Origin: a virus
IMG/VR virus record: IMGVR_UViG_3300032268_001078
Coordinates: 115,716 to 179,715 of that record
Reading direction: 5' to 3' (one strand)
Length of the DNA stretch: 64,000 bases
Below are positions 1 to 64,000 of the stretch, one piece after another. How positions within the stretch are numbered: the first letter of the stretch is position 1; each line of letters opens with the position of its first letter. Below the pieces are notes generated by a model. The model was not told the origin of the DNA. It did no database searches and saw nothing but the letters and a program-made list of their open reading frames with translations. A program made the position numbers and the translations under genes.

Positions 1-2638
1 TTGTTATAATAGTATCTGAGGATGTAGGTAGAGTGTTATTTCTTTTCCAAATATTTAATGTTGTTGTAGAACCTGTATTTGATGTTAAAATAAATCCTTT
101 TATAGATCCTGAATACGGTGAATAAAATATACTGTTGGTTTTACTTCCTACTGTTATTGGAGTTGGAATACTACCTAAATTAAATGTAATTGTTCTTGAT
201 TCTGTAATAGAAGTAGAAGCAGTTATAGAATAGGAACTTGTTCCTAATAAACTACCTGTAAATCCTAAAGTTGATATTATAGACCCAGTCACAGTCAAAC
301 TTCCTGTTATTATAGCTGATCCTGTAAAAGGAAATGCTCCACCACCACCAGTGTAACTTACAGTTACATCTCCTACTCCACTTCCAGGTGAAACAGATAT
401 ACTTGAACCTGCTATAATTTTTGTTACAGCACCACCGCCTCCTCCTCCTGATCCTGTATTAATAGTGATTGGAAATGTTGAACCGTCACCTTTAGTGAAA
501 GTAATTGTGTTTAGATTTACAGAAGCAGTTGTTAATAATGAACCGGTGTCTGTACTCCCACCGCCTCCTCCGTTCATAGCATAACTAGCAGTTAAAGCAT
601 AACTTGAACTTAAGGATTGGTTTGAATAAGACGAAGTTCCTAATAAAGATCCAGTAAATCCATTAGTTGATTGTATACTACCTGTTACTACTAAATTACC
701 TGCTATATTCTGTGATCCTGTATTTGTTAATACTTCATGCCATCCTGGTTGTGATCCAGAATTGTAGTAATAAAGTCCTTCTGTAGCAGAAGATGTAATG
801 TAGGTTATAAGACCTTGAGCCGGACTACTTATGTTTGATGTTAGGTTTGTTCTAGGTGGTAAGAAACCTTTTGTTGTACTATTTGCCTGTAAAACTGCCG
901 AAGGTACTTCAGATTGTCCAGATCCAAAATTACCCCAGTTTGTTATTGTTATACTATTTGTATTGATACCTTGAGCACCTGCTCCAATGATGGTATAACC
1001 ATCATCTCTAACTCTAAATACTTGTGTACCACTACTATTTTGAACTAAGAGAGCATTGGTGACAGATGTTGTTCCTGATCCTTTAACTAATAAACTATTA
1101 GTATTAGAACCTGTGATTGTTAAAGTACCTGCTATGTTCTGTGGCCCGGTATCATTTAATACTTTAGTCCATGCCTGATATGATCCTGAGTTATAATAGT
1201 AAAGTCCTTCTGTATCAGAAGATGTAATGTATGTTATTAAACCTTGAGCAGGACTGCTTATACTTGAGGTTAGGTTTGTTCTAGGTGGTAAGAATCCTTT
1301 TGTTGTAGACCGAACTTCAAATATTGCAGAGGTATTAGTAGCTCCAGCAGTTGCAGCTACGTTAATCCCTCCATTAACAGCAAAAAGTGTCATATCAAAT
1401 TGCGAACTTAATTGCATACGACCACCATTACTACCATTTAGTGTTCCTCCACCATTACCATTTACGGTAAATGATGAACCTAAATTAATTCCTCCATCGT
1501 CAGCAACTTTAAAATACTGAGTTCCTGCACTATTCTGAACTAGAAATGAAGATGACAATGAACTTGTAGTTTGGCCTACTATATGTAATGAAGCAGAAGG
1601 TATTATTGTTCCTACTCCTATAAGTCTATTATCAAGTATTGCTAGTGAAGCAGATGCGTTAGCATTTTCTATTCTTAAAGTTGTGGTAGCAGTAGTTGTA
1701 CCTGCTCCTTTTACAGTTAATCGAGCAGGTGGGGTTTCAGTCGTCACGTAGGTATTTCCTACAGCCATGTAACTAGGAGCTGAGACATGTCCGTTAAGAT
1801 TTATATACAGTCCATTATTGTTGTTTGCCCTAATTCTAAAATTGTTATAATTTGTAGTTAAAAGAGCATCTGAACCTATATCTTTAAATTGAAATTCTTT
1901 ACCATTTATCGCTATAACTGATTGTGATGAACCTGTCACTGTTAAAGATCCAGTGACAGTCAAACTTCCTGTTATTACTGCGCTTCCTGTATATGGAAAA
2001 GTTGAACCACCCCCACCACCTCCTGATCCTGTATTTACAGTAATTGGAAATGTAGTTCCATCTCCTTTAGTAAAAGTAATAGTATTTAAATTAACAGATG
2101 CTGTTACTAGTAAAGATCCTGTGTCTGTATTTCCACCTCCACCTCCGCCATTTAAAGCATAACTAGCTGTTAAAGCATAAGAAGAAGTTCCTAATAATGA
2201 GCCTGTGAATCCCTGTGTTGCTGTTATTGATCCTGTAACTACTAAAGAACCAGATATTATAGCAGATCCTGTATATGGAAAAGATGAATTTTCTTCATTT
2301 AATATTCCTCCTACTGAAGCTATAGCAAAACCACTTTCTAAAGTTGGAAAAGTTATTGTTGCACTTGAAGTACTATTTAATAATAAGTTTTGAGGAATAA
2401 TTTGATTATAATTTGAATCAAAAACTGTTATAATTGGTGTTCTTGTTCCTAAATTATGATTAAATACCCAAGTATCTGAATTACTAAATGAAGATGTTAT
2501 TACAGATCCAGATCCAGATCCAGAAACATATATATTTGTAGTTCCTCCGTTTAAAGCATATGAAGCAGTTCCAAATAAAGATCCTGTATATGAACCTGTT
2601 TGATTAAAGTCTATTTGATGTAATTTGATTAATGCCAT
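1..2638 (-). CDS. Tail-fibre-like repeat protein, C-terminus beyond window
   Basis: An uninterrupted frame starts at ATG 2638 (MALIKLHQIDF...) and stays open in the positions I checked to base 2, about 879 codons, so the C-terminus lies outside the window. The protein is Gly/Ser/Thr-rich and low in charge. It repeats phrases such as 'GFTGSLLGTSSY', 'ALTASYALNGG' and 'ITGSLTVTGS', with Gly-rich linkers (GSGGGGGG). A 'GFLPPRTNLTS...SPAQGLITYITSS...GLYYYNSGS' segment appears twice (DNA about 721-880 and 1141-1310). Such segments are common in fibre proteins of Bacteroidetes phages. It lies just downstream of the neck genes. Likely a receptor-binding or fibre protein; which fibre cannot be told. 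Confidence 0.8.
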   Translation of the reverse strand, partial: MALIKLHQIDFNQTGSYTGSLFGTASYALNGGTTNIYVSGSGSGSVITSSFSNSDTWVFNHNLGTRTPIITVFDSNYNQIIPQNLLLNSTSSATITFPTLESGFAIASVGGILNEENSSFPYTGSAIISGSLVVTGSITATQGFTGSLLGTSSYALTASYALNGGGGGGNTDTGSLLVTASVNLNTITFTKGDGTTFPITVNTGSGGGGGGSTFPYTGSAVITGSLTVTGSLTVTGSSQSVIAINGKEFQFKDIGSDALLTTNYNNFRIRANNNNGLYINLNGHVSAPSYMAVGNTYVTTETPPARLTVKGAGTTTATTTLRIENANASASLAILDNRLIGVGTIIPSASLHIVGQTTSSLSSSFLVQNSAGTQYFKVADDGGINLGSSFTVNGNGGGTLNGSNGGRMQLSSQFDMTLFAVNGGINVAATAGATNTSAIFEVRSTTKGFLPPRTNLTSSISSPAQGLITYITSSDTEGLYYYNSGSYQAWTKVLNDTGPQNIAGTLTITGSNTNSLLVKGSGTTSVTNALLVQNSSGTQVFRVRDDGYTIIGAGAQGINTNSITITNWGNFGSGQSEVPSAVLQANSTTKGFLPPRTNLTSNISSPAQGLITYITSSATEGLYYYNSGSQPGWHEVLTNTGSQNIAGNLVVTGSIQSTNGFTGSLLGTSSYSNQSLSSSYALTASYAMNGGGGGSTDTGSLLTTASVNLNTITFTKGDGSTFPITINTGSGGGGGGAVTKIIAGSSISVSPGSGVGDVTVSYTGGGGAFPFTGSAIITGSLTVTGSIISTLGFTGSLLGTSSYSITASTSITESRTITFNLGSIPTPITVGSKTNSIFYSPYSGSIKGFILTSNTGSTTTLNIWKRNNTLPTSSDTIIT

Positions 2639-2644
2639 TTCTTA

Positions 2645-3844
2645 CTATATGTATTTTCCTATTACTATCACATAATCTCCAACAATAACTGATGATGATC
2701 CACTAAATGTGATTTTAATATCACTTCCTTCTTGTTCAATTTCAAATAAAGTTGAGTCAATTGTTACTCCATTTACATAAACAATAAAGTTTAATTTACT
2801 TGTAGGTGTTAATGATAATGGAGCAGTTAAAATTGTTCTATTTCTTAAATAAGCCAAGTTATTACTCACTACTTCAGCTTGACTTGTAGTATTTGTGTTT
2901 AAATAATTAATAACTAAACTATAATCTGGTGGAGTTCCTCCTCCACCGCCTCCTGGAATAACTTGTGTATCAACTCTAGTTTTAGTATTAACAGGAACAG
3001 TATACATACTTGAAATGTATCCTTCATTAAATTTAACTGTTCCTTTACTCACAAAATTCATTTCATGAGACATAAAAGCATTAACAGTATCTGGAATTAA
3101 GTATCCATGTAGTGTTAAAGTAATTTTAGAAGTTACAGTTCTTTCTTCATCTTGTGTATATGAGTTCACTGTTGAAAAACTATTAGCATTTACGCGGAAA
3201 TAATAGCGGTTCTTATCGCCCCAATAGCTGTTTTCAGCATATTGTATGCTTTCAATAACTCTGTTTAATTGCTCAACGAAATTTGTATAAATTGTTAAAT
3301 CATAAGTTATGTTTACATAATCAGGATGAGCAACCATTTTAAATTCTTTAACAGGTTGTCTGTTGTTTAAAACTCCAAAATTATCATAAGCATTTTTAGT
3401 TGTATAAGATTGTTGGAATATATGTAAATTTTGAGCTACATTACTATCAAGATTTCTACCAATTGTTCTTATTTTTTCTATATTTGTACGATTTACTACA
3501 ATAACAGGAGTTAAAATTTTATTATTAACGTCTCTTAAGTATCCGTCTTTTTGCATTGCTACCCATCTTTCAGGATAAGCATAAATAACAGGTACTTCTA
3601 TTAATTCAGTATTTTGATAAATTGTAGGTTTAATGTTTTCTTTAATATGGTTTAACACAGCTGTGTCTAAGTCAATTAATCTAACACTAAAATCTTTAGT
3701 TCTTGAGTCTTTAGATGATACTTTAGTAGCTCTATTTTTACTTATTGCTGGTTCCTTACCATAGTCAACTAAATCATAAGGTTCAATTTTTTCTTGAACT
3801 CTTTCAGCTGGTGTTTTTGGTATAGGTTTTCTAATTTGAGCCAT
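2645..3844 (-). CDS. Tail sheath stabiliser / completion protein, gp15-like
   Basis: 399 residues. The central part matches the T4 gp15 pattern as I recall it: 'VPVIYAYPERWV' (T4 has a 'VPITYAS' stretch), then 'TPVIVVNRTNIEKIR', then 'YDLTIYTNFVEQLNRVIESI' (T4 'YELSIFTRYEDDMFQIVEQI'), and 'ITLTLHGYLIPD' near the end of the domain. In T4, gp15 caps the sheath and tube and joins the tail to the neck. T4 gp15 is about 270 residues; this one has an N-terminal basic extension and a C-terminal Gly-rich linker (GGGGGG near residue 297) plus an extra domain of about 95 residues. It directly follows gp14- and gp13-like genes, sharing one base with the gp14-like gene (TAATG), which supports the call. 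Confidence 0.72.
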   Translation of the reverse strand: MAQIRKPIPKTPAERVQEKIEPYDLVDYGKEPAISKNRATKVSSKDSRTKDFSVRLIDLDTAVLNHIKENIKPTIYQNTELIEVPVIYAYPERWVAMQKDGYLRDVNNKILTPVIVVNRTNIEKIRTIGRNLDSNVAQNLHIFQQSYTTKNAYDNFGVLNNRQPVKEFKMVAHPDYVNITYDLTIYTNFVEQLNRVIESIQYAENSYWGDKNRYYFRVNANSFSTVNSYTQDEERTVTSKITLTLHGYLIPDTVNAFMSHEMNFVSKGTVKFNEGYISSMYTVPVNTKTRVDTQVIPGGGGGGTPPDYSLVINYLNTNTTSQAEVVSNNLAYLRNRTILTAPLSLTPTSKLNFIVYVNGVTIDSTLFEIEQEGSDIKITFSGSSSVIVGDYVIVIGKYI

Positions 3845-4446
3845 TATTGTAATTTATAAGGTATTAAATTTAAATGAGTTACTCGAGTCATATGAGCATC
3901 TAATTCATACATTAAACTTTCTCCTCGTTTAAATAAAGGATTTGATTCAAATGTTCCTTGAAGATAATACTGATCATCATTTCCAAACATAATGTGATTT
4001 TCATTTACATTATGAAGTTCATAGTATCTTTCTCTGTCTAATAAAATATCTCCTACTTCAGGAAATACTCCTATTTGAACTAACATTTCATGAACAAACC
4101 AAAATTTACTTTGTTGAGTATTAGTAGGTCCATAATCATCTACTTGTATTCTTTCATCACCTCTATCAATATAACACTTCATCATTACTGGTTCATAGTA
4201 GTATTTTGATAAAGATTCACCATAAATGTTCACATTAGATTGTTGGGGAATAATTTTATAGTATGCTACTTGCATAGACATAAGTCTCTTGTAACCTTCT
4301 GTAACAGAAGACACTTGAAAATCTACATCTTGTCCAGGAGCAAATGGATTAGGTCTAGCATTTCCATCAGGATTTGATGGAGTTGCTTGATAATCACCGG
4401 GTGTTGTAACCGCCTGTCCTGGCCTTCTAAAAAATGCACCAGCCAT
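3844..4446 (-). CDS. Neck protein, gp14-like
   Basis: 200 residues. Features resembling T4 gp14: a 'NIYGESLSKYYYEPVMMKCYID' region, an early 'FWFVHEMLVQIGVFPEVGDILL' stretch and a 'YYELHNVNENHIMFGNDDQYYLQGTFE' segment. Gp14 family proteins have the same order (coordinate of tail entry, low-oxygen-like DILL/DLIY loop, then a beta strand with 'FEI.FVE...PFY.LG'). Gp14 and gp13 form the neck that seals the filled head before tail joining. The gene sits between gp13-like and gp15-like genes with one-base overlaps on both sides, the same 13-14-15 order as T4. It is shorter than T4 gp14 (256). The family call rests on context plus weak motif similarity. Confidence 0.65.
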   Translation of the reverse strand: MAGAFFRRPGQAVTTPGDYQATPSNPDGNARPNPFAPGQDVDFQVSSVTEGYKRLMSMQVAYYKIIPQQSNVNIYGESLSKYYYEPVMMKCYIDRGDERIQVDDYGPTNTQQSKFWFVHEMLVQIGVFPEVGDILLDRERYYELHNVNENHIMFGNDDQYYLQGTFESNPLFKRGESLMYELDAHMTRVTHLNLIPYKLQ

Positions 4447-5954
4447 TATAATATATAAATTTGATTAGGTAATGGAATATTTTTTGAGATTGTATTAGTA
4501 AATTCAACTTCAGCAGCTTGTCTTTCTAATTGTTTTTGTCTGCTTGTTTGATCTAAAAAATCTCTTAATTGTTCTAGTAATTTATCTTTATCATTTTGTG
4601 ATTGAGACATTAAATCTCCAGAACTCATTGCTCCTATTTTAGGAACATCAGCACTTGGAAATTTACCTCTAGAAAATCCTAAAGTTTCTTTAGCTAATGC
4701 TAAAGCATAACGCATAATCCAACTTCTTCCTACTGAATTAATTTCAGAGTATGTTGGATTCATATAAGGAACTCGAGTTACATCAGTAATTATAGGTCCA
4801 GTTGGTTTAGTGTTATTATTAAGATTTTGATTTTGATTTTCTATGTCTTTTTTATTAGCATATTCAATCCAATATTTTCCTGAATGTTCAGGTCTTGGAA
4901 ATATTGTTAAATTATTATTGTTTATACTAAAACTAAATCCACTACTTCTAACGTTTCTAGCCATTTCAATTTCTTGAATTCTTTGAACGTCAAAATACAC
5001 AGGCCATACAATATAATTGTTTCCTGAGTAACCATTATAAATACCCCATCCATCTGGGTAAGCACTTACACCACCTAATCCAGGAAATGGATTGTTGTAT
5101 TGGGCAATAGCAGGAAGAGCTTCATAAAACACACGAGTTACTACTACATCTTCTCCTTGAGCCATCCAATTATTAACAGTTGAAATAGTTTTTAAATCAT
5201 AAACTTGTTGACCATGAACTACATCAATACTTCCACTGTATGTAGGAATACTTTTAATAAATGCTTGATCTGCAAATTTATTAGATATTTTAATTACACC
5301 TCCTAAAGTTCTGTCTACTACACGAGTATTCATTAAATTATCTGATTTATAAGGAATATAACTTGCAGAAACATTAGAATTTGACAAATTACATCTATAA
5401 TCAGTGATTATAACAATATTTTCTCCATCTTTATGTGTAAATCTTGCTAAACTATTTCCACACCCTCCGTCTAAACTTAAACCTTGTAAACTTCCAGAGT
5501 CAGCTAAAGCTAAAGCAGGAAAGTAAGGAGCTTTATTTACATAGAAAATACTACCAGAAGCAATTGCTTGGGTAAAATATGGATCATTATTAAAATCTGC
5601 TGCTGTTGCTGTGTGAGATGGTCCAAAATTCAACAGAGTTTGTTTGTAAGTTACGTTGTAATCACAAAGAAACATATCAGTCGGCGATCCCTCAAGACTT
5701 AAGTAATTCTCGCGTATTTTATACAAATAAACTTCATTACCATAAGTTGTAACTGCTTCTTCATAAGCAGCGTATATTTGAAAATCTACTAATTCAACAT
5801 CAACTACACCATATCCTAAACGACGAGTTATATAAAAACATGCTTTTTGAGCGTCTGTTTGAAAAACAGGATCGTTGTCATAGTACCCCCATGGAGTATT
5901 TCCTTTTACTGGAAGTAAGTCGGTTGTGGATAGGGCATAGTTGTAGTCACTCAT
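4446..5954 (-). CDS. Neck protein / head completion adaptor, gp13-like
   Basis: 502 residues, longer than T4 gp13 (309). The N-terminal 'ACFYITRRLGYGVVDVELVD' followed by 'QIYAAYEEAVTTYG' matches the T4 gp13 start (RRLG...NVELT..QIYDCI..ALELYG) and the general helical adaptor domain of head-tail connectors. Near the C-terminus 'RSWIMRYALALAKETLGFSRGKF' matches T4 'RWVKDYATALAKELNGQ'. The extra length is a central beta-rich insertion (about residues 130-330). It would bind the portal ring after DNA packaging. The late-type motif 5963-5970 lies just upstream of the ATG. Followed without gap by the gp14-like gene. Confidence 0.75.
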   Translation of the reverse strand: MSDYNYALSTTDLLPVKGNTPWGYYDNDPVFQTDAQKACFYITRRLGYGVVDVELVDFQIYAAYEEAVTTYGNEVYLYKIRENYLSLEGSPTDMFLCDYNVTYKQTLLNFGPSHTATAADFNNDPYFTQAIASGSIFYVNKAPYFPALALADSGSLQGLSLDGGCGNSLARFTHKDGENIVIITDYRCNLSNSNVSASYIPYKSDNLMNTRVVDRTLGGVIKISNKFADQAFIKSIPTYSGSIDVVHGQQVYDLKTISTVNNWMAQGEDVVVTRVFYEALPAIAQYNNPFPGLGGVSAYPDGWGIYNGYSGNNYIVWPVYFDVQRIQEIEMARNVRSSGFSFSINNNNLTIFPRPEHSGKYWIEYANKKDIENQNQNLNNNTKPTGPIITDVTRVPYMNPTYSEINSVGRSWIMRYALALAKETLGFSRGKFPSADVPKIGAMSSGDLMSQSQNDKDKLLEQLRDFLDQTSRQKQLERQAAEVEFTNTISKNIPLPNQIYIL

Positions 5955-5977
5955 AGTCAGTAATAAATATTACTTAT

Positions 5978-6685
5978 TTAATCTCTTAATTGTTTGTAAA
6001 TTTCAAGTATAGGTTCAACTATAGGATGTCTGTGGTTTGTTTTTAAATGAATACTTGCTACTCCTGAAACAGCTGTAACTGCTCTACTCATAAAAAATAA
6101 ACCACTGTCTTTCTTTTGTTTTAAATCAATTTGACCTGTATCACCAACAATAGCCATTTTACTACCTTCACATAAACGAGTTACTGCTAATTCCATTTGA
6201 CCATCTGTAATATTTTGTGCTTCATCTAAAATAATAAAACTATTACTAAAGTTTCTACCTCTCATAAAGGCAAATGGAATAATTTCTATTCTACCTTCTG
6301 CAATTTCTTTATCAATTTTTTCTTTATTGTATAATCGATACATGTTATCATAAATAGGTGCAATAAATGGATCTAACTTATCTTTTAAGTTTCCAGGTAA
6401 GAATCCAATTTCTTCCTTCGCTGTTACTACAGGTCTTGCTACAATGATTTTTTCAACTTCTTTGTTAAACAATAAATCTAAAGCGGCTTGACATGCTACT
6501 AATGTTTTACCACTACCAGCTAATCCTGTCAATACTGTAATAGTATTGTCTAGAATCATTTGTTTAGCTTGTTTTTGCTCTGTGTTTAAAGAAATGTTAA
6601 ATTTAATTGGGTTTTTTGGCTTGCGCTTCTCTTTGAAGTTGTGATTTGCTACCGCAGTCACTACTCTATCTACATTGTTATCCAT
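5978..6685 (-). CDS. phoH: PhoH-like P-loop ATPase
   Basis: 235 residues. Walker A 'GLAGSGKT' at 54-61, 'IVARPVVTAKEEIGFLPG' and Walker B 'IILDEAQN' (151-158), then 'AIVGDTGQIDL' and 'HLKTNHRHPIV', the full PhoH signature. PhoH proteins are ATPases related to RNA helicases; they are common in marine and freshwater phages, where the role is unknown. It lies between the capsid and neck genes, which is unusual compared with T4. A late-type ATATTTAT motif (6700-6707, read on the minus strand) is 14 nt upstream of the ATG. Confidence 0.93.
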   Translation of the reverse strand: MDNNVDRVVTAVANHNFKEKRKPKNPIKFNISLNTEQKQAKQMILDNTITVLTGLAGSGKTLVACQAALDLLFNKEVEKIIVARPVVTAKEEIGFLPGNLKDKLDPFIAPIYDNMYRLYNKEKIDKEIAEGRIEIIPFAFMRGRNFSNSFIILDEAQNITDGQMELAVTRLCEGSKMAIVGDTGQIDLKQKKDSGLFFMSRAVTAVSGVASIHLKTNHRHPIVEPILEIYKQLRD

Positions 6686-6714
6686 AACGTGTGTTGATAA
6701 TAAATATAAATTTA

Positions 6715-7221
6715 TTACAACAGCTTGTTGGATTTTCGTCTATTTTCTGTAATTAGTAAAGGCTGAGTATTGGTATAATGAAAAGTTCCTTTTTTACTAA
6801 GAGGAATAATATGATCTATTTCCCAATAAGTTCCCCAATTGTCCCATGACATTTCTGAAGTAAATTGATTTTCTAAATGTTGTTTGTAAACTTGAATATC
6901 ACAACCTAAGTACTCGTCTGTACTTCTGTCTTTTTCGTCTTTTAAGCTATTGTAAATTCTAGCTCTTAAAGCTTCTTTTAATTTTACTTCAGGATTTTGT
7001 CTTCGTTTTCTAGCAGCCTCAGTAAGTTGTTGAGTTCTATGTTGTTTTTGTTTAGGAGATAAATTAGCTAATCTGTTTTTATGATAATCTCCTGTATATT
7101 TTGACTTTTCTTTTTCCTTTCTGCAGGATTTACAACCACTCAACATACCACTTTTGTGATCTTTACTTTTATAATACTCAGTAATAGATTTATCTACACC
7201 ACAGATTGTGCATTTTATCAT
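6715..7221 (-). CDS. Free-standing HNH endonuclease
   Basis: 168 residues. The N-terminus has a Cys4 zinc knuckle (CTICG at 4-8 and CKSCR near 30-34). The C-terminus holds the HNH core 'EIDHIIPLSK' followed by 'NTQPLLITENRRKSNK', with 'W..WGTYWEIDH' before it. Such proteins are phage homing endonucleases that cut a neighbour's intronless allele. It sits alone between the capsid gene terminator and phoH, consistent with a mobile insertion. The ATG is preceded by a late-type motif that lies beside the terminator's T-tract (7227-7234). Confidence 0.88.
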   Translation of the reverse strand: MIKCTICGVDKSITEYYKSKDHKSGMLSGCKSCRKEKEKSKYTGDYHKNRLANLSPKQKQHRTQQLTEAARKRRQNPEVKLKEALRARIYNSLKDEKDRSTDEYLGCDIQVYKQHLENQFTSEMSWDNWGTYWEIDHIIPLSKKGTFHYTNTQPLLITENRRKSNKLL

Positions 7222-7233
7222 ATGTTATAAATA

Positions 7234-7262
7234 TAAAAAAAGGCTTGGCAAAAGCCAAGCCT
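7234..7262 (-). terminator. Intrinsic terminator of the capsid gene
   Basis: Perfect 9-bp stem AGGCTTGGC / GCCAAGCCT (7254-7262 with 7241-7249, TTTT loop), followed on the minus strand by seven T residues. It lies 25 nt after the major capsid protein stop codon. Confidence 0.9.
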
Positions 7263-7286
7263 CTTTTAAATCAGGTTTAGGTTAGA

Positions 7287-8975
7287 TTAAACTACATCTA
7301 AATCCGCTACTAAGATTTTTCCGTAGTAATCAGGACGGATCATTTTCTTAGCGTATCTTGTCATTATCCCCTTGCGTGGAGTGAAGGTTTCAGGATCGTA
7401 GATAAGAGGAGTCATAATCAATGGAACATATGGAGCATAAACTGCACCAGTTTCCAAGAATTGACCACCTTTATAACCTAATAAAATTGTGTTATCTTTG
7501 AAGTATGGGTTTTTGTAAACTTTGTAACGACCGTTGATAGCACCAATCTTTTGAACACCAAATGCATATTTCATTGTTTCAGCATCAGTATTGTCAGCTG
7601 CAAATCCTGGAATTGATTCCAAAATAGTAGCTACTGCTGGAGAAATAACCATGAAATTAGCACCACCACGTAAAGTTCTTTGGTGGATGATGTTAGAGAT
7701 TTTTTGCAATTTGATTCCTAAAGTTTGGAACCAAGACATTTGGTTGTAGTAAACACCAGCTGTGTTACTTACAAATGCGTTTTGAGCTGCGTTGATTTGG
7801 TTACCAACTTTTGCAGACCAAAATTCAGTTGTAGCTGCACCTTGCAACAACATACCTAAAATTTCAAGATCAATTTCCATTGAAATTTGTTCAGACAACA
7901 ATGAAGTTAATTCAGCTTCAGCATCCAAGTTTTGGTATGCGTTCAAGTCTTGAGCAAATTCAGGAGTCCATTGAGCTTTCATTTTACGAGTTTCAGCAGT
8001 AATACTGTCAGAACGTAATTTGATGTTGATTTCAGGGAAAACAATACTTGTGTTTGATTGAGCATTAGGAAAAGCTAAACCACTATTGCCATCTTCAAAA
8101 TCACCAGCATTGAATGGGTTTACTGTAGTTTCTTTAAAGAAGTAAGCAATACCAGCAGTACCGGCAGAAGCAGTAGCAGCTACACCAGTAGCAGAAGCAG
8201 TTACATACCAATAAACATTTCCGTCAGCTTTAATATTAGTTAATTCAGCCAATACAGTATTTGGAGTAGTTCCAGAACCACTGATGTACCAAGCAGAAAT
8301 TGCAGATAAATCAGCAATAACACCAGAACCAGTAAATGCACTTGAAGCAGAAACTTCAAAGATTTGACCAGCAGCTAAAGAAGCTGTATAACGAGCATCA
8401 AAATTTAATTTAGCGAAATCACCAACTGTAGTTTGAGATAAAGTTTTAGCTTTCAAAGTAACAGAAGCTGAAAATTCGTTACGAGTGTAACCATAACGAC
8501 CTTGACCATAGTAACCACCTTCAGCTAAGTTACTGAAGTTACTGTTACCAAATCCAGGTGCTGGTGTACCATATAAAGAATCACCACTAGAGAAAGGAGC
8601 TTTATTAGTTCCATATTGGAAATCCAAATAGAAGATAAGTCCTGAAGGCATAGACATAGGTTGTACGCTAACAAATTCTTTAGCTACAACTTGACCAAAG
8701 ATCTTACGAATCATTGGTAAAGCAACACCAGCCCATTGGTAACCGTTACCAACCTGGAAACCAGATGCTGGTGAACTTTGAGGGCCTGATGTATTAGTTT
8801 CAACGATAAGTTGTTTAGCTTGGTTTTCCAACAACATAGACATATTAGTCTTGTCATATCCACTCAAACCTTCCAACAAACCAGATTTACCCCATTTGCC
8901 TGCTAAACGAGCTGCGTCGTTTTGCAAAGACTGCCATGGGTTAGCAGATTCGAGGAGTTGATTAATTGTACTCAT
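7287..8975 (-). CDS. Major capsid protein, gp23-like
   Basis: 562 residues. Contains gp23-type stretches: 'GFQVGNGYQWAGVALPMIRKIFG' early, 'LIFYLDFQYG', 'TAETRKMKAQWTPEFAQDLNAYQNLDAEAELTSLLSEQISMEIDLEIL' in the middle, and 'PRKGIMTRYAKKMIRPDYYGKI' at the end. It assembles the head shell. The N-terminus 'MSTINQLLESANPWQSL' has an (L/I)xE site (LLE|S), the type cut by gp21 protease in T4 gp23 maturation. Leader is A-rich (AAAATAAA before ATG) with no Shine-Dalgarno. Directly follows the scaffold gene and is followed by a strong terminator, as expected for the most abundant virion protein. Confidence 0.95.
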   Translation of the reverse strand: MSTINQLLESANPWQSLQNDAARLAGKWGKSGLLEGLSGYDKTNMSMLLENQAKQLIVETNTSGPQSSPASGFQVGNGYQWAGVALPMIRKIFGQVVAKEFVSVQPMSMPSGLIFYLDFQYGTNKAPFSSGDSLYGTPAPGFGNSNFSNLAEGGYYGQGRYGYTRNEFSASVTLKAKTLSQTTVGDFAKLNFDARYTASLAAGQIFEVSASSAFTGSGVIADLSAISAWYISGSGTTPNTVLAELTNIKADGNVYWYVTASATGVAATASAGTAGIAYFFKETTVNPFNAGDFEDGNSGLAFPNAQSNTSIVFPEINIKLRSDSITAETRKMKAQWTPEFAQDLNAYQNLDAEAELTSLLSEQISMEIDLEILGMLLQGAATTEFWSAKVGNQINAAQNAFVSNTAGVYYNQMSWFQTLGIKLQKISNIIHQRTLRGGANFMVISPAVATILESIPGFAADNTDAETMKYAFGVQKIGAINGRYKVYKNPYFKDNTILLGYKGGQFLETGAVYAPYVPLIMTPLIYDPETFTPRKGIMTRYAKKMIRPDYYGKILVADLDVV

Positions 8976-9002
8976 TTTATTTTTTTTTGTTTTGTTTTAA
9001 GT

Positions 9003-10385
9003 TTATTTAATTCCAGCTAGTTTTTGCATTCTTGAAATTTGATCATCAGCTTTAATAATTGGTTGGCTTGCTGGGCGACCACCGATTACTTTACTAGCAA
9101 ATGATGTTTTATTTTCTGTTAAAGCTTTTTTGTTAGATGATTTTTTGATAGTTGTTTTCAAAATTTCATAAACATTTTTAGCTTCGTTTAATGATGTAGC
9201 TTTATCAAAAGAACTAACTACATTTACTTTTTGACCTTCAGTTAAACTGTTTGCTTTGAAAATACGATTAACGTAAATCAATTTAGCGTTTAATAAATTA
9301 ACTTCGTTTAATTGACCACGAAGAGTTCTGATGGTACGAATGGCTTCTTTCAATTCTTCTTCTTTAGATTCATCTACATCACCTTTCATCATTTTTTTCT
9401 TTTCCATCATAGCTTTGATTTTAGATTTCATAGCTTCTTTCATGTCATCTTCTTCTTCTTTAATTACTTTAGGTCCTTTATATTTACCTTTCATAGTAAT
9501 TGCAGCAAGATTCTTTTGAGGAGCTACTCCACCTGATGTTCCAGCTTTTTTAGCTTCGTCCATTTCTTTTGGTTCACCTTTGTAACCTTTACGTTGTTTC
9601 ATAGCTTCGTAAAGAGAATAAAGTTCTTCTAATTCTTCTTCTTCAGATTTTTTCTTTTTAGGTTTAGATTTAGATTTTTTGTCTTCTTCACCTTCTTCTT
9701 CACCTTCTTCTTCAGTTTCTTCACCTTCCATTTCACCACCTTCAGCGTCAAAGTTGAAATCCATGTTCATGTCTTCTTCACCTCCCATGTCTTCCATGCC
9801 TTCTTCACCACCTAAACCAGCAGCTTCAAGTTCAGCTCTGATGATTTTTTTAAGTTCATCAACTGTAACTTCACCAATTCCTTCACTTCCTGAAGCAGCT
9901 TCATTTTCCATGTCGAACATTTCGTTCATCATGTCTTCTTCTTCATTTACTTCTTCACCTTCTTTTTCAAGTTCACGTAAGATTTCTTCAAGATCAAAGT
10001 TTTCTTCCATTCCTTCTTCTTCGGAAAGTTCAGAATCCATTTCATACACAGAACCATCACCATCCATGTCTTCTTCTTCAAGAGCATTAAATAATTCTTC
10101 TAAGTCGATTTCTTCTTCAAGACTAGTGTTGTCATCAGGATCATAATCCATTCCTTCTTCTACTTCATTTTCTTCATTCATAGAAATTAGATCTAAATTA
10201 CGATCTGAATTGTAAATTTCTTCCATCTCATCTTTTTCATCATCTCTCATACGTTTTTCAAACATAGCTGAAATACGTGGTGCAAATGATTCTTCAAGAG
10301 AGGCTTTTGCATTGGCAACGGCAGCTTCACGTAGAGCTTTAGCGTCAGCAATGGCTTCTTCGAATAATTTTTTGTTATTTGACAT
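9003..10385 (-). CDS. Prohead scaffold/core protein, gp22-like
   Basis: 460 residues, extremely acidic in the first two thirds (long Glu/Asp runs about residues 50-240), then a Lys-rich stretch and an alpha-helical C-terminus. Position between gp21-like protease and gp23-like capsid genes is the T4 scaffold position. It has several (L/I)xE sites (QLNEV, SLTEG, SLNEA, ALTEN) that the prohead protease could cut to clear the core. The C-terminus 'RMQKLAGIK' is a motif seen again in two other proteins of this window. Function is assigned from composition, position and length rather than a catalytic motif. Confidence 0.82.
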   Translation of the reverse strand: MSNNKKLFEEAIADAKALREAAVANAKASLEESFAPRISAMFEKRMRDDEKDEMEEIYNSDRNLDLISMNEENEVEEGMDYDPDDNTSLEEEIDLEELFNALEEEDMDGDGSVYEMDSELSEEEGMEENFDLEEILRELEKEGEEVNEEEDMMNEMFDMENEAASGSEGIGEVTVDELKKIIRAELEAAGLGGEEGMEDMGGEEDMNMDFNFDAEGGEMEGEETEEEGEEEGEEDKKSKSKPKKKKSEEEELEELYSLYEAMKQRKGYKGEPKEMDEAKKAGTSGGVAPQKNLAAITMKGKYKGPKVIKEEEDDMKEAMKSKIKAMMEKKKMMKGDVDESKEEELKEAIRTIRTLRGQLNEVNLLNAKLIYVNRIFKANSLTEGQKVNVVSSFDKATSLNEAKNVYEILKTTIKKSSNKKALTENKTSFASKVIGGRPASQPIIKADDQISRMQKLAGIK

Positions 10386-10526
10386 TTAATTTTTTTGTTT
10401 TCGCACTGTCTATTAAAGAGACAATATAAGTATTTTTGTAATGTGCGACAGGATATTAGAGATCCTGTATGGATATTCATAAATATGTATAAATACCCAA
10501 AAACATGCAACTATTATAAAAACTTT
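10386..10526 (-). promoter_or_regulatory. Leader region of the scaffold-capsid unit
   Basis: The 141-nt gap upstream of the scaffold gene holds a late-type motif ATATTTAT (10479-10486) about 93 nt before the ATG, a 7-bp hairpin ACAGGAT/ATCCTGT (10449-10469) and a weaker GTCT/AGAC hairpin closer to the ATG. No T-tract follows either hairpin on the minus strand, so they are not clear terminators; a structured 5' leader or processing site is possible. Confidence 0.4.
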
Positions 10527-11159
10527 TTATCTTATACAACAAACTCCGGTTTGGCTACAAATAATATCTGTAACTAACGAATGGATTTTATTGTAAGGAT
10601 TAGTATTTGTATTATAATTATAATTTTTAGATTCATTTAATCCACCTACTGGTCTCATATAAGCACCATGTGTAGATGGCGTACTTACAAAATCCCAACA
10701 AACTAAATCAAAATCATCTTGTACTTCAACTGTGTTTTCATTCATGGGTGTTGTTGAACCCATTCCACGAGATGAAATACCTACTGTAATATTATTTAAA
10801 AATAAATGTTTTAAAATATTTCCTGAAGGAGTATCTAAAACTTCTATGCGACCAAATAAATCATCACCGTCCCACCATAATTTTTGAATATTATGACAAA
10901 CATTTTTAAGATTAATTACTGATGATTCAGGATGATCTAATTCTCCTAATGCTCTATTTTGAGCAATAGGTCCTTGAATGTATTTTGCAACTTCTCTTTC
11001 TAGAATTCCTTTAGGGTAAATACGGCCATTTTCATTTTTAGCATTAGCCCGTTGTACAATACCTTCTACAATTAAATTTTTAGAAGGATTCATCCTTGCC
11101 TCATGTAAATTTTGGGCAATAGGTTTAAAAGGAATATATTCTATTAAAATTTGAGACAT
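10527..11159 (-). CDS. Prohead protease, gp21-like
   Basis: 210 residues. Contains 'NGRIYPKGILEREV', the histidine motif 'GELDHPESS' (His76), and the serine motif 'VGISSRGMGS' (Ser129/130), then 'DLVCWDFVSTPSTHGAYMRP'. This is the T4 gp21 / herpes-assemblin type Ser-His protease. It should cut scaffold, capsid and packaged internal proteins at (L/I)xE. Its start shares one base with the preceding gene's stop (TAATG), suggesting coupled translation. Its likely substrates in this window are discussed in the findings. Confidence 0.93.
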   Translation of the reverse strand: MSQILIEYIPFKPIAQNLHEARMNPSKNLIVEGIVQRANAKNENGRIYPKGILEREVAKYIQGPIAQNRALGELDHPESSVINLKNVCHNIQKLWWDGDDLFGRIEVLDTPSGNILKHLFLNNITVGISSRGMGSTTPMNENTVEVQDDFDLVCWDFVSTPSTHGAYMRPVGGLNESKNYNYNTNTNPYNKIHSLVTDIICSQTGVCCIR

Positions 11160-12187
11160 TAAGGAACTTGTTTAAACTTATTTTGAAAGTCAGGATCTGC
11201 AGTGATTTTATCTCCAGGTTTAGCAGATATCATAGTATTTGGATCTTTTTTACTTTGATAAAGTATTTCTTTAATCATACCTTTAATAGCTTTTACATTT
11301 TCAGGAGTTAAACGAATAGTTCTTGAATCTTGAACTTGAACACCTTCATTGTTTTGAATGCGTCTTTTATTAGCATCATTAGTTTTACCAACATTGATAA
11401 TTGGTTCACCTTTTGCTTTTTTATCTGCTTGATATTTTTCCCAAGCTGCATCAACTTCTTTATCAGATGGTCTTTTTTTACCCATTTCACTCATTGGGTT
11501 TTTTGGATTAGCTTGAGCATGAGCTGCAACAGCCATGTTTCTTTTTTCTTTATCTGTTTTTCCTTTAAATTGAGGAGCTTTAGATTTTTCAAAATCACTA
11601 ACGTACTTACTTATTGGAGCATTTTTACGAATTCTTTCTCCTAATGAAGTATCAGGACCACTAAAATTTTCTTTTAATGCTACTTTTTTTTCTTTACCGG
11701 GCATAGCCATTACTTTAGCACCTCTTGCTTTTTTAGGTGTTTGAGTCATACTAGCTACTTTTCCAGGGTTATTAGGATTTTTAATTTTACTGTCTTTTTT
11801 AACATTTGCTTTAACATCCTTTTTAGCTACTTTCATTTCATTAGCTTTATCTTTAGTTAAAGTATCATCTTTAGGAGTTTTAACTTCAGCTTTAACAGCT
11901 TCAGCCGATTTAGCAGTGTTACGAGTACCTGGTTTTTTGCCTGATCCCCATTCTCCTACTAACTTTACAGAGTCAGCAGCTAAACGATTAGTATAATAAG
12001 CTGGATCTGCTTTAAGGTTTTTAATTACTTTAGCTTGTGCTTTTTTAATATTTTCTGGATTTATTTCCCCACCCATTGTGGTTAATTCATAATCCATTCC
12101 GCTGTCGAATTCATAGACATTTACACGGTCTATTTCTTTTTGTAACGGGTTTATATATTGGTCGAAGTATTGTTGGTTGACGCCCAT
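11159..12187 (-). CDS. Lys-rich protein between portal and protease genes
   Basis: 342 residues, not recognised. The middle (about 70-180) is Lys/Ala-rich and probably unfolded; a central part reads 'SDKEVDAAWEKYQADKKAKG' and the C-terminus 'TPENVKAIKGMIKEILYQ' looks helical. T4 places small prohead-core genes (67, 68) in this interval, so a head-core role is possible but not shown. It has one (L/I)xE site in the middle (LKE|NFSG). The late-type motif 12192-12199 is only four nt from the ATG. Confidence 0.7.
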   Translation of the reverse strand: MGVNQQYFDQYINPLQKEIDRVNVYEFDSGMDYELTTMGGEINPENIKKAQAKVIKNLKADPAYYTNRLAADSVKLVGEWGSGKKPGTRNTAKSAEAVKAEVKTPKDDTLTKDKANEMKVAKKDVKANVKKDSKIKNPNNPGKVASMTQTPKKARGAKVMAMPGKEKKVALKENFSGPDTSLGERIRKNAPISKYVSDFEKSKAPQFKGKTDKEKRNMAVAAHAQANPKNPMSEMGKKRPSDKEVDAAWEKYQADKKAKGEPIINVGKTNDANKRRIQNNEGVQVQDSRTIRLTPENVKAIKGMIKEILYQSKKDPNTMISAKPGDKITADPDFQNKFKQVP

Positions 12188-12202
12188 GGTGATAAATATG
12201 TA

Positions 12203-12355
12203 TTATCCTTGTCCTATAGAAATTTTTTTATAATTTTTTGAACCTTTATTTTTAGACATTTTTGTTTTGGCATGAATACCTTTACGTTTGGTTTTTGTCT
12301 TTAATTTAAATATTCTAACAGGTCCACTGCTTTTTGCTTTAACTTTTGCTGCCAT
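12203..12355 (-). CDS. Small basic protein (50 aa), head-gene cluster
   Basis: ATG 12355 to TAA 12203 encodes 50 residues starting MAAKVKAKSSGPVRIF and ending NYKKISIGQG. About 18 Lys/Arg make it very basic; the central 'KRKGIHAKTKMSKNKGSKN' resembles small basic proteins I associate with other T4-like aquatic phages near the portal and protease genes. It overlaps the end of the next upstream gene by 17 nt in another frame and has an AGAAATAAAAA leader like other real starts here. Could bind DNA or scaffold; function unknown. Confidence 0.75.
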   Translation of the reverse strand: MAAKVKAKSSGPVRIFKLKTKTKRKGIHAKTKMSKNKGSKNYKKISIGQG

Positions 12356-13064
12356 TTTTTATTTCTTTTATATTTTTATATAACGTTTTTAATTCATTCA
12401 TTAATTGATCTACTATACCTTCAGTTCGTTTATTGTATTGAACATTATTGGTTTCACTTAATTCTACTTTTAACTTACTTGTGTAATTAGCAATTTTGTT
12501 TACTTCTTGAAGTTTTCGTTTAATTTCTTTCATAGCAACATGCATTTGTGTAGAAGGTTTAACTACTTCAGTTTGTTTCTTAAATTGATTATAACGAGTT
12601 TCATTCAATGCTTTATTGATTATTTTATTGTAATCAGCCATTGAAAGAGTTTTACCAGTTTCACTTAATCTAATAGTATTCTCAGCCACATTGTGTAAAT
12701 CCATGTCAGTTTTCGCATCTTCTCGCGCGTATTCTAACAATCTAATAAATAATGGTACATCTACCACGATTTTATCGGGTTTGTTGGTAGCTTCCCACAA
12801 ATCTTTAGCGTCTATTCTATCAGATGGTTTAGCTTTAGTATAACCTATACCAGTATATGCTGTAATGTCTTTTGCTCCTGGAGTGTATGCTGAAGGAACA
12901 GATCCTTTTTTATTTTGTCCTTGATATGTTGGATTTGATTCTTTAATGGTTTTATTTCCATTATGTTGATACCCATTTCCTACAGAAAAACTAGCATTTT
13001 GTTCTTTTATTTGTTTTTGAACAAACTTACGAATTTTTTCTTGTAATTCGGTTTTAGTTCTCAT
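12339..13064 (-). CDS. Hypothetical head-cluster protein
   Basis: 241 residues, unrecognised. N-terminal helix 'KTELQEKIRKFVQKQIKEQN', then a Gly/Asn/Ser-rich stretch with 'SVGNGYQHNG', and a helical C-terminus containing 'ALNETRYNQF', 'KLQEV' and 'LSETNN', i.e. several (L/I)xE sites. 'VGNGYQ' also occurs at the start of the capsid protein ('QVGNGYQWAG'), which may be chance. Its ATG overlaps the previous stop (ATGA). Located between portal and protease genes, so a virion or assembly role is likely. Confidence 0.75.
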   Translation of the reverse strand: MRTKTELQEKIRKFVQKQIKEQNASFSVGNGYQHNGNKTIKESNPTYQGQNKKGSVPSAYTPGAKDITAYTGIGYTKAKPSDRIDAKDLWEATNKPDKIVVDVPLFIRLLEYAREDAKTDMDLHNVAENTIRLSETGKTLSMADYNKIINKALNETRYNQFKKQTEVVKPSTQMHVAMKEIKRKLQEVNKIANYTSKLKVELSETNNVQYNKRTEGIVDQLMNELKTLYKNIKEIKNGSKS

Positions 13065-13909
13065 GATACTTTTTTAATTTCACTTAATAATTCATAATAT
13101 TGAAGTAAGTTAATTAAATGTTCTTCTTTTGGATTTTCATTTTTAAGAACAGGTTTAATTAATTTAATAGATTCATTTAATTTAATTTGTGTAGCTAAAT
13201 CTGGTATTCTTTCAGTATAACTAGTCAAATTTAATTTTAAATAATTAAAGTGATTATTAATAATATTTTTTAATTTAATTGAATCATTAATATTATTAAT
13301 GTATTCTTTTAAAATAAGTTTTTGTTGTGAAGTAAAACTATTATAACGTTCATTGAATTTTTCAATTAGTATTTTATATGTAAGAATACGAATATCTGCT
13401 GATTCATTTAAAAATAATTTAATGTTTTCATTTTCTCCATTAATTATTTCTTTTTTAGTTAAATGTTCTAATAAAGTAATTTTATTATCAATAACTTGTT
13501 TTGGATCTGTATATGTTTTTGAACGGTAGTGTTCTAATAAAGTATAAACAGCAGCAGAGGTTTTATAATTAGAAATTTTATTTCTAAAGAAATTATCTAA
13601 ATCATAATGTCTTTTAATATCTTTAACTAAATTATATTTTTCTTCATTTATTTTTTTAGTATTTATTTTGATAGCAGATTCTGCTAGAGTTTGAATAATG
13701 GTTTCAGCTTTAGAATCAGTTAGTTTTTCACTGTTATTTACTAAATTATAAAGACGTTGTTCTTTAGCTAATTCAGAATTAGTAAAGTGTTTTTTCATTA
13801 TTTTTACAGCAGGTGAATCACCTTTAGTCAACACATCATTAGTTACTTGGCGTACTAACAGCTCAAATATAATACCAGTGTTCTTTACCTTTGAATGTTT
13901 TATTAACAT
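13061..13909 (-). CDS. Helical hypothetical protein downstream of portal
   Basis: 282 residues, rich in Lys, Asn, Ile and Leu and predicted almost wholly helical; opens 'MLIKHSKVKNTGIIFELLVRQ'. No catalytic motif seen. (L/I)xE sites occur as 'LFLNESAD' and 'IKLNESIKL'. Four-base ATGA overlap with the next gene suggests the two are translated together. The position right after the portal gene is where T4 has prohead-core genes, but length and sequence do not let me equate it with gp67 or gp68. Confidence 0.72.
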   Translation of the reverse strand: MLIKHSKVKNTGIIFELLVRQVTNDVLTKGDSPAVKIMKKHFTNSELAKEQRLYNLVNNSEKLTDSKAETIIQTLAESAIKINTKKINEEKYNLVKDIKRHYDLDNFFRNKISNYKTSAAVYTLLEHYRSKTYTDPKQVIDNKITLLEHLTKKEIINGENENIKLFLNESADIRILTYKILIEKFNERYNSFTSQQKLILKEYINNINDSIKLKNIINNHFNYLKLNLTSYTERIPDLATQIKLNESIKLIKPVLKNENPKEEHLINLLQYYELLSEIKKVS

Positions 13910-13935
13910 GTTAAATCTAATAATAAATATGTATA

Positions 13936-15900
13936 TTAACTAGGAGACATAATGTTGTTTTCACTTAACAAACCATCATCGTCTTTTGATTCAAATAAGT
14001 TTATTTTTCTCATTCCACTTAAACCACTCAACATATTTTTATTTTGAAGATAAACAGTTTGGGTACTTTCTAATGCTAAAGGTGAACCACCTTTATATTG
14101 TGTTTTTCCAAGTTTATTTTCACCTTCTTCTGGAGCTGAGTATTCTTTGCGGCCTAAGCGATCTTTCCCAAATGGACTATCTTGAGTATCAATAACACTA
14201 GATTTCTTTTCAGGTCTACCAGGTAACCTAACTTTATTAGGTTGATTTTCATCATATCCTGTTGGTACTTGTTCTGGTGCTTTTGGAGGTCCTGTATAGC
14301 GACCTGGTCCATATATTGTTGCTAATATATGAGGTGTACCATATGCTTGTCCTGTTTCTGCTGGATCGTTTCCTTCTTCTTCTACTTGTTTTAATCTAAA
14401 TAAGCGTTTTTTATCTTCAATTACTAAATCTCTCATTTCATCTACTTCATCTTCACTAAAATGAAATACATTATCATAAATCCAATCACTAGGCATTAAG
14501 CCAGATTCTTGAACTGATTTAGCTAAGTCAACTTTTTCTTTCCATAATGCAACTCTTTCTTGATCATAGATAATACTTGGTGTAGTTAATGAAAGTTCAA
14601 AATTTGCTAATGCTTCTCCATCGTATCCTTGAACATATAAATGAACCAACGCAATTTTTGTAAGTTCACTTACTAATATTCGTTGTAAACGTTCTACTGT
14701 ACGAGCAAATCTAATGTCTTCAGCAGCTAATGTAGCTTTACCGGTTAAATCTTTTTCATAACCCATAAATGCTTTAGGAACTTTAAGAGCGGCAAATAAT
14801 TTGTCTCTTAAATATTCTACATCTGTAATACCATCATAGTTTAATCCAGGAACATTATCAATTCTAGTAGTTGTATCATTACCACGAACTGGAATATAAT
14901 AATCTTCCATCATATTTTGAACATTATATTTTAAATTATATTGGCCTGTTTGGTTATCCACAAATGGAGTTTTTTTCAATTTACTAACCATTTGTTGCAT
15001 ATAATTGTCTACTTCTGCTGGAGGAATAGCACCAATATTAATATAAAATAATCTTCTGTCTGGAGCGCGAGTAATTCTATGAATTAACATAGCATCTTCC
15101 ATCAACATATATTGTTTAAATAATTTACGAGCAGGCTCTAAATAACTTCTACCATAAGGTAAATAGTTAACATCACTTAATAATCTAAAGTGAGCCATTT
15201 CATAATTTTCAAAATAAATTCCTTCTTCTACATCTTTATTTCCATAACTAGCCCAACCTGCTGCACTAGAAGCACCAGATCCAGCTGCTGGATCATATTT
15301 AAATCTAACATAAGATGGATTGTCTAATTTAATACCTTCTTCTCTTAAAATATTAAAACTACTAAATGGAATAACATTATAAACACCAAATTTTTCAGCA
15401 ATTTCTAATTTTAAATAAAAATCACCGTATTTAAACATGTTTCTAGCCCATGACCATAAATTAAATTCAACATTCAATACATCATAAAACAAGTTATAAA
15501 GAATTTTTTGAATATTTTCATCACTAGAACGAATATGAAGCATTTCTCCACTTTCATTTCGTAAAGTACACTCATCTGCTAAAATATCTAATGCTGATGC
15601 TACAATAGCATCACTATCCATTGCTTCATAATCAGAATATAATTGAGGTCTGATTGAAGGATAATTAATAGCGGTTTGACCAGCATATGCTGCTACTCCT
15701 GATGTGGTGTAAATTCTATTGAATCTATCTACTACAGAGTTAGTTTGAAGTACCCCCTGAGATTGGATTCTATCAGTATCAATTACTTTTAGTTGATCTC
15801 CTCCTACATTTCGTATTACTACGTCTGCTGAGAATAATTTCTTTAATCTTCCAAATATACCTGTGGTAGGTGTTTGTGGATTTATTTGTTGTTCTGCCAT
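13936..15900 (-). CDS. Portal vertex protein, gp20-like
   Basis: 654 residues. T4-portal features: 'YSDYEAMDSDAIVASALDILADEC', 'LWSWARNMFKYGDFYLKL', 'PFSSFNILREEG', 'HRITRAPDRRLFYINIG', 'YLRDKLFAALKVPKAFMGYE' and 'LTGKATLAAEDIRFARTVERLQ'. It forms the dodecameric ring at one head vertex through which gp17 pumps DNA. Length exceeds T4 gp20 (524) because of a low-complexity Pro/Gly-rich C-terminal tail that ends 'LLSENNIMSPS', with possible (L/I)xE cuts at LFE and LSE. Lies 7 nt after the terminase gene. Confidence 0.95.
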   Translation of the reverse strand: MAEQQINPQTPTTGIFGRLKKLFSADVVIRNVGGDQLKVIDTDRIQSQGVLQTNSVVDRFNRIYTTSGVAAYAGQTAINYPSIRPQLYSDYEAMDSDAIVASALDILADECTLRNESGEMLHIRSSDENIQKILYNLFYDVLNVEFNLWSWARNMFKYGDFYLKLEIAEKFGVYNVIPFSSFNILREEGIKLDNPSYVRFKYDPAAGSGASSAAGWASYGNKDVEEGIYFENYEMAHFRLLSDVNYLPYGRSYLEPARKLFKQYMLMEDAMLIHRITRAPDRRLFYINIGAIPPAEVDNYMQQMVSKLKKTPFVDNQTGQYNLKYNVQNMMEDYYIPVRGNDTTTRIDNVPGLNYDGITDVEYLRDKLFAALKVPKAFMGYEKDLTGKATLAAEDIRFARTVERLQRILVSELTKIALVHLYVQGYDGEALANFELSLTTPSIIYDQERVALWKEKVDLAKSVQESGLMPSDWIYDNVFHFSEDEVDEMRDLVIEDKKRLFRLKQVEEEGNDPAETGQAYGTPHILATIYGPGRYTGPPKAPEQVPTGYDENQPNKVRLPGRPEKKSSVIDTQDSPFGKDRLGRKEYSAPEEGENKLGKTQYKGGSPLALESTQTVYLQNKNMLSGLSGMRKINLFESKDDDGLLSENNIMSPS

Positions 15901-15907
15901 TGTTTTG

Positions 15908-17512
15908 TTATAATAACCATGTTAAATCTACAATATTACCTTGGGCATCTTGCATTTTAAATGGATTTTGGTTGTTAGTGTAATTTGTATTATACATTGC
16001 TGGCATATGTAAGGCTGTTGATTTTCCTATTCCTTGAATTGCCATTTTTGTTAACTCATCTCCAGTTTGTTTATATTTTAAACTTGTGTCTCTTAAAAAC
16101 ATTCCTATTCCTAAAGCCATAACTAAGTCATCATTATATCCGTCTTGTGCTTGTGCTTTACCATGTTTCCACACAAAAGTCCTTAATTCTTCCAATGTTC
16201 TTTTTGATTGAATAGTTACTGATTTTTCATGAATATAAGAAATCATTTTAGCAATGACCAGTGGTCTAGTACGAAGAGATGTAGTAAATCCTGGAACCAT
16301 TCCTTCACCTGACTGGTATTTGTTAAGATACAATTCAACATTTACTAATGCTGCATCTTGTCTTGGTGAATAATATAGATTTGGATATTGTCTTTCAATA
16401 ACTGTTTGAACTACATCCCAACCTACGTTAGCATTTTCAACTACTAATAAAGCATTATTATATTCTGTAGCAATACCAACTAAAAAATGACCATAGTCAC
16501 GAGTTCCAATTTGTCCTTTATATTCTCCAACTTGAGTATTGGTTTCTATGTCAAAAATATGGAAAGCACTGTAATCTTTTCCGTCTCCTCTTGCACAATC
16601 TGCAATAACTGCGTATTGTTTTGAATAATCTGGACGTTCAAATATCCAAAGATTACCATCCATCCCACGTTTTTCTACAGGTTCTTTAACATTTGTTTCA
16701 ATATACCAATTAAGAACCGAAGGATCAATAGCAGTATCACCGGAAGTTGTAAAATCACAATCACATTCTTGTGCTGCCATTCTTGGTCCTAAATCAACAT
16801 CTTGTTGATCTCTCCACGATTGATTGCGTTCAGGATGTACAGTCCAAGGTAATCTTATTGGTAAGAAACTAGTTTGACCTTCTTCTGCTTTAACCCAAGT
16901 TCTATGAAACCAGTTTCCTGTACCATATGGAGTAGACATTGCAATACATCCACCACCTGTTGCTAAGGTTTGTTGAGCTGAAACGAATACTTCTTCGATA
17001 TTATCAATAAACGCAGCCTCGTCAATCAACAACAATGATACGGCTTCTGAACGTGCACTATCACCAGCTGCTGAAACGGCTTTCATTTGAGATCCATTTG
17101 CTAATCGAATACTGAGTTTGTTGTTTTCAATTGTTTTAATTTGCATCCAACTAGGTAAGTTATCATAACCAAATTTTACTTTAGTTACCATATTTTTAGC
17201 TGTTTCAGTTTTAGTCGCAATACATAACACGTTTTTATCTGTGTTAAATAACATTAACCACAAACTGTAACCCGATGCTAAAGTACTAATACCTAATTGA
17301 CGAGATTTATTAATAATACAAAATGGATTTTTTAAATATAATTTTAATACTGCTTCTTGAAAAGGATAAAGTTGAAATCTTACTCTACCTCTTGTAGGAT
17401 GTTGAATCATATAATACTTCTTCATGAAGTAAATAGGATCCTGCTTACATCTAATAAGTTCTTGTTGAATTGCTTCTTTTATGGAAGGTTGTATTATTTG
17501 CTTATCTTCCAT
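15908..17512 (-). CDS. Terminase large subunit, gp17-like
   Basis: 534 residues. N-terminal ATPase: adenine-binding 'FQLYPFQ' (46-52), variant Walker A 'SRQLGIST' (70-77, as in T4 gp17 which also lacks the usual GK), Walker B 'LLIDEAAF' (161-168), coupling motif 'STPYGTGN' (193-200). C-terminal RNaseH-like nuclease: 'IADCARGDGKDYSAF' (Asp305), 'LLVVENANVG' (Glu359) and a late 'YNDDLVMALGIG'. It packages DNA into the prohead and cuts it. No small terminase gene (gp16) is recognisable beside it. Confidence 0.95.
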   Translation of the reverse strand: MEDKQIIQPSIKEAIQQELIRCKQDPIYFMKKYYMIQHPTRGRVRFQLYPFQEAVLKLYLKNPFCIINKSRQLGISTLASGYSLWLMLFNTDKNVLCIATKTETAKNMVTKVKFGYDNLPSWMQIKTIENNKLSIRLANGSQMKAVSAAGDSARSEAVSLLLIDEAAFIDNIEEVFVSAQQTLATGGGCIAMSTPYGTGNWFHRTWVKAEEGQTSFLPIRLPWTVHPERNQSWRDQQDVDLGPRMAAQECDCDFTTSGDTAIDPSVLNWYIETNVKEPVEKRGMDGNLWIFERPDYSKQYAVIADCARGDGKDYSAFHIFDIETNTQVGEYKGQIGTRDYGHFLVGIATEYNNALLVVENANVGWDVVQTVIERQYPNLYYSPRQDAALVNVELYLNKYQSGEGMVPGFTTSLRTRPLVIAKMISYIHEKSVTIQSKRTLEELRTFVWKHGKAQAQDGYNDDLVMALGIGMFLRDTSLKYKQTGDELTKMAIQGIGKSTALHMPAMYNTNYTNNQNPFKMQDAQGNIVDLTWLL

Positions 17513-18072
17513 GATACTCCTCCTAAGAATCCCATACCACTTGTTGAATTTGCTCCAACTCCAAAGTGAAATACTGTATTCTTTTTATTTTCATAGCTAA
17601 GAGTTCCATAACCTCCAATATTAGTTATGTCTACTAAAAATCCTCCATAAAGTTTACGTTGAGCTACTTCATAATGATTGATTGTTTTTTCTATTGTAGT
17701 TGTTATTTTAGGTATTCTATAATTTTTAGTATGTTGTCTAGCAGCTAATTTATTTTTAGTAATAGTATCTCTAATAGCTATATAACCTAAACTATCCATT
17801 CTAATTGTATCAAAATAAATCAACTTAGCAAAGTAGTCCGCCAATATTTTGGCGGTATCTACATGCTCTATAATTGGAGGTCCTGGAATATAAATTATTT
17901 CACCAGGAATATAAACTGGACTTACAATATTTGTTGTATCCCAAGTTGTATCGTGAGTAACTTGTATAAATGTATCTGATTTTGGGGCACCATTTGTACA
18001 GTATTTAGGGCCTATTAAAGCTAAAACAATTCCTAGTATTATAAGTAGTACTATTTGAATTTTCTTACCCAT
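17494..18072 (-). CDS. N-terminally anchored membrane protein
   Basis: 192 residues. Positively charged start then a single hydrophobic helix (about 5-22, 'IQIVLLIILGIVLALIG'), with a Cys at 25. The outside part includes 'PVYIPGEIIYIPGPP', a helical middle and Gly-rich beta strands at the C-terminus (GGFLVDITNIGGYG...FHFGVGANS). The layout suggests an inner-membrane anchored periplasmic protein. A spanin-like lysis role is possible but no lysis partner is seen. Overlaps the terminase start by 19 nt. Confidence 0.7.
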   Translation of the reverse strand: MGKKIQIVLLIILGIVLALIGPKYCTNGAPKSDTFIQVTHDTTWDTTNIVSPVYIPGEIIYIPGPPIIEHVDTAKILADYFAKLIYFDTIRMDSLGYIAIRDTITKNKLAARQHTKNYRIPKITTTIEKTINHYEVAQRKLYGGFLVDITNIGGYGTLSYENKKNTVFHFGVGANSTSGMGFLGGVSWKISK

Positions 18073-18250
18073 TTTTATTTCCTCCTACTGCCCATTTAAT
18101 TCTGTCTACTTCTTTTTGATCAGGTTTAATCTTTTCTTTAATAAGAGGTTTTTTCTGATTTTCAAAACGTGCTTGTGTTGTTCCGTCAAACTTCTTTAGT
18201 AAGTTTTTGAAGTCATTCTCATCTAAAGGATTTACATTAAAATTACTCAT
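18065..18250 (-). CDS. Small hypothetical protein
   Basis: 61 residues from ATG 18250 (MSNFNVNPLDENDFKNLL); a longer frame uses only an upstream TTG at 18265. Charged, no recognised domain; ends 'RIKWAVGGNKNG'. A late-type motif (18265-18272) overlaps the previous gene's stop and lies 14 nt from this ATG, supporting this start. Overlaps the membrane-protein gene by 8 nt. Confidence 0.65.
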   Translation of the reverse strand: MSNFNVNPLDENDFKNLLKKFDGTTQARFENQKKPLIKEKIKPDQKEVDRIKWAVGGNKNG

Positions 18251-18261
18251 AGTATATTTTA

Positions 18262-18783
18262 TCAATAAATATGAGGAAGAATCAAGTCTATACGTTCTTG
18301 TGTTGTACCACTTATCGTAATAAGTTTTTTAGGTGGATATCTTTCTAATAACTGTTTTATTTGATAATCAACTTGATCTCTGTAGTCACTGTTAGTTTCT
18401 CTAATACCATTACTTTCAATTTCTACACCTTTAGGATCAACATAAATCACAAGATCATATTCATTTTTCAATTGCATTGCTGCTTTTTCAAAATGATATT
18501 TTTGATTATCGTCAATACTTTTAGCTAAAGCTGTAAATGCACAAACATCATAAATAGTTCTATCTGTAATAAGATTAATTTGCATTAATTCAGCACTTCT
18601 TTCTGCTAAAAATATAAATTGTCCTTTTAAAGTTGAATCTGTATTTAAAGGAATGCCTAAACTTTGTAAATATTGACTTCTTTCAGTTGCTTTATGATAG
18701 TTATTAAAATGATAATCTTGACATAACGCATTTACTAGAGTTGTTTTACCAACACTCATTGTACCACAGAGACCAATTTTCAT
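18262..18783 (-). CDS. P-loop NTPase/kinase, NadR/AAA_28-like
   Basis: 173 residues. Walker A 'GTMSVGKT' (7-14) at the very start, a 'TDRTIYDVCAFT' LID/substrate-like segment, 'LVIYVDPKGVEI' strand and a C-terminal 'KKLITISGTTQERIDLI'. This is the small P-loop kinase architecture of the NadR / AAA_28 group, which phosphorylates nucleosides or nucleotides. The substrate cannot be told. It may serve nucleotide or NAD metabolism. A TTTATTATATTAT motif lies upstream (18789-18801), as for other enzyme genes here. Confidence 0.8.
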   Translation of the reverse strand: MKIGLCGTMSVGKTTLVNALCQDYHFNNYHKATERSQYLQSLGIPLNTDSTLKGQFIFLAERSAELMQINLITDRTIYDVCAFTALAKSIDDNQKYHFEKAAMQLKNEYDLVIYVDPKGVEIESNGIRETNSDYRDQVDYQIKQLLERYPPKKLITISGTTQERIDLILPHIY

Positions 18784-18819
18784 ATATATAATATAATAAA
18801 TTTTTAATTAAAAACCAAA

Positions 18820-19056
18820 TTACATTGATTGTTCATATCTTGGATCTTTAGACGGAGGTATTCCATTAAAATCTCTTTTAGTTTCTAACCATTCTTCTCT
18901 GGTCATTTGTTGACCAAAAATATAATACTCATCTTTACTTGATTTATCTTTGTAAATAACAGCGGGTGAATCCCAATTGTGTAGTACTCTGCGATCATCA
19001 TTGTTAAACCAATGAATAATTTTACCACATGTTGTTTTTGTTTTTATTGTTTGCAT
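18820..19056 (-). CDS. Small hypothetical protein
   Basis: 78 residues from ATG 19056 (MQTIKTKTTCGKIIHWFNND); a longer frame would run into the preceding nuclease gene and lacks a good start. 'VLHNWDSPAVIYKDK...YYIFGQQMTREEWLE' resembles the short repeat of phage proteins with 'GPAv.y.dG...w..nG..hredGPA', but only one copy is present. Function unknown. The intergenic stretch before it holds a 'ATTATATTATAA' motif. Confidence 0.6.
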   Translation of the reverse strand: MQTIKTKTTCGKIIHWFNNDDRRVLHNWDSPAVIYKDKSSKDEYYIFGQQMTREEWLETKRDFNGIPPSKDPRYEQSM

Positions 19057-19087
19057 TTTATAACTTATTTTTATAATATAATGTTTT

Positions 19088-19762
19088 TTACTTGTATTTC
19101 CAAATATAACCATATGCTGTTTTTTGTCTTCCTGCAGCACAATCGGCTATACTATTTCCTGATTTTTGTAAATGTCTACCTGCTTCTAATGCTGATTGAT
19201 ATTCTTTTATTATGTTTCCTTCTAAATCTAACTGTAATATTGTTTTAGCATGAGGATTGTGAGTTCTATTTGGAGCAAATATCTTCATTGATTTACTTAT
19301 CTTATCTGACCATAATATTTCTCTACCTTTATGTGCTTTACTTATATTAGGTTGTTTTTTATCAGTTCTTGTTTTACTTATTTTTTCTTTTGTTTCATCA
19401 CTCATAGGACCTCTAGGTTTTGATAGTTTTTTACCAAAACCTTCAGGTTTAGGTTTTGATAGTTTTTTTCTTCTTTCTGGATTAGATTTCATTTCTTCCG
19501 TCCAAAACTCAGGACCACTTCCGCCTTTTTTTCTAATATTTACTACATCAAAACCCCATGCTATAAACTGATTTATCCAAAATGTTTCTAATGGTTCCCA
19601 ATCCTCATACTTCAATGAGTCAACTTGATCTATTTCATTATAAATGATATTTTTACCAAATGTTCTTTTATGAGAGTTTTTTCTCCAGTTTCCTTTAGAT
19701 TTACCAATATAAACTTTATATGGGGTATTATCTATATTTTCTACTAAATAAATATATGTCAT
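19088..19762 (-). CDS. GIY-YIG homing endonuclease (Seg-like)
   Basis: 224 residues from ATG 19762 (MTYIYLVENIDN). N-terminal GIY-YIG nuclease: 'YIYLVEN...YKVYIGKSKG' then 'EIDQVDSLKYEDWEPLETFWINQF' and 'NIRKKGGSGP'. Centre: NUMOD3-type 'SDETKEKISKTR' and 'ISKAHKGREILWSDKISKSM'. C-terminus: NUMOD1-type 'ILQLDLEGNIIKEYQSALEA...IADCAAGRQKTAYGYIWKYK', a DNA-binding helix-turn-helix. This modular layout is diagnostic of mobile phage endonucleases. Inserted between the FAD oxidoreductase and a small gene. Confidence 0.92.
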   Translation of the reverse strand: MTYIYLVENIDNTPYKVYIGKSKGNWRKNSHKRTFGKNIIYNEIDQVDSLKYEDWEPLETFWINQFIAWGFDVVNIRKKGGSGPEFWTEEMKSNPERRKKLSKPKPEGFGKKLSKPRGPMSDETKEKISKTRTDKKQPNISKAHKGREILWSDKISKSMKIFAPNRTHNPHAKTILQLDLEGNIIKEYQSALEAGRHLQKSGNSIADCAAGRQKTAYGYIWKYK

Positions 19763-19792
19763 CAATAATAAATATTACCAGAAATGAAAAAC

Positions 19793-21154
19793 CTACACAA
19801 AAGATATCAAATCTCCATCATACCATGATTTTACTTCATTATCTTTTTCTAAAATATTTATTGTATTTTGTGTTCTAATAATACTTTCAGCTACATATAT
19901 TCCATGTGCACCAGAAACAGTAATACCACGAGCAGACAATGCATCACCTACAAAATATATATTAGGATATTGTACTAAAGATAGATTTTTATAATCAACT
20001 TTTACTTCAGGCGACAAATATTTTACTTCTGGGATATAAACACCCCAATCATTACTAAATTCAAAAATATCTTTCATATCTAAAATAAAACTTTCAACAT
20101 AATCCCAATATTCACCCATTACTTGTCTTACTTTTTGTAAATCTTGAATTTGATAAGCACTGATATCTTTACCTTCAGATGTTGTTCCTGGTTTTCTTGA
20201 TGGAGAATAATATAATCCTTTACCATCTTTTTGTAATTGATTTACTACATTTCTTGACCATTCAAATGGATTTTCAATTCCTTTGATTTCCATAATAATA
20301 CCAAAATTAGTTAAGTTGTTTCTAAATTCTTCACCTTTTTTAGCATGACCATTGTAAGTAATATCACCATAAGTTTCTTCAACTGCTACATAAGCAGCAT
20401 TATTATTAGTACAAAAACTTCTAATACTTATTTTATCATCTGATTGATATAGTTTAAAATCATAACTAACATCAATTAGTTTTTGAAAGTATTTTTGTGG
20501 TGCTTCAAATCTAACTCCTATTTGTACTGATTTTGGTTCATCAGGTAATTCATAATCCTTTGCTAAGTGTTGAGCAAAATCAATTCCTGATTTACCTACT
20601 GCGAATATTAATTCATCATATGAAATAGGTTCTAATGAATTATCTAATTCAACATATTCATATTTAAAATCAATAAATGTTACTTTTGTTTCCCATTCAA
20701 AATTCACACCTTTATCTACTAAATAACTGTACCAATTTTTAGCAATTTCATGAAGAAAATTTGAACCAATATGCCATACAGGTGACATTCTTAATGTAAA
20801 TTTAGGTTTAATAAAATCAGGTTCTTCTTGTGGATTACTTAAAAATATTTCTTCTGGTTTTGGATGGAATCGTCTAAAGTTTTCAACTACTTCATCCATT
20901 AAAGACAAAGCTTTAGTTTCACCACAGTATTTAGATAACTGACCTCCTTGACTTGTTGATACTACTAATTTTCCATCAGACCATCCACCAGCACCTAACA
21001 TACCTTCCATTACTTCTTCAGGTAAACGATTATGGGGGTCTTTACCCATATCAATAATAGTAATTAAACTACCATCATAACCATTATCTACTAATTTAGT
21101 AGCAGCGTTAATTCCAGCAACACCTGCTCCTACGATAACTATTTTTTTACTCAT
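19793..21154 (-). CDS. FAD-dependent oxidoreductase (COG2509-like)
   Basis: 453 residues. N-terminal dinucleotide-binding motif 'IVIVGAGVAGINAA' (4-17), a GGWSDGKL stretch typical of the FAD-dependent dehydrogenase group, 'ELIFAVGKSG', 'SVQIGVRFE', an 'RSFCTNN' segment near the middle, and C-terminal 'YPNIYFVGDALSARGITVSGAHGIYVAESI' that contacts FAD. The bacterial family is a poorly characterised set of large flavoproteins. It is unusual in a phage and complete, so it is probably functional. No electron-transfer partner is adjacent. A 'TTTTATTATATTAT' motif (21162-21178) is just upstream. Confidence 0.85.
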   Translation of the reverse strand: MSKKIVIVGAGVAGINAATKLVDNGYDGSLITIIDMGKDPHNRLPEEVMEGMLGAGGWSDGKLVVSTSQGGQLSKYCGETKALSLMDEVVENFRRFHPKPEEIFLSNPQEEPDFIKPKFTLRMSPVWHIGSNFLHEIAKNWYSYLVDKGVNFEWETKVTFIDFKYEYVELDNSLEPISYDELIFAVGKSGIDFAQHLAKDYELPDEPKSVQIGVRFEAPQKYFQKLIDVSYDFKLYQSDDKISIRSFCTNNNAAYVAVEETYGDITYNGHAKKGEEFRNNLTNFGIIMEIKGIENPFEWSRNVVNQLQKDGKGLYYSPSRKPGTTSEGKDISAYQIQDLQKVRQVMGEYWDYVESFILDMKDIFEFSNDWGVYIPEVKYLSPEVKVDYKNLSLVQYPNIYFVGDALSARGITVSGAHGIYVAESIIRTQNTINILEKDNEVKSWYDGDLISFV

Positions 21155-21192
21155 AACTTAGATAATATAATAAAATTTGATAGAAAAACCAA

Positions 21193-21420
21193 CTATCCTT
21201 TAAGCCACTTATCTAAAATTGACTGTTGTTTTTGTGAAGCTTGATAGTTTTGTAATTTAATTGTATTTAATACTTTATAAATAAATTCAGTATTAGTATT
21301 AATATCAGCCCAACGTTTAAACCAAAGCCAAGCTTGTTCTCCTTCAGCATAACGCCCACCATTTCTATAAACTAGCGGACTAAAACTTTCTAAAAGTGAT
21401 TTTAAGGAAATATGAGACAT
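21193..21420 (-). CDS. Small hypothetical protein with (L/I)xE N-terminal tag
   Basis: 75 residues from ATG 21420 (MSHISLKSLLESFSP); the frame extends one codon to a TTG. Tryptophan-rich middle 'GEQAWLWFKRWADIN'. The start 'SLKSLLES' resembles the 'MIKLxxLLxE' tags of proteins at 52.7-56.2 kb and the capsid protein start 'QLLES'. Unknown function; possibly packaged. Lies between the metallophosphoesterase and FAD oxidoreductase genes with tight spacing. Confidence 0.65.
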   Translation of the reverse strand: MSHISLKSLLESFSPLVYRNGGRYAEGEQAWLWFKRWADINTNTEFIYKVLNTIKLQNYQASQKQQSILDKWLKG

Positions 21421-21425
21421 CAATA

Positions 21426-22520
21426 CTAAATATTGAAATAGGTTTGATTTTGTAAACCTTTTTCTTTATCCCACAAGAAAGCTTCAGCAGATTTACGAGC
21501 TCCAATGTATCCTTTTTTATGATGCCAACTATCTGTGCCACTTAAGCTACTCATATAACGAACCATTACGCCTTGTAGTTCATTGGTAGTATTAAATTTA
21601 GTTTCTTTTTTATGATGTAAATGACCTAAATGAAATTCTCTATATATAGTTTTAGCCCATTCAATAGGATTTTCTTGAGCCATTATCATTGGTAAATCTG
21701 TTACTTTTTCATTATTACCATGAGTAAGACCAATTAAACATTTACCATATGTGAAATACTTACGTGGACTTGCATTGTTATCTATAGTAACATTTTCATT
21801 ATTATGAAACCATCCTTGTAAACTATCACCTAAATAAAAACTACGCTCATAATCATGGTTACCAGGAATAACTTTAACTGTTACTGGTGCTATTTCTGAT
21901 AATTTTTGAATACCTGTAATTAATAATTCACGGCCTTTTCTAAATGTATTTTGCCATCTAGTATCTTCTTCTTGAGGTGTGCCACTTGTTGTAGCATTAA
22001 AAGGATGAGATCTATCTGAATTGAAGAAATCGTTTGAGATTGGAAATAGTATTTGATCTATATTAAAATTTTTATAGGTTTCAATAAAATAATCAATACA
22101 ATCATTGAAACGTTGTGTTGCAATATTAATATTATAATTTTCTCCAACTTCTTCATGCCAAGCTACTTTTCCAAAATGTAAATCAAAAATATTAATTTCT
22201 AATAGTTTACCAGGTTCAAGACTTGATAAAGTTGATTTTGATTTTACTACAGGAGATAACGATTTTAAATCATCTATAAATTGTTTTCTAATAGCATTTA
22301 AATCTATTTCTACTTGTTTACGATTTAACCATACTTTTACTTGAAATAAAGGTGTAGTTACAATTTTTCCATCTGGTCCTTTTGCACCTACTTCCCAACT
22401 GTTAACTATTTGTTTTTCTATATTCCATTCTTCTAATGAGATATTATGAATATTTAATAGTTGTTCTGTAGTTACAACTCTATTAGTAACCTCAGATGTT
22501 AAAACTTTTTCTATGCTCAT
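21426..22520 (-). CDS. Calcineurin-like metallophosphoesterase
   Basis: 364 residues. Metal-binding motifs in order: 'INIFDLHFGK' (D-x-H), 'FPISNDFFNSD' (variant GD/N), 'VIPGNHDYER' (GNHD), 'IGLTHGNN' and 'FHLGHLHHKKE' (GHxH). The first 90 residues form an extra N-terminal domain. This superfamily includes nucleases and phosphatases such as SbcD/Mre11; substrate here is unknown, and no SbcC partner is adjacent. Similar genes occur in other large aquatic phages. Both AT-rich upstream motifs overlap before its ATG (22533-22550). Confidence 0.85.
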   Translation of the reverse strand: MSIEKVLTSEVTNRVVTTEQLLNIHNISLEEWNIEKQIVNSWEVGAKGPDGKIVTTPLFQVKVWLNRKQVEIDLNAIRKQFIDDLKSLSPVVKSKSTLSSLEPGKLLEINIFDLHFGKVAWHEEVGENYNINIATQRFNDCIDYFIETYKNFNIDQILFPISNDFFNSDRSHPFNATTSGTPQEEDTRWQNTFRKGRELLITGIQKLSEIAPVTVKVIPGNHDYERSFYLGDSLQGWFHNNENVTIDNNASPRKYFTYGKCLIGLTHGNNEKVTDLPMIMAQENPIEWAKTIYREFHLGHLHHKKETKFNTTNELQGVMVRYMSSLSGTDSWHHKKGYIGARKSAEAFLWDKEKGLQNQTYFNI

Positions 22521-22552
22521 AAATTATTTTATATAAATATAATAAAATTTTT

Positions 22553-23587
22553 CTAAAATCCCAATTTTTCCTGGATTTTGTTTAGTACTTCTTCAGTACT
22601 CACTTCATTTTTTATAGGTTTATATTTAATTTCATGTCTTACTTCATTGCCATAAATTCTAGTTATATTGTCTTGAAACTCATGGTTTGGGGGTGTAAAA
22701 TCACTAATCAAAAATACGTGACAGTCACAACTATGTGCTAACCAACTCAAACCACTTGATACACCTATAAAATAAGAAGCTGAAGTTAGTTCGTTTACTC
22801 TGTCTTCTATTGGATAGTCGCCTGTTTTATCGATTATGTTTTTTAAGTTGGTTTTTTCGCGCGAAATCACCACAACTTCATAACCTTTTTCGACGAGGGT
22901 ATCAATAATTTTTTGCCAATCACCGTGCCACATTTTCATATCTAAACTAGCAAATTCACTTATGCAAATTTTGTTAGATTGTTTTTCTAAATTTGGTTTT
23001 TTCACATTAGCTTTTAAATGAACTCTGTCTAAACCTAAAATATCAGCTGCTATAAATGGAAGTGGTTCAGTAATATAAGAAGAAGGTTGATAAATTGGTT
23101 CATTTTTATCATGAGTTCCAACATAGTATTGAGCATACACATTATCTATTCTTGTATTAGGTTGAACAAACATAATATCTGGATAAGTTTCTATAAATAA
23201 ATTATTCCAAAAAGTTGAGCAAATTATTTTAGCTCCACTTGCTTGTCTAAGTGCTTCAATATATGGAATCCATGCTAAGTTATCACCTAAAGCATAAGCA
23301 TCTATTTTTATAAATACTACTTTATCTTTACAATTATAAACATCAGTATGAATTATTTCATTATTATTTTTAATAATTTCTACTTTCCAAAGTACTAAAT
23401 ACTGTACAGGACCACAAAACGGAACACCAGGAGTTATAGGCAATTCCATAAATCGATTTAATAAAGTATTAGTAAGTCTAACAGAATAAGTGTGTTGTAA
23501 TTCTTCTTCAGAATCAATTGTTAAAAGTACTTCAGGTGAACCTTGTTGAATAGGTAAATGTGTAATGTATTTTATAGAATATTTCAC
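22553..23587 (-). CDS. Glycosyltransferase, autotransporter heptosyltransferase-like (GT9 type)
   Basis: 344 residues with a GTG start. Two Rossmann halves: 'VFIKIDAYALGDNLAWIPYIEALRQASG' (N-terminal acceptor domain with the GDNL loop) and 'KICISEFASLDMKMWHGDWQKIIDTLVEKGYEVVVIS' then 'FIGVSSGLSWLAHSCDCHVFLISDF' (donor-binding domain). This matches the autotransporter strand-loop-strand O-heptosyltransferase family (TibC/BAHT relatives). Those enzymes glycosylate Ser residues of autotransporter adhesins. It directly follows two fibre genes, one with YadA-like repeats, so a virion fibre is a plausible acceptor (inference). Confidence 0.82.
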   Translation of the reverse strand: MKYSIKYITHLPIQQGSPEVLLTIDSEEELQHTYSVRLTNTLLNRFMELPITPGVPFCGPVQYLVLWKVEIIKNNNEIIHTDVYNCKDKVVFIKIDAYALGDNLAWIPYIEALRQASGAKIICSTFWNNLFIETYPDIMFVQPNTRIDNVYAQYYVGTHDKNEPIYQPSSYITEPLPFIAADILGLDRVHLKANVKKPNLEKQSNKICISEFASLDMKMWHGDWQKIIDTLVEKGYEVVVISREKTNLKNIIDKTGDYPIEDRVNELTSASYFIGVSSGLSWLAHSCDCHVFLISDFTPPNHEFQDNITRIYGNEVRHEIKYKPIKNEVSTEEVLNKIQEKLGF

Positions 23588-23621
23588 CCTATTAATATAA
23601 TAAAACCTTTAATAAAAACAA

Positions 23622-24119
23622 TTATGAAGGAATTCTTATGTAAGATCCTGATATTCTATAACCACTTCCAGTAAATGAAGCTGCTATATTATAATAGGCT
23701 CCACCTAAACTTACAGACATAGTAACTCCGGGAGCTCCACTTAAACGTTTTTGATAAATGTCTGTTATAAATTCATTTCCTCCACCATTATATGTTCCTA
23801 TAAAATACGAAGAACCACCTACAATAGATGAATTAAGTATTGATCCTGATGTAGCTGTCCAACTTAATTGATAATGAACAGGGGCATTAGTTGATGTATC
23901 AGTTGCAGGAATTTGTAAGAATATTGTATTTGAAGGGTTACTACCAAAACTATAATTAAAAGTTGTTGGTAAGGATGAGGTTAAGTTAGTATTATTAACA
24001 ATTAATGAACCAGTTATATTAACATTTCCATCTATTAAAGTACTACCTGTTATTTGTAGAGCGTATCCATTACTACTCCCACTGTCTTGTATTTCTATTC
24101 CAAAATCAAATGTTGACAT
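23622..24119 (-). CDS. Fibre-associated structural protein
   Basis: 165 residues. Gly/Ser/Thr-rich with fibre phrases 'LQITGSTLIDGNVNITGSLIVNN' and a C-terminal beta-rich globular part ending 'GSGYRISGSYIRIPS'. The 'ITGS' phrases match those in the 1-2638 fibre. It starts two nt after the YadA-like fibre gene, so the two are probably one functional unit, such as a fibre and its tip or chaperone. Serine-rich loops could be glycosylation acceptors for the next gene's product. Confidence 0.72.
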   Translation of the reverse strand: MSTFDFGIEIQDSGSSNGYALQITGSTLIDGNVNITGSLIVNNTNLTSSLPTTFNYSFGSNPSNTIFLQIPATDTSTNAPVHYQLSWTATSGSILNSSIVGGSSYFIGTYNGGGNEFITDIYQKRLSGAPGVTMSVSLGGAYYNIAASFTGSGYRISGSYIRIPS

Positions 24120-24120
24120 G

Positions 24121-25977
24121 TTATTTTCTTATCATTAAAGTTGTACCGTTTGCATAAACTCCTCCCACAGGAACACCATTAGTTGCAGCGTGCGCACTAC
24201 TACTATAATTCATATTAACCACTTGAGGCAGTACTATTGTACCATCATTTTGACTACCTCCATTTACTTTAGTTATTACTACTTCAAATAAATTAGTTCT
24301 AGGGCCTGATATATTTCCAGCTCCTACAATAAATGGTCTATAACCAACTGTATTATATGTGGTTGTTTGTTCTATATTTCCATGTCCTACTACAAATTGA
24401 GCAGTAGCTGAGGCTATAGTTTGATAACCACTAGTATGTGAATACTCTGATTTTGTTGTTGTTTTGTAACCTTCAGTGTGTGATGCTTGTCCTATAGTTG
24501 TTGTTAACCAGCCTTCAGCGTGTGAATATTGTCCAGAAGCGGTAACATATATACCTTCAGCATGTGAATAAAGTCCTGATGCTAATGTATAATATCCTTC
24601 AGCGTGAGCTCCTTCAGCTTTAGTTGTAGTAAATCCACCTTCAGTATGTGAAAATTGACCTATAGCTTTAGTTGCTCCTCCTTCAGCGTGACTATCTGGA
24701 CTTACAGCTGAAGATGAATTTCCTTCAGCATGAGAATAATCTCCTATAGTTATGGTGTAAAATCCTTCACTATGAGACGATATACCTAAAGCTGTAGTAC
24801 TTAATCCTTCAGCATGTGAATAATTACCCTTAGCTGTTGAAGATCCTCCTTCAGCGTGACTGTAAAGTCCAGAAGCTGATACTGTATTTCCATTAGCAAA
24901 TGAATAACTACCAACTGCTATAGAAGCTAAACCAAATGCAACTGATGATAATGATGAACTATTATTACTAGCTCCTATATTAACTGAAGATGTAGTTGAA
25001 TTACCAACAGATGTTACAGATTGTAAATTTTGATTAGTACTGTTTGCTAAATTTAAAGTTCCAGCTGTTTGATTATAACCATTAAAGAATGTAACAGTAT
25101 TACTTGATATAGAAGCAGATGCAAAATTTCCACTTGCTGTACCTCGTAAAGATCCTGTTGCTCCTGCTAAAAATACTGCTGAACCACTAAAATAACTTGT
25201 ATAAGTAGATGTATTACTATTATAACCACGTGTTCCACCAAATATAGCGTAAGGTACTGTATCAAAGGTTGTTTTACGAATAGTAAGAAGTGATGTTGCT
25301 GGTATTGTACTTGAACTTAAAACAAAATGCATAGTTGGAGCATCTTGTCCGCTAGGCTCAAATGCTACTATATTACCATTTCCAAAAGCATAATTTAATG
25401 CTAAAAATTGTTGGTTAGTTCCTACTCCAGGTTCCTCTCCTCTAAATACTTTTATTCCACCTAAAAAACCATCAAGACTTTCACTTGCTACTATTTGTAA
25501 ATTTCCATCAATATTAGTTGTAGAACCACTAAATCTTACATCATTATAAAAAGTAGTAGGCAAATAAAAACTAGCTGTTTGAGGATCAGATCCATTACTA
25601 CTAGTTACTGAAAAACTACCTGTAAATTGAAAAAATCCACCTCTTCCAACAGATTCACTTAGAATAGTAAATGAATTAGTAACATAATTTGAATAAGTAG
25701 CAAATAATGAATAATTAGTTACATTAGAAGCACTTAAAGCATAACTTGCTGTTTTAGCATTCATAGCATATGAAGCTGTAAATTTACCTAAGTCTTTAAT
25801 TTCAATTCCACCACCATTAGATCTTGATAAAATTAAACTATTACTTTGAAAATAATGTGTTGTATAACTAACACTTTGTGATTGTAAAGCAGCGTACTGT
25901 ATATTATTGTCACCTTCTGTAAAAGTAAGAGGTGATCCTTTGACGTTTCTTAATACTAATGAACCTAAATCTGGCAT
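24121..25977 (-). CDS. Fibre protein with YadA-head-like repeats
   Basis: 618 residues. N-terminal half: fibre-type 'ASYALSASNVTNY', 'GSFSVTSSNG' phrases. About residues 335-560: at least ten copies of a degenerate 14-residue repeat 'YSHAEG.ST.A.G.Y' (SHAEG, SHSEG, SHTEG, AHAEG forms), the same kind as Hep_Hag/YadA head repeats that fold into a trimeric left-handed beta-roll. C-terminus is short (GGVYANGTTLMIRK) and may be a trimerisation or attachment tip. An adhesin-like receptor-binding fibre is likely. Late-type motif 25993-26000 is upstream. Confidence 0.85.
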   Translation of the reverse strand: MPDLGSLVLRNVKGSPLTFTEGDNNIQYAALQSQSVSYTTHYFQSNSLILSRSNGGGIEIKDLGKFTASYAMNAKTASYALSASNVTNYSLFATYSNYVTNSFTILSESVGRGGFFQFTGSFSVTSSNGSDPQTASFYLPTTFYNDVRFSGSTTNIDGNLQIVASESLDGFLGGIKVFRGEEPGVGTNQQFLALNYAFGNGNIVAFEPSGQDAPTMHFVLSSSTIPATSLLTIRKTTFDTVPYAIFGGTRGYNSNTSTYTSYFSGSAVFLAGATGSLRGTASGNFASASISSNTVTFFNGYNQTAGTLNLANSTNQNLQSVTSVGNSTTSSVNIGASNNSSSLSSVAFGLASIAVGSYSFANGNTVSASGLYSHAEGGSSTAKGNYSHAEGLSTTALGISSHSEGFYTITIGDYSHAEGNSSSAVSPDSHAEGGATKAIGQFSHTEGGFTTTKAEGAHAEGYYTLASGLYSHAEGIYVTASGQYSHAEGWLTTTIGQASHTEGYKTTTKSEYSHTSGYQTIASATAQFVVGHGNIEQTTTYNTVGYRPFIVGAGNISGPRTNLFEVVITKVNGGSQNDGTIVLPQVVNMNYSSSAHAATNGVPVGGVYANGTTLMIRK

Positions 25978-26007
25978 AGTTTGTTATTTGTTATAAATAT
26001 ATTAATA

Positions 26008-26328
26008 TTATTTTTCTCTTATTAATAACTCTCCTAACACCTCTAAACGTCCAACTTCTCGTTGAAATTCAATTGGTGTCATATTTAATGATATTTTTTT
26101 TAATGTTTGTTCAAATTCCTTTTCAGCAACTTCTTTATTAAATTTGCTTTCAGTAGCTTTTTTATAGTAAGGAGCTTTAACTTTAAAGTGATGCCATGTT
26201 AATAAAGCTAAACCACCTTTTTCTTTAGCATTTGAAGCTATTTTAGCAGCACCTTCACCACGTTTTTTGGCAAACTCTTCAAAAGTTTCTTTCTTTATTT
26301 CTAATAATAATTTTATCAAGTTTATCAT
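26008..26328 (-). CDS. Small helical protein with N-terminal tag
   Basis: 106 residues, unrecognised. Begins 'MINLIKLLLEIKKETFEEFAKK', matching the MIxLxxLLxE tag (LLE|I) of the 52.7-56.2 kb proteins. The middle 'LALLTWHHFKVKAPYYKKA' is aromatic-rich; the rest is charged helix. Its ATG shares a base with the previous stop. Possibly a packaged head protein (inference). Confidence 0.7.
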   Translation of the reverse strand: MINLIKLLLEIKKETFEEFAKKRGEGAAKIASNAKEKGGLALLTWHHFKVKAPYYKKATESKFNKEVAEKEFEQTLKKISLNMTPIEFQREVGRLEVLGELLIREK

Positions 26329-27212
26329 TATCTACCTACAAGAAGAGATGTTTTAGTGCTATCAGGTTGGCCAGACATATCTGGATTATAATTTGGATTT
26401 CTTTGTTTATATCCTACTAACGGCGTTGAACGTCCTGAACTATCAATAACCTTAATTGTTATTTGTCTGTTTTTAATAGTAGGAAGTAATTTTTTCAAAA
26501 ATTCAACAAAGTCTCTTCTATCAGGGAATAATTCAGCTATGTCTCTTTCTTCAGAGTTTTTATTAACATTATATAAATAGTATCCTGATTTTAATTCAAT
26601 AGGACCCTTAACCTTTTGAGAGTATTTTAATTCAACATATGGTTTTAAGAATCTAAATACAGATACTTTGTATGTTGTAGATTTTTCTATTTTAGTACCG
26701 TCTTCTTGATCATATATTTTAGTTCTTGTTATATAGACATTATTATATCTGTCTTTCTCATCTACTTTAATTTTCTTAAATATTAAATCTTTATCTGCAC
26801 CTGTAGTTAAATCACCAAATTCTGAAGTGTCTCCAAGATCAAAAACATTGTCATTTGGTTCAACTTCTGGTGTTGTTACTTTTTTAGTTACATCACCCCT
26901 TAATGGAATTAAAATTCCTGCTTGTTTTAAGTCAGGAATAAAAGCTCTATTAATAGCTTGTCTACTAGTATAACCAAAAACAGTCATTAAATCAGTAGAC
27001 GTTAAAAAATCTTTATATTGAAGTTTTTCTAAACCTGATTTTAGTGTTTTATATCCTCTAGATGAGTTGTATTGATGAGTATTTTGAAAGTTAGTTGCTT
27101 TTGTTTCCCAATCATCTGCCAAAGTAAACATTTCTGTCATTCTAGGCATTTCTTCTAGATTGCGTCTTACAGCTTCATTTAGTACTTTTACTATAAATTT
27201 TTTAATATCCAT
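26328..27212 (-). CDS. Hypothetical protein with N-terminal tag and possible HTH
   Basis: 294 residues, unrecognised. N-terminus 'MDIKKFIVKVLNEAVRRNL' carries LNE|A, like the other tagged proteins. Around 85-110 'TSTDLMTVFGYTSRQAINRAFIPDL' looks like a helix-turn-helix. The C-terminal half (150-290) is beta-rich with 'YKVSVFRFLKPYVELKYSQ' and a helical 'RRDFVEFLKKLLPTIKNR'. Suggests a DNA-binding packaged protein, but this is a guess. Confidence 0.7.
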   Translation of the reverse strand: MDIKKFIVKVLNEAVRRNLEEMPRMTEMFTLADDWETKATNFQNTHQYNSSRGYKTLKSGLEKLQYKDFLTSTDLMTVFGYTSRQAINRAFIPDLKQAGILIPLRGDVTKKVTTPEVEPNDNVFDLGDTSEFGDLTTGADKDLIFKKIKVDEKDRYNNVYITRTKIYDQEDGTKIEKSTTYKVSVFRFLKPYVELKYSQKVKGPIELKSGYYLYNVNKNSEERDIAELFPDRRDFVEFLKKLLPTIKNRQITIKVIDSSGRSTPLVGYKQRNPNYNPDMSGQPDSTKTSLLVGR

Positions 27213-27223
27213 ATTATTAATTA

Positions 27224-27757
27224 TTATTGTGTTGGAGTTTCTTCACCTGCTGAAAAAGGATTACCTCCTTCTTCTTCTCCACTTAACGGTTCAGGAGATG
27301 AATTTGATATATTTTCGCTTGTATCACCAGATGGTTCATTTCCTAACGGAGATCCCATTGCTAATAGTCTTGCTATTGCATCTATTGCTCTTCCTCTTTC
27401 ACCAACATTTAAAAGATAGTATTTTTTACCACTTACTTTAGCCATCCAAGTTCTTCCCATGTATATCATATAGAAATACTGATTGTTATGTAGAATTATT
27501 TTAAATGTTGTAGGAATAGGAGCAATAATATATATTCCTGTTATGTATTCTAAAAAATTATCTGTTAATAATGTTTCTAGAGTTTCTTTTAGAGTAGGAT
27601 AATAATAAAGAATATATCCTATTGGATCATCTTCAAATGTTGGTGTTGGTAATATTTCATCTATTGTATTATCAAATGATTCTTCACCCTGATTCCGTTC
27701 TTGTTGGAATTTCTCAAATTCTTGAGCAAAAATCTTTTTGAATGTTTCTAAATTCAT
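27224..27757 (-). CDS. Hypothetical protein with acidic tail
   Basis: 177 residues. N-terminal 'MNLETFKKIFAQEFEKFQQ' helix, a central hydrophobic stretch 'IGYILYYYPTLKETLETLL...EYITGIYIIAPIPTTFKIIL' and a last 40 residues rich in Pro, Ser, Glu and Gly. No catalytic motif. Could be membrane-associated or a packing protein. Starts and stops meet the neighbours' with one shared base. Confidence 0.65.
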   Translation of the reverse strand: MNLETFKKIFAQEFEKFQQERNQGEESFDNTIDEILPTPTFEDDPIGYILYYYPTLKETLETLLTDNFLEYITGIYIIAPIPTTFKIILHNNQYFYMIYMGRTWMAKVSGKKYYLLNVGERGRAIDAIARLLAMGSPLGNEPSGDTSENISNSSPEPLSGEEEGGNPFSAGEETPTQ

Positions 27758-28227
27758 TAGTATCCTGGATCTTCTTGACCGCCTGTAATAATATTTTTAG
27801 GATTTTTGTTTATTTTTTGATTATTAACTTCTTCACCATAAAGATAACCATAAACTGATTGTAAATAGTCTTCAGCTTTAGTTAATTTAGCTTGAACCCA
27901 TGCATCTAATTGTTCTTCTTGATCAATCATGTCACATAACCCTGTAGATAATCGTTTAATATTAGAAAGTTGACTGTAAGCCATATCAGCTTCATCATCT
28001 TTTTGCATCCAATCGTCTTCATATAATTTTTCTTCTAAATCAGTAGCATCATGGTGCATTTTAACAGGTTGTTCATCCATGTTTTTAGCAATAGCCATCC
28101 CACGTTTTTTTTCATACGGTGATATTATATCATCCTTGTTTAAGTCTGATTTTTGTCTATTGAATGGAACTGCTTCATTCATTGCTTGTTTTAAGCGCCA
28201 TTCGTGTATATCAAAATTATCCTTCAT
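27757..28227 (-). CDS. Hypothetical protein with MKDNFDI-type tag
   Basis: 156 residues. Begins 'MKDNFDIHEWRLKQAMNEAVPF': the first seven residues are nearly those of the proteins starting at 55222 (MRDNFDLHKW) and 57937 (MKNNFDIKKF), and a NE|A site follows at the same distance. The body is charged helix with 'DDWMQKDDEADMAY'. No domain recognised. Shared tag suggests it follows the same route as the other two proteins, possibly packaging with cleavage by the prohead protease. Confidence 0.7.
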   Translation of the reverse strand: MKDNFDIHEWRLKQAMNEAVPFNRQKSDLNKDDIISPYEKKRGMAIAKNMDEQPVKMHHDATDLEEKLYEDDWMQKDDEADMAYSQLSNIKRLSTGLCDMIDQEEQLDAWVQAKLTKAEDYLQSVYGYLYGEEVNNQKINKNPKNIITGGQEDPGY

Positions 28228-28858
28228 TTGCGAATTCTGTTAAAGAGTTATGTAATTTTACTTTTGTGAATTGGTGAGATATTTTTTCTACTGCTTGTTT
28301 TAGTTTTTCTTTACTGTATTTTGAGTTTTTATCTAATGGGAATTCGATATTAACTGCGTCTTTAGAGTAATAAACCAAAGGTAGTTTTTGTTTTTTCAAT
28401 GTATTTAATGCTTTATCACGTAATTGTTCAGTATCAAATACTAAACCTATATTTAACTCAGCTTCTGTTGATTTTGTTTTATCTTTTTTTTCGTCTTTTT
28501 CAAAAATACCAGCTAATTCTTGCATTCTTTTAATTTCATTTGCTGAACCAGCAGGTAAACCTTCACCAGATGCGCGACCGGGTTGGCTATTATTATAATT
28601 ATTCCAAACTGAATCAATACTCATCTCAAAATCTTCTTCAGGCCCCAGATCAAATTCTTCTGGTTCTATTAAACCAATATGAAATTTTTCTAAGTATGGT
28701 TCTACTTGTCCACTTGCCATAAATTCAGTTACTTCATCTGCATCTCCATCAAAATACTGAACTAAGTCCTCATAAAGATTATCAAAATCCTCATCAGTCC
28801 ATTTCATGATAATATTCTTATCACGATATTTGAAGAATATTCTGTCTAAATCGTTCAT
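28217..28858 (-). CDS. Hypothetical protein with RMQxLAGI motif
   Basis: 213 residues. N-terminal acidic helical half, a central linker with 'KRMQELAGIFE' (111-120), then a C-terminal alpha/beta domain (about 135-205: 'LNIGLVFDTEQLRDKALNTL...VNIEFPLD') and 'SLTEFANEG'. The RMQxLAGI motif recurs at the C-termini of the scaffold protein and the 52704-54041 protein. ends in SLTE. Function unknown; likely virion-associated. Confidence 0.7.
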   Translation of the reverse strand: MNDLDRIFFKYRDKNIIMKWTDEDFDNLYEDLVQYFDGDADEVTEFMASGQVEPYLEKFHIGLIEPEEFDLGPEEDFEMSIDSVWNNYNNSQPGRASGEGLPAGSANEIKRMQELAGIFEKDEKKDKTKSTEAELNIGLVFDTEQLRDKALNTLKKQKLPLVYYSKDAVNIEFPLDKNSKYSKEKLKQAVEKISHQFTKVKLHNSLTEFANEG

Positions 28859-28860
28859 AA

Positions 28861-29226
28861 TTACTTATTTGTATCAATAAGTTTAGTAACGTCTTGATAG
28901 ATTTTTCTCATATTATTATGCATTTTTTCAATTTCTTTTAACATGTCATCATGAGTTTCAGGAGTCATACTTTCATATGTTGATTTTACTTGACTATGCA
29001 TTTCTTCAAGTTCACTAAGCATAGCATTATGTTGAATTCCAATTTCATAAGCTTTAGCAATTTCTTCTAATTCAGCTTTTGCTAATTTTCCATCATATTC
29101 ATATAAACCTTTAAAGTATTCTTTAATTTGTTTACGATTACAGCCTACTTTAGCACCTTTTTTACCGTCTTTCTTTTTGTAAATGCATTTAGCATCATCG
29201 CCTGTACCAGTAATATATTTTCCCAT
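28861..29226 (-). CDS. Hypothetical helical protein with two-Cys N-terminus
   Basis: 121 residues. Opens 'MGKYITGTGDDAKCIYKKKDGKK' then 'VGCNRKQIKEYFKGLY', with Cys at 14 and 29, a small pattern resembling the basic Cys motifs of the 55219-55846 proteins. The rest is a coiled-coil-like helix (LEEIAKAYEIG...LEEMHSQVKSTYES...IEKMHNNMRKIYQ). Not recognised. Late-type motif 29241-29248 upstream. Confidence 0.65.
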   Translation of the reverse strand: MGKYITGTGDDAKCIYKKKDGKKGAKVGCNRKQIKEYFKGLYEYDGKLAKAELEEIAKAYEIGIQHNAMLSELEEMHSQVKSTYESMTPETHDDMLKEIEKMHNNMRKIYQDVTKLIDTNK

Positions 29227-29247
29227 AATTATTATTTGTAATAAATA

Positions 29248-29826
29248 TTATTGTATTTTTTCTTTCTGTAATTTAATCCAATCTTTTACTTCTTTAACAT
29301 GTTCTGGTGTTAAACTATTTCCAGTCCATTCATTTACTTCACCGTCTTCAGTTAAAGTTTTACTAAATCCTAATTTAATAAAATCATCAAATTCCATTTC
29401 TATATTATTTAACATTTGATTTAAATTATTAGTATGTAAGTTTTTAGCATATTCTTCAAATTTACCTTCTAACTTTAAATTACTTTCCATTTTAGCAATA
29501 CATGTAGGACATTTATGTAGTAAATTATACATGTATTTTACATAATCACTTTTGTGATTTAATAGTCCATTACATTCAGGACAAGTAAGAGGCATATTAA
29601 ATTGTTTTTTAAACTTACTTAATTTAGGAATACTTCTTTTAATACCATTTTTAATAGTCCAAGTTTTACCTTGTTCTTCCCATGTGTCTCCTTCTTTTCT
29701 TTGAATATTATTTTCATAACCTATTTGACTTTGTGTTTTATCGCCATGTTTTTTCATAACAATATTTCGCATTCTTTGTACTTCACGCTCAGTAAACTGG
29801 CGATTTAGTAATGTTTCTTTATTCAT
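29248..29826 (-). CDS. Zinc-ribbon-containing hypothetical protein
   Basis: 192 residues. 'LTCPECNGLL...HKCPTCIAKM' gives a CxxC...CxxC zinc ribbon near residues 78-113. N-terminal 'FTEREVQRMRNIVMKK' basic helix; C-terminal 'LTPEHVKEVKDWIKLQKEKIQ'. 'KTLTEDGEVNEW' holds LTE and VNE sites. Its ATG overlaps the previous gene's TGA (ATGA), so it is translationally coupled to the large fusion protein. Unknown function, possibly nucleic-acid binding. Confidence 0.7.
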   Translation of the reverse strand: MNKETLLNRQFTEREVQRMRNIVMKKHGDKTQSQIGYENNIQRKEGDTWEEQGKTWTIKNGIKRSIPKLSKFKKQFNMPLTCPECNGLLNHKSDYVKYMYNLLHKCPTCIAKMESNLKLEGKFEEYAKNLHTNNLNQMLNNIEMEFDDFIKLGFSKTLTEDGEVNEWTGNSLTPEHVKEVKDWIKLQKEKIQ

Positions 29827-32252
29827 AACTCGTATTTGTGTAATTTTTCTATTGATTCTTTTGAATTTTCTGGGTTGTTTTTTATTCCTATCCCACCAGC
29901 TTGAGTAAATTCTGTTGTGTTTTTACTCATATCATCTATTAAGATATAACCTTCTTTAGCTTCTGTGTGTTTATCTTTTGCTTGTTTAAATACTCTGCGA
30001 TTTTGTGGAATAGATGTATGTTTATTTAACCATTCATTTTTACCTTTTTTAGCGTCTCCATTAGGATCTAAACCAGGACTTGATAATACCCAAACTTCAA
30101 TACCATTTTTAGGAGCCATTTTCATAACATAATTATAAAGTTCTTTTCCTCCAGGATTCCAATTCATTCCTGACCAGTATGTATCTGTTCCTTTGTTAAT
30201 TATATCCCAAGCTTTTTTAGCGCCATATTTTCCAATGTATTCTTTAAAATCTAATTTTTCGTCATTGTATTTTTTAAACTGCTCGTCAAAATCAGCTAAT
30301 ACTCCATCTAAATCAAAGTAAATTCTTGTAATTTTTGGATTTTTTTTTTCATTTAATTTAGGAGTATTGTCATGTCCACATTTATGACACACATACATAT
30401 CTTTTCCTCCATCTTTCTTTTTCCAAGTCCAACCACAATTATCACAAGTTATAGTTTTTTTTGTTTCAGATTCGTTTAACACACCAATTTTATAAATGTC
30501 TGGGTTTTGTTTGCCATAGTCTCTCATAATAATACCAGCAATACTATTAGCATCATTTTCATGGTCACTGCCTGTTTCACCACTATTTGGTTTAAGTAAA
30601 CCTATTTCATTTTGTTTAGCATGAACTAATTCATGAGCTAATGTTCTATAAATGTCAACAATATTCCTATTAGAAGGATTAATGAGTATATGATGATCAA
30701 AGGGAACATAAGCCCCAAAGCTAGGTTGTTCCTCTCCGAATTCGTATCGGATTTCCAACGTTGGCGGGTTTTGAATTTGGAGTTCTTGACAGGCATAAGA
30801 CATAAAATTATTTAAAAGTGATTGGATATTATCTTGAGATGATTCATTCAATGAAATTGTTTTATCAATCAACTCATTTTTTAAATCATTCAATTTATCT
30901 AAATAACCTGTGTTTCTTAAATCTTTAAATGCTAAATTTTCAACTGAGTATTCTCCGTTTTTATCTAATCCAGCTTGTCTAAAATTCTTTAAACGTTCTT
31001 GTATTGTTTTTATTTGTTCTATTGATTTTTCAGGATTTTTATTTCCTGTTTTTAATAATTGATTTATTTTTTCTTTAAAAGGACGAGATTTTTTCTTAAT
31101 ATTTCCATCAGGAATATTTATAGCTTCATATTCTGGTTTCTTTTCCCATTTATCATTTAATACTGAATAAACTCCTGTAGATGTGTGTTTTTCATTTAGG
31201 TTTTGAACATAAATTTCTATAGGTTGTTTACCTAGTTTTGGATCATGAGCATTATTCCAATTATTTTTTGCTGAGTCAAACCATTTCTTTACCATTTCTG
31301 GGTTGGGAAATTTATTAAAATCAATAACAATGTGTAAATCTATATCAGATAAATTAGAATAATTGTAATTAGCAGATGAACCTGTTAATACAACATCATC
31401 AAATGGTTCAGGAATATCTAAACCATCCCAAAACATTGTAGCAATTTTTAATAATAATTCTTTAACTTGTGGGTCTAATTTGTCACCATCAAATAACATA
31501 GGATTAAGTTGGTTATTATTTTTATATTCTTCTAACCAAACCCAATTTTTTTCTTTATTATAGTTATTATCCTCTTGTAATGATTTAGGATTAATTGGAT
31601 TTATTTTTAGAATTTTTAAAAAATCATCAAATAATCCTTTATTAATAAGAGATTCAGGCATTAATGCTTTTAAATAATCATATGTGTTGTTATAATCATT
31701 TAAAGCTATTGTATATTCTTTAGTTCCTTTTTGTTGTTTACGTAGTTTATTAAAAGTTTCTTTTAATTTACTTATTGTTCCAACAAATTCAGCTTCACCA
31801 ACGTCTTCTCCATCTTTATCAGTAAAATGATCATTTATAACTTGACTATAAACACGATCACTAAATTTTTCTTGTAGTTTATTTACATACCCATTAGTTG
31901 TTTCTTCTTGAGATCCAGCAACATATGCTTCATTTTCTAAATTAGCAAAAAAGCTAAATAAGTCTTTAATAGGAGATGCATTTTTAGCAATAGCAATTTT
32001 TACCTTTGGATTTGGATTAGATTCTAAATATAAATCCCAAATAGCTTTACTTTGTTGTGGAGTAACATTGTTTTTAGTATCGTTTCCTATTAAAACAATA
32101 ACTTGATTTATATAGTTTTTTCCAGCTAATGATTCAACAGCATTAAAATGTCCTTTATTAGGTGGTTTAAAAGCCCCTGGATAATAACATGATAAAGGAG
32201 GATTTGCTATTTGTTCTCCTATTTGTTTCCCTATTTGTTCTATATTTACCAT
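29823..32252 (-). CDS. Multidomain fusion: adenylyltransferase-like, MNT nucleotidyltransferase, metalloprotease, zinc ribbon, HAD phosphatase
   Basis: 809 residues with at least five domains. 1-165: nucleotidyltransferase with 'PGAFKPPNKGHFNA' (25-38), the (T/N)xGH motif of NMN/pantetheine-phosphate adenylyltransferases. 285-355: pol-beta-type 'LTGSSANYNYSNLSDIDLHIVID' (289-310; GS..D.D). 475-580: zinc metalloprotease 'LAHELVHAKQ' (HExxH at 540-544). 603-627: Cys4 zinc ribbon (CDNC, CHKC). 640-809: HAD phosphatase 'FDLDGVLADF' (646-655), 'LSSP' and 'LIDDMSKN', like 5'-nucleotidases. (L/I)xE sites sit at the joins: LQE 225-227, LNE 468-470, LNE 592-594, LNE 633-635. It may be a polyprotein cut by the prohead protease (inference). 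Confidence 0.85.
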   Translation of the reverse strand: MVNIEQIGKQIGEQIANPPLSCYYPGAFKPPNKGHFNAVESLAGKNYINQVIVLIGNDTKNNVTPQQSKAIWDLYLESNPNPKVKIAIAKNASPIKDLFSFFANLENEAYVAGSQEETTNGYVNKLQEKFSDRVYSQVINDHFTDKDGEDVGEAEFVGTISKLKETFNKLRKQQKGTKEYTIALNDYNNTYDYLKALMPESLINKGLFDDFLKILKINPINPKSLQEDNNYNKEKNWVWLEEYKNNNQLNPMLFDGDKLDPQVKELLLKIATMFWDGLDIPEPFDDVVLTGSSANYNYSNLSDIDLHIVIDFNKFPNPEMVKKWFDSAKNNWNNAHDPKLGKQPIEIYVQNLNEKHTSTGVYSVLNDKWEKKPEYEAINIPDGNIKKKSRPFKEKINQLLKTGNKNPEKSIEQIKTIQERLKNFRQAGLDKNGEYSVENLAFKDLRNTGYLDKLNDLKNELIDKTISLNESSQDNIQSLLNNFMSYACQELQIQNPPTLEIRYEFGEEQPSFGAYVPFDHHILINPSNRNIVDIYRTLAHELVHAKQNEIGLLKPNSGETGSDHENDANSIAGIIMRDYGKQNPDIYKIGVLNESETKKTITCDNCGWTWKKKDGGKDMYVCHKCGHDNTPKLNEKKNPKITRIYFDLDGVLADFDEQFKKYNDEKLDFKEYIGKYGAKKAWDIINKGTDTYWSGMNWNPGGKELYNYVMKMAPKNGIEVWVLSSPGLDPNGDAKKGKNEWLNKHTSIPQNRRVFKQAKDKHTEAKEGYILIDDMSKNTTEFTQAGGIGIKNNPENSKESIEKLHKYEL

Positions 32253-32269
32253 TACTCAATTAATAAATA

Positions 32270-33049
32270 TTACTCTAATTTAGTTGTTATAGGTAATGTT
32301 TCAAATAATGGTTTATTATTTGGATTTTCAAGAGAAAATATTTCATAAATATTCTTAAACATTTGAAAATAATTATCAATTGATTTATCTGGTTCAACTA
32401 TTTCCCAACCTTCTCCTTGTAATTTACCATCTTTTGCTTTTCTTTTTGATGATTTTAACCACAATAATCCTACTTTTTCAATTTTATTTTCACTTATTTC
32501 ATTCCAAGCTTTAGCATATGCTGATAATTGTAAATTATATGAAGTATGTAATGAATTTGATGTTTTAATGTCTAAAATCCATAATTTATCTTGAATTTTA
32601 ACAATCAAATCACACGTTCCTGCATATTTGTGTTCATGAGATAATAAATGAATTTCACTAGCTACTAGTTCTGGTTTATGAGTATTCCAAAAATCACTAA
32701 ATTTTAAAATCATTTTCCATACATCTAAACTGTATTTTGCTGTTCCATTTTCATCCATCCATTTTAATTCTTCACCTTGTAAGAAATTTTCAATAGCATT
32801 GTGAACAGCTGTTCCTTCTTCACTTGCTTTTCTAACAATAATATCACTATTGTGTGAAACATCTTTTAACCAATTTTCAAAAAATTTATTTTTTGGATAA
32901 AAATTTAATATAGATGTTACAGATGGATAAAATTCTCCAGTTTCTGTTTTATAAAATCTACTATCTAAAAAATTTATTTGTTCTCCTTGATGTTCTACTA
33001 TACGTTTTAAATAAGGATGTTTGTAAATATTATCGTTTTTTTGTATCAT
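32270..33049 (-). CDS. PD-(D/E)XK nuclease, RecB/Cas4-like
   Basis: 259 residues. 'FYPSVTSILNFYPK' N-terminus, 'EEGTAVHNAIENFLQGE' (the G-x-x-H helix of RecB-family nucleases), then the catalytic series 'YAGTCDLIVKIQDKLWILDIKTSN' (D...D-x-K) and 'YNLQLSAYAKAW' (QxxxY). This is a RecB/PDDEXK_1-type exonuclease. Usually acts in DNA recombination or repair. Four-base ATGA overlap with the primase gene upstream, so the two are likely co-translated. Confidence 0.88.
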   Translation of the reverse strand: MIQKNDNIYKHPYLKRIVEHQGEQINFLDSRFYKTETGEFYPSVTSILNFYPKNKFFENWLKDVSHNSDIIVRKASEEGTAVHNAIENFLQGEELKWMDENGTAKYSLDVWKMILKFSDFWNTHKPELVASEIHLLSHEHKYAGTCDLIVKIQDKLWILDIKTSNSLHTSYNLQLSAYAKAWNEISENKIEKVGLLWLKSSKRKAKDGKLQGEGWEIVEPDKSIDNYFQMFKNIYEIFSLENPNNKPLFETLPITTKLE

Positions 33050-33972
33050 AAATTTATTTTTCTAAGCATTAATTCACTAAGTGTTAGTGGGTATGCATTA
33101 TGTAATTTTTCTGTAAATTGTTCAAATCCCATTTCACTAGGATCTTTATCTTCCATATCAACCATATACACTTCTTTACCATAACTTAATAAAGTTTGCG
33201 CGTGATTTAATGCAGCCTTTTGAGCATCACAATCTAATGCAATATATATTGTTTTTACACTAGACTCAACGAGTTTTTTCATTAATGCAGTAGAAAGTGT
33301 CTTACCAAAGATAGGAATAGAATTGCGACGAACAGCAATGGCGTCAAACGATCCCTCAACAAGTATAATTGGCATCTCCCAATTGATGAGTGCCTCAAAA
33401 CCAATAATATCGTTTTTGTTGCATTTTGGTGTATCATATTTTCTAGACTTATTCGGATCCATAGTGCGACTGACAAAATAGTTGACACTGTAAGAACTGT
33501 TATAAGAAGGAATAATAATACTATTAGCATATTGTCCAGTAGTTGCATATCCTATATTATATTTTATAATTTCTGTTTCTGTTATTCCACGTTTTTTTAA
33601 GTATGTTTTAGCTCTTCTTGCTTCTAAACTTGTATCGGCAATAAGATGAATAAATTCTTTAGGTAATTCTACTTGATTGTAGTCTTTTACCAAATCTTGT
33701 TTAGGAGAAACACCTAAAATTGAACGAAGTTCAAATACTTTTTCTCTAGGTGCTTTTATTTTCCTAAATAAATTTGGAAGTTGTAAACCTTTTACATTAC
33801 AAACCCAACAAGCAAATGGATTTTCTCCTTTAGTATTGGTTTGAAGTTGAATTTCTAATTTTGGTTTATGATGATTACACAACGGACAATGAAATGCATA
33901 ATTTCCTCTTGCTGTTTTTTTACTTTTTCCTAAAACACCTTCTAAACAATTTAATAATAGAATATTATCCAT
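33046..33972 (-). CDS. DNA primase, gp61/DnaG-like
   Basis: 308 residues. N-terminal zinc finger 'FHCPLCNHHKP...FACWVCNVKG' (Cys29, 32, 55, 58), then a helical domain 'YLKKRGITETEIIKYNIGYAT' and a TOPRIM catalytic core 'PIILVEGSFDAIAVRR' plus 'IYIALDCDAQKAAL' and a Lys/Asp-rich end. Makes RNA primers for lagging-strand synthesis. The matching helicase (gp41) is not seen in the window. A 'TTTATTATATTA' motif is just upstream (33975-33993). Confidence 0.9.
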   Translation of the reverse strand: MDNILLLNCLEGVLGKSKKTARGNYAFHCPLCNHHKPKLEIQLQTNTKGENPFACWVCNVKGLQLPNLFRKIKAPREKVFELRSILGVSPKQDLVKDYNQVELPKEFIHLIADTSLEARRAKTYLKKRGITETEIIKYNIGYATTGQYANSIIIPSYNSSYSVNYFVSRTMDPNKSRKYDTPKCNKNDIIGFEALINWEMPIILVEGSFDAIAVRRNSIPIFGKTLSTALMKKLVESSVKTIYIALDCDAQKAALNHAQTLLSYGKEVYMVDMEDKDPSEMGFEQFTEKLHNAYPLTLSELMLRKINL

Positions 33973-33990
33973 TATTAATAATATAATAAA

Positions 33991-34446
33991 TTAACTTGGA
34001 AGAACCAAATCTTTTCTAAAAAAATGTCCAGAAATATTATCATTAAAACTAAGTGGATCTTCTAAAACATTGTATTTAAATAAATACTTCAATTCAGTGT
34101 ATGTTTGAATTTTCTTATTGGGGCAAATCGCTAAAATTTCTCTTTTAAAGTTGTTTTTACCTTCTGCTTTAACATAAGTTAAGAATTCTTTACTAGAACC
34201 CCAATAGTCTTTCCAAGTACTTTCTTTAGTAACAATTTTAGTTGATGGTTTTCTACCTCTTCCAGTTTGTTCTAATAATTCTTTTTTACCAAGTTTTTGT
34301 TTGGTATTATTAAATAAAATCTTTTTTCCAATATAATATCGATTTGATGTCTTATGTGTAATTTTATACACGAAACCAAACGAATCTTGAGGAAAATCGT
34401 CAACTGTATTGTAACATTTTAGTTCATTTTTAAATTCGTACCACAT
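33991..34446 (-). CDS. GIY-YIG-like nuclease
   Basis: 151 residues from ATG 34446 (MWYEFKNELKCYN); an earlier TTG two codons upstream is less likely because the ATG shares a base with the previous stop (TAATG). 'GFVYKITHKTSNRYYIGKKIL' carries the GIY-YIG pattern (VYK...YYIGK), followed by a basic loop and 'STWKDYWGSSKEF'. Probably a small phage endonuclease; it may act in recombination or as a mobile gene. Confidence 0.75.
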   Translation of the reverse strand: MWYEFKNELKCYNTVDDFPQDSFGFVYKITHKTSNRYYIGKKILFNNTKQKLGKKELLEQTGRGRKPSTKIVTKESTWKDYWGSSKEFLTYVKAEGKNNFKREILAICPNKKIQTYTELKYLFKYNVLEDPLSFNDNISGHFFRKDLVLPS

Positions 34447-34844
34447 TACCAATCCATTTTAATTATAAAAGTCATATCTGTATTATTTGATAAAGGAACA
34501 GGTTGAGCCATTTTAGCTATTGCTAAAAGTTGATTTGAATCATTGTATAAACCTATTACTGATATGTATGGACTAAAATCTGATCCAGTAGCAAAGTTTT
34601 TTATTTGTGTGTCTGGTTGAGTATAGTAACTACTTGTATATGGTGTTGGAAGTACACTACCTGTAACCCAATCAGATCCAGATAAATACACATAACCTGT
34701 TGATCCTGTAGTTAAAGTTGGATTGTAACTTGTGTTAAATTCATAGTCTTTAACAACACATTTTATAGTTTGTTCATAAACAGGATAAGTGTTATTTATC
34801 TGTAAATTATATATACTGCTGGTATTTACTGTGAATAATGCCAT
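34446..34844 (-). CDS. Structural protein with shared C-terminal domain
   Basis: 132 residues, Thr/Ser/Tyr-rich. C-terminal 'ISVIGLYNDSNQLLAIAKMAQPVPL...FIIKMDW' is clearly homologous to the end of the 35551-36576 product 'ITTVGLYNDNNELLAVAKLSKPL...VRIKLDY'. Such domains are typical of tail or baseplate proteins. Likely a tail component; precise role unknown. Confidence 0.7.
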   Translation of the reverse strand: MALFTVNTSSIYNLQINNTYPVYEQTIKCVVKDYEFNTSYNPTLTTGSTGYVYLSGSDWVTGSVLPTPYTSSYYTQPDTQIKNFATGSDFSPYISVIGLYNDSNQLLAIAKMAQPVPLSNNTDMTFIIKMDW

Positions 34845-34845
34845 A

Positions 34846-35541
34846 TTAACTACATACGTAATAACCTTGATTGTTTTGTGGTGTTACATCAGGAGTGTAA
34901 AAATCAGGAACAAAGTAAGATGTTGTACAAATATTTGCTGTTATCAATGTAATAGGAATAATAGTTAATGTAGCTAAACCTTGTTCATACCATACATTCC
35001 CAACATAACTTGATTGACTCAATATTGTATTATTTACAGAACTAGAAATATTATTTCCTGACCATCTTAAATTGTATTCTCCATCATCATAAATTACACC
35101 TCCACTAACTTCTAATCTAATACTACCTGGTTGGATTTTTTCATAATAAATATTTTTAGGAATGTTTAATGTTAAAATATAATTTCCTGTGTCTGTAGGA
35201 AAGTATTTTTCTGTTGTAGTTCCATTTCCTAGTCTTTGTAAAGCGTTATAATCAATATTTTGTTTTAAAGTACTATTTAAATTATTAGTTTGAAAATAAG
35301 AAGAAGTACTATGAGACTCAGTAGGATAAAATTCAGGATAATAGTTACTTAATACAGATTGATAAAGTAAATTTTCAGTTGTGTATTGATTTTTAGGAAT
35401 ACTTCCTGCTTTTTCTCCTATATTAAATTTTATATTATAAGAATTAAATGAAGCAGATACAATATCATAATGTTTATTTGCTTCATAAGGAGAAACAAAA
35501 ACATCACTTACATCAAATCTTTTATTAAAAGTATCTGCCAT
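34846..35541 (-). CDS. Hypothetical tail/baseplate structural protein
   Basis: 231 residues. Begins 'MADTFNKRFDVSDVFVSPYEANKHY', rich in Asn, Ser, Thr and Tyr, beta-rich, with 'KIQPGSIRLEVSGGVIYDDGEYNLRWSG'. A similar 'GSLTLKLKNG' stretch in the 35551-36576 product suggests related domains. Tight spacing within a run of structural genes. No function recognised beyond this context. Confidence 0.68.
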   Translation of the reverse strand: MADTFNKRFDVSDVFVSPYEANKHYDIVSASFNSYNIKFNIGEKAGSIPKNQYTTENLLYQSVLSNYYPEFYPTESHSTSSYFQTNNLNSTLKQNIDYNALQRLGNGTTTEKYFPTDTGNYILTLNIPKNIYYEKIQPGSIRLEVSGGVIYDDGEYNLRWSGNNISSSVNNTILSQSSYVGNVWYEQGLATLTIIPITLITANICTTSYFVPDFYTPDVTPQNNQGYYVCS

Positions 35542-35550
35542 GCCATTTTA

Positions 35551-36576
35551 TTAGTAATCCAGCTTAATTCTTACAAGTGTTTCTTTTGTAAAGTCTTTTT
35601 GTAATGGTTTACTTAATTTAGCTACAGCTAATAATTCATTATTATCATTGTATAATCCTACAGTAGTAATATAAGTTACAGGAGAATAAATCAATTGGTT
35701 ATAAATTAAATTTCCATCACTATCAATAATAGTTGGGTTTGCTGTGTAATTATTTTCAGCATTTTTAGCTCTACAAAATATAAAATTTGAAGAAATTACT
35801 TCACTTGCTTGTAAACTAAAATTAGCACCAGAACTCACAGCATTAAATAATATTCTATTGTTATAATTATAAAATGGATTTTGTTCAGGTGTTGAAGAAT
35901 TACTTGTATTCCAACTTATACCAATACCTCCATCAGCTATAGATGCACTTAAAGCATTAGGATTTAAAATAATAGCTCCTAAATCAGGAAATACATAACC
36001 ATATGTTCCCATAGCTGTTCCAGCTGTACTGTAAGCATTTCCTTGACTTCCACTTATTAAAGTATAATACTGAGTAGAATTAATAAATGTAGCTGATGTT
36101 TGAACTTGACTATTGTCTGTTAAACTTAATTCATCTGTTCCATTTTTTAATTTTAAAGTTAAACTTCCTGGATTGAAAGATTGTTTATATTTACTTCTAG
36201 CTACTGAAATTACCGCAATACTATCAGAACCTGAAGTATAATCAAAATTAAATTTAGAATTTTCATCTCCTAAAATTAATGCTCTCCATTGTCCATAAAC
36301 ATCTTTAGTAGGAGTTGAATATGGAGCTAAACTATTAAAATAATATGATCCGCTTCCTAAAATATTACCATAAGCTATTGAAAATTGATTAGTAGCATTA
36401 GCATCAGTTGAAGATGTTTGGTAAACATTTAAATAAAACCTACCAGTACTTCCACTTTCTTGAATAGAACTAGTAAAAAATGAATTTAATGTATAAACAT
36501 TATTAGACCAAGCGGGAGATACTAGTATCTCATTATTTACTACTTGGTCATCTGGTTGTATAGTTGTAAAAGCCAT
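35551..36576 (-). CDS. Hypothetical tail/baseplate structural protein
   Basis: 341 residues. N-terminus 'MAFTTIQPDDQVVNNEILVSPAWSNN', middle 'KYKQSFNPGSLTLKLKNGTDELSLTDN' and the C-terminal 'GLYNDNNELLAVAKLSKPL' domain shared with the 34446-34844 protein. Beta-rich, Ser/Thr/Asn composition typical of tail structural proteins. One-base overlap with the gene before it. Confidence 0.7.
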   Translation of the reverse strand: MAFTTIQPDDQVVNNEILVSPAWSNNVYTLNSFFTSSIQESGSTGRFYLNVYQTSSTDANATNQFSIAYGNILGSGSYYFNSLAPYSTPTKDVYGQWRALILGDENSKFNFDYTSGSDSIAVISVARSKYKQSFNPGSLTLKLKNGTDELSLTDNSQVQTSATFINSTQYYTLISGSQGNAYSTAGTAMGTYGYVFPDLGAIILNPNALSASIADGGIGISWNTSNSSTPEQNPFYNYNNRILFNAVSSGANFSLQASEVISSNFIFCRAKNAENNYTANPTIIDSDGNLIYNQLIYSPVTYITTVGLYNDNNELLAVAKLSKPLQKDFTKETLVRIKLDY

Positions 36577-37241
36577 TATTGTTTTTTCTTAACTGTGTAT
36601 GGAATACTAATTCTAGCACCTGAATTTCTACCTAAAATATTAATAGTTGTTGTAACTTGAGTAACACCAGTTGGGAAAATATCATTTAAACTAGTAGCAG
36701 TGATAGTAAATGCTGTACCAATTTGAGTAACACTTAATGGAGCTCCTGATGTAGTTGGAGTTGCTGTTGTACTTGGTAAAGCTGTTGTATCAACTCCTGT
36801 ACCTGTAAAAGATGCTACTAAATTTTGATTAGAAATTGTAATTAAATAACCTAAAGGTTCAACAGTTTCAATAGTTCCTAAATAATTTAATGTTGTAGGT
36901 TGTAAAGTAACAGTAGCCCCTTGTTGTATACTGAAACTAGCTCTACCACCAACATTTAATACTGGTAGTCTTGAAGTACCTCTTGGTAGAGTTACTAATT
37001 GATATTTAAGATCTTGAGTATCATCTACAAAAGCTTCTAATAAAGGTAAACGCTCAATTGCTTCACCGTAAAAAGCTGATCCTGATGGATGATTTGGATT
37101 ATAAAGTGTATAATCAATTTCATCATCTGCTAATGCAAATTGAGTAATTCTAAAAGAACCGTCGTTTCGTGCTAATAATTCTCTGCCTTTACGGGTTAGA
37201 ACAGCGTCTATAGTAACAAATTCGTTATTTAAATATGCCAT
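36576..37241 (-). CDS. Conserved virion structural protein
   Basis: 221 residues. 'LTRKGRELLARNDGSFRITQFALADDEIDYTLYNPNHPSGSAFYGEAIERLPLLEAFVDD' is a block I associate with structural proteins of several aquatic and Bacteroidetes phages; the C-terminus is a Thr-rich Ig-like domain (ITATSLNDIFPTGVTQVTTTI...ISIPYTVKKKQ). A baseplate or tail position is likely from context. Late-type motif 37250-37257 upstream of the ATG. Confidence 0.72.
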   Translation of the reverse strand: MAYLNNEFVTIDAVLTRKGRELLARNDGSFRITQFALADDEIDYTLYNPNHPSGSAFYGEAIERLPLLEAFVDDTQDLKYQLVTLPRGTSRLPVLNVGGRASFSIQQGATVTLQPTTLNYLGTIETVEPLGYLITISNQNLVASFTGTGVDTTALPSTTATPTTSGAPLSVTQIGTAFTITATSLNDIFPTGVTQVTTTINILGRNSGARISIPYTVKKKQ

Positions 37242-37256
37242 AATTTATGATAAATA

Positions 37257-40200
37257 TTATACTAATAAGTTTTTTGATGCTAAATCTTGAACTATATTTG
37301 AAAAATTTTCTTTTAATGTTGAAGAAGGATATTTAGGTAATATAAATCCTGGGCCTTGAGAGTTTTGAGTATTTAACATTATAAAACCAGGGTCATCTAT
37401 TAATCGTCTTATAACAAAATAATCTAAATTTTGTCCTTGAGGAGTTCTATCTAAAAATAAATGTAATTGATTAGAAAGATCTATTGATGATGATAAAATA
37501 GTATATACTTGACTTTCATTTCCCATAAATCTTATTTCATCATTTATATTAATAGTAAAAGGTAAAGGACTTGAAAAACCACTATTAGGATTTGATATTA
37601 ATGGATATGTATATGAATCTAATTGAGTATAACTTTCACCATAAAAATAACTTAATGATGGAGATACTACTAATTCTGTACTTCCTGTTGTTGTTGTTAC
37701 TAAAAATGGTGCTTTAGCGTTTGTGTAAAGTGCTGCTCCAGCTGGATCTATTTTAAATTGAGTATAATTTCCTCCATCTTCATCTAAAATATAAATTGCT
37801 GAACCAACAGGATCTCTATTATCGGAGTAGGTTACATAGAAACTATCTCCTGCTTTTAATAATCCTGTCCAACTAACATCAAAAATTCCTGTTGTATTAT
37901 CACTAACATTTTTAGCCTCGGTGTCTAATAATACACCATTATTGTATAAACGTATAAATACAAATACAGTATCTGGTGAAATATTAAAATTATTTCTAAC
38001 TATTACTTTAGCAGATACAGTAACTTGACCAGTAGAATTTCTAGTTACATTGTAAGTAGAAGTTGAAGTATTCCATCCTCTGGCTTCATCTTCAGCAATA
38101 TCATTAAATTTTATACCTTCAAATTCTACAGGTTGGTATGTATCAGTTAATCCTACTAATGTTGTAATTGCAGTTATATCACCAGAAGGTGAATAAAAAG
38201 ACATTGTTGTATTATATCCTGGCTGTAAATAATTTGTATCTAATGATCCTGTATCTGAGTAAAGTATTGTTGAATAAGTTCTTAATGGTCTATGAACTGT
38301 AGTTGATTTTGAAGATTGTTGATAATAAGTAGCATTATATAATGTATAATTTACTTCATCATATGCTCCAAATCCTTGATCTACAATACCATAATACTCT
38401 GATCCAGTTGGTTCAGGTAAATATGTTTTCCCAGTTTCATCAATTAAATATCTAATATGAAAATTATTAGAACCTTGTCTTTCAGCTAAAGTATCACTAG
38501 TCCAATCATAGAATAACATATATGGTGTAGTTACTTCTACATTACTAAAAGACAAAGAAGGATAATTATTAATAAATTGATTAAAACCAGGAGCTGTAAG
38601 TTTTACACCTTCTACTCTACTTCTATCCCAACTAGTTTCAGTTAATAAACTGTCTTGAAATTCAACACTTCCACTTTTTAAAACATTTATAGTTGATGGT
38701 TGGAATATAAATTCAACAAACAACCATGATAAAAATCCAGGACCATCAAATGAATATAAACTTCCTTCACATGCATCTATAAGTATATTTCTACCACCTA
38801 AAAGAGCACTAGGAATAAGTGTTAATTGACTATTACCACTACAGTCTGTATATGTTAATATATGAGCACTACTTATATCTAAATTATTTACATCATATCT
38901 TACACAAGTACACCTTGTATCTGGTTCTACTTGAGTATTAAGTTTTTTAAATTTAAATTGACTAATTATAGCTTTATCAACATTATTATTTAAAGCATCA
39001 TATCCTCCATATTGTTGAACAAATCGTGTTCCATAATAAGGTTTAGAATCTAATATTGTATATCCAGTTCCAAAAATATGACCTATTTGATCTTTTAAAG
39101 CTATAATTTGAATTTGATTTAACCCACTAGAACCAGAAGCTTGTTGTGTGTTACTACAATCTGACCAGGTAAGTAATCCATCATATTGAATTGTATACTC
39201 ATAACATTCAGTCACAGATGTGAATGGATTAATTTGTTCATAAGAACTGTCTAAATTTATAGTAGAATCACTTATATTTCCTGTATAGAAAGCTTCATTT
39301 AATGGAGAATTTCTTGAACAACAATAATTTCCAGGATTAGATCCTTCGATAGTCACAATTTCAGTTTCACCAAAATACACAGAACTTGTACTAACATTAG
39401 GTTCATGTCTAGCTACTTTGTTTCTTTCAAGAATATGAGGTTTAATTATTACACCACTAGACATGTCTGTTCTAGCTGGTGTAAAATCATTTAAATATCT
39501 AAATAAAGACTTATGAAAAGTCTCCATTAGTATTAAAAAATCTTTATAATTGTAAGCAGTATTGTATTTAGTAAAATAGTTTTCTTGTAATTTAGTTAAA
39601 GCTTCATAATTAGAATCTGTAAGAGTTGATGGATCTCCTATAATATTATCTAAATTATAAGTATTACCTAAGTGAGCTATAATATCATTGTTAATTTGAT
39701 CTTGTGGACTAAATCCAGCTTGAGTAGTTTGAACATCAAATGTTCTAGAACTAGTAGAAGGATAAACTACAGATTTATTAAATTGAAGAATGTTTGAAGC
39801 TAAACTTTCACTAACTATTCTAATTTTATTAGTAACAGGAACAGAATATCCTCCAATAGCTGGTTGGCTATAATACATTTCTGTAAAAGAAATATAATTT
39901 GAACCAGTAAGATTTAAAGTAATATCTGGTCTTAAAGTTGGTTGTGAACCAGTAATTCTACTTCCACTTATTTGTAAATCATTTCCTAAAGGAAATCTAA
40001 ATAATAAATCATTATAAGCTGAATTTGAATTATTTCCTACATATGATTCTGGATTTAATGTATGAGTATTAATTATAGATTCAGAAATAAAATTATTGTA
40101 TGCTTTTAATTCTTGAAATTGACCATAATATTCACCAGTTCCAAAATTATAAAAAGGAGAACTAATTAAAGATGCTGTAATATTTGGAGGAATTGTTCCT

Positions 40201-42362
40201 AAGTAAGTATTACTTCCAGTTTCAATAAATCTACTATTAGATGGAGTTGAAATAAATGAAGAAGATTGATGTCCTATTTCTCCACTTAATTCAGATTTTA
40301 CATAAAGTCTAGTAGTAGTAGAATTTCTTTCTAAAACTACATTCCACCAATTATAATCTCCATCAGAACCAGTTACATAAAATGGTAAAGTTACTTGTAA
40401 AGGAGTGTTATATAAAGCCAACCCAGAGTCATTTGAATAAAAACTTAAAGTTCCATATTGATAACTTCCACTTTGATTTCCATTTAATGTTATAATACTA
40501 TTAGGTCTTTTAGAAGAACCTGTAGGAAAATTACTAAATAAAGATTGAGTAGCATAAACAGAAGCACTAGGATAAGGTTTAAATCTAAACTCTAATGTTT
40601 GAATTTGTTGAGTTGTTGAGTTAGGTAAACTTAATTGAGTATAAGTAGTTTTACTACTACTTAAAGCATAAGTAAATTTAGGATAGCTGTATTCAACTGT
40701 ATTTGAGTCTTTATCAATACCACCAAATTCTAAAGGTATTAATACTGTATCAGGAATACCATAAAGTGTAGTTAAATAATTTACAAACTTGGTTGTGCCT
40801 TTTGATTTAAGCAATGTTGGTAAATTAGCATATATTCTTTTAAATACTGATTTGGCTTCATCTTGTCCAGATAAAGTAGGATTAGAAGCAGTTACAGCGG
40901 TTTGCCAAGATTGAGGCATAAATGTATAACTTCCACTTTGATTTATACCATAAAGATAAGTAGCTAAATCATCTTGATCACCATCAGTGTAAAGACTAAT
41001 ACCTAAAGACTGTAGAGCATCTCCTACTAAATCTTTAGAAATACCATCCATTAAACTATTTTTTGCTTTCCAAATATCGGTAATAGCTCTTATATAAATC
41101 CAAATGTCATCAAACATTTGACCCATAGAATGAATAAATGGTTTTACATATTCAAAATCATCTCTTTCTTGTAAATAAATTGGTAAACCATAAACTAAAT
41201 TATTATTATTAAATTCATCATAATAACTAGCTGATGTGTAATTAAGATTATACCAGTTTATTGCTTGAGATGAAGTTGAAGAATATAAATTAAAAGGAGG
41301 TTGATTATTAGATTTGGGCCAAGCAAAACTTGTAGATTCAAAATACAAATAAGTTTCATATCCATCAAATCCTTTAATAATTTCATTTATTTTATTTTGG
41401 TAAACTATATTATCTAAACTTGATGATGGTAAATAATTATTATATAATTCTAATTTTTGTATTTTAGTTTTAAATGTACTTAGTCTTTGAGTTTGTGATC
41501 CAAAATGAGTAAAATTATTATAGTTTGTATAATCAACATTAATAATTGGATTAGAACTACTAATAAAACCTAATAAGTTTTGTAATTGAGGATTATTTGA
41601 CCCAGTTAAAGCTATTAGTTGATTAAAATTATAATAATCACTTGAACCTATTCTTTGATCATCTACATTTAAACTAAAATTAGCTTGACGTAAAGAAGGT
41701 AAAGCAGATGCTTCTACAGGTATTTGATTTATTATTGCTTCAAACCCTTGTGTTTCTGAGATTTCTTCTACTAAATTAAGAGGAGAATTTACTACTATTG
41801 TATCGGGTAAAGCATTAAATAATTTAACAAGAATACTAACATTTCCATTAATATCTTTTTCTACAGCAAATGAATTAGCTGTTATTAAATTATTACTTCC
41901 TAAGTCTAAATAAAATTCAAGAAAATAATTTCTACTATTTATTAAATCTATATATGTTAAAGCATTACTGTAAACAACATCATTTGATTCTACTGTAGTA
42001 GCTATTTTTATTTCAGTTCTATCTTGAGAAATATTTTGAATAAATAAATCAAGATTAGAATTTAATGTTACTATAGGTCTTAAAAAATTATAATATAAAT
42101 TATATGTTCCTAATCTATATCCTAAATCTGTAATATCTTTTTCAGGATCAAGATTTATTACTTTATTATCAGTAAGAGTATAATTCTGAAAGTTAGAAAT
42201 ATTATTTAATAAGGTATTAGTTGATGTATTATAAACATATAACTGAATAAAATCTTGAGGTAGTCCAAAATATCTAGTAATTTCTTTAGAATCTACAAGA
42301 CCTTGTTCTTGTGGACTTAATATACCGCCTGGGGTTCCTATAGAATTTATTATAACTGTCAT
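37257..42362 (-). CDS. Very large tail/baseplate structural protein
   Basis: 1701 residues, the largest in the window. N-terminal third is beta-rich with 'NLDPEKDITDLGYRLGTYNLYYNFLRP'; near 415-470 'FVKPFIHSMGQMFDDIWIYIRAITDIW' then 'GISKDLVGDALQSLGISLY', followed by 'SVFKRIYANLPTLLKSKGT' and 'NYLTTLYGIP'. The middle contains a lectin/LamG-like jelly-roll stretch ('LEFRFKP...WWNVVLERNSTTTRLYV'). Cys pairs occur around 1080-1200. Placed after the gp6-like and following genes, it probably forms part of the baseplate periphery (gp7/gp10 position) or fibre attachment. Not directly recognised as T4 gp7. Confidence 0.75.
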   Translation of the reverse strand: MTVIINSIGTPGGILSPQEQGLVDSKEITRYFGLPQDFIQLYVYNTSTNTLLNNISNFQNYTLTDNKVINLDPEKDITDLGYRLGTYNLYYNFLRPIVTLNSNLDLFIQNISQDRTEIKIATTVESNDVVYSNALTYIDLINSRNYFLEFYLDLGSNNLITANSFAVEKDINGNVSILVKLFNALPDTIVVNSPLNLVEEISETQGFEAIINQIPVEASALPSLRQANFSLNVDDQRIGSSDYYNFNQLIALTGSNNPQLQNLLGFISSSNPIINVDYTNYNNFTHFGSQTQRLSTFKTKIQKLELYNNYLPSSSLDNIVYQNKINEIIKGFDGYETYLYFESTSFAWPKSNNQPPFNLYSSTSSQAINWYNLNYTSASYYDEFNNNNLVYGLPIYLQERDDFEYVKPFIHSMGQMFDDIWIYIRAITDIWKAKNSLMDGISKDLVGDALQSLGISLYTDGDQDDLATYLYGINQSGSYTFMPQSWQTAVTASNPTLSGQDEAKSVFKRIYANLPTLLKSKGTTKFVNYLTTLYGIPDTVLIPLEFGGIDKDSNTVEYSYPKFTYALSSSKTTYTQLSLPNSTTQQIQTLEFRFKPYPSASVYATQSLFSNFPTGSSKRPNSIITLNGNQSGSYQYGTLSFYSNDSGLALYNTPLQVTLPFYVTGSDGDYNWWNVVLERNSTTTRLYVKSELSGEIGHQSSSFISTPSNSRFIETGSNTYLGTIPPNITASLISSPFYNFGTGEYYGQFQELKAYNNFISESIINTHTLNPESYVGNNSNSAYNDLLFRFPLGNDLQISGSRITGSQPTLRPDITLNLTGSNYISFTEMYYSQPAIGGYSVPVTNKIRIVSESLASNILQFNKSVVYPSTSSRTFDVQTTQAGFSPQDQINNDIIAHLGNTYNLDNIIGDPSTLTDSNYEALTKLQENYFTKYNTAYNYKDFLILMETFHKSLFRYLNDFTPARTDMSSGVIIKPHILERNKVARHEPNVSTSSVYFGETEIVTIEGSNPGNYCCSRNSPLNEAFYTGNISDSTINLDSSYEQINPFTSVTECYEYTIQYDGLLTWSDCSNTQQASGSSGLNQIQIIALKDQIGHIFGTGYTILDSKPYYGTRFVQQYGGYDALNNNVDKAIISQFKFKKLNTQVEPDTRCTCVRYDVNNLDISSAHILTYTDCSGNSQLTLIPSALLGGRNILIDACEGSLYSFDGPGFLSWLFVEFIFQPSTINVLKSGSVEFQDSLLTETSWDRSRVEGVKLTAPGFNQFINNYPSLSFSNVEVTTPYMLFYDWTSDTLAERQGSNNFHIRYLIDETGKTYLPEPTGSEYYGIVDQGFGAYDEVNYTLYNATYYQQSSKSTTVHRPLRTYSTILYSDTGSLDTNYLQPGYNTTMSFYSPSGDITAITTLVGLTDTYQPVEFEGIKFNDIAEDEARGWNTSTSTYNVTRNSTGQVTVSAKVIVRNNFNISPDTVFVFIRLYNNGVLLDTEAKNVSDNTTGIFDVSWTGLLKAGDSFYVTYSDNRDPVGSAIYILDEDGGNYTQFKIDPAGAALYTNAKAPFLVTTTTGSTELVVSPSLSYFYGESYTQLDSYTYPLISNPNSGFSSPLPFTININDEIRFMGNESQVYTILSSSIDLSNQLHLFLDRTPQGQNLDYFVIRRLIDDPGFIMLNTQNSQGPGFILPKYPSSTLKENFSNIVQDLASKNLLV

Positions 42363-42685
42363 TATTGATTGTTAAAAGTGTCGATTTGTTTTTGTAATAA
42401 TTCGTTTTGAACTTGTAATTCTTGTAATTGTAAAAGTAATTGTTGTAAATTAAGACCAATATATTCACTACTTTTTTCTATAAGAGTTTCGTGACTATTT
42501 GTTCCTGTTTTTGGAATATTATAAAATAAATTATCATAATTTTCAAAAAGTTGAGGAACATCAACTACAGGAGGTGCTGGTGTTGTATCTACAGGTGGAA
42601 TATAGTTTGTAAAAGTAGTATTTATAACCTTATTTATATCAGGACTATATATTCTTTTTTGAGATGGAATGTTTATCTGTGCCAT
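42362..42685 (-). CDS. Small coiled-coil structural protein
   Basis: 107 residues. Pro-rich linker 'PPVDTTPAPPVVDVP' near 30-45, then a C-terminal Leu/Gln coiled coil ('NLQQLLLQLQELQVQNELLQKQI'). Shares one base with the large gene after it. Likely a trimeric connector of the baseplate, from shape only. Confidence 0.65.
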   Translation of the reverse strand: MAQINIPSQKRIYSPDINKVINTTFTNYIPPVDTTPAPPVVDVPQLFENYDNLFYNIPKTGTNSHETLIEKSSEYIGLNLQQLLLQLQELQVQNELLQKQIDTFNNQ

Positions 42686-42687
42686 AA

Positions 42688-43923
42688 TTAAGGAGTTTCA
42701 GAAATATAACAAGTCTCAACCCATCCTGCATCTACATATGGATATACAATTGAACCTGTAGGTATAGGTGCCGGACCGGGAGGTGCATCTGGTGTTGGTA
42801 AAAGTATTGGGTTTAGTATATCACTCGTTGGACCAGAATTTTGAGTAACTTTAAAATTTAAATTATCAGTTAATGTATAAAAATTACCACTTAAATATGT
42901 TCTAACTTGAATTTGATAGTATCTATTAGGTTCAAGTGTATCCATATCTAAATTAAAGAAATTACTTGTATTATCAGCACTTAGTCTAGTACCTATACTA
43001 TTAAAAGGAACAATAATATCATTAGTATCTACATCAACAATCTGATACCAAGAATTATAAGGTAAAATTTTATTATAAGCATACAACGATTGAGTAGTAA
43101 ATGTTCTAGCAGGATATCTTTCTCTAGCATATACTCTTAATTGTACTTTTTCATTTGATTGAAATTCATTTCTGTTATTTCCTAAAGTAGCTGTAAAATC
43201 TTGATTAGAAAGAATTCTACTGTAACTTCCAGAAGTTAAATTCCATGTTTGATCATTCCAATAAAATATTAAACTTGGAGGATAAATAGTATTTGTGTCT
43301 CTACTAAAATAACTTAAATGATATTGATAAGCAGGATTATTTTCAGTATTTGAATCTACATGCAGTATATGACCATAATTAGGAATATAATTATAATAAT
43401 GTAATAATACTTGATCTGTTATATTAGCAAATATATCAAATGGAGTATATGTTGAAATTGATTGAGTTGTAGTATAATTTTCATACCATGAACCACCTCC
43501 AACTGAACTTGAATAAGATCCTGTAATTCCATATGATCCACTAATAGACCAATTAGTAAGAGTTGTTGGGTAAGTCCAACTAACTCCATTAGTTGTGGCA
43601 GGACTATTAGCTAATCTTCCAGTTCCCATATCCCACGCGTTTCCTACCGGATCTATGTTAATATCTAATTGAGTAGGTAATGAATCTACTTCACTACAAT
43701 ACATTCTTAAATAAGCATTCCATGAACCTGAAGTAATTGTAGGAACAATTTTATTATTAACTACATTTTCTATTTGTTGTTGATCAAAAGCTATTACAAT
43801 TCTAGAAGGATTGTATTTTGATGTTTTAGAAAGTTCTAATATTTCATCAATCCCAGTATTAGTAGCTGGATATTCTTGGTATAATGTAGCGTCTTTAGAA
43901 GGAAACAGTTGATAGAATGCCAT
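42688..43923 (-). CDS. Structural protein with DNRLRE-like N-terminal domain
   Basis: 411 residues. 'LFPSKDATLYQEYPATNTGIDEILELSK' and 'NAYLRMYCSEV...INIDPVGNAWDMGTGRLA' match the DNRLRE-type beta-domain pattern (repeated 'ATLY' and 'aYLRf' strands). Ends with a Pro-rich linker (TPDAPPGPAPIPTG) and 'YPYVDAGWVETCYISETP'. In tail gene cluster next to gp6-like protein; probably a baseplate or fibre component. Confidence 0.72.
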   Translation of the reverse strand: MAFYQLFPSKDATLYQEYPATNTGIDEILELSKTSKYNPSRIVIAFDQQQIENVVNNKIVPTITSGSWNAYLRMYCSEVDSLPTQLDINIDPVGNAWDMGTGRLANSPATTNGVSWTYPTTLTNWSISGSYGITGSYSSSVGGGSWYENYTTTQSISTYTPFDIFANITDQVLLHYYNYIPNYGHILHVDSNTENNPAYQYHLSYFSRDTNTIYPPSLIFYWNDQTWNLTSGSYSRILSNQDFTATLGNNRNEFQSNEKVQLRVYARERYPARTFTTQSLYAYNKILPYNSWYQIVDVDTNDIIVPFNSIGTRLSADNTSNFFNLDMDTLEPNRYYQIQVRTYLSGNFYTLTDNLNFKVTQNSGPTSDILNPILLPTPDAPPGPAPIPTGSIVYPYVDAGWVETCYISETP

Positions 43924-43936
43924 GTGTTAATAAATA

Positions 43937-45802
43937 TTAAATACTAACAACTCTGCCTAATATATCATTATCTGGGAATTTTATTTCAAAAATCATAGGG
44001 TCTAAACTTGGATAAATAACTCCATTTAAATTAGCTCCAGTTAAATCATAAGTATATGGACTATAATTTCCTCCAGATTTATTTATAAATTCAAGTTTTT
44101 TAACAGCAGCTACTCCATTTACATTAGCAGCAGATATTATATTTTCAACTTGAGATAAAATAATAGGTTGGTTAATTGACCATTTTTTAGTATCAAAAAA
44201 TGATTTTAAACTATTAATTGCTCCAACTAATACTTGTTGAGCGTTAAAACCTTGAAGTACTTGAATTTCAAAATTAATTCCAATATTGATATAATAAGCA
44301 TCTTTAATACTTACAGCATCAGTTAACATTTTAAATTGACTTAAATAGTTTTTAAGATTTTGTTTTACTGCTTGATTGGCTTGTGTTAATTTATTATCAA
44401 TATCGGTAGTTAAAACATAAACACTTAATCCTAATGGATTCATATCAGAAGTACTTGTTCTATCTCTATCTGCGTTTAAATTTAGATCTTGAACAACATA
44501 TGCTTTTGTAATAGTTCCAAATTCACTAGGCATACTTAAAGTTCTAATTAAATAATCTGCTTGAGTTACATTTCTTAATTGAGTAGGAAAATTAGCTAAA
44601 GCATTTAATCTAATTTCTTCAATTGTATCTCCAGGTCCTCCTCCAGTAGCCCCAATATTATTATTAAATCTTACTGAATTTACAATTGTTTGAACAACAG
44701 ATGAATTTAAACCATAACTATCTATTTGAGGGTTTACTGTATCTATTATGTTAATATCATTAGCAGGAACATTACTTTGAGCTCCATAACCTGTTAAATA
44801 TGTAAATGTTAAAGTTGTATTTACAGGTGCTTGACCATATTCATTTGTAAAGAAAAAATTAGCTGGGTCAAATGCTGTGTTGAATTTACTAATGCCATCT
44901 TGTAAACCAATACCTACATTATATGGATTTGGAATAATTAATTCATCTGCTTGTCCTGTTGTTCCTGCTCCAAAACTTATTTCTAAATTAGTATTATCTA
45001 CAAATTGAGCAGTAAAACGTTTTTGAACTTTTTTTAATCTAAGCATATATGGTGCTTGATCTCTGTAATAATAATAATTAGGTTCATAAACAGGAATATT
45101 ATATGTTTTATCTATAATAGTATCTTGGGCTAAATAAGGAACTTGATACCATATATTTCCATCACTGTCAGTAACATTTAATATTTTAATAATATTAGTA
45201 TCACTTAAAGTTACTTTACTAAATTGTTCTAAAGTAGTAAAATTAAAATCTTGTGTTTTTACTTGACCTGAATAAGCTTGTACTTGTTTTTTAAGAACAT
45301 AAAATTCAGGATTAGAAGTTCCACTATAATAATTATAAATACTTATATCAGTTGGATCATTTGATCCTGAGTAAGCAAAATTAATTAAATTTTCTGTTAA
45401 AAATAAAACATTAGGTTGAGATGTACTCTGAATCTGGCTTTGTTCTGGAATACTAACTGTGTATCTCCAATCTGGGTTAAAAGAATTTGCTGCGTCTGAA
45501 GGAATTAATTGATAAACATCTAAAACTACAGTCGATGGTTTTGAAATAACAGGTTGATAACCTAAACTATATGCAATAGGAAGTATATTTTTTGTTTCTT
45601 TAGCTTCTAATAATAGTGTTTCTTGAACTTGAGTATCAGTATAAAAACTAAGTACATCACCAACATATGCTGCTAAATCACTAAACATATTACCAGGAGA
45701 AGATGGACCAAAATCACTATAATTATTATAATTATTTTTTATATAATCAGTTAGAGCCTGTTTTAACTGATTGAAGTCTTTATTTAAATATTGTACACTC
45801 AT
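43937..45802 (-). CDS. Baseplate wedge protein, gp6-like
   Basis: 621 residues (T4 gp6 is 660). Starts 'MSVQYLNKDFNQLKQALTDYIKNNYNNYSDFGPSSPGNMFSDLAAYVGDVLSFYTDTQVQETLL', the typical gp6/baseplate J start. Centre 'GPGDTIEEIRLNALANFPTQLRNVTQADYLIRTLSMPSEFG' and C-terminal 'FNAQQVLVGAINSLKSFFDTKKWSINQPIILSQVENIISAANVNGV' are also standard for the family. Gp6 makes the ring linking baseplate wedges. One-base overlap with the gp25-like gene, matching the 25-then-6 order in related phages. Confidence 0.92.
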   Translation of the reverse strand: MSVQYLNKDFNQLKQALTDYIKNNYNNYSDFGPSSPGNMFSDLAAYVGDVLSFYTDTQVQETLLLEAKETKNILPIAYSLGYQPVISKPSTVVLDVYQLIPSDAANSFNPDWRYTVSIPEQSQIQSTSQPNVLFLTENLINFAYSGSNDPTDISIYNYYSGTSNPEFYVLKKQVQAYSGQVKTQDFNFTTLEQFSKVTLSDTNIIKILNVTDSDGNIWYQVPYLAQDTIIDKTYNIPVYEPNYYYYRDQAPYMLRLKKVQKRFTAQFVDNTNLEISFGAGTTGQADELIIPNPYNVGIGLQDGISKFNTAFDPANFFFTNEYGQAPVNTTLTFTYLTGYGAQSNVPANDINIIDTVNPQIDSYGLNSSVVQTIVNSVRFNNNIGATGGGPGDTIEEIRLNALANFPTQLRNVTQADYLIRTLSMPSEFGTITKAYVVQDLNLNADRDRTSTSDMNPLGLSVYVLTTDIDNKLTQANQAVKQNLKNYLSQFKMLTDAVSIKDAYYINIGINFEIQVLQGFNAQQVLVGAINSLKSFFDTKKWSINQPIILSQVENIISAANVNGVAAVKKLEFINKSGGNYSPYTYDLTGANLNGVIYPSLDPMIFEIKFPDNDILGRVVSI

Positions 45803-46209
45803 TAGTTTGTTGTGTTTAAAGCTAAGGTTAATTCATCTGATTGGTTATTAATGGTATATGATATTTGTATGTAAACTACATTATTATCATCACTAATAGC
45901 ACTAACATTATTTACTATAATATTTTGAACATATGCTTCTATACCTTCTTTTAAATTATCAGCTATTGTATCTAAATTAGTATTAGGTTCAAATAATAAT
46001 GATCTTATTCCACTTCCAAAACCAGGATCAAAAAGTCTTTCACCAGGATTAGTTAATATATAGTTTATAAGTTGATTTTTTGTTTGAGAGGTTGTTGTAT
46101 AAGTTGAAGTAAAGACACCATTTTCTATAAATTGAATTCCAATTCCAATTTCTCTTTTAGCAGTATTTTTTACTACATCTTCATATCTATAGATAGGTCT
46201 TACAGTCAT
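45802..46209 (-). CDS. Baseplate wedge subunit, gp25-like
   Basis: 135 residues (T4 gp25 is 132). 'LINYILTNPGERLFDPGFGSGIRSLLFEPNTNLDTIADNLKEGIEAYV' is the conserved core (NPGER, G.G.....F) of the gp25/GPW family. Gp25 starts sheath assembly on the wedge. Paired with gp6-like gene with a one-base overlap. Confidence 0.93.
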   Translation of the reverse strand: MTVRPIYRYEDVVKNTAKREIGIGIQFIENGVFTSTYTTTSQTKNQLINYILTNPGERLFDPGFGSGIRSLLFEPNTNLDTIADNLKEGIEAYVQNIIVNNVSAISDDNNVVYIQISYTINNQSDELTLALNTTN

Positions 46210-46637
46210 TATAACAATCCTTTATTTTTCATTGTTGACATCATCGCTGTAAAATCAGGTACTTCACTTACAGATTGAATCATTTCAGGTGATGCTACTT
46301 TAGGAGCATTATTTAACATTGATTCTACTGTAGATGGTTTTGATTTTCCCAAATCCATCTCAAATGGTTGATTATTTATAGATTGAAAACTAGGTGCATC
46401 AGCTGATGTAAAGTTTCCTACTGAGCGCCAATCACTTTGAGCTGTTTCATTTATTAAGTCTTCTAAAACATTACCTGTAGATATAAGTTTTTTAGTTTTA
46501 GGAATATTTCCTAACATATTACTAAGAGATTTTTTAGTTTCTTGTATAGGTTGTCTTTGTAATTCTTCTCTAATAGCAGAGCGAACTTCTTTTTTCACAA
46601 CTTCACGAATAATTTGTATAAATTCAGTTTTATTCAT
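46209..46637 (-). CDS. Hypothetical helical protein in baseplate cluster
   Basis: 142 residues. N-terminal amphipathic helix 'KTEFIQIIREVVKKEVRSAIREELQ', then Asn/Ser-rich linker and C-terminal 'VPDFTAMMSTMKNKGLL'. (L/I)xE sites at IRE and LIN|E. Common kind of small protein in aquatic T4-like phages, function unknown. Late-type motif 46643-46650 just before the ATG. Confidence 0.68.
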   Translation of the reverse strand: MNKTEFIQIIREVVKKEVRSAIREELQRQPIQETKKSLSNMLGNIPKTKKLISTGNVLEDLINETAQSDWRSVGNFTSADAPSFQSINNQPFEMDLGKSKPSTVESMLNNAPKVASPEMIQSVSEVPDFTAMMSTMKNKGLL

Positions 46638-46654
46638 ATAATATAAATATTAAA

Positions 46655-47686
46655 TTATAAAGGAGGTGTTAATTTAGTTTTTAAATCTTGTAATGCAGTA
46701 TTATTTTGTTGTTGATTTATAAAAGTATCAACTTTACTAATAATATTATTTAAACTTTGTTGTTGATTTTGATTTATTTTACCAAAGTAAATAATATTAT
46801 CTTTTAAAACAGTAATTTGTTCGTATGCTTTATTTAAATCATTTACTTGATTTTGTTCACTTTCACTTTTAGTTAAAATATCACTAACAGCTTGACCTGT
46901 AGTTATGTAACTTGAAGCGGGTACAGCTGTTTCTACTTGAATAACTATTGCTTTAGCTTTTTTGATTTTATTTTGAATACTTTTTACTAGTAATAAAGCT
47001 GAAATGACTAATTGAGCGAATTCTACTACTTGTTTTAATGAAAGATTATTTACAAAATCATTAAAATTAGTAATAGGTTTATCATTACTTAGTCTAGTAG
47101 TTACTTTATTTGTTTTATCGGTTAAAGATTTAACTATTGATTCTATATTTTGTAAAGCAGCTATAGTTTGTTGATTAGCAATTGGAACTTGAACTATAGT
47201 CCCATCACCTAACTTAACAGTAGTATTAGTATTAATTTTATCTATAATACTATCAACTTGATCTTCAAGACTTAAAATTTGACTATCAATTTGTTGTTGT
47301 AAAGTAATAATATTTAATATAACAGCATTAGTTGTTTTTAAAATTTTATTAGTAAGAGGTGTACTATTGGTAGTACCTGCTTGATTTGATTGATTGTCTG
47401 TAGTTGTAGTTACTCCTAATTCTTCAGCTAGTCTAGCTTTTGTAATATCAATTACTACTTGACTTACCCATGCTGCTAAACTAAATGCTTTATTTAAATC
47501 AAATGAACTACTTTTAACTCCTGAATTTAAATTATTCATTTGTTGAGTTAGTTTATCTATATTTGCTGTTAAATTGTTTTGAGAATTATTAGTATTTTGA
47601 GTATACTGTTTCCTTACAGGATTTAACGGTTGGGCAACATTGATTTGTTTACCTTGTAGTGCTATTAAGTCTTCTATTGTCGCCAT
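46655..47686 (-). CDS. Coiled-coil protein in baseplate cluster
   Basis: 343 residues, rich in Gln, Asn, Ile and Thr. Several heptad-like helices ('LTANIDKLTQQMNNLNSG', 'QQQIDSQILSLEDQVDSII', 'LQNIESIVKSLTDKTNKV') and one hydrophobic helix 'VVEFAQLVISALLLVKSI' that could be buried or membrane-seeking. Lies next to the hub group, so it may be a tape-measure-like or hub component; it is short for a tape measure. Confidence 0.65.
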   Translation of the reverse strand: MATIEDLIALQGKQINVAQPLNPVRKQYTQNTNNSQNNLTANIDKLTQQMNNLNSGVKSSSFDLNKAFSLAAWVSQVVIDITKARLAEELGVTTTTDNQSNQAGTTNSTPLTNKILKTTNAVILNIITLQQQIDSQILSLEDQVDSIIDKINTNTTVKLGDGTIVQVPIANQQTIAALQNIESIVKSLTDKTNKVTTRLSNDKPITNFNDFVNNLSLKQVVEFAQLVISALLLVKSIQNKIKKAKAIVIQVETAVPASSYITTGQAVSDILTKSESEQNQVNDLNKAYEQITVLKDNIIYFGKINQNQQQSLNNIISKVDTFINQQQNNTALQDLKTKLTPPL

Positions 47687-48096
47687 TATACAGTGTACGT
47701 TATTTTAGATTTAAATCTTTTAAGTTTTTGTTTGATTAGTTCAGTTTTAGCTTGAGTATTAGTTTTTAAAACAACCTGGCCTTGAGGAATATAAGCACCA
47801 GGAGTATCAACAATTTGATTTAATAAGTCTAAAACATCAATTAAAATTTTTTCTAATTGATCTCCTTTAACTACAGATTCTAATTTTTTAGTTTGAGTTG
47901 GAATACCAAATTCTATTTTTGGACTATTTATTCTAACTTTATTTGGTTTGTTGTCTCCATCTACACTTCCTATATCAATAAAAAGACCTTCTTTAGCACC
48001 TAAATGAATATAGGTATTAGAGTTTATTTTAATATCATCACTTTCTGATACTAATTCTAATTTACCTGATTTTGCTGATATTTTTTCTTCTGCCAT
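47686..48096 (-). CDS. Baseplate spike beta-helix-like protein (gp5 C-terminal-like)
   Basis: 136 residues. N-terminal half is repetitive beta: 'KSGKLELVSESDDIKINSNTYIHLGAKEGLFIDIG' and 'NKVRINSPKIEFGI', similar to triple-stranded beta-prism spikes such as the T4 gp5 C-terminus. C-terminal helix 'GDQLEKILIDVLDLLNQIV'. Positioned directly after the lysozyme-like and OB-like genes, in the same order as the three domains of T4 gp5. A split spike is proposed (inference). Confidence 0.62.
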   Translation of the reverse strand: MAEEKISAKSGKLELVSESDDIKINSNTYIHLGAKEGLFIDIGSVDGDNKPNKVRINSPKIEFGIPTQTKKLESVVKGDQLEKILIDVLDLLNQIVDTPGAYIPQGQVVLKTNTQAKTELIKQKLKRFKSKITYTV

Positions 48097-49256
48097 TATT
48101 TAATATATTTATTCATTGGTTCATCTATGTTCACAGTAGATGGAATTAAATTATTTGCTATTAATGTTTTAACAACAGCAACTAAGTATGTTGTAGGATT
48201 TGTTAATGCGTCTCCAAATGGAGCATATGTGTTAAAATATTGTCTAAATGTAGGAGGATTAGTACCTTTATGAGAATATGATTCTTGTTCTTTATAATTA
48301 ATACCATTTTTCTTATAATATTCATTATCTTTATCTATATACCAATTAATTCGTCTTACACCACCATCATAATTTAAACTTTTAGCAGTTCCATTTATGT
48401 ATGGAATAGTAACTTGATTAATCATTGCTGTCCATCCTTTTTCATATGTACTAAAACAAGCATATGTTCCTAATTTTTCAGCGCCTTTAATTGCTTTAGC
48501 TCCTAAATCACCTTCTCCTCTTAAGTTACCTGGATTTTTATTTTGTCTAACACCTAATGAATTAAATCCTTCAACCTTTGCTTGAGCTGCTGCTAATCCT
48601 TTAATAATTGGACTTAATTTTTTTAAAGAAGCAAATGAATTTATACTACTTAAAGTAACACTTATATCTAATTTACCAAAAGGAGTATAAGGAGGAGGTG
48701 ATCCTTGTTTAATACTTTGCTGTTCTTTAGGAGAAATACCTGCCCAAACTTCTGGTGGAATTTCAGTTCCTGGGATATTATTTCCATAAATTGTAAAAAA
48801 ATCATCTGTAGGTTCAATTTCAGCAAAATATGCTGTAAGGCTAGCTGTATCATAATTTACTAATTCAACTACTTCCACTGTTTCTGGAGTAATTATTATA
48901 GATGAAGTAATATCTGTTGCTGTTTCAAAATTAGTACTTTGAGTAACAACATAAGGTTGAACATAGGTTGGAGGTACAACTTGATCAACTACTGTTTGAG
49001 ACCAACCAAGTGTAGTAAAATTACTACTTGGAAATACTACTTCACTTTGGATACCTATAGGAGGTTCTCCACTAAAAATTCCTATAGAAGAAACAGAATT
49101 CATTACAGAGTAATCAGTTTGAGAACCACTAGGTTTATTTTTAGATGTAAGTATTATATTACCATTAGTATCATGGGCAATACTACTTCCACCTCTACCA
49201 TTTGTTATAGTAGATCCTGGAGTTACTTTTCTAGATTCAACTCTTTTATCTTGCAT
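48096..49256 (-). CDS. Tail-associated lysozyme-like protein (gp5 middle-like)
   Basis: 386 residues. The C-terminal half carries a lysozyme/transglycosylase-like core: 'AAAQAKVEGFNSLGVRQNKNPGNLRGEGDLG', where the Glu of 'KVEGF' and the 'NPGNLR' block are typical of virion peptidoglycan hydrolases, then 'CFSTYEKGWTAMINQV'. The N-terminal part is beta-rich (VSSIGIFSGEPPIGI). It probably digests cell wall during infection. The gene lies between OB-like and beta-helix-like genes. Confidence 0.78.
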   Translation of the reverse strand: MQDKRVESRKVTPGSTITNGRGGSSIAHDTNGNIILTSKNKPSGSQTDYSVMNSVSSIGIFSGEPPIGIQSEVVFPSSNFTTLGWSQTVVDQVVPPTYVQPYVVTQSTNFETATDITSSIIITPETVEVVELVNYDTASLTAYFAEIEPTDDFFTIYGNNIPGTEIPPEVWAGISPKEQQSIKQGSPPPYTPFGKLDISVTLSSINSFASLKKLSPIIKGLAAAQAKVEGFNSLGVRQNKNPGNLRGEGDLGAKAIKGAEKLGTYACFSTYEKGWTAMINQVTIPYINGTAKSLNYDGGVRRINWYIDKDNEYYKKNGINYKEQESYSHKGTNPPTFRQYFNTYAPFGDALTNPTTYLVAVVKTLIANNLIPSTVNIDEPMNKYIK

Positions 49257-49738
49257 TATATCATCCCGTTTAAACTATTATTATAATTAGTTACATTAAA
49301 GTTTGATTGTTTAGTATTAGTAACTTGACCGGGTGTTGATTGATCTAAATTAATATTTGTATACATATTATCCCACATGTTAAGAGGTCCTGTATAATAA
49401 GCAATTTGTTTAGGATTTGATTTATTGTTAGATGCTGATTTAGGTTCAGCAGCAAATGTAATATCAATATATTCTCCCACCATAGGAGTAATATTTTGGT
49501 ATTTATTTAAAGGTTGAGCTGTTTTGCTGGGATCAGGTTGTCCTAATTGAGATTTACCTATACTATCTACAGATTCATAATAAACCCAACCATTATCTGC
49601 TACTCCTGTTACTCTATATCTAAAACTTTTTTGTTTAGTAGTTGCATAATTACTGTATCCATTAGCACTTGTTGTGTTGCTTATTGAAGAAGGACTTGTT
49701 ATAATTCCTGAACTATGTTGAGTAGATTGAGTTGGCAT
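49256..49738 (-). CDS. Baseplate hub OB-fold-like protein (gp5 N-terminal-like)
   Basis: 160 residues. 'FRYRVTGVADNGWVYYESVDSIGKSQLGQPDPSKTAQPLNKYQ' and 'TPMVGEYIDITFAAEP' fit a small five-stranded OB fold, with Ser/Thr/Asn-rich unstructured ends. T4 gp5 begins with an OB domain that binds gp27. First of the proposed three-gene split gp5. One-base overlap with the following gene. Confidence 0.58.
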   Translation of the reverse strand: MPTQSTQHSSGIITSPSSISNTTSANGYSNYATTKQKSFRYRVTGVADNGWVYYESVDSIGKSQLGQPDPSKTAQPLNKYQNITPMVGEYIDITFAAEPKSASNNKSNPKQIAYYTGPLNMWDNMYTNINLDQSTPGQVTNTKQSNFNVTNYNNSLNGMI

Positions 49739-50076
49739 TATTCTATTCCTAATCCGTCTAATGATTCAAATAATAGTTGTTTGTCTCTTTCAGACATTAC
49801 TCCTCCATTTTCTTCAGTAACTTTAGCACTAACTGATTCAATTTTTTGAATAATACCTAAAAGTTTTAGTAAAACATCATCATTCTTAATTGATAAATCC
49901 ATATATTCTTTAATTAAAGGAACCATCATAACAGCATCACCACCATCAGTAATAAATTCTTTTAATTGATTAATTAAACCATTAAGTTTTTCTTGCTTAT
50001 CTTTTTTGTCTTTATAAGCTTCTTCCATCAACTTAGAAATAGTTTTTCCTTTGAAAATTTCTTTATTATAATCCAT
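49738..50076 (-). CDS. Conserved hypothetical helical protein
   Basis: 112 residues. 'KLMEEAYKDKKDKQEKLNGLINQLKEFITDGGDAVMMVPLIKEYMDLSIKNDDVLLKLLGIIQKI' is a helical block I recall from many T4-like aquatic phages in the baseplate region. Function unknown. Late-type motif 50091-50098 upstream. Confidence 0.72.
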   Translation of the reverse strand: MDYNKEIFKGKTISKLMEEAYKDKKDKQEKLNGLINQLKEFITDGGDAVMMVPLIKEYMDLSIKNDDVLLKLLGIIQKIESVSAKVTEENGGVMSERDKQLLFESLDGLGIE

Positions 50077-50102
50077 ATTATTATATGAATATAAATATTA
50101 AA

Positions 50103-50846
50103 TTACATTTTTTTTACAATGCCGTTCTGTTGATATTGACTATATAAAACAACATATAATTCTTTCATGCGTTTAATAATTTTAGTAATATGAGTTGTAT
50201 CACAGTCAACCATTTCTTTAATGAATATATAAAACGCTTTTTTATTAAATATATCTATATTTTCTCTTTTACGAAATATTTCTAAAATAGCATCAGCTAG
50301 TTTTTTATCTTTTTCTTTAGGAAATAATGTATCTATATAAGTTTCTATATATAATACATAGATATTTAAAAAATCACTTAATTCAGTATTTGTTTCTTGA
50401 ATTACAAATTCTTTAGTTACTTCTCTTTCTTCATTAACTTCATCAACATCTGAATGTGATTTGAGTTTTTTATAATTGTTTTGATTATTGAAAATAAAAT
50501 AACGTTTTGCTATTGTTCCAAAATAACTGTATGCTTTTCCTTTTCCCGGTTGAAATTTTTTTAAACGTTCAATTAAGAAAATAATGGCTTCATGTTGAAT
50601 TTCTTGAATTGAATGATTATCTGTATAATAGTATTTGTATGTATGAATTAAATTTTCAGTTAATTTAGTAAAAGCATAATGAATTCTTTCTCTGTATACT
50701 TTATTTCTAATAAAATCATCATCTGATGCTACATATTCAATAATAGCGTCTTCAGTGTCCTGAGTAAAATAGTTTCTACTCTTTTTTGGTTTACGTTTTC
50801 TAAGTGTTCCTTTTTTAGTATATAAGTTAGGATCTAAATTACTCAT
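50103..50846 (-). CDS. Late transcription sigma factor, gp55-like
   Basis: 247 residues. 'RERIHYAFTKLTENLIHTYKYYYTDNHSIQEIQHEAIIFLIERLKKFQPGKGKAYSYFGTIAKRYFIFNNQ' matches the sigma-2 region of T4 gp55 (a helix with 'hdMi.dAi......l..FdpeK..aFaYFttI....f'). It should direct host RNA polymerase to late promoters. The late-type ATATTTAT motif found upstream of structural genes is the obvious candidate target. Longer than T4 gp55 (185) because of N- and C-terminal additions. Confidence 0.82.
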   Translation of the reverse strand: MSNLDPNLYTKKGTLRKRKPKKSRNYFTQDTEDAIIEYVASDDDFIRNKVYRERIHYAFTKLTENLIHTYKYYYTDNHSIQEIQHEAIIFLIERLKKFQPGKGKAYSYFGTIAKRYFIFNNQNNYKKLKSHSDVDEVNEEREVTKEFVIQETNTELSDFLNIYVLYIETYIDTLFPKEKDKKLADAILEIFRKRENIDIFNKKAFYIFIKEMVDCDTTHITKIIKRMKELYVVLYSQYQQNGIVKKM

Positions 50847-51109
50847 TATTTAAAGTTTTTTAAGGTCTCATTTAATTCTTTCAAATCTATCCACATTTGA
50901 CCTATATAATCGTTTGCTCTAAATAAATTTTGTTGATCAATTACATCAAATGTTTTAGTAATTTGATCAATAGATTTACGAGTTGTTTCAATATATTCAG
51001 CTTGTTGTTGAGCTATTTTTTCTAATTTTTCATTTCTACGATATTGGGTGATAATGATATAAACCATTATACTTACAATCCACAACCCAATATTAATTAT
51101 CCAAACCAT
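50846..51109 (-). CDS. Small membrane-anchored coiled-coil protein
   Basis: 87 residues. Hydrophobic helix at 2-20 ('VWIINIGLWIVSIMVYIII') followed by a charged helical coiled coil ('RNEKLEKIAQQQAEYIETT...IDQITKTFDVI'). Inner-membrane protein with cytoplasmic coil; role unknown. Overlaps the sigma-factor start by one base. Confidence 0.72.
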   Translation of the reverse strand: MVWIINIGLWIVSIMVYIIITQYRRNEKLEKIAQQQAEYIETTRKSIDQITKTFDVIDQQNLFRANDYIGQMWIDLKELNETLKNFK

Positions 51110-51110
51110 A

Positions 51111-51884
51111 TTATAAATTTTTTAACATATCAGCAAAAGCATTATTTTTAGTTCCAATTGTTCTAATTGCTTTTTCTTGACTTGATTGTTTAACTGTTGT
51201 TTTTACTTTATCTTGTTTAGGAATTTGAAAACTATCTAACCATTCTGCTTCAAATTCTACTCTAGCAGCTAAAAAATCGGCTTGCTGAATAATAAATATT
51301 AATGAAGTACGAGGCTTAGTTTCTGGAGACCAAGATTTTAAATAAGGTTCATTAGCTGGGTCGTAAAGTCCATCATGTAATTTAATTGCTAAAGTTTCAT
51401 TTTGAGACATTTTAATTCCTAATTCATTTAATAACCAAATACCTCTATCAGGAACAGACATATAAGTTAATTTTTGATTAAACATATACATTTCTCCTAA
51501 TTTTTCTCTTCTCCATTGATCAGTATTATCTAATACTGCTTGATTTTCAAAATCCCCAAATTTTCCTAAGTCATGATTTAATGCACTAAATACTAATTCT
51601 TCTATAGTATATGTATCTTTAACATTAAATTGACGCCATACTTTATTTATTTCTAAAGCTGCTTCTATTACTCTAATAACGTGATCAATATATCCTCCCT
51701 CGAAGGCATTATGATACTCTCTTTTATGAGAGGCTGGCATAAGACAAAATCGTTCCTCATACTTCTGATAAAAACCTAATAACTGTTCTTTTCGAGGTGA
51801 GGATATGTATTGATCTATAATTGAGAGAAAACGATTCCAATTTTCTAAAATTTGTTCTGAAGTTAATTTGATATTGTTACTCAT
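51111..51884 (-). CDS. HD-superfamily hydrolase
   Basis: 257 residues. Metal motifs: 'HNAFEGGYIDHVIRV' (His), 'ALNHDLGKFGD' (HD), 'AIKLHDGLYD' (His) and 'IIQQADFLAARVE' (Asp). This is the HD phosphohydrolase pattern; such enzymes cleave nucleotides or cyclic nucleotides. It could serve nucleotide metabolism or counter host signalling. A class-M motif (51888-51909) is upstream. C-terminal 60 residues are charged and unrecognised. Confidence 0.85.
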   Translation of the reverse strand: MSNNIKLTSEQILENWNRFLSIIDQYISSPRKEQLLGFYQKYEERFCLMPASHKREYHNAFEGGYIDHVIRVIEAALEINKVWRQFNVKDTYTIEELVFSALNHDLGKFGDFENQAVLDNTDQWRREKLGEMYMFNQKLTYMSVPDRGIWLLNELGIKMSQNETLAIKLHDGLYDPANEPYLKSWSPETKPRTSLIFIIQQADFLAARVEFEAEWLDSFQIPKQDKVKTTVKQSSQEKAIRTIGTKNNAFADMLKNL

Positions 51885-51920
51885 ACAACTATATTATAAT
51901 AATAAAATTTAAAAAAACCC

Positions 51921-52112
51921 TTATCTTTGTTCTGGTTCGTTATTAAGATAAGTACGTGCTTGATCAACTGCTGAATGTAGTTGATACATTAAACGTGCCA
52001 TATCTTCTTGGTCACGTTGATTTGAAGGTCTAGTTTTAAGAAAAAATTCTAAACCTTTTGCTGAAGATTCAATAGTTGATAGAATCTCTTGGTATTGTGT
52101 TTTGTATCTCAT
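51921..52112 (-). CDS. Small hypothetical helical protein
   Basis: 63 residues, helical ('YQEILSTIESSAKGLEFFLKT...EDMARLMYQLHSAVDQARTYL'). Unrecognised. Its ATG overlaps the glutaredoxin gene's stop (ATGA). Confidence 0.68.
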   Translation of the reverse strand: MRYKTQYQEILSTIESSAKGLEFFLKTRPSNQRDQEDMARLMYQLHSAVDQARTYLNNEPEQR

Positions 52113-52459
52113 AGATGTACTGTTAATTGTTTATAAAATGATATGTTTGAATTTAATATAATAACACTTTTATCTATAACCCCTGATGTATTAACAATAA
52201 TTTTAGATTCTGGATATAATGTAAAAACAATTGGATAAGCATCCGTTTTAAGAGTAGATTCAATTTTATCAGCTATGTTACTATGTTCATTTTGATTACA
52301 ATCAAATGCTTCATAACTCCACCCATCAATCATTAATTCAGCTTCTAATTCTTTACATTTACTACATCCACTAAGTTTAAATAGTATTATTTGGGGATCG
52401 AATTCGGTACCTTTTTCCCCTTGATAACTTCGTACCTTATTTATTAATGCTTCAATCAT
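52109..52459 (-). CDS. Glutaredoxin/thioredoxin-like protein
   Basis: 116 residues from ATG 52459 (MIEALINKVRSYQGEKG); the frame opens further to 52531 but the extension is not supported. 'IILFKLSGCSKCKELEAELMIDGWSYEAFDCNQNE' shows the CxxC redox pair (CSKC) after the first strand, as in glutaredoxins. 'AYPIVFTLYP' gives the cis-Pro. Likely reduces ribonucleotide reductase or other thiols; partner not seen here. Confidence 0.75.
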   Translation of the reverse strand: MIEALINKVRSYQGEKGTEFDPQIILFKLSGCSKCKELEAELMIDGWSYEAFDCNQNEHSNIADKIESTLKTDAYPIVFTLYPESKIIVNTSGVIDKSVIILNSNISFYKQLTVHL

Positions 52460-52703
52460 ATTGACATAAATATAATAACAAAGTTTATTTTTCCCCCCTC
52501 CATAACTTAGGAAAACTAATTTGTAAAACAAAAACTAAGTATAATAATTTGATTTTAAGGCAATCACACCAATCAGATCCAACATTAAGGTTATCCTTAT
52601 GTAGTTTAAGACATACTAGTCTGTTTGTGAGACAATAGTATGATAATAAAAAAGGGTAAAAAGCCAAAACTCTTTACCCCTTCTTTTATAAGTAAATTTT
52701 ATA
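52460..52703 (-). other. Intergenic stretch with terminator
   Basis: About 240 nt without a supported gene. It holds the terminator below and an A-rich leader for the glutaredoxin-like gene. The rest has short palindromes (e.g. GTCTTAAAC...) but no gene signal. Confidence 0.6.
52648..52680 (-). terminator. Intrinsic terminator after the 52704-54041 gene
   Basis: Stem GGGTAAA/TTTACCC (52673-52679 with 52654-52660) with an 12-nt loop, followed on the minus strand by six T residues (52648-52653), 24 nt beyond the gene's stop codon. Confidence 0.8.
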
Positions 52704-54041
52704 TTATCTAATTCCAGCCATTCGTTGAATTCTTTCAAGTAAAGCATTATCAGCATCATCTGCTGTTAAATCACTTCTCATTTGACTAAACATACCTTTC
52801 AACTGATTCATTTGTTGAGGTGTTATTCTATCATTAATAATATTAGTAATTAATTGAATAAATTCATTATTTTCTAATTTATAAATATCTTGTAAAAAAT
52901 CGTCTCTTTCAGCTGGTGTAACATTGGTTTCTAATTTATTAATTACATCTTGTAAACCTTTAGCTATAATTTGACCATAAGCAATATCTTCAGGTTCATT
53001 TTGAATTTTATCAGTATATTTAACTACTTTTTCTCCTCTTTCTAAATCACTAAAACCAAATAAACCAATAATTTCATACATTCCTTTTACAATTTCATGA
53101 ATTAATACTGGAAAACAAATAGCTCTTGCTTTAATAATCCATTTTTCTTTTTCAAAATCAAAATAAACACTTTCAGCTCCTACACTACTATCTTCCATTG
53201 GTGATCCACCCCCTCCTGACATTCCTAACATAAAATCAATCATATCAAGGGCCGCTTGCATTAAATCTCTGTATTTATCACTTGCACCTTCTCCACTAAC
53301 AATATCAACATATTCTTGTTGAACATAATGAGCTGTTTTACTTAAACTTGCTCCACCTTGAGTTACAGAATTAATAAGTCTTCTTTTCATTAATTCACCT
53401 GTTAATTCTTCAGCTTCATCTTCTTCTTCTTCATCCATTTCAGGTGTATTTAAAGCATCTTTAACTTGAGATTGTGGAACTATTTTAGCATCAATTTCAA
53501 TAGCATCAGTTTGTGCTAAATAAGGATAAGCTTCATTAACAACATCTAAAGCTAGTTGTTCTAATAAATCTTCGTTTCCTTTTTCCATTTGCATTACTTG
53601 CATAGCAAGTTGTTGCATTTGTCTTCCTACTTGCATTGGATTTTTACCTTGAATCCTTTGAGCAACTCCACCTTTAAGTTTACCTAAAGTTTCAGGATCA
53701 AAAATTTTATCATACTCAGCTTCATTTAATTTATCAAATTCAGCCTTATATCTAGCTACAATTTTATTCATAATACTATTTGAAGCTTCTTTCATTCCAG
53801 CTGGTTTTGGTTTTGGACCGTTTTTAGGAGCCTGATGTGGTTTTTCTGTTCCTTTAGTTTGAGCTTTAGGAGCTGGTTTAGGACTAGTAGCTGGACTTGG
53901 AACAGAACGTCTTCTAGGTTCTGGTCTTGTAGAAGGTCTTCCTGGCATTACATCCGGTTGAGGAGCTTTTCCTGGTTGTTCCTGAGGAGCTCTTTGTGGA
54001 GCAGCAGGACTTTCATTTAAAAGATTTTTAAGCTTAATCAT
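52704..54041 (-). CDS. Tagged virion-type protein with RMAGI C-terminus
   Basis: 445 residues. Starts 'MIKLKNLLNESPAAP' (LLNE tag), followed by a Pro/Arg/Lys-rich linker of about 70 residues that begins right after the candidate cut. Then helical body with 'FDKLNEAEYDKIFDPETL', 'LALDVVNEAYPYL', an acidic patch, 'AESVYFDFEKEKWIIKARAICFPVLIHEIVKGMYEIIGLFG'. C-terminus 'LLERIQRMAGIR' resembles the scaffold end 'RMQKLAGIK'. Probably a head-core or packaged protein; not recognised by name. Confidence 0.75.
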   Translation of the reverse strand: MIKLKNLLNESPAAPQRAPQEQPGKAPQPDVMPGRPSTRPEPRRRSVPSPATSPKPAPKAQTKGTEKPHQAPKNGPKPKPAGMKEASNSIMNKIVARYKAEFDKLNEAEYDKIFDPETLGKLKGGVAQRIQGKNPMQVGRQMQQLAMQVMQMEKGNEDLLEQLALDVVNEAYPYLAQTDAIEIDAKIVPQSQVKDALNTPEMDEEEEDEAEELTGELMKRRLINSVTQGGASLSKTAHYVQQEYVDIVSGEGASDKYRDLMQAALDMIDFMLGMSGGGGSPMEDSSVGAESVYFDFEKEKWIIKARAICFPVLIHEIVKGMYEIIGLFGFSDLERGEKVVKYTDKIQNEPEDIAYGQIIAKGLQDVINKLETNVTPAERDDFLQDIYKLENNEFIQLITNIINDRITPQQMNQLKGMFSQMRSDLTADDADNALLERIQRMAGIR

Positions 54042-54229
54042 AGTATTATTATAACAATAAATATATTATAAATTAGTATCTTATAAATCTCTAAATAGTT
54101 TTTTAATTACTTTTTTGTGGGTATTTAAATAATTTTTTGACTTCGACTACTTTGATATATTAACGTTTATTATTAATATTACCAAATAAACTTTCGCTTA
54201 TTCCGTCAATTAAATTCAAATATAAATTA
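54042..54229 (-). other. Intergenic region, 188 nt
   Basis: Holds the late-type motif 54057-54064 before the 54041 start. A minus frame reading NNNLYLNLIDGISESLFGNIN ends in TAA but has no ATG, so it is not called a gene. No terminator with a clear stem and T-tract was seen. Confidence 0.4.
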
Positions 54230-55222
54230 TTATTTATAAGGATCTAAAATATAACCATCTTCCATTTTATTTTGTACCATATTAATAGAAAATTTACTAA
54301 TATATTCACTATTATCTTTCTTAAGTAAAACACTATTACCTTCAAAACCTACTATATAATAACTAGATTCAGAACTTATCACTCCAGGTTCAATAGTATC
54401 TCCTTTACCTAAATAAATAATATTAGGGTTAAAGTCTTTAGCCATTTCTAAATCATCTGGTGTTAATTCAAATTTTTCATTTACTTTATCTAAAATTTTA
54501 ACATCAACTTGTAAGTCTTCCCATTCATTTTCCCAAGGTGATTCATAATAATCTTCAGGTATATCTTCAATAACTTCATCACCTTCTAGTATTTTTCTCA
54601 TTAAAAAATCACTATCCCATAGATTATCATAAATAATTGATTCAATTTCTTCTGGGTTATAAGGAATAGACATTCCTAATTCTCTTTCTAAATCTTCACT
54701 ATTAATTATACATTTAGTCGTTTTTTCAATTAAATCATTCTCTTCATCTTCATAATTATAAAAATTATATGTTGAATGACTTATTATTTCAATATTAAAA
54801 TCTTGGAAATGTTTAGCTAATTCTAAATCTTCGTCTCCTAAAGAAAATTCTTCTTCTTTTAATTTAGGTTTAGGTAAAATTATTTTATGTCCATTTGAAA
54901 GCATTTTTTGAACATCATCAAGATCCATTTTAAATACATTACGTGGCTCACCTTCTTCAACTAAATTTATTTTCCAAACAGCAACACCATTTTTATCTTC
55001 TTGATATATTTTTTGAACAATAAAATTACCATTTCCTATGTATCTGTAAATTATATCTGGATTTTTAAACATATTGGCATTGATTTTACTGCCTTTTGTT
55101 ATGTTTTGATTTTGAAGACCCTTAGCTAATTCTAAATCGTTATCTCCTAAAGAAAATTCTTCTTGTTCATTTAAGAATAATTGATATTCTTTCCATTTAT
55201 GTAAGTCAAAGTTGTCTCTCAT
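54230..55222 (-). CDS. Modular FELGDEDLELAK-repeat protein (three units)
   Basis: 330 residues from ATG 55222 (MRDNFDLHKW); the ATGA overlap with the previous TGA supports this start over a codon 15 nt upstream. Three modules begin 'EEFSLGDNDLELAKGL' (21-36), 'EEFSLGDEDLELAKHF' (124-139) and 'EKFELTPDDLEMAKDF' (249-264), each after a possible (L/I)xE or VNE (FLNE, KLKE, KVNE). Modules 1 and 3 end in a beta-rich body ('GDTIEPGV', 'KGSKINANMF'), and module 2 in an acidic helical body. Bodies resemble those of the 56234-57937 protein. No known domain recognised. Confidence 0.8.
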   Translation of the reverse strand: MRDNFDLHKWKEYQLFLNEQEEFSLGDNDLELAKGLQNQNITKGSKINANMFKNPDIIYRYIGNGNFIVQKIYQEDKNGVAVWKINLVEEGEPRNVFKMDLDDVQKMLSNGHKIILPKPKLKEEEFSLGDEDLELAKHFQDFNIEIISHSTYNFYNYEDEENDLIEKTTKCIINSEDLERELGMSIPYNPEEIESIIYDNLWDSDFLMRKILEGDEVIEDIPEDYYESPWENEWEDLQVDVKILDKVNEKFELTPDDLEMAKDFNPNIIYLGKGDTIEPGVISSESSYYIVGFEGNSVLLKKDNSEYISKFSINMVQNKMEDGYILDPYK

Positions 55223-55608
55223 TTTGTTTTTCCCCAAGTTTTACCTTTACCTTTTCTTTTACATCCAGCTGGAGTAGGTCTACAAGCAGGATACTTTGAT
55301 CTTACTTCACCTTTTTTTCTTCCACAAGCTTTATAACCTCCTTTTCCATCAGGAGCATTACAATCTACCCAACCACCTTCTTTACCTTTTGGACCTGAAC
55401 GTTTAAACCACTTATGAAGCGATTCATCTTCATTAACTGTTTCTTCAGAAATTCCTTTCCAAATTTCACCTCTACGACATCTAACTACAGCACCTGACTT
55501 ATAAGCTGATGGTTTGTCAAACTTACGATCAGCAATTCGAAGACATCTGTCTCGTTTTGATTTTTTTTCAGTAAGAACTTCTGTTAATATATTTGTAAGT
55601 TTAATCAT
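55219..55608 (-). CDS. DUF5872-like Cys-rich protein with tag
   Basis: 129 residues. Starts 'MIKLTNILTEVLTEKKSKRDR' (ILTE, VLTE sites). Then 'CLRIADRKF...SAYKSGAVVRCRRGEIWKG', a motif common to phage proteins. C-terminal 60 residues 'LHKWFKRSGPKGKEGGWVDC..PDGKGGYKACGRKKGEVRSKYPACRPTPAGCKRKGKG' match the DUF5872 pattern (WFKR, GWVDC, CGRKKGE, YPACRPT). Basic; probably binds nucleic acid; function unknown. Confidence 0.8.
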   Translation of the reverse strand: MIKLTNILTEVLTEKKSKRDRCLRIADRKFDKPSAYKSGAVVRCRRGEIWKGISEETVNEDESLHKWFKRSGPKGKEGGWVDCNAPDGKGGYKACGRKKGEVRSKYPACRPTPAGCKRKGKGKTWGKTK

Positions 55609-55846
55609 TTATAGGTTCCCACCAATTAGTACAATATTCATCAGCTGCATAAGGAATTTTATTTGTACCTGCCCAATCACTGTAATAAGTACTTGTACAA
55701 ATTTGTTCTTCTTTATTCCAAAATTTACAATTAGCACAACAAGAACCTCCTTTAGGTACTTTTAAACCGGCTTTATGGGTTGGAGGTAAAATCATTTCAC
55801 CTTTACCACCATAGTTTTCTGTTAATATGTTTGTAAGTTTAATCAT
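55601..55846 (-). CDS. Small Cys-rich protein with tag
   Basis: 81 residues from ATG 55846 (MIKLTNILTENYGGKGEM); the frame extends to 55996 but that part lies inside the preceding gene. 'KGGSCCANCKFWNKEEQICTSTYYSDW...IPYAADEYCTNWWEP' has five Cys in a HiPIP-like or zinc-like arrangement. Tag ends LTE|N. Shares eight bases with the next gene. Unknown role. Confidence 0.75.
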   Translation of the reverse strand: MIKLTNILTENYGGKGEMILPPTHKAGLKVPKGGSCCANCKFWNKEEQICTSTYYSDWAGTNKIPYAADEYCTNWWEPIND

Positions 55847-55847
55847 A

Positions 55848-56237
55848 TTACCATTTTCTACAAGACCAATAGTTTGCTTTATGGCGAGGACCTGGATTAT
55901 CACAATGGTGTCTTGCTCTATAAGCTGCTCTTCGTTTAGGATTATTTTTCTTAATAACCATTCGTTTACCTTTAGCACTTTTGCCTCCAAAACCAAAATT
56001 TACTTTAACTACTTTACCTTTAGGATTTTTAACATATACCTTAAATTTTTTGATGTCACCTTGCATAGGTTTACCTAATTGTACCTTACGACCTTTGTAT
56101 TCTGCTTCACGTAAACAAGAATCACAATCAGTAGATTTATATTCTCTCATAAATTGAATAAACGATCTAACATCATCAATGTTTTCAACATCGTATTCTT
56201 CAATTTCATTATTAATAAGTTCAGTTAATTTTATCAT
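55848..56237 (-). CDS. Basic phage protein with RRxxYRARHxCxNPGPRHKANYWSC motif
   Basis: 129 residues. N-terminal 'MIKLTELINNEIEEYDVENI' (tag with INNE), middle 'AEYKGRKVQLGKPMQGDIKKFKVYVKNPKGKVVKVNFGFGG', and C-terminal 'KKNNPKRRAAYRARHHCDNPGPRHKANYWSCRKW', a motif I associate with other phages. Cys pair 'CDSCLREAEY' near 38-41. Likely nucleic-acid-binding; not named. Confidence 0.78.
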   Translation of the reverse strand: MIKLTELINNEIEEYDVENIDDVRSFIQFMREYKSTDCDSCLREAEYKGRKVQLGKPMQGDIKKFKVYVKNPKGKVVKVNFGFGGKSAKGKRMVIKKNNPKRRAAYRARHHCDNPGPRHKANYWSCRKW

Positions 56238-57937
56238 CTGTTATAAATATTAGGTTCAATCATATATTCTGGTTTTAATAAATAATTAATATTTTCTATG
56301 TCGATATTAATTTCATTTCCATTTTCAGTATTTAAATAAACATAATTATCTTCAATCATAGAAATTGTCCAATTTTCATCACGATTATCAATAAAATTTT
56401 CTAAGTCAGGATTATTTGGATTCCACATATTAGGAGTAATTTGGTTACCTACTTCTAAGTATTTAATAACTTTTAAACCATTAGTTAATCCAATATCTTC
56501 AGGACCCATTTCAAAAGTTTCGTTTATATTATTTTCTAAATAAGCATCAAAATCACCAATTAATTCTTTATTAGTTATATTTAAATATGGTTCCATATCT
56601 CCATAATCATACATATCTAACATGTATTCTTTAATATTGTCTAATTCAAAATTAGCTTTAATTAAAATAGGAACAGCCCATTCTTTAAATTCTTCATATG
56701 TTTCTCCTGTCCAATTTTCTTCATCTAAACCTTTAGCCAGTTCTAAATCTTCATCACCCAACTCAAATGTTTCCTCTAAATCATTTTTACTAGGAATATA
56801 AGCATTTATATTATTCATAAGATCTTTATTAAAATAATCTACAGTAAAAGTATAAACATTCTCAGGACGCATAGCAAACTCAAATGCTACTATTTCATCA
56901 TCATAATAAACAAGTTCTTTATACTGGCCTTCATTTGGACCTATGTAAATAATTTTTTTAACAAGACTACGTATACGTGAAGGAGCATCTTCTAATTTTG
57001 TCCAAGCACCAGCATATTCAGGATTAGAACTATCATAAAAATAGTCTCCTACTTTAAGTTCACGTTTATTAAAATCTTTAGCTAGTTCTAAATCTTCATC
57101 TCCTAATTCAAAGTCTTCATTAACTCGATTTAAAGGTTTAATTAAATCAACAGTAACTTCCATTTCATCAAGATTCCAAGCATCTTGAGGAAATTTAGAC
57201 CAATTAATAGGATTAAATACTTTATAAGCTTTATCTTGAATCCACTCTTCAATAAGATGACTACTCCACAAATCAGCAGGTTGCCCAAGTTCCTCATAAG
57301 CTAATTCTATAAGACTTTCATAAAGTGTCTCTATAAAAGCTTTGTCTTTTAATTTACTAGGAATTTCATCTGCAGCATAAGTTTCATATGGACTGTATTT
57401 ATCAATTAATTCTACTAATTCATCAACACTATAGTGAAGTCTATAAGTAGTTTCATGATCAGGTACACTTGGAAATGCTTTAGAATCACTATTCCAATTA
57501 TAAATAAGATGAACGTCTACTTGTACTTCAGGTTCATCATTAAGTTGTTTTGCCAATTTTAAATCTTCATCTCCAAGTTCAAATGACTCGTCTATGGGTT
57601 CTGCTTCAATTCGAAATTCAGGTTTTAAATAACCATTAATTTCATGTAAATCAAAATCAAATTCATAGCCAGTTTGTTGTTGTAAAGTAATAAATTCTCC
57701 ATCTTCATCTGTGTCTATATTTAAAATATATAAGGATTTATCTTGAAAATTAGGATCAAATGACTCACCCCACATTTCAGGCTCAATAGTGTCACCTTGT
57801 GTTAAAAATTTAACATTTAAACCTTTAGCCAGTTCTAAGTCTTCATCACCCAATTCAAATTCTTCATTTATGATTTTTGAATTTCTAGTAACTTTGTTTT
57901 CAATAAGAAATTTTTTAATGTCAAAATTGTTTTTCAT
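56234..57937 (-). CDS. Modular FELGDEDLELAK-repeat protein (five units)
   Basis: 567 residues. Tag 'MKNNFDIKKFLIEN' (LIE|N at 11-13). Modules begin at about 25 'EEFELGDEDLELAKGL', 117 'ESFELGDEDLKLAKQL', 274 'EDFELGDEDLELAKDF', 389 'ETFELGDEDLELAKGL' and 473 'ETFEMGPEDIGLTNGL'. Each is preceded by INE, IDE, VNE, LEE or INE, close to (L/I)xE. Module 1 and 5 bodies are homologous ('LTQGDTIEPEMW...YLKPEFRIEAEP' and 'LEVGNQITPNMW...LLKPEYMIEP'). Module 2 ends like module 2 of the neighbour. Acidic overall. No known domain; possible cleaved polyprotein. ATGA overlap with next gene. Confidence 0.82.
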   Translation of the reverse strand: MKNNFDIKKFLIENKVTRNSKIINEEFELGDEDLELAKGLNVKFLTQGDTIEPEMWGESFDPNFQDKSLYILNIDTDEDGEFITLQQQTGYEFDFDLHEINGYLKPEFRIEAEPIDESFELGDEDLKLAKQLNDEPEVQVDVHLIYNWNSDSKAFPSVPDHETTYRLHYSVDELVELIDKYSPYETYAADEIPSKLKDKAFIETLYESLIELAYEELGQPADLWSSHLIEEWIQDKAYKVFNPINWSKFPQDAWNLDEMEVTVDLIKPLNRVNEDFELGDEDLELAKDFNKRELKVGDYFYDSSNPEYAGAWTKLEDAPSRIRSLVKKIIYIGPNEGQYKELVYYDDEIVAFEFAMRPENVYTFTVDYFNKDLMNNINAYIPSKNDLEETFELGDEDLELAKGLDEENWTGETYEEFKEWAVPILIKANFELDNIKEYMLDMYDYGDMEPYLNITNKELIGDFDAYLENNINETFEMGPEDIGLTNGLKVIKYLEVGNQITPNMWNPNNPDLENFIDNRDENWTISMIEDNYVYLNTENGNEINIDIENINYLLKPEYMIEPNIYNR

Positions 57938-57981
57938 GTGATAATAAATATGGGCTAGCCCAATAAATTACTAAAGCCTAC

Positions 57982-58249
57982 GTATATACCTTGTCGGTTT
58001 AAAGTTGATTTTGTCGTAAGGAGAAATTTGGTCCCTGTGGTTTTAATGTTAATTTGACTTTTTGAGAAATTGGGGGTTTAGCTTTGGGTCGACTTGGAGT
58101 TACTTGGAGTCACTTTGGGTTGACTGAAATTGATTAAGCTGGATTATATGAGGCTAAGAGTATCGACGTATATACCACACATGGTTAGTTTAAAGTTTTT
58201 TAGTCGGAAATAGTAGATTATGTGAGGTTGAGAGTATAGATGTATATAC
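57982..58249. repeat. Three GTATATAC blocks
   Basis: GTATATAC at 57982-57989, 58168-58175 and 58242-58249. The last two belong to a 34-nt direct repeat (58142-58175 and 58216-58249, 28 of 34 identical). The first is 45 nt upstream of the 57937 ATG. Copies 1 and 2 also share GGTTTAAAGTT after the octamer on the plus strand. Confidence 0.7.
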
Positions 58250-58290
58250 AAAATGCGGATTGGTCGAAGTTGTTCAAGGTAGTGCTTTTC

Positions 58291-58382
58291 GTCACCCACG
58301 CCCGTGCCACGTCTCCGCGCGTCGATTGACAGCGGCTCGCCGTGGGTCTAATATTAGACCACATGCGGACCGCTAGCGGTCC
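58291..58382. repeat. GC-rich island with two perfect 16-bp palindromes
   Basis: GGTCTAATATTAGACC (58345-58360) and GGACCGCTAGCGGTCC (58367-58382) are perfect palindromes. A 7-bp outer stem ACCCACG/CGTGGGT (58294-58300 with 58341-58347) encloses GC-rich sequence. Base composition is far from the AT-rich surroundings. Confidence 0.75.
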
Positions 58383-58417
58383 AAACGAGGCACCTTTTCA
58401 GAAGAAGAGATTTTAGA

Positions 58418-58532
58418 GCCCTAGATTATAAACAAGGCAACCTAGTGATTTTTTCGGGCCAGTATGTTAAACGAGGCAACCCACCACTTTTTGGTGGCCC
58501 TAGATTATAAACAAGGCAACCTAGTGATTTTT
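58418..58532. repeat. 36-bp direct repeat around a GGCAAC element
   Basis: The 36-nt block beginning GCCCTAGATTATAAACAAGG and ending CCTAGTGATTTTT occurs at 58418-58453 and 58497-58532, spaced 79 nt. A weaker related block is at about 59751-59777. Confidence 0.85.
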
Positions 58533-58706
58533 AGGTGCTCAAGCCTTTAAACGAGGCAAGAGTTTTTCACACATGTACTTTGTGTAATGAATTATAATAA
58601 AAATATTAATTAGGGAATAAAATAAAAAACGAGGCAATTAAAATTTAATCACCACAATTCACATTAATGAATTAGGAATTGGAATCGAAAATTAAGGAAT
58701 CAGGAA

Positions 58707-58955
58707 TCAGTCTTGATTTCCTTCACCATACGGATCTGAAAAATATTCTATGTCGTCAAATCGATTGATTGATTCTAATATTTCACTCAATTGATCAATT
58801 GCAACGTTTAAAGGCTCAGCTACCTCATCTTCTATTTCTTGAGCCAAGTCACTTGAAGACGGTGCAACATTGTCTACTTGATTGATTAATTCAACTTGCA
58901 GTGCTTCTAAGTCGGTCAAGATGTCTTTTAGTGTGTCAAAAATTTCTTGTGTCAT
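58707..58955 (-). CDS. Small acidic helical protein
   Basis: 82 residues from ATG 58955 (MTQEIFDTLKDILTDL); the frame extends to 59036 but that part crosses a repeat copy and lacks support. Helical with 'EALQVELINQVDN...LAQEIEDEVAEPLNVAIDQLSEILESINRF' and an acidic C-terminus. Function unknown. A TTTATTATAATAAT motif is upstream. Confidence 0.7.
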   Translation of the reverse strand: MTQEIFDTLKDILTDLEALQVELINQVDNVAPSSSDLAQEIEDEVAEPLNVAIDQLSEILESINRFDDIEYFSDPYGEGNQD

Positions 58956-59020
58956 ATTGATAATTATTATAATAAAAAGTTTTAAACGGGCCCTCTTTAA
59001 ACGAGGCAACTTATTAGATA

Positions 59021-59046
59021 TAAAAAAAGGGGGCATTTAGCCCCCT
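59021..59046 (-). terminator. Intrinsic terminator after the 59051-59401 gene
   Basis: Stem GGGGGC/GCCCCC (59040-59045 with 59029-59034, 5-nt loop) followed on the minus strand by seven T residues. Confidence 0.9.
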
Positions 59047-59050
59047 ATCA

Positions 59051-59401
59051 TTATGCTTCAACTTGTTCTTCTACTTTAATCATTTTAGGTCTTCCTAGTT
59101 TATAAGTACCATTTGCTTTCATTTCAGCTATTCTATTTAATTTAATTTGACGAGCTGATGTCTCACTTACAGGTCTACCTAATTGTAATGTACCTTTTAA
59201 AGCTAATCTTTGTTGACGATTTGAATTTTCACTTACAGGTCTTCCTCTTTGAATAATAACACCTGATGCTTTACGTTCTTCTTGTTGTTTTAAACGTAGT
59301 TGACGAGGTGAGTTAGGGTTAACTGGACGACCTTTTTGTTTAACTGCTTCTAATTTAACTTCGTTTACTGTGATTTCTTGGTTTTTAATTTTCTTTGTCA
59401 T
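59051..59401 (-). CDS. AT-hook-repeat DNA-binding protein (paralogue 1)
   Basis: 116 residues, very basic. Four GRP cores at 24, 53, 75 and 103 in the form '(K/R)xGRPV(N/S)xxSxRQxxL', e.g. 'QKGRPVNPNSPRQ', 'QRGRPVSENSNRQ', 'QLGRPVSETSARQ', 'KLGRPKMIK'. GRP flanked by basic residues is the AT-hook core that inserts in the minor groove of AT-rich DNA. Paralogue of 60642-61031. Early bipartite promoter (59437-59475) and a terminator frame it as a single-gene unit. Confidence 0.75.
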   Translation of the reverse strand: MTKKIKNQEITVNEVKLEAVKQKGRPVNPNSPRQLRLKQQEERKASGVIIQRGRPVSENSNRQQRLALKGTLQLGRPVSETSARQIKLNRIAEMKANGTYKLGRPKMIKVEEQVEA

Positions 59402-59436
59402 AACTTTTGTTTTTTGTTTTTATGTTTATTTATTTT

Positions 59437-59475
59437 TTATACTTATTACACAATTTATTTTATCAAATCCCCTCT
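59437..59475 (-). promoter_or_regulatory. Bipartite early promoter, copy A
   Basis: Minus-strand AGGGG, 17-nt spacer, GTGTAATAAGTATAA; upstream of the 59401 ATG. Confidence 0.7.
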
Positions 59476-59666
59476 TATATTTCAAACTTAGTTAAAAGTC
59501 CATCTATATAACAATACACACCCTCCCAACTCTTAATTTCAGTTCCAACTACATAATCATATACTTGTTCAATAAACATTACTCGTTTATCATCTTGTAA
59601 ATCAAAATCATCAGCTAAATGATCTAATTCAAACTTTAAATTATCTATATTTACTTCATTTTTCAT
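59475..59666 (-). CDS. Small hypothetical protein
   Basis: 63 residues ('MKNEVNIDNLKFELDHLADDFDLQDDK...YDYVVGTEIKSWEGVYCYIDG'). Acidic, probably alpha/beta. Promoter copy B lies immediately before the ATG. Confidence 0.65.
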   Translation of the reverse strand: MKNEVNIDNLKFELDHLADDFDLQDDKRVMFIEQVYDYVVGTEIKSWEGVYCYIDGLLTKFEI

Positions 59667-59701
59667 ACCTATTACACAAACAATTTTATAAAATTCCCCT
59701 T
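59665..59701 (-). promoter_or_regulatory. Bipartite early promoter, copy B
   Basis: AGGGG, 18-nt spacer, GTGTAATAGGTATG, then ATG four nt later, so the transcript would be nearly leaderless. Confidence 0.6.
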
Positions 59702-59856
59702 TATATGTGAAAACTAGATTAGTAAACGAGGCACCTTTAGTGTCTCTAAAGCCTAGATCTCAGAAACGAGGCAACCTGGAGAGAGTCTAGAGCTGCTAAA
59801 CGAAGCAAGGCAACTTAACAAATAAACAAAAAAAGGGGAATTAAATCCCCCTTTAA
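59667..59856. other. Intergenic repeat-bearing stretch
   Basis: 190 nt with three copies of the TAAACGAGGCAA family, promoter copy B and the terminator of the next gene. No coding signal. Confidence 0.6.
59828..59850 (-). terminator. Intrinsic terminator after the 59857-60114 gene
   Basis: Stem GGGGA/TCCCC (59846-59850 with 59835-59839) followed on the minus strand by seven T residues. Confidence 0.78.
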
Positions 59857-60114
59857 TCATAACTGAGATAAAACTTGATAATTATGATAACAATCATCAA
59901 CTTCATTTATAAAAACATAATAAATACAGTTTTTAATTTTATAAGATTGATCATTAGTATCTATTAATTTATCAACACTAAGTTTTTTACCTCTTGTTGT
60001 TCTAACTTTTTTATTAATAATTCTTTGAACATCAGATTCACTAATGTAAAATACATTATCAATAATTAATAAATCACACATTACATCTTTAATTGATAGT
60101 TTTATTTTTTTCAT
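59857..60114 (-). CDS. Small hypothetical protein
   Basis: 85 residues from ATG 60114 (MKKIKLSIKDVMCDLLIIDN); a longer frame would cross two repeat copies and promoter copy C, so the inner start is preferred. 'VFYISESDVQRIINKKVRTTRGKKLSVDKLID' looks like a small helical DNA-binding core, then 'IYYVFINEVDDCYH'. Unknown. Confidence 0.65.
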   Translation of the reverse strand: MKKIKLSIKDVMCDLLIIDNVFYISESDVQRIINKKVRTTRGKKLSVDKLIDTNDQSYKIKNCIYYVFINEVDDCYHNYQVLSQL

Positions 60115-60125
60115 AACTTTTATTT

Positions 60126-60163
60126 TTATACTTATTACACAAATAATTTTATAAAAAACCCTT
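60126..60163 (-). promoter_or_regulatory. Bipartite early promoter, copy C
   Basis: AAGGG, 18-nt spacer, GTGTAATAAGTATAA, 12 nt before the 60114 ATG. Confidence 0.7.
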
Positions 60164-60550
60164 TTGCTTTTCAGATCCAGATCTCGAAACGAGGCAACCA
60201 GTCCATACAATAAACGAGGCAAGTGTTCCCATCCCTCTAAACGAAGCAAGGCAACTTTAATTATTACATTACACTAACAGGAATCAACAGGAATCGGGAA
60301 TCAACAGGAATCGAATTTAAAGCCAATGAAAGCCCGAACACAATCAAGTGTCGAGCAATTAAATATGCTATCATCTGCCTAATGCATCAAGCTAATACGG
60401 TTAGAACGTCAATCAATGTAATTACTATTCGAGTTACAACCCTGTGGCGCCGTCTTCATTACATCAATAAATATGTAAGCCAGACAAAAAAACGAGGCAA
60501 CTTTAAACTCTAGACCAGAGCCTTAAACGAAGCAAGGCAACATTTAACTA

Positions 60551-60580
60551 CAGTAAAAAAAACCACACTTTCGTGTGGTT
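60551..60580 (-). terminator. Intrinsic terminator after the 60642-61031 gene
   Basis: Perfect 8-bp stem AACCACAC/GTGTGGTT (60573-60580 with 60561-60568, 4-nt loop), then a T-run of about eight on the minus strand. Confidence 0.88.
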
Positions 60581-60641
60581 CTCGTTTGTGATTTGTTATT
60601 ATTTCTTGTTGTTAATATACTTATGTGAAATGTAAGGGATA

Positions 60642-61031
60642 TTAATTATCCCCCACACTTTCTTCATTCATTTGTTTTCTTAATTCACGTTGTTGTAATA
60701 CTTGTTGTCTAACTGAATTAACGTTAACAGGTCTTCCTAATTTAACTTTACCCCTTTTACTTAACATTTCTTGTCTTTTACTAGTTTCATTTACAGGTCT
60801 TCCACGTTTAATTTCAATACCCTGTTCTTTTAATTCATTAATATGATTTAATTTAGCTTGTCTTGATGAATTAGGGTTTACGGGACGACCCTTTTTCATT
60901 TCAATTCCACTTTGTTTTTTCAACTCTTGTTCTTGTAAACGTAGTTGACGAGGTGAGTTAGGGTTAACTGGACGACCTTTTTGTTTTACTTCGATCATAA
61001 CTGGTTGGTTTTTAATGTTTTTGTTTTTCAT
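60642..61031 (-). CDS. AT-hook-repeat DNA-binding protein (paralogue 2)
   Basis: 129 residues, basic. GRP cores at 19, 48, 77 and 99: 'QKGRPVNPNSPRQ', 'KKGRPVNPNSSRQ', 'KRGRPVNETSKRQ', 'KLGRPVNVNSVRQ'. Repeat period is 29, 29 and 22 residues with a 'L....ELKxQxGIE' spacer. Paralogue of 59051-59401, with 51 identical nt (60936-60986 and 59291-59341). Likely binds AT-rich DNA; role perhaps in replication or nucleoid organisation of this region. Promoter copy D upstream. Confidence 0.75.
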   Translation of the reverse strand: MKNKNIKNQPVMIEVKQKGRPVNPNSPRQLRLQEQELKKQSGIEMKKGRPVNPNSSRQAKLNHINELKEQGIEIKRGRPVNETSKRQEMLSKRGKVKLGRPVNVNSVRQQVLQQRELRKQMNEESVGDN

Positions 61032-61060
61032 AATTTTTATTTTTTATATTTATTTAATTT

Positions 61061-61098
61061 TTATACTTATTACACAATTTACTTTTTAAAACACCCTT
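61061..61098 (-). promoter_or_regulatory. Bipartite early promoter, copy D
   Basis: AAGGG, 18-nt spacer, GTGTAATAAGTATAA; upstream of the 61031 ATG. Confidence 0.7.
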
Positions 61099-61165
61099 TT
61101 TTATTTAAAATATTTTTTATTTAATATAATAATTTTATTTAAATGTTTTAATATCATAATTTATA

Positions 61166-61202
61166 TGATTATTACACAATAACTTACTTAAATTACCCCT
61201 TC
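61166..61202 (-). promoter_or_regulatory. Bipartite early promoter, copy E
   Basis: AGGGG, 18-nt spacer, GTGTAATAATCATAT; no clear gene directly follows before copy D. Confidence 0.5.
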
Positions 61203-61298
61203 TTTCATTTAGTAAACAAGGCAACTTTTCACACACGTTAAACGAGGCAACTTTTCACTTACTAAACGAGGCAAGTTTTCACAATTAAAACAAAAACT

Positions 61299-61502
61299 AA
61301 ACAAGGCAAGGAATCGACCCACCAACTATTTTAAACTAATTTATGACTAAATAAGGAATCGACCCAACGATTTACTTAAACTGACTTACAACAAGGTAAG
61401 GAATCGACCTGGCTAATTTGTTAATACTAAATCACTTATAATTAAGGAATCGACCCAACGATTTACTTAAATTAAATCATAACACAAACAGGGAATCGAC
61501 CT
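61299..61502. repeat. Five-copy 45/46-bp tandem array
   Basis: GGAATCGACC starts at 61310, 61355, 61400, 61446 and 61492: periods 45, 45, 46, 46. Between cores, 'CAACGATTTACTTAAA' is shared by units 2 and 4 and partly by the others. The core reads GGTCGATTCC on the minus strand. Confidence 0.85.
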
Positions 61503-61622
61503 GTATATACTTTTGGGACTGGGGAGGAAAGGGGACAGGGTGTGACACAACAAATTGCCTGAAACACAATCCTATTACACCCGTTCATCACATATTGTTT
61601 ACATACTAATCCATATATACTA

Positions 61623-61651
61623 AAGAAAGACCACCGATTTAACGATGGTCT
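61623..61651 (-). terminator. Possible terminator after the 61714-61869 gene
   Basis: Stem AGACCATCG/CGGTGGTCT (61643-61651 with 61628-61636; one G-T pair, 6-nt loop) followed by a weak T-rich stretch. Confidence 0.5.
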
Positions 61652-61713
61652 TCTACATTTGATGTTATGTTGTGTAGGTTTTATTTTACTCGCTATTCAC
61701 CAACGAATTTTAC

Positions 61714-61869
61714 TTAAAAATCAATATAATCAATTGCCATTTCACCTATTCCTACATTGTCTTTAGTTATTTCATAATTTAAATCCATTCCAAACATCAT
61801 AACATCGTCAATTAGTTCATTTAATGAATTAAATTGTTTTGTGTAGTACTTACAGTCTAATGAATACAT
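61714..61869 (-). CDS. Small hypothetical protein (51 aa)
   Basis: ATG 61869 to TAA 61714. Sequence begins 'MYSLDCKYYTKQFNSLNELI' and ends 'DNVGIGEMAIDYIDF'. The composition and the 'ELIDDVMMFGMDLNYEITKD' core look like a real small phage protein. Lies five nt after the next upstream gene, so likely co-transcribed with it. Confidence 0.65.
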   Translation of the reverse strand: MYSLDCKYYTKQFNSLNELIDDVMMFGMDLNYEITKDNVGIGEMAIDYIDF

Positions 61870-61874
61870 ATTAT

Positions 61875-62240
61875 TTATTTGTTACTTTCTTTTACTATTT
61901 CAATTAATTTTTTAAGACAAACAAGTTCAGCTTCTTCGTAGGTTTCATAACAATCTCCATTATTATAAAATTCTATAAATTGAACGACAGGAATGTACCC
62001 ACGATTGTACCCTAACATTCTATCAAAATCAGAATGTATTTCAGATATAATACCTTTATGTCTAAACCATCTAAATGCTTGTGAGTAGGTTGGTGCTAAT
62101 ATGGTATCATCAGTGCTTGATAAGTTACTAAACGTTCCTTTTCTTAACTTTTTAAAAGAATAAACAGTAAAACATTCATCGTCAAATCCAAGTTGCTTTA
62201 ACTCTAAAGCAAGTTCATAGGGTACAAATTCTTTATTCAT
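61875..62240 (-). CDS. Conserved phage hypothetical protein
   Basis: 121 residues. 'EFVPYELALELKQLGFDDECF' then 'ILAPTYSQAFRWFRHKGI' is a pattern I associate with small Bacteroidetes phage proteins. C-terminus helical with 'YETYEEAELVCLKKLIEIV'. Function unknown. Eight-nt overlap with the gene before it. Confidence 0.75.
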   Translation of the reverse strand: MNKEFVPYELALELKQLGFDDECFTVYSFKKLRKGTFSNLSSTDDTILAPTYSQAFRWFRHKGIISEIHSDFDRMLGYNRGYIPVVQFIEFYNNGDCYETYEEAELVCLKKLIEIVKESNK

Positions 62241-62445
62241 TTACTTGTTTACTAACATATTTCTTCAAGCATTCTTCACATCCTGCTACATTAATGCCTT
62301 CGATTCTAACGTGATTAGTACTTAATGCTGGTGTGCCACACAAATTGCCTTCGCCTTGTTTGTAAATGTGAGCCGTGTTGTTCCATACATTGCCTTTGTT
62401 TCCAAACAATGAATAACCTTTTTCTAAATCTGTAATGTGTATCAT
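62233..62445 (-). CDS. Small hypothetical Cys protein
   Basis: 70 residues; 'GNLCGTPAL...GINVAGCEECLKKYV' has three Cys that could bind zinc. Starts 'MIHITDLEKGYSLFGNKGNVWN'. Promoter copy F upstream. Confidence 0.65.
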   Translation of the reverse strand: MIHITDLEKGYSLFGNKGNVWNNTAHIYKQGEGNLCGTPALSTNHVRIEGINVAGCEECLKKYVSKQVNE

Positions 62446-62465
62446 ATTATTTTTTATTTTATCTT

Positions 62466-62503
62466 TTATACTTATTACACAAAATTTTTTACAAAATCCC
62501 CTC
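62466..62503 (-). promoter_or_regulatory. Bipartite early promoter, copy F
   Basis: AGGGG, 17-nt spacer, GTGTAATAAGTATAA; about 20 nt before the 62445 ATG. It overlaps the end of the previous coding region. Confidence 0.7.
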
Positions 62504-62758
62504 TTCTTTTACAATACAATCTTCTAAACCTGCTTCTTTTAGTTGGAATTCTAATTCTAGTGTTTTCATATCATAAAATGATTTATCGGCAAACCACTTA
62601 CTAACTACTCCTACTAATAAGTGTTTATAGTATTTAGTTGGTAAATCGTCGTCTAAATTATTTATTACTAGTCCTTTAAATAAAACTCTGTTGTCATCTT
62701 GATTACTTTCCCACATTTGTTTTAATGTGAGATACATATCTTTGTCTAAATTTATCAT
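62489..62758 (-). CDS. Small hypothetical protein
   Basis: 89 residues from ATG 62758 (MINLDKDMYLTLKQMW). 'NRVLFKGLVINNLDDDLPTKYYKHLLVG' and 'YDMKTLELEFQLKEAGLEDCIV'. Unrecognised. Two nt after the preceding gene. Confidence 0.65.
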   Translation of the reverse strand: MINLDKDMYLTLKQMWESNQDDNRVLFKGLVINNLDDDLPTKYYKHLLVGVVSKWFADKSFYDMKTLELEFQLKEAGLEDCIVKEEGIL

Positions 62759-62759
62759 A

Positions 62760-63005
62760 TTATTTAAACATTTCCATGTTCTCAAGTGTTTCTTTCAATT
62801 CTTCAATTTGTGATTTTAATGTTTCAACTTGTGATTCTAAGGTTTCAATTAGTGATTCTAAACTGTCAATTTCATCAGTATATTTCTCTTCACAGTCTTC
62901 ACATAATTCTACTTCTAAAAATATTCCTCTGTTGTTGATATCAACATCGGTGTTTAGTTCTTTACCACAATTATCACAACTTACATTAATATCAATTGAT
63001 TCCAT
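62760..63005 (-). CDS. Zinc-ribbon plus coiled-coil protein
   Basis: 81 residues. 'CDNCGKEL...CEDCEEKY' (CxxC pairs at 10-13 and 35-38) makes a zinc ribbon; the C-terminal half is a repeating heptad 'SLESLIETLESQVETLKSQIEELKETLENM', a parallel coiled coil. Could dimerise and bind nucleic acid or a host protein. Confidence 0.75.
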   Translation of the reverse strand: MESIDINVSCDNCGKELNTDVDINNRGIFLEVELCEDCEEKYTDEIDSLESLIETLESQVETLKSQIEELKETLENMEMFK

Positions 63006-63006
63006 A

Positions 63007-63198
63007 TTATTTATTTTTAGACATTAAAAATGCTACTATTAATACAATTGGTAATACTATACCTGTTAATGGACTAATTGCTAAGAAAAATACTCCATCC
63101 CATATGTATTTCTTATTGTGTTCCATAATACCTACATATATTAGGAATAAACTTAATGCTATTCCAATAATACTACTTATTGTCCAAAATGCTAACAT
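63007..63198 (-). CDS. Small membrane protein
   Basis: 63 residues with two hydrophobic segments ('LAFWTISSIIGIALSLFLIYVG' and 'VFFLAISPLTGIVLPIVLIVAFL'). Probably an inner-membrane protein expressed early. No motif. Confidence 0.65.
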   Translation of the reverse strand: MLAFWTISSIIGIALSLFLIYVGIMEHNKKYIWDGVFFLAISPLTGIVLPIVLIVAFLMSKNK

Positions 63199-63201
63199 AT
63201 T

Positions 63202-63384
63202 TTACTTATGCCAAATCGTCATACATAAAGTACCTGTCCACCAACCAATCATACAACTTCCAACTAACATTCTAACTATGTTTACTACTGGACCAAATTG
63301 TGGTAATAGTGAGATTAGGAATACTAATGTTATTAGTGTGATTAACGCGATTTTTACTGATTTTATTTTTATTAAGTTTTTCAT
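63202..63384 (-). CDS. Small membrane protein
   Basis: 60 residues, one or two hydrophobic helices ('VKIALITLITLVFLISLLP', 'VRMLVGSCMIGWWTGTLCM'). Unknown. Confidence 0.6.
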   Translation of the reverse strand: MKNLIKIKSVKIALITLITLVFLISLLPQFGPVVNIVRMLVGSCMIGWWTGTLCMTIWHK

Positions 63385-63390
63385 ATATTA

Positions 63391-63600
63391 TTAGTCTAAA
63401 TCTCTACCTCCATTATTGTTTGGTCCAATTAATTCTTCTTCTTTCTCACCTTCTTTTATTGATTTGTAAATGACATAATAAATAGTCATTAATACTACAA
63501 TTCCTAAAATACTAAATGTTACTTTAGGAAACATAGTTGCAAGATATGCTAAAGCAAGTATAGTTAAAATAAATGCTATTGTTTTTAAATGTGTTATCAT
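63391..63600 (-). CDS. Small membrane protein with acidic tail
   Basis: 69 residues from ATG 63600 (MITHLKTIAFILTIL); the upstream extension starts at TTG. Two hydrophobic segments and a C-terminal acidic tail 'EGEKEEELIGPNNNGG'. Confidence 0.62.
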   Translation of the reverse strand: MITHLKTIAFILTILALAYLATMFPKVTFSILGIVVLMTIYYVIYKSIKEGEKEEELIGPNNNGGRDLD

Positions 63601-63610
63601 ATTATTTTTA

Positions 63611-63871
63611 TTAGTCAACTTTAATTACTGATTCGTTTTTAGTTGTTTTACCTTCTTGTACATTATAGTTTAACACTGTAGGCATTTTATCTGCTGTGTC
63701 TTTTGGATACATTATCCAAATAGAATTTGCACCATCTGCAGGTACAATCTTTACAAGTTTATAAACCTTATTGTTTATTTCAATAAAATCTTGAGGTTCG
63801 TAATATATTTCACCTCGTTTGCTACATGAAGCTAATGCTACAATGCTTAGTACTAATATAATTTTTTTCAT
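63611..63871 (-). CDS. Small lipoprotein
   Basis: 86 residues. Signal peptide 'MKKIILVLSIVALASCSK' with a lipobox LASC (Cys16). Mature part beta-rich with 'YYEPQDFIEINNKVYKLVKIVP'. Exported lipid-anchored protein, perhaps superinfection exclusion or envelope modification. Promoter copy G is just upstream. Confidence 0.75.
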   Translation of the reverse strand: MKKIILVLSIVALASCSKRGEIYYEPQDFIEINNKVYKLVKIVPADGANSIWIMYPKDTADKMPTVLNYNVQEGKTTKNESVIKVD

Positions 63872-63881
63872 AACTTATTTT

Positions 63882-63921
63882 CTTATACTTATTACACAAA
63901 GAGGAGATTAAAAATCCCCTC
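63882..63921 (-). promoter_or_regulatory. Bipartite early promoter, copy G
   Basis: AGGGG, 18-nt spacer, GTGTAATAAGTATAA. Its AGGGG box is part of the terminator stem of the preceding gene. Confidence 0.65.
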
Positions 63922-63923
63922 TT
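63901..63923 (-). terminator. Hairpin terminator of the upstream gene
   Basis: Inverted repeat AGAGGGGATT...AATCTCCTCT with T-rich sequence after it on the minus strand. Confidence 0.6.
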
Positions 63924-63930
63924 ATTTTTA

Positions 63931-64000
63931 TTATTTTAAATTATAACGTGTTGTGTCTATTGTTACTACCATAGTATCACCATACCATGTTTGGTGTTCA
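63931..64000 (-). CDS. Partial coding region, C-terminus only
   Basis: A minus-strand frame runs in from beyond 64000 and ends at TAA 63931-63933, encoding 22 residues ending 'VVTIDTTRYNLK'. Too short to identify; the terminator at 63901-63923 follows it, supporting a real gene end. Confidence 0.5.
   Translation of the reverse strand, partial: EHQTWYGDTMVVTIDTTRYNLK

Follow-up and report, generated by a model that had tools for sequence, protein, structure and literature searches.

Why should otherwise unrelated proteins of a T4-like phage begin with the same few residues, ending in (L/I)xE? The question is raised by a 64,000-nucleotide stretch (hereafter the window) of a 180-kb T4-like phage contig that encodes gp23, a scaffold protein and a gp21 protease, and for which an initial annotation had proposed that the tagged proteins share a route into the prohead. 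This reading was supported here, the route itself remaining inferred. We consider it highly probable that the tags serve a T4-like phage lineage as removable capsid-targeting propeptides, such that cargo docks, a gp21-type cut follows (L/I)xE and some cargo is made as polyproteins. According to this model, newly made cargo would carry an N-terminal docking peptide, either tag A (MIKLxxLLxE), tag B (NFDLKKFLxE...xxE) or the tag D described below, which would bind the assembling prohead core; after closure of the shell the gp21-type protease would cut after (L/I)xE, and the freed body would stay alongside the DNA and be injected. Part of the cargo (56234-57937 and 54230-55222) would be made as a string of beads under one tag, every bead preceded by a cut site. 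The docking partner, cleavage, packaging and injection are all inferred, no virion proteome or mature N-termini being available for this lineage: no virion proteome was found for Flavobacterium phage immuto, and searching the text of the flavophage paper turned up no mass spectrometry.

All of the starts named in the initial annotation were present, on the minus strand (Table 1), although the tag A set stood only in part, being exact at 54041, 55608 and 55846, partial at 56237 and 26328, and merely loose at 21420, where SLKSLLE may be a chance resemblance. The start at 56237 reads MIKLTELINNEIEE without LxE at residue 10, and both this and 21420 are poor fits to the scheme. In genome G001 the C-terminal domain of 55848-56237 is joined to the tag MIKLKDILLE, and homologues of 26008-26328 carry an exact tag A (MIKLTDILKE) where the window protein itself has a partial one. 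The G001 homologue of 52704-54041 is also tagged (MIKLKSLLLE) and ends in RLQRLAGL, the C-terminus of the window protein, LLERIQRMAGIR, resembling the scaffold peptide only weakly. Exact examples of tag B stand at 28227 (MKDNFDIHEW..MNE), 55222 (MRDNFDLHKW..LNE) and 57937 (MKNNFDIKKFLIE..INE); the tag is retained by the G001 homologue of 27757-28227, whilst in immuto the body lies within an 841-aa fusion, gp079. The starts described for 27212, which reads MDIKKFIVKVLNEA, and for the capsid protein were likewise as claimed.

Table 1. Tagged proteins, putative polyproteins and head genes of the window.
Feature	Position	Strand	Remarks
Major capsid protein, gp23 type	7287..8975	-	phrog_138, E=3.2e-67; start MSTINQLLES
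gp22-position scaffold protein	9003..10385	-	N-terminus MSNNKKLFEEAIADAK, C-terminus ...ISRMQKLAGIK
C-terminal scaffold peptide RMQKLAGIK	9006..9032	-	Common to scaffold and cargo tag D
gp21-family prohead serine protease	10527..11159	-	phrog_207, E=5.8e-54; predicted cutter of the tags
Loose tag MSHISLKSLLE, protein 21193-21420	21388..21420	-	Weakest member
Tag A-like MINLIKLLLE, protein 26008-26328	26299..26328	-	Homologues MIKLTDILKE, MRLLELLRE
CTS-like start MDIKKFIVKVLNE, protein 26328-27212	27174..27212	-	G001 homologue MEKRNLIKAILVEA
Tag B MKDNFDIHEWRLKQAMNE, protein 27757-28227	28174..28227	-	Tag B
RMQELAGI inside protein 28217-28858	28505..28528	-	In G001, the N-terminal tag on a 115-aa protein of its own
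Second predicted cargo polyprotein, 3 repeats	54230..55156	-	[LV]xE before each
Tag A MIKLKNLLNE, protein 52704-54041 (445 aa)	54012..54041	-	Exact tag
Tag B MRDNFDLHKWKEYQLFLNE, protein 54230-55222	55166..55222	-	Tag B
Tag A MIKLTNILTE, DUF5872 protein 55219-55608	55579..55608	-	Exact tag
Tag A MIKLTNILTE, protein 55601-55846 (81 aa, Cys-rich)	55817..55846	-	Exact tag
Partial tag A MIKLTELINN, protein 55848-56237	56208..56237	-	phrog_7595 C-terminal domain
Predicted cargo polyprotein; each of its 5 repeats opens with F[ES][LM]G[DP]EDL	56234..57859	-	[LIV]xE before each
Long tag B MKNNFDIKKFLIENKVTRNSKIINE, protein 56234-57937	57863..57937	-	Tag B

The head genes are in the order 21-22-23, with the scaffold gene between gp21 and gp23 as for T4-like gp22. 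A PHROG search with the scaffold protein returned no match, and it is homologous to the scaffolds of G001 and immuto; the protease has 37 relatives in IMG/VR. A PADLOC scan found little.

As to chance, a relaxed tag A pattern matched 35 times in 36 records and its reversed form once. With a profile built from other phages, the three exact tag A starts of the window reached 25.8-28.5, whereas the highest score at any of the other ~800 internal Met positions was -4.2. In this test 55846 was listed among the internal Mets because its ATG lies inside a longer frame with an upstream TTG start. Using a generic criterion, [LI]xE 8-13 residues after Met, the motif followed 33/217 N-termini and 70/789 internal Mets in this genome (p=0.006), and 37/219 and 56/752, respectively, in the cultured relative immuto (p=6e-5). 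With the strict tag A profile in one genome, the N-terminal excess over internal matches was not significant, since few genes are tagged and one true start was scored as internal. Starts in the style of MKKSQLRxIIKEAL were left out of the tag counts because of look-alikes on conserved tail-region genes. For tag B, in which LxE falls at residues 10-13, the E was kept in 87 of 89 proteins although it was absent from the search pattern, compared with 2/24 matches in chance contexts. Across 112 family representatives this E was the sole invariant column; only for tag A had the pattern imposed it, E at residue 10 and the L positions being partly forced there.

A third tag, tag D (MKKQILSEEFxRMQKLAGIxxE), had not been noted in the initial annotation. 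It reproduces the peptide at the very C-terminus of the phage's scaffold protein, from which we infer a docking site in common with the scaffold; part of the cargo may therefore rely on the peptide by which the scaffold itself docks. Of 117 unique contexts of RMQKLAGI, 90 place it at the very end of the protein and 25 have it as an N-terminal tag. In 80/90 of the C-termini [ILVM]xE preceded it by no more than 12 residues, the distance being exactly 6 in 70 (shuffles: mean 18.5, maximum 34), and a cut-type site followed it directly in 25/25 tags, whereas [IV]xE directly before RMQ[KQ]LAGI was absent from the window and G001 scaffolds. The window gene 28217-28858 looks like a fusion, since its RMQELAGI is the N-terminal tag of a separate protein in G001. 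The constancy of RMQKLAGI within tag D is no evidence, as the search pattern required it. A rival confined to tag D, and not in conflict with our main account of tags A and B, is that the tags do target the head but RMQKLAGI on cargo is merely the relic of a fused scaffold fragment without a docking role, tags A and B binding scaffold as in T4. The T4 capsid-targeting sequence (CTS) is believed to show affinity for the core (PMC9026906), and the LxE upstream of RMQKLAGI in 19/25 tags could be an older signal. However, RMQKLAGI-type motifs occur at both termini of G001 protein 82462-84195 and on 22 body families, which a single relic explains poorly, and we regard the relic as possible but unlikely. 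We lean, by a small measure, towards a fuller reading in which cargo enters the prohead by copying the scaffold's C-terminal RMQKLAGI as a cleavable N-terminal tag, partly as tagged polyproteins cut in the head, with bodies moving between tagged genes and polyproteins.

The putative polyproteins are two paralogues, 56234-57937 (repeats beginning at 57859, 57583, 57112, 56767 and 56515) and 54230-55222 (at 55156, 54847 and 54472), whose repeats behind the tags were not described in the initial annotation. [LIVM]xE precedes every repeat in both (8/8) and, with a 15-repeat homologue added, the site is found at 23/23 repeat junctions, compared with a maximum of 30% in a slid control. The homologue of 56234-57937 came solely from a six-frame search of related records, and peptide patterns recovered no relatives of this protein in IMG/VR. 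Its repeat unit was modelled with a pLDDT of 83.8, without a significant match in PDB or BFVD, and no Pfam or PHROG domain and no peptidase family was matched by either protein. Both have the look of polyproteins that the prohead protease would divide into beads, cleavage being inferred. Were the tags instead to dock to another assembly (tail, replication or transcription), (L/I)xE would be a helix cap rather than a cut site; short amphipathic N-terminal helices are indeed common, a short helix set apart from the rest is predicted for the tag of 26008-26328, and conserved tail-region genes (46209; immuto 81525) have a start in a similar style. We give this little credence, since the site follows three unrelated tags, flanks the scaffold peptide and precedes all of the repeat junctions, whilst the presence of RMQKLAGI in both tag and scaffold indicates the head. 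The protease gene also co-occurs with the tags, phrog_207 being present in 21/28 tag-bearing records (15/16 of those of at least 99 kb) and in 1/7 chance-hit records.

The initial annotation had suggested searching related phages for the same tags on unrelated proteins, and these were found: DNA-pattern scans of IMG/VR with the tag alone as query yielded 240 tagged proteins, which fell into 123 body families, 95 being singletons (BLASTP at 1e-4; remote homologues may have been split, and family counts depend on the cut-off). Inheritance of the tags with whole proteins from one or a few paralogous families, which the annotation itself had named as its refutation and which might be read into the 44 proteins of one cluster and the paralogy of the two repeat proteins, is refuted for the set overall by the 123 body families and by the same body occurring with different tags or none, and retains almost no probability. 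Untagged bodies begin near the position of (L/I)xE: the T4-GC71 body starts MATQNKHLEHLED in cyanophages, but MYNDLLVE|DKNTHLEHLED in HTVC008M and MIKFTEMLNE|SKAGKNLHLEHLED in L384, where it is tagged. The DUF5872 homologue of Roseobacter phage CRP-902 is untagged (MAAKKKPKRDAC), and that of immuto has a different tag from 55219-55608. Tagged bodies include lysozymes, an M23 peptidase, a zeta-type kinase, NUDIX, a DEDDh exonuclease and GNAT, types apt for virion cargo.

We place the tags with the T4 CTS, a known kind of which they would form a much expanded variant. In T4, gp21 cuts after L/I-X-E, removing N-terminal targeting propeptides of 10-19 residues, and no more than 10 residues of IPIII are required for targeting (PMC9026906). 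T4 IPIII in which the E has been altered is reported to be packaged but left uncut. As with the CTS of IPI-III and Alt, a short N-terminal peptide is shared by unrelated proteins, L/I-X-E lies near residue 10 and a gp21-family protease is encoded in the genome (PMC9026906, PMC3012670). No sequence relationship to the T4 tags was seen: relaxed tag A and MQxLAG patterns gave no matches in T4 or in cyanophages, and the link is therefore one of form and protease, not of sequence. The tag sequences were not found in the literature searched, and tag B and tag D peptides matched only immuto among annotated phages. Unlike in T4, at least three tag classes occur together, by our count about 10-20 candidate cargo genes are present per genome, one tag is identical to the scaffold C-terminus, and there are cargo polyproteins. 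Inner head proteins of phiKZ and SPN3US similarly have propeptides cut after xE by a gp21-related protease, with extra internal sites, but several of these exceed 100 residues and no counterpart of the T4 scaffold has been confirmed (PMC5694885). Polyvalent proteins (Iyer et al., 2017; PMC5512222) also carry several domains per packaged polypeptide; their release is thought to occur via embedded peptidase domains, whereas the junctions here match the prohead protease site. Fused effector or peptidase domains, which define that class, were not detected in 56234-57937 or 54230-55222 with Pfam or PHROG.

If the model is correct, a ten-residue pattern would predict virion-carried, injected proteins among the unknowns of many aquatic T4-like phages, and more than 100 mostly nameless families would become candidates for early host takeover or anti-defence. 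In the repeat proteins there would be an instance of polyproteins both produced and matured within a phage head, and in the scaffold-peptide tag a simple natural means of loading proteins into a phage shell. The P22 scaffold C-terminus and encapsulin targeting peptides are short coat- or scaffold-binding peptides that load cargo into a shell; loading by scaffold fusion in P22 is engineered, unlike the natural tag here, which has a predicted cut site and occurs on many proteins. Further tagged genes, also not in the initial annotation, lie outside the window elsewhere in the 180-kb contig.

Every start that the initial annotation had listed as carrying a shared N-terminal tag was found in the window; tag A (MIKL[KT]x[LI]LxE) is exact at three of these, only partial at two and loose at one, whilst tag B (MxNFD...) is exact at all three of its starts. 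The long form of tag B also has an internal LxE (NFDIKKFLIE) and a second site at its end (KIINE), both of which had gone unnoticed.

Features of the window
Feature	Position	Strand	Match
Portal		-	phrog_213
gp21 protease	10527-11159	-	phrog_207, E=5.8e-54
Scaffold-position gene	9003-10385	-	
gp23	7287-8975	-	phrog_138, E=3.2e-67
Tag A starts, exact	54041, 55608, 55846	-	
Tag A starts, partial	26328, 56237	-	
Tag A start, loose	21420	-	
Tag B starts, exact	28227, 55222, 57937	-	
Five-repeat tag B protein	56234-57937	-	
Three-repeat tag B protein	54230-55222	-	
DUF5872 protein	55219-55608	-	
Genes joined in immuto gp079	27224-27757, 27757-28227		
RMQELAGI protein	28217-28858		
Multidomain protein	29823-32252		
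Small repeated gene	6715-7221		
Small paralogues	59051-59401, 60642-61031		

The tags were also expected on unrelated proteins of related phages, and this was borne out when IMG/VR was searched by degenerate DNA patterns built solely from the tag (counts are lower bounds) and bodies were grouped by BLASTP with single linkage after stripping the tag residues. At least 240 non-identical tagged proteins fell into at least 123 families (at least 77 for tag A, at least 28 for tag B and at least 22 for tag D, MKKQILSEEFxRMQKLAGIxxE), a few of them with more than one tag type. The tag A set is defined by its search pattern, and the source records are mostly uncultured. Pfam matches in the bodies included two lysozymes, an M23 peptidase, a zeta-type kinase, NUDIX, a DEDDh-type exonuclease and GNAT. 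Against backwards-read controls in 36 records, the tag A pattern gave 35 matches versus 1 and the MQxLAG pattern 19 versus 0. In tag B, E stands two residues past NFDxKKFL, outside the search pattern, in 87 of the 89 proteins listed versus 2 of 24 chance-context matches; among the matches listed, E was the sole invariant column in 112 family representatives, although for tag A the pattern forces it. phrog_207 was present in 21 of 28 tag-bearing records, and in 15 of the 16 of at least 99 kb (among the matches listed); of eight chance-match records, one (G030) itself proved tag-bearing and 1 of the remaining 7 had a weak phrog_207 match. Many proteins of a 44-member tag B cluster (L050-L158) have internal modules such as LRxKIREMIxAELG, itself containing [LIV]xE, and YYKDAEADDAEHIDALEKDMK stretches as well.

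Judged by sequence, the tags are modules that can be added to a body or left off. The T4-GC71 body (motif KWDGAPAVV) begins directly in S-PM2 (MATQNKHLEHLED) and is preceded by MYNDLLVE in pelagiphage HTVC008M and by MIKFTEMLNE in an IMG/VR contig; the DUF5872 body begins MAAKKKPKRDAC in Roseobacter phage CRP-902 and is preceded by MIKLTNILTEVLTE in the window, MIKLTNILLEVLTE in the related record G001 and AYIENIIKEILSE in Flavobacterium phage vB_FspM_immuto. A tag A DUF5872 protein elsewhere (L235:3076-4218) has inserted stretches, one ParB-like by eye, and LQE before the DUF5872 start.

Tag D is, at the level of sequence, the same as the scaffold C-terminus. RMQKLAGI occurred in 117 unique contexts, within 4 residues of the C-terminus in 90 (nearly all scaffold-type, starting MANKDLFKQAIA/MSNNRDLLKEAI) and 5-15 residues past the start Met in 25 (mostly small unrelated proteins of the form MKKQILSEEFxRMQKLAGIITES). 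Of the 90 C-terminal motifs, 80 have [ILVM]xE no more than 12 residues upstream (shuffles: mean 18.5, maximum 34), in 70 cases at a distance of exactly 6, and a site of this type directly follows the N-terminal motif in 25/25. The window scaffold has the peptide without the preceding site (PIIKADDQISRMQKLAGIK). Microcystis phage Mel-JY01 has both a scaffold ending in ILNESNNVVERMKKLAGIVK and a MIKLKQLLNE start; neither tag A nor RMQ-type patterns were found in T4, S-PM2, P-SSM2, P-SSM3, ACG-2014e, HTVC008M or XaC1. RMQELAGI is internal to one window protein, whose counterpart for that part in G001 is a separate 115-aa protein starting MQSAVEIKRMQALAGIISEE, and the window gene therefore looks like a fusion. 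A 577-aa G001 protein (82462-84195, L415) starts MSTLPNNETQRMQVLAGL and ends QKLAGIIE, a scaffold-type motif at both ends, and a protein on the window's own contig (record 90711-92591) starts MKKLLNEDVIKMQKLAGL.

Two tag B proteins, of five and three repeats, are predicted cargo polyproteins, their cutting and packaging not having been shown. Each repeat opens with a FELGDEDL-like stretch, and a G001 homologue (1,537 aa) has fifteen. [LIVM]xE lies at most nine residues ahead of the repeat in 23/23 across the three proteins ([LI]xE in 19/23), versus a mean of 15% (maximum 30%) with boundaries slid by 10-45 residues. The model of one repeat (pLDDT 83.8, pTM 0.70) shows a small, beta-rich domain that resembles a barrel and begins with a flexible stretch; structure searches gave no significant match for it. 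Immuto gp079 (841 aa) joins the bodies of two window genes, with LNE, LKE and LQE between.

In T4, ten IPIII residues suffice for head targeting, the targeting residues are removed by gp21 after L/I-X-E, and the targeting sequence is the only part that internal proteins have in common (PMC9026906, PMC3012670). The window (G000:C1:115716-179715 of a virus record of 179,715 bases) carries a T4-type head block of large terminase, portal, gp21 protease, scaffold-position gene and gp23 on its minus strand, and its nearest cultured relative is immuto (gp23 identity 64% over aligned 72%). By analogy with T4, and with no virion proteome, tagged cargo would dock in the prohead core, gp21 would cut after (L/I)xE, and the bodies would remain with the DNA and then be injected. 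Since tag D is identical to the scaffold C-terminus, cargo bearing it may bind whichever partner the scaffold itself docks on, an inference from sequence without docking data or complex modelling. Supporting but indirect evidence for a head route is that the T4-GC190 cytidylyltransferase family was detected in cyanophage S-SM1 virions (PMC3037559); in S-PM2 its gene adjoins the T4-GC71 gene. The window's multidomain protein, not shown to belong to T4-GC190, has a cytidylyltransferase-like start (by eye), a metalloprotease match, a zinc ribbon with LNE sites on both sides (VLNESETKK...PKLNEKKNP) and a 5'-3' deoxyribonucleotidase. The nucleotidase is a separate gene in immuto (N-terminal ...NLADLLLEESD), and a similar zinc ribbon follows the tag MIKLKHILTE in another locus (L291).

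Small repeated genes, HNH-like (CxxCGxxKSITEY) and GIY-YIG-like (MTYIYLVEN...YIGK), occur in the window and elsewhere on the contig, one adjoining the capsid gene, and are likely homing endonucleases. Two further small paralogues have KQKGRPVNPNSPRQLRL in common.

Follow-up and report, generated by a model that had tools for sequence, protein, structure and literature searches.

We propose that a 344-amino-acid protein encoded by a large phage, whose host is probably Flavobacterium-like, is an active protein O-glycosyltransferase with the fold of the autotransporter heptosyltransferases TibC and AAH, and that it glycosylates the phage's own YadA-head-type fiber, most likely with heptose from host ADP-heptose. 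We assign to this reading a probability of roughly 60%. It was built on computed features of the enzyme, namely, its family, its fold, its active site, the loss of two structural elements (finger and thumb), and the purifying selection on its gene, together with the association between enzyme class and fiber class; from these we infer activity, acceptor, donor, timing, and role. The window, i.e., the whole stretch of 64,000 nucleotides analyzed, is the right end (positions 115716 to 179715) of a phage record of 179,715 bases.

The fiber, a Ser/Thr-rich companion, and the glycosyltransferase are encoded in this order of transcription on the minus strand (Table 1), with gaps of 1 base between fiber and companion and of 34 bases between companion and glycosyltransferase. 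An earlier sequence-only reading had described this trio as a SHAEG fiber, a Ser/Thr-rich companion, and a two-domain enzyme, and all three genes were recovered. Promoter and terminator scans of the fiber-to-enzyme region returned nothing above chance, and since the gaps are so short and no terminator was seen, cotranscription of the three genes is likely. Of the 63 proteins in the window that are 100 amino acids or longer, the companion and the fiber ranked second and third in Ser+Thr content (27.3% and 26.2%, respectively). Family searches with the companion (Pfam and PHROG) found none; it is probably a second fiber or appendage part. Flavobacterium phage immuto is the nearest cultured relative by terminase (58.7%), a kinship that suggests a host among the Bacteroidota.

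Table 1. Features of the fiber-glycosyltransferase locus (positions in the window)
Feature	Position	Strand	Basis
Fiber/adhesin-like protein, 618 aa, YadA-head (SHAEG) repeats, proposed acceptor	24121..25977	-	PHROG 25468, 2.2e-37
14-residue repeat block of fiber, residues about 345-526, predicted beta-solenoid	24400..24945	-	Repeat analysis and structure model
Ser/Thr-rich companion, 165 aa	23622..24119	-	ORF call, composition
Class A glycosyltransferase resembling TibC, lacking iron finger and thumb; 344 aa, starts with GTG	22553..23587	-	TIGR04414, TibC matches, model
Enzyme N-terminal beta-barrel, residues 1-88, common to TibC, not WaaC	23324..23587	-	Structure model and superposition
Asp102 = catalytic base (Asp110 in TibC); invariant throughout class A	23282..23284	-	Alignment
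Lys218 = Lys230 of TibC (beta-phosphate); invariant throughout class A	22934..22936	-	Alignment
Arg263 = Arg286 of TibC (contacts adenine; specificity for ADP-sugars); nearly invariant	22799..22801	-	Alignment
Ser277 = site of TibC Pro300/AAH Ser294 (stereoselectivity for heptose); always Ser in class A	22757..22759	-	Alignment
Trp282 = TibC Trp305 (heptose O4); invariant	22742..22744	-	Alignment
Exonuclease-like phage gene, 3' of glycosyltransferase	22520-21426	-	PHROG 704, 3.2e-76

Several lines of evidence relate the enzyme to TibC of enterotoxigenic Escherichia coli (PDB 4rap and 4rb4). (i) The NCBIfam model TIGR04414 (autotransporter O-heptosyltransferase) matched the enzyme with an E value of 1.5e-47 and 162.4 bits, which is below the curated cutoff of 200 bits, and it matched all 20 members of the clade termed class A below (best value, 6e-66). 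(ii) TibC was the sole real PDB match by sequence, at 2.5e-24 with phmmer and the single sequence and at 1.6e-42 with the family profile, and the two proteins share 23 to 25% identity over lengths of 344 and 406 residues. (iii) The AlphaFold2 model of the enzyme (pLDDT of 93.7) matched TibC in Foldseek at 2.4e-25 and superimposed on it with a Z score of 35.3 and 2.1 angstrom over 328 residues spanning positions 1 to 344, N-terminal barrel included. Like TibC, the model is composed of an N-terminal beta-barrel and a GT-B catalytic domain, so that the earlier description of a two-domain, TibC-like glycosyltransferase holds, the enzyme being closer to TibC than to lipopolysaccharide (LPS) heptosyltransferases in both sequence and fold. 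The GT-B fold is also that of the GT9 enzymes WaaC and RfaF, whose donor is ADP-heptose. The phage enzyme might accordingly modify LPS or a surface glycan of the host cell, e.g., as a block to superinfection, and its proximity to fibers would then reflect only the clustering of receptor genes; 8 of the 20 class A members also match LPS heptosyltransferase I weakly, and several phages carry the enzyme far from any fiber. However, WaaC and RfaF have no N-terminal barrel and matched with Z scores of 18 to 19 over about 243 residues only (for WaaC, 18.6 over residues 89 to 343, i.e., the catalytic domain), and the Pfam family Glyco_transf_9 matched with an E value of 0.00095, below the family cutoff, so that identity as a GT9 LPS heptosyltransferase was discarded. 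Given that the TibC-specific barrel is retained, that both sequence and fold match TibC far better, and that enzyme class tracks fiber class (see below), we regard a function on the host surface as quite improbable.

Active-site residues were mapped from the published analysis of TibC (PMC4358343) through alignments to TibC and within class A. The active-site Asp, Lys, Arg, and Trp of TibC are all present (Table 1), and Ser214 takes the place of TibC Thr226. At the position that governs stereoselectivity, the phage enzyme differs from TibC in carrying Ser, as does AAH (the AIDA-I heptosyltransferase), in which this Ser permits the use of both ADP-D,D- and ADP-L,D-heptose (PMC4358343). Conservation of the adenine-reading Arg and the heptose-reading Trp points to ADP-heptose as the donor. 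Searches of the record for gmhA and rfaE domain II gave no match, so that either the host supplies the donor or the enzyme uses a different sugar. The latter case, in which the acceptor is the same and the donor is a nucleotide sugar other than ADP-heptose, possibly made by the phage itself, would fit both this negative result and a 16-kb sugar cluster at positions 30080 to 45735 of the record, which encodes a dTDP-glucose 4,6-dehydratase-like enzyme (TIGR01181, 1.5e-89), epimerase-like proteins, an RfbH-like aminotransferase of the DegT type, and GT2, GT4, and GT10-like glycosyltransferases. The cluster is, however, about 95 kb distant, and the equivalents of TibC Arg286 (adenine) and Trp305 (heptose O4) are kept, which makes a different donor somewhat unlikely. 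Apart from this question, the cluster could extend a first sugar or provide another donor.

The phage enzyme differs from TibC in two structural elements. The four-cysteine iron finger is absent from it, as from all class A members (20 of 20), whereas nearly all other relatives have it, and the thumb beta-hairpin is gone, the hairpin region being 9 residues shorter in the alignment to TibC. TibC is a dodecamer whose thumb is a beta-hairpin with the hydrophobic tip residues Phe265 and Val266, and mutation of any iron-finger cysteine or of the thumb tip abolishes its activity (PMC4358343). Three consequences follow. (i) As finger and thumb are required for assembly and activity of TibC, the phage enzyme must differ in its oligomer-level build. 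(ii) Class A enzymes need not be active on an acceptor of the TibC type, since both elements are essential in TibC. (iii) With neither finger nor thumb and a score below the curated cutoff, the enzyme is not a strict member of the BAHT family, which by the published family account includes AAH, with both elements (PMC4358343). Close relatives of the gene nevertheless gave dN/dS values of 0.13 to 0.23, which indicates purifying selection and thus a maintained protein. A noncatalytic role as a chaperone or in localization was also considered. In Burkholderia, the trimeric autotransporter BimA is paired with the TibC-family protein BimC (PMC11499645), so that a TibC-family protein is encoded next to a YadA-type trimeric adhesin, an arrangement like that of the phage enzyme and its YadA-like fiber, and BimC acts through its iron finger in targeting BimA to the pole (PMC11499645). 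Class A lacks precisely this finger and has invariant catalytic residues, and we therefore consider such a role highly improbable.

As a single query, the enzyme retrieved no relatives from viral contigs, and a scan with an alignment retrieved 452, of which the best 80 underlie the description of two classes. Class A, to which the window enzyme belongs, comprises proteins of about 345 to 353 amino acids that lack the finger, and class B enzymes, which are likewise common in phages, usually form the C-terminal part of a longer protein and keep 4 or 5 cysteines. Maximum-likelihood analysis placed class A on one side of a branch with a support of 100, or 99 when the C-terminal part was removed. 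Among cultured phages, no class A case came to light. A search of 84,980 genomes of bacteria and archaea gave a single class A match (L107), located on a phage-looking contig of 3.8 kb in a Rickettsiales bin. Straightforward descent from a bacterial pair of today is thus not supported, nor is the earlier proposal, as worded, that the phage borrows a bacterial adhesin-decoration pair: the enzyme falls into a clade confined to phages, without the finger and thumb that TibC requires.

The fiber contains repeats with an exact period of 14 residues and the consensus SHAEGxxTTASGxY, and these run in register with canonical YadA-head units (SVAFGLASIAVGSY, SFANGNTVSASGLY). The Pfam family YadA_head (PF05658) matched 8 of 8 fiber segments of the family, at best with 1.1e-31, although for the repeat segment of the window alone the E value of 0.15 was below significance. 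With the fiber family profile we retrieved the head structures of BpaC (7o23, 3.9e-36), CbpF, and YadA (1p9h, 1.4e-6). The repeat block was modeled as a single chain and is predicted to form a beta-solenoid (pLDDT of about 90 over residues 331 to 510); a fold search with it gave generic beta-helix matches and no confident PDB match that would point to the trimeric left-handed beta-roll of YadA heads. Since this search was uninformative, the link to YadA rests on sequence profiles, and the fiber was rightly called YadA-like at the level of sequence family. A Pfam search with the 618-amino-acid protein found no family and hence no C-terminal membrane-anchor domain, and the gene sits in a phage record; the protein was therefore not classed as a true trimeric autotransporter adhesin, which would have such an anchor and a secretion signal. 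The substrate of TibC is a beta-helix passenger, and members of the BAHT family are usually encoded next to their autotransporter (PMC4358343). The proposed phage acceptor resembles the TibC acceptor in being a repetitive, predicted beta-solenoid protein encoded nearby; a profile search for the strand-loop-strand acceptor repeat gave no match in the fiber.

The association between enzyme and fiber was then assessed across phages. SHAEG fibers were found in 13 of 20 class A records, compared with 0 of 16 class B records (Fisher, about 5e-5) and 0 of 17 records whose terminase is closely related (Fisher, about 2e-5); one record (G011) that holds both enzyme classes together with SHAEG fibers was tallied under class A. 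For records longer than 60 kb, the corresponding numbers were 8 of 10 for class A and 0 of 14 for class B. Within-locus permutation of gene order gave P values of 0.26 for class A with tagged fibers and 0.04 for class A with Ser/Thr-rich fibers; it proved too weak on short stretches, and positions in whole records were used instead. By this measure, the class A enzyme was at most 2.5 kb from a SHAEG gene in 6 of 11 fiber-holding records, compared with an expectation of 0.88 for random positions (P = 7e-5); omission of the window left 5 of 10 (P = 5e-4). Class B adjoins GTSG-repeat proteins; in two terminase relatives of the window (L194 and L195) it immediately precedes a GTSG fiber. Within 8 kb, the count was 8:0 for class A with SHAEG and 20:1 for class B with GTSG repeats (P = 2e-6). 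The association is strong and not conclusive, because the counts are partly redundant by ancestry, the sole correction being dereplication at 90%, applied to these 8-kb counts.

The claim of the sequence-only reading that the phage glycosylates its own fiber was strengthened in that enzyme class tracks fiber class and TibC is the nearest relative, and it was weakened in two respects. (i) Adjacency is not universal. Eight records (L021, L023, L032, L035, L037, L042, L045, and L048) had no fiber within the stretch examined; in the relatives L021 and L023, the enzyme gene is flanked by an oxidoreductase gene and the terminase region, and no fiber is adjacent. (ii) Flavobacterium phage immuto (Immutovirus) has a SHAEG tail-spike protein (47.5% to the fiber), and a search of this phage for a TibC-like enzyme found none, so that the fiber does not always need the enzyme. 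Virion proteins might also be glycosylated with a main acceptor other than the SHAEG fiber, namely, the companion, Ser/Thr-rich fibers (window 2-2638 and beyond), or another appendage. The companion, with 27% Ser+Thr, sits between fiber and enzyme, the protein at window 2-2638 has 30% Ser+Thr, the record encodes more large fibers, and some class A records that are 87 to 135 kb long (G007 and G008) gave no SHAEG match. We nonetheless judge another main acceptor to be distinctly unlikely, as among appendage types the SHAEG fiber alone follows class A from one record to another.

For glycosylation of the SHAEG fiber, we propose that the enzyme would work in a manner analogous to TibC. A sugar, most likely heptose from the host ADP-heptose pool, would be moved onto Ser/Thr residues of the fiber, and probably also of a second SHAEG fiber encoded elsewhere in the record, in the host cytoplasm and before virion assembly. 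With thumb and finger gone, a TibC-type dodecamer is impossible by known contacts, and the enzyme is presumably a smaller oligomer suited to a trimeric fiber. As the record holds the sugar-pathway and glycosyltransferase cluster, further phage enzymes may add to the first sugar. The glycan might serve in protection, receptor binding, or masking.

Few cases of phage virion protein glycosylation are known. Virion glycoproteins of mycobacteriophages are attributed to phage-encoded glycosyltransferases. The glycosyltransferases encoded by phage XacN1 are held to modify virion proteins (PMC5852040). A literature search found no published phage TibC-like enzyme. An enzyme clade that has an experimentally understood relative and is tied to one fiber type makes acceptor and chemistry testable, and persistence of the TibC fold under purifying selection without finger and thumb bears on the role of these parts in TibC. 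At slightly less than even odds, we suggest that O-glycosylation of their own proteins is widespread among large phages, with two types of TibC-derived enzyme paired with two types of repetitive Ser/Thr-rich fiber (the finger-less clade with YadA-head fibers and the finger-bearing type with GTSG fibers), and that sulfotransferase and APS kinase, extra glycosyltransferases, and nucleotide-sugar synthesis elaborate the glycan. In the class A record L019 and its kin, a sulfotransferase and an APS kinase are encoded between fiber and enzyme, and in L027, also class A, a GT4 enzyme is in this position. In Microcystis phage Mel-JY01 (terminase, 49%), a TibC-like domain is encoded next to Ser/Thr-rich appendage genes; it is of the class B type with the finger cysteines kept, is fused into a 1,227-amino-acid protein annotated as FkbM methyltransferase, and lies beside a GTSG-repeat fiber rather than a SHAEG fiber.

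Putative sulfation genes adjoin the class A enzyme (the phage TibC-like glycosyltransferase without an iron finger) at three of the loci carrying TibC-like relatives. L019 (see the table), L020 and L044 each encode a PF13469 sulfotransferase together with an APS kinase that is joined in one protein to a cytidylyltransferase-like domain; at L019 and L020, these genes are placed between the fibre and the class A enzyme. Since these genes adjoin the enzyme, they hint at sulfated fibre glycans.

Features of the window, of its whole record (G000) and of locus L019
Feature	Size	Position	Remark
Sulfotransferase (PF13469) and APS kinase fused to cytidylyltransferase-like domain		L019:5854-9062	adjoining class A enzyme
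Nucleotide-sugar enzymes and several glycosyltransferases	16-kb cluster	G000:30080-45735	outside window
Candidate GroEL-type chaperonin	537-aa ORF	G000:61141-62754	outside window; by eye
Second SHAEG-repeat fibre	996 aa	G000:68743-71733	outside window
Very large Ser/Thr-rich fibre-like proteins, clustered	689 to 1456 aa	window 2-2638 and G000:106110-118353	
FAD/NAD oxidoreductase	453 aa	window 19793-21154	
Composite protein	809 aa	window 29823-32252	

Among the genes of the record's sugar cluster are two small ORFs for E1-dehydrogenase-like TPP proteins of the split type. The second SHAEG-repeat (YadA-head-type) fibre lies ~66 kb from the class A enzyme, and the large Ser/Thr-rich fibre-like proteins are possible additional acceptors.

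GTSGTSG-repeat proteins adjoin the finger-bearing class B enzymes at L050-L053 (e.g., L051), L058, L062-L069, L077, L079, and L081, where the iron-finger cysteines are present. These proteins, which reach 2612 aa with 53% Ser+Thr, rank among the most Ser/Thr-rich phage proteins of this analysis. Both enzyme classes occur in a single phage record, IMGVR_UViG_3300006484_001465 (L085 and L040 are on the same contig), with a SHAEG fibre gene close to each enzyme.

The FAD/NAD oxidoreductase gene is unusually highly conserved: the window protein is 70-73% identical to its counterparts at L021 and L023, where the gene immediately adjoins the class A enzyme. By eye, the composite protein starts nucleotidyltransferase-like and ends 5'-nucleotidase-like; it had no match in NCBIfam, and portions of it are common to many class A contigs. 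A class A enzyme was also found on a 3.8-kb contig binned as a Rickettsiales genome (L107), which is probably mis-binned phage DNA; its further ORFs include, by eye, one ClpP-like and one GIY-YIG-like.

Follow-up and report, generated by a model that had tools for sequence, protein, structure and literature searches.

Modular proteins of a T4-like phage as probable polyprotein precursors of internal head proteins

Processed head proteins and multidomain proteins in phages

The internal head proteins of phage T4, such as IPI, IPII, IPIII and Alt, are each encoded by one gene and have a short N-terminal tag that ends in hydrophobic-x-E; they are processed by gp21 (Peptidase S77), which removes short terminal propeptides. 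T4 internal proteins are basic. Cleavage by the T4 prohead protease gp21 follows L/I-x-E, and the prohead core (scaffold) components gp22, gp67 and gp68, which contain several such sites, are chopped into peptides that mostly exit the head (PMC9026906). Head proteins of phages phiKZ and SPN3US are cut by gp175 and gp245, respectively, at x-x-E motifs (S/A-x-E or A-x-E); their long propeptides are cut more than once and removed, Ser is preferred at P1' in SPN3US, and the part of the source considered here mentions no repeated homologous modules (PMC10052503). Polyvalent proteins, which occur in phages and in conjugative elements, combine many domains in one chain, up to 15 in phage proteins that are predicted to be injected into the host; these domains are mixed and enzymatic, often including a peptidase of their own (PMC5512222).

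The locus described here lies in a window of 64,000 nucleotides that forms the end of a 179,715-base T4-like phage record. The window carries T4-type head genes, including the major capsid protein gp23 (PF07068, 7287-8975, minus strand), for which maturation is predicted to occur after E59 (IVE) and which has a conserved LLE whose E is residue 9. In 71 gp23 sequences, E59 was invariant at the expected maturation site, positioned by a by-eye alignment to T4 gp23, and the P3 residue was V, I or L. The nearest isolated phages by gp23 were Flavobacterium phages immuto (about 64%). The presumed cutter is a homolog of gp21 (PF03420, 10527-11159, minus strand), which matched Peptidase_S77 in Pfam (E 8e-33) and the PHROG head maturation protease (E 5.8e-54). 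A gp22-like gene at 9003-10385, separate from the modular proteins discussed below, encodes an acidic protein (pI 4.45) with 18 [LI]xE sites. The T4 late-promoter box TATAAATA occurred at chance frequency and was uninformative.

Modules, joints and module bodies

Two ORFs for modular proteins were confirmed on the minus strand, and all features given in this paragraph lie on that strand. The larger protein, P0002 (567 aa, 56234-57937), begins with a capsid-targeting-like tag, MKNNFDIKKFLIENKVTRNSKIINE (57863-57937), which contains the sites LIE and INE and has a predicted cut after residue 25. Its five modules are module 1 (57587-57862, preceded by INE, block FELGDEDLELAKGL, SH3-like type A body), module 2 (57116-57586, preceded by IDE, type B-like body), module 3 (56771-57115, preceded by VNE), module 4 (56519-56770, preceded by LEE, type C body) and module 5 (56237-56518, preceded by INE, divergent block FEMGPEDIGLTNGL, type A body). 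The smaller protein, P0001, was called by the program as an ORF of 335 aa with a TTG start; starting at MRDNFD gives 330 aa (54230-55222). Its tag, MRDNFDLHKWKEYQLFLNE (55166-55222), with a predicted cut after residue 19, is followed by three modules: module 1 (54854-55165, preceded by LNE, type A body), module 2 (54476-54853, preceded by LKE, type B body) and module 3 (54233-54475, preceded by VNE, type A body). The N-terminal tags noted in the original prediction for both proteins are real, and every upstream tripeptide that it listed was found. Two small basic tagged proteins are encoded between P0001 and P0002, a DUF5872-like protein starting with MIKLTNILTE (55219-55608) and a protein starting with MIKLTELI (55848-56237).

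Relatives were sought among IMG/VR contigs picked by gp23 similarity, which yielded G001, and then with body and block patterns. Five further polyproteins of T4-like phages were analyzed, in G001 (1537 aa, 15 modules), G011 (1560 aa, 15 modules; matched by G012), G013 (1308 aa, 12 modules), G014 (953 aa, 9 modules) and G016 (862 aa, 5 modules). Two other loci (L110 and L113) had single modules fused to other proteins. An S77 protease is also encoded by G001 (E 4.3e-32); its presence could be checked in the window and G001 only, since the other polyprotein contigs are fragmentary.

The 12 residues upstream of each block were collected as linkers, giving a set of 64 joints from seven proteins of six phages. 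[LIVMF]xE was present in all 64 linkers (mean of 30 and maximum of 42 in shuffled linkers) and [LI]xE in 55 (shuffled mean 20, maximum 30), and the control motifs [LI]E, [LI]xxE and [LI]xD showed no enrichment, with 11, 13 and 6 occurrences, respectively. The P3 residue was L at 44 joints, I at 9, V at 5, M at 5 and F at 1; P2 could be nearly any residue, and P4 and the spacing to the block varied as well. Since seven proteins from six phages share this layout, and do so at every one of the 64 joints, chance is excluded as its source; the joints are not fully independent, because the modules are of common ancestry. The gp21 motif (L/I)-x-E given in the original prediction agrees with the published one (PMC9026906), and, judged by sequence, the joint pattern is that of this motif. 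V occupied P3 in two of the eight sites in the window, so these two are not strict (L/I)xE sites; V at P3 is probably accepted in this group, given that gp23 relatives keep E59 with V, I or L at this position.

Inside module bodies the motif was depleted when all phages were pooled (59 vs 77.6 in shuffled sequences, P 0.006), and depletion in the window's own modules alone was not significant. Many interior [LI]xE sites are still present despite the depletion. By-eye inspection of protein C-termini for absence of LxE revealed no clean pattern. A scan of the fetched loci for LxE-spaced repeats detected only these polyproteins and gp22-like or low-complexity proteins.

The bodies fall into three types: A, which is SH3-like and accounts for the majority of copies, B, and the rarer C, which we take to be helical from its sequence. 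The homology of bodies proposed earlier held for P0002 modules 1 and 5 and P0001 modules 1 and 3, which belong to one type A profile (P0002 modules 1 and 5 are 41% identical over 74 aa), but was weaker for module 2 of P0002 and module 2 of P0001 (28%). P0002 module 4 was 38% identical to G011 module 2. Structure prediction, suggested along with the original prediction as a check, was run for types A and B; AlphaFold cores were confident (mean pLDDT 86.6 and 85.4, respectively) and the ends, where the cut sites fall, were of low confidence, so that the modelled bodies are predicted to be folded domains with disordered ends. The cargo had been envisaged as small peptides; most modules, however, span about 80 to 160 aa and are predicted to be folded where modelled, which makes small proteins the better description.

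For module A, fold searches returned nothing beyond weak similarity of an SH3-like or tudor-like kind; module B had no match. P0001 and P0002 had no match in Pfam, PHROGs, INPHARED phages or PDB sequence families, which bears out the earlier remark that this is not a recognizable family. P0002 as a direct query found no match among viral contigs, and no relatives were found in GTDB genomes or INPHARED phages. The modules, which are mostly acidic, contained no credible enzymatic, peptidase or defence-related domain according to Pfam and PADLOC. A ZorA match of another protein, P0004, was set aside because it fell within a low-complexity stretch of lysine and glutamate.

The repeated block, the tags and the turnover of the locus

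The original prediction described eight copies of a strict 16-residue block. Eight blocks were indeed found, five in P0002 and three in P0001, but the strict 16-mer is a consensus only, from which four copies deviate: FSLGD was present in two, FELTPDDLEMAK in one and FEMGPEDIGLTNGL in one. The E-to-F spacing at the window blocks was 1 to 3 residues, and seven of the eight were recovered as a single DNA repeat family. A ninth block-like copy, preceded by LIE, occurs in another gene of the window (28217-28858). The exact-consensus pattern had three matches in IMG/VR, all of them unrelated and attributable to chance.

Blocks are more alike within one phage (0.60) than between phages (0.34), whereas bodies show the same degree of divergence in either comparison (0.29 within, 0.28 between). 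Homologous bodies may carry unlike blocks; for example, P0002 module 3 and G001 module 8 have 48% identity in the body and 9% in the block. As the block differs between phages and hydrophobic-x-E alone is constant, the cleavage signal is not the block itself. We rejected recent gene conversion as the source of block uniformity, because in four of the six phages the synonymous codons of the blocks looked as if drawn at random according to codon usage. At same-residue positions, codon difference was 0.69 vs 0.67 predicted from codon usage in the window and 0.57 vs 0.58 in G001; G011 and G013 showed a small excess of identity over this expectation. With synonymous codons largely randomized, block uniformity is mostly old and kept by protein-level selection rather than by recent copying.

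In all seven polyproteins, the N-terminal tag terminates in hydrophobic-x-E, and the first module starts directly behind the last tag site. By sequence comparison these tags are capsid-targeting-like. Their types are shared across phages: the second type is common to P0001, G011 and G016, and the third to G001 and G013. The G014 tag has 10 residues with I8 and E10 (an ILE-like end) and matches the T4 IPIII CTS in both its length of 10 residues and its processing positions, 8 and 10. In the fetched loci, the P0002-type tag was present on at least 93 distinct proteins, which were diverse and for the most part small; 87 of them contained a second [LIVM]xE, usually around position 21 or 22. Eight of the 11 long contigs bearing this tag encoded an S77 protease. 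Four copies of the tag were detected in Flavobacterium phage immuto; the tagged relatives in immuto and G002 sit amid replication genes, not head genes.

The protein next to P0001 in the window (52704-54041, minus strand, tag MIKLKNLLNE) provides a syntenic anchor by which the locus can be recognized in five relatives. The polyprotein adjoins its homolog, directly or one gene apart, in G001, G011, G013, G014 and G016; in G001 it is located just upstream with one gene intervening. Between the window and G011, four neighbouring genes are 84-99% identical, but identity falls to 28-30% for the polyproteins, which also differ in block type. This contrast favours variable cargo over scaffold. It also weakens the idea that the block co-evolves with a conserved core protein, since G011 has another block type despite such similar neighbours.

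Internal-protein precursors and alternative explanations

The likely role of P0001 and P0002, in our view, is that of polyprotein precursors from which T4-type internal head proteins are released. The processed-polyprotein reading of the original prediction, apart from its small peptides, has strong comparative support from the motif at every joint in six phages, from tags that end in the same motif and from the gp21 homolog in the window. A short N-terminal capsid-targeting tag would bring the precursor into the prohead core, where a gp21-type prohead protease would cleave after the hydrophobic-x-E (in most cases L/I-x-E) that closes the tag and after the one present at each module joint. Every domain freed in this way, folded and about 80 to 160 residues long, would begin with the phage-specific block. 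The freed domains would remain inside the head and, as T4 internal proteins do, probably pass into the host together with the DNA. All of these steps, from packaging and cleavage to retention and ejection, are inferred, as is what the modules do; cleavage at the joints has the best support, retention is less certain, and ejection into the host and module function are guesses by analogy with T4.

Like the T4 internal proteins, the modules have fast-evolving bodies of comparable size and are encoded in a genome with T4-type head genes and a gp21-type protease. Unlike them, they come as 3 to 15 modules per precursor with a site at each joint and a repeated block, are mostly acidic, and have no sequence relation that we could find. 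With this many modules per gene, the polyproteins would be a variant working like T4 internal proteins rather than a plain member of that group. Points against the internal-protein reading include the acidity of the modules, the many [LI]xE sites inside them, which are not significantly depleted in the window's own modules, the incomplete independence of the joints, and the location of tagged relatives in immuto and G002 among replication genes.

Acidity and multiple sites are also what the polyproteins have in common with the gp22-like protein, and they could accordingly be read as prohead core components like T4 gp22, gp67 and gp68, which are cut at many LxE sites and lose most of their pieces rather than serving as cargo. 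We regard this as unlikely, because the sites here lie at the borders of predicted folded domains and are depleted within bodies, divergence to about 30% beside neighbours that are 84-99% identical would be unusual for an essential scaffold, and the phage has a separate gp22-like gene. A second explanation is that these are uncut beads-on-a-string structural proteins, in which hydrophobic-x-E is an inherited, uncleaved part of the linker. The modules are paralogous, so a linker could be inherited with each copy, and LxE is frequent elsewhere by chance; yet P3 and P1 hold constant whereas P2, P4 and the distance from the block differ among joints, D does not replace E, the tags terminate in the same motif, and the largely randomized synonymous codons of the blocks point to old copies whose conservation needs selection. 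This makes an uncut structural role quite improbable. Phage proteins that have up to 15 domains and are predicted to be injected suggest effectors of the polyvalent type, injected whole and acting or self-cutting in the host, but this is very improbable here, as the modules repeat a few small domain types of no known family instead of an effector mix, Pfam and PADLOC gave no recognizable enzymatic, peptidase or defence-related domain beyond the low-complexity chance match, and the joints fit the prohead protease motif.

Within the internal-protein reading, a more specific scheme is possible, and we offer it tentatively: the block may be a phage-specific N-terminal address, left by protease cutting on each domain of an arsenal of up to 15 in one polyprotein, kept uniform by selection and recognized by a variable partner, which might be a host factor, a phage protein or other blocks. 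Such a cassette, carried by some T4-like phages, probably of Bacteroidota, would turn over fast between close relatives, as an arms-race set would.

Polyproteins cut by viral proteases are standard in RNA viruses. Literature searches on phage polyproteins and on the tag gave no matching description, and, as far as we found, a cleaved polyprotein is undescribed for loading sets of head-internal proteins in tailed phages. If the precursor reading is true, a single targeting tag would suffice for fixed-ratio delivery of many small domains, one class of large unannotated phage proteins would be explained, and the combination of a tag with LxE-spaced repeats would provide a predictive rule for head-internal proteins in metagenomic phages.

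Polyproteins of relatives and neighboring genes

The polyprotein of the relative contig G012 is interrupted by an in-frame TAG codon (near 8860 of locus L165), at which the otherwise matching G011 reads through. Module 4 of the G016 polyprotein (L164, 8508-11120) contains an insertion of ~300 aa with low-complexity REKIKQDPEAYAKYLEK repeats. In the window, two proteins (59051-59401 and 60642-61031) have 3-4 AT-hook-like repeats resembling GRPVNPNSxRQxxL, and similar proteins were found close to the polyprotein in loci L161 and L163. Between the gene for gp23 and a PhoH-like ORF lies an ORF (6715-7221) for an HNH-like endonuclease.

N-terminal tags

Proteins with the NFDLKKYLVENK tag were detected in Flavobacterium phage immuto (L288, 1803-2318) and in contig G002 (L108, 4069-8203), where the carrier genes lie amid SSB, recombinase and polymerase genes, not head genes. 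A MIKLxxLLxE-like start was present in window genes 26008-26328, 52704-54041, 55219-55608 (whose DUF5872 match only just exceeds the cut-off), 55601-55996 and 55848-56237. These starts represent a second class of capsid-targeting-like tags.

A ninth block-like copy and a shared motif

The head-cluster protein 28217-28858 carries a further block-like copy, the ninth, which reads GLIE-PEEFDLGPEEDFEMS and has LIE ahead of the block; the protein also contains a KRMQELAGI motif. RMQ-x-LAGI or RIQRMAGI is common to three window proteins, being C-terminal in the gp22-like protein (9003-10385) and in the syntenic anchor of the polyprotein locus (52704-54041), and internal in 28217-28858. This motif is possibly a second docking signal in the head core.
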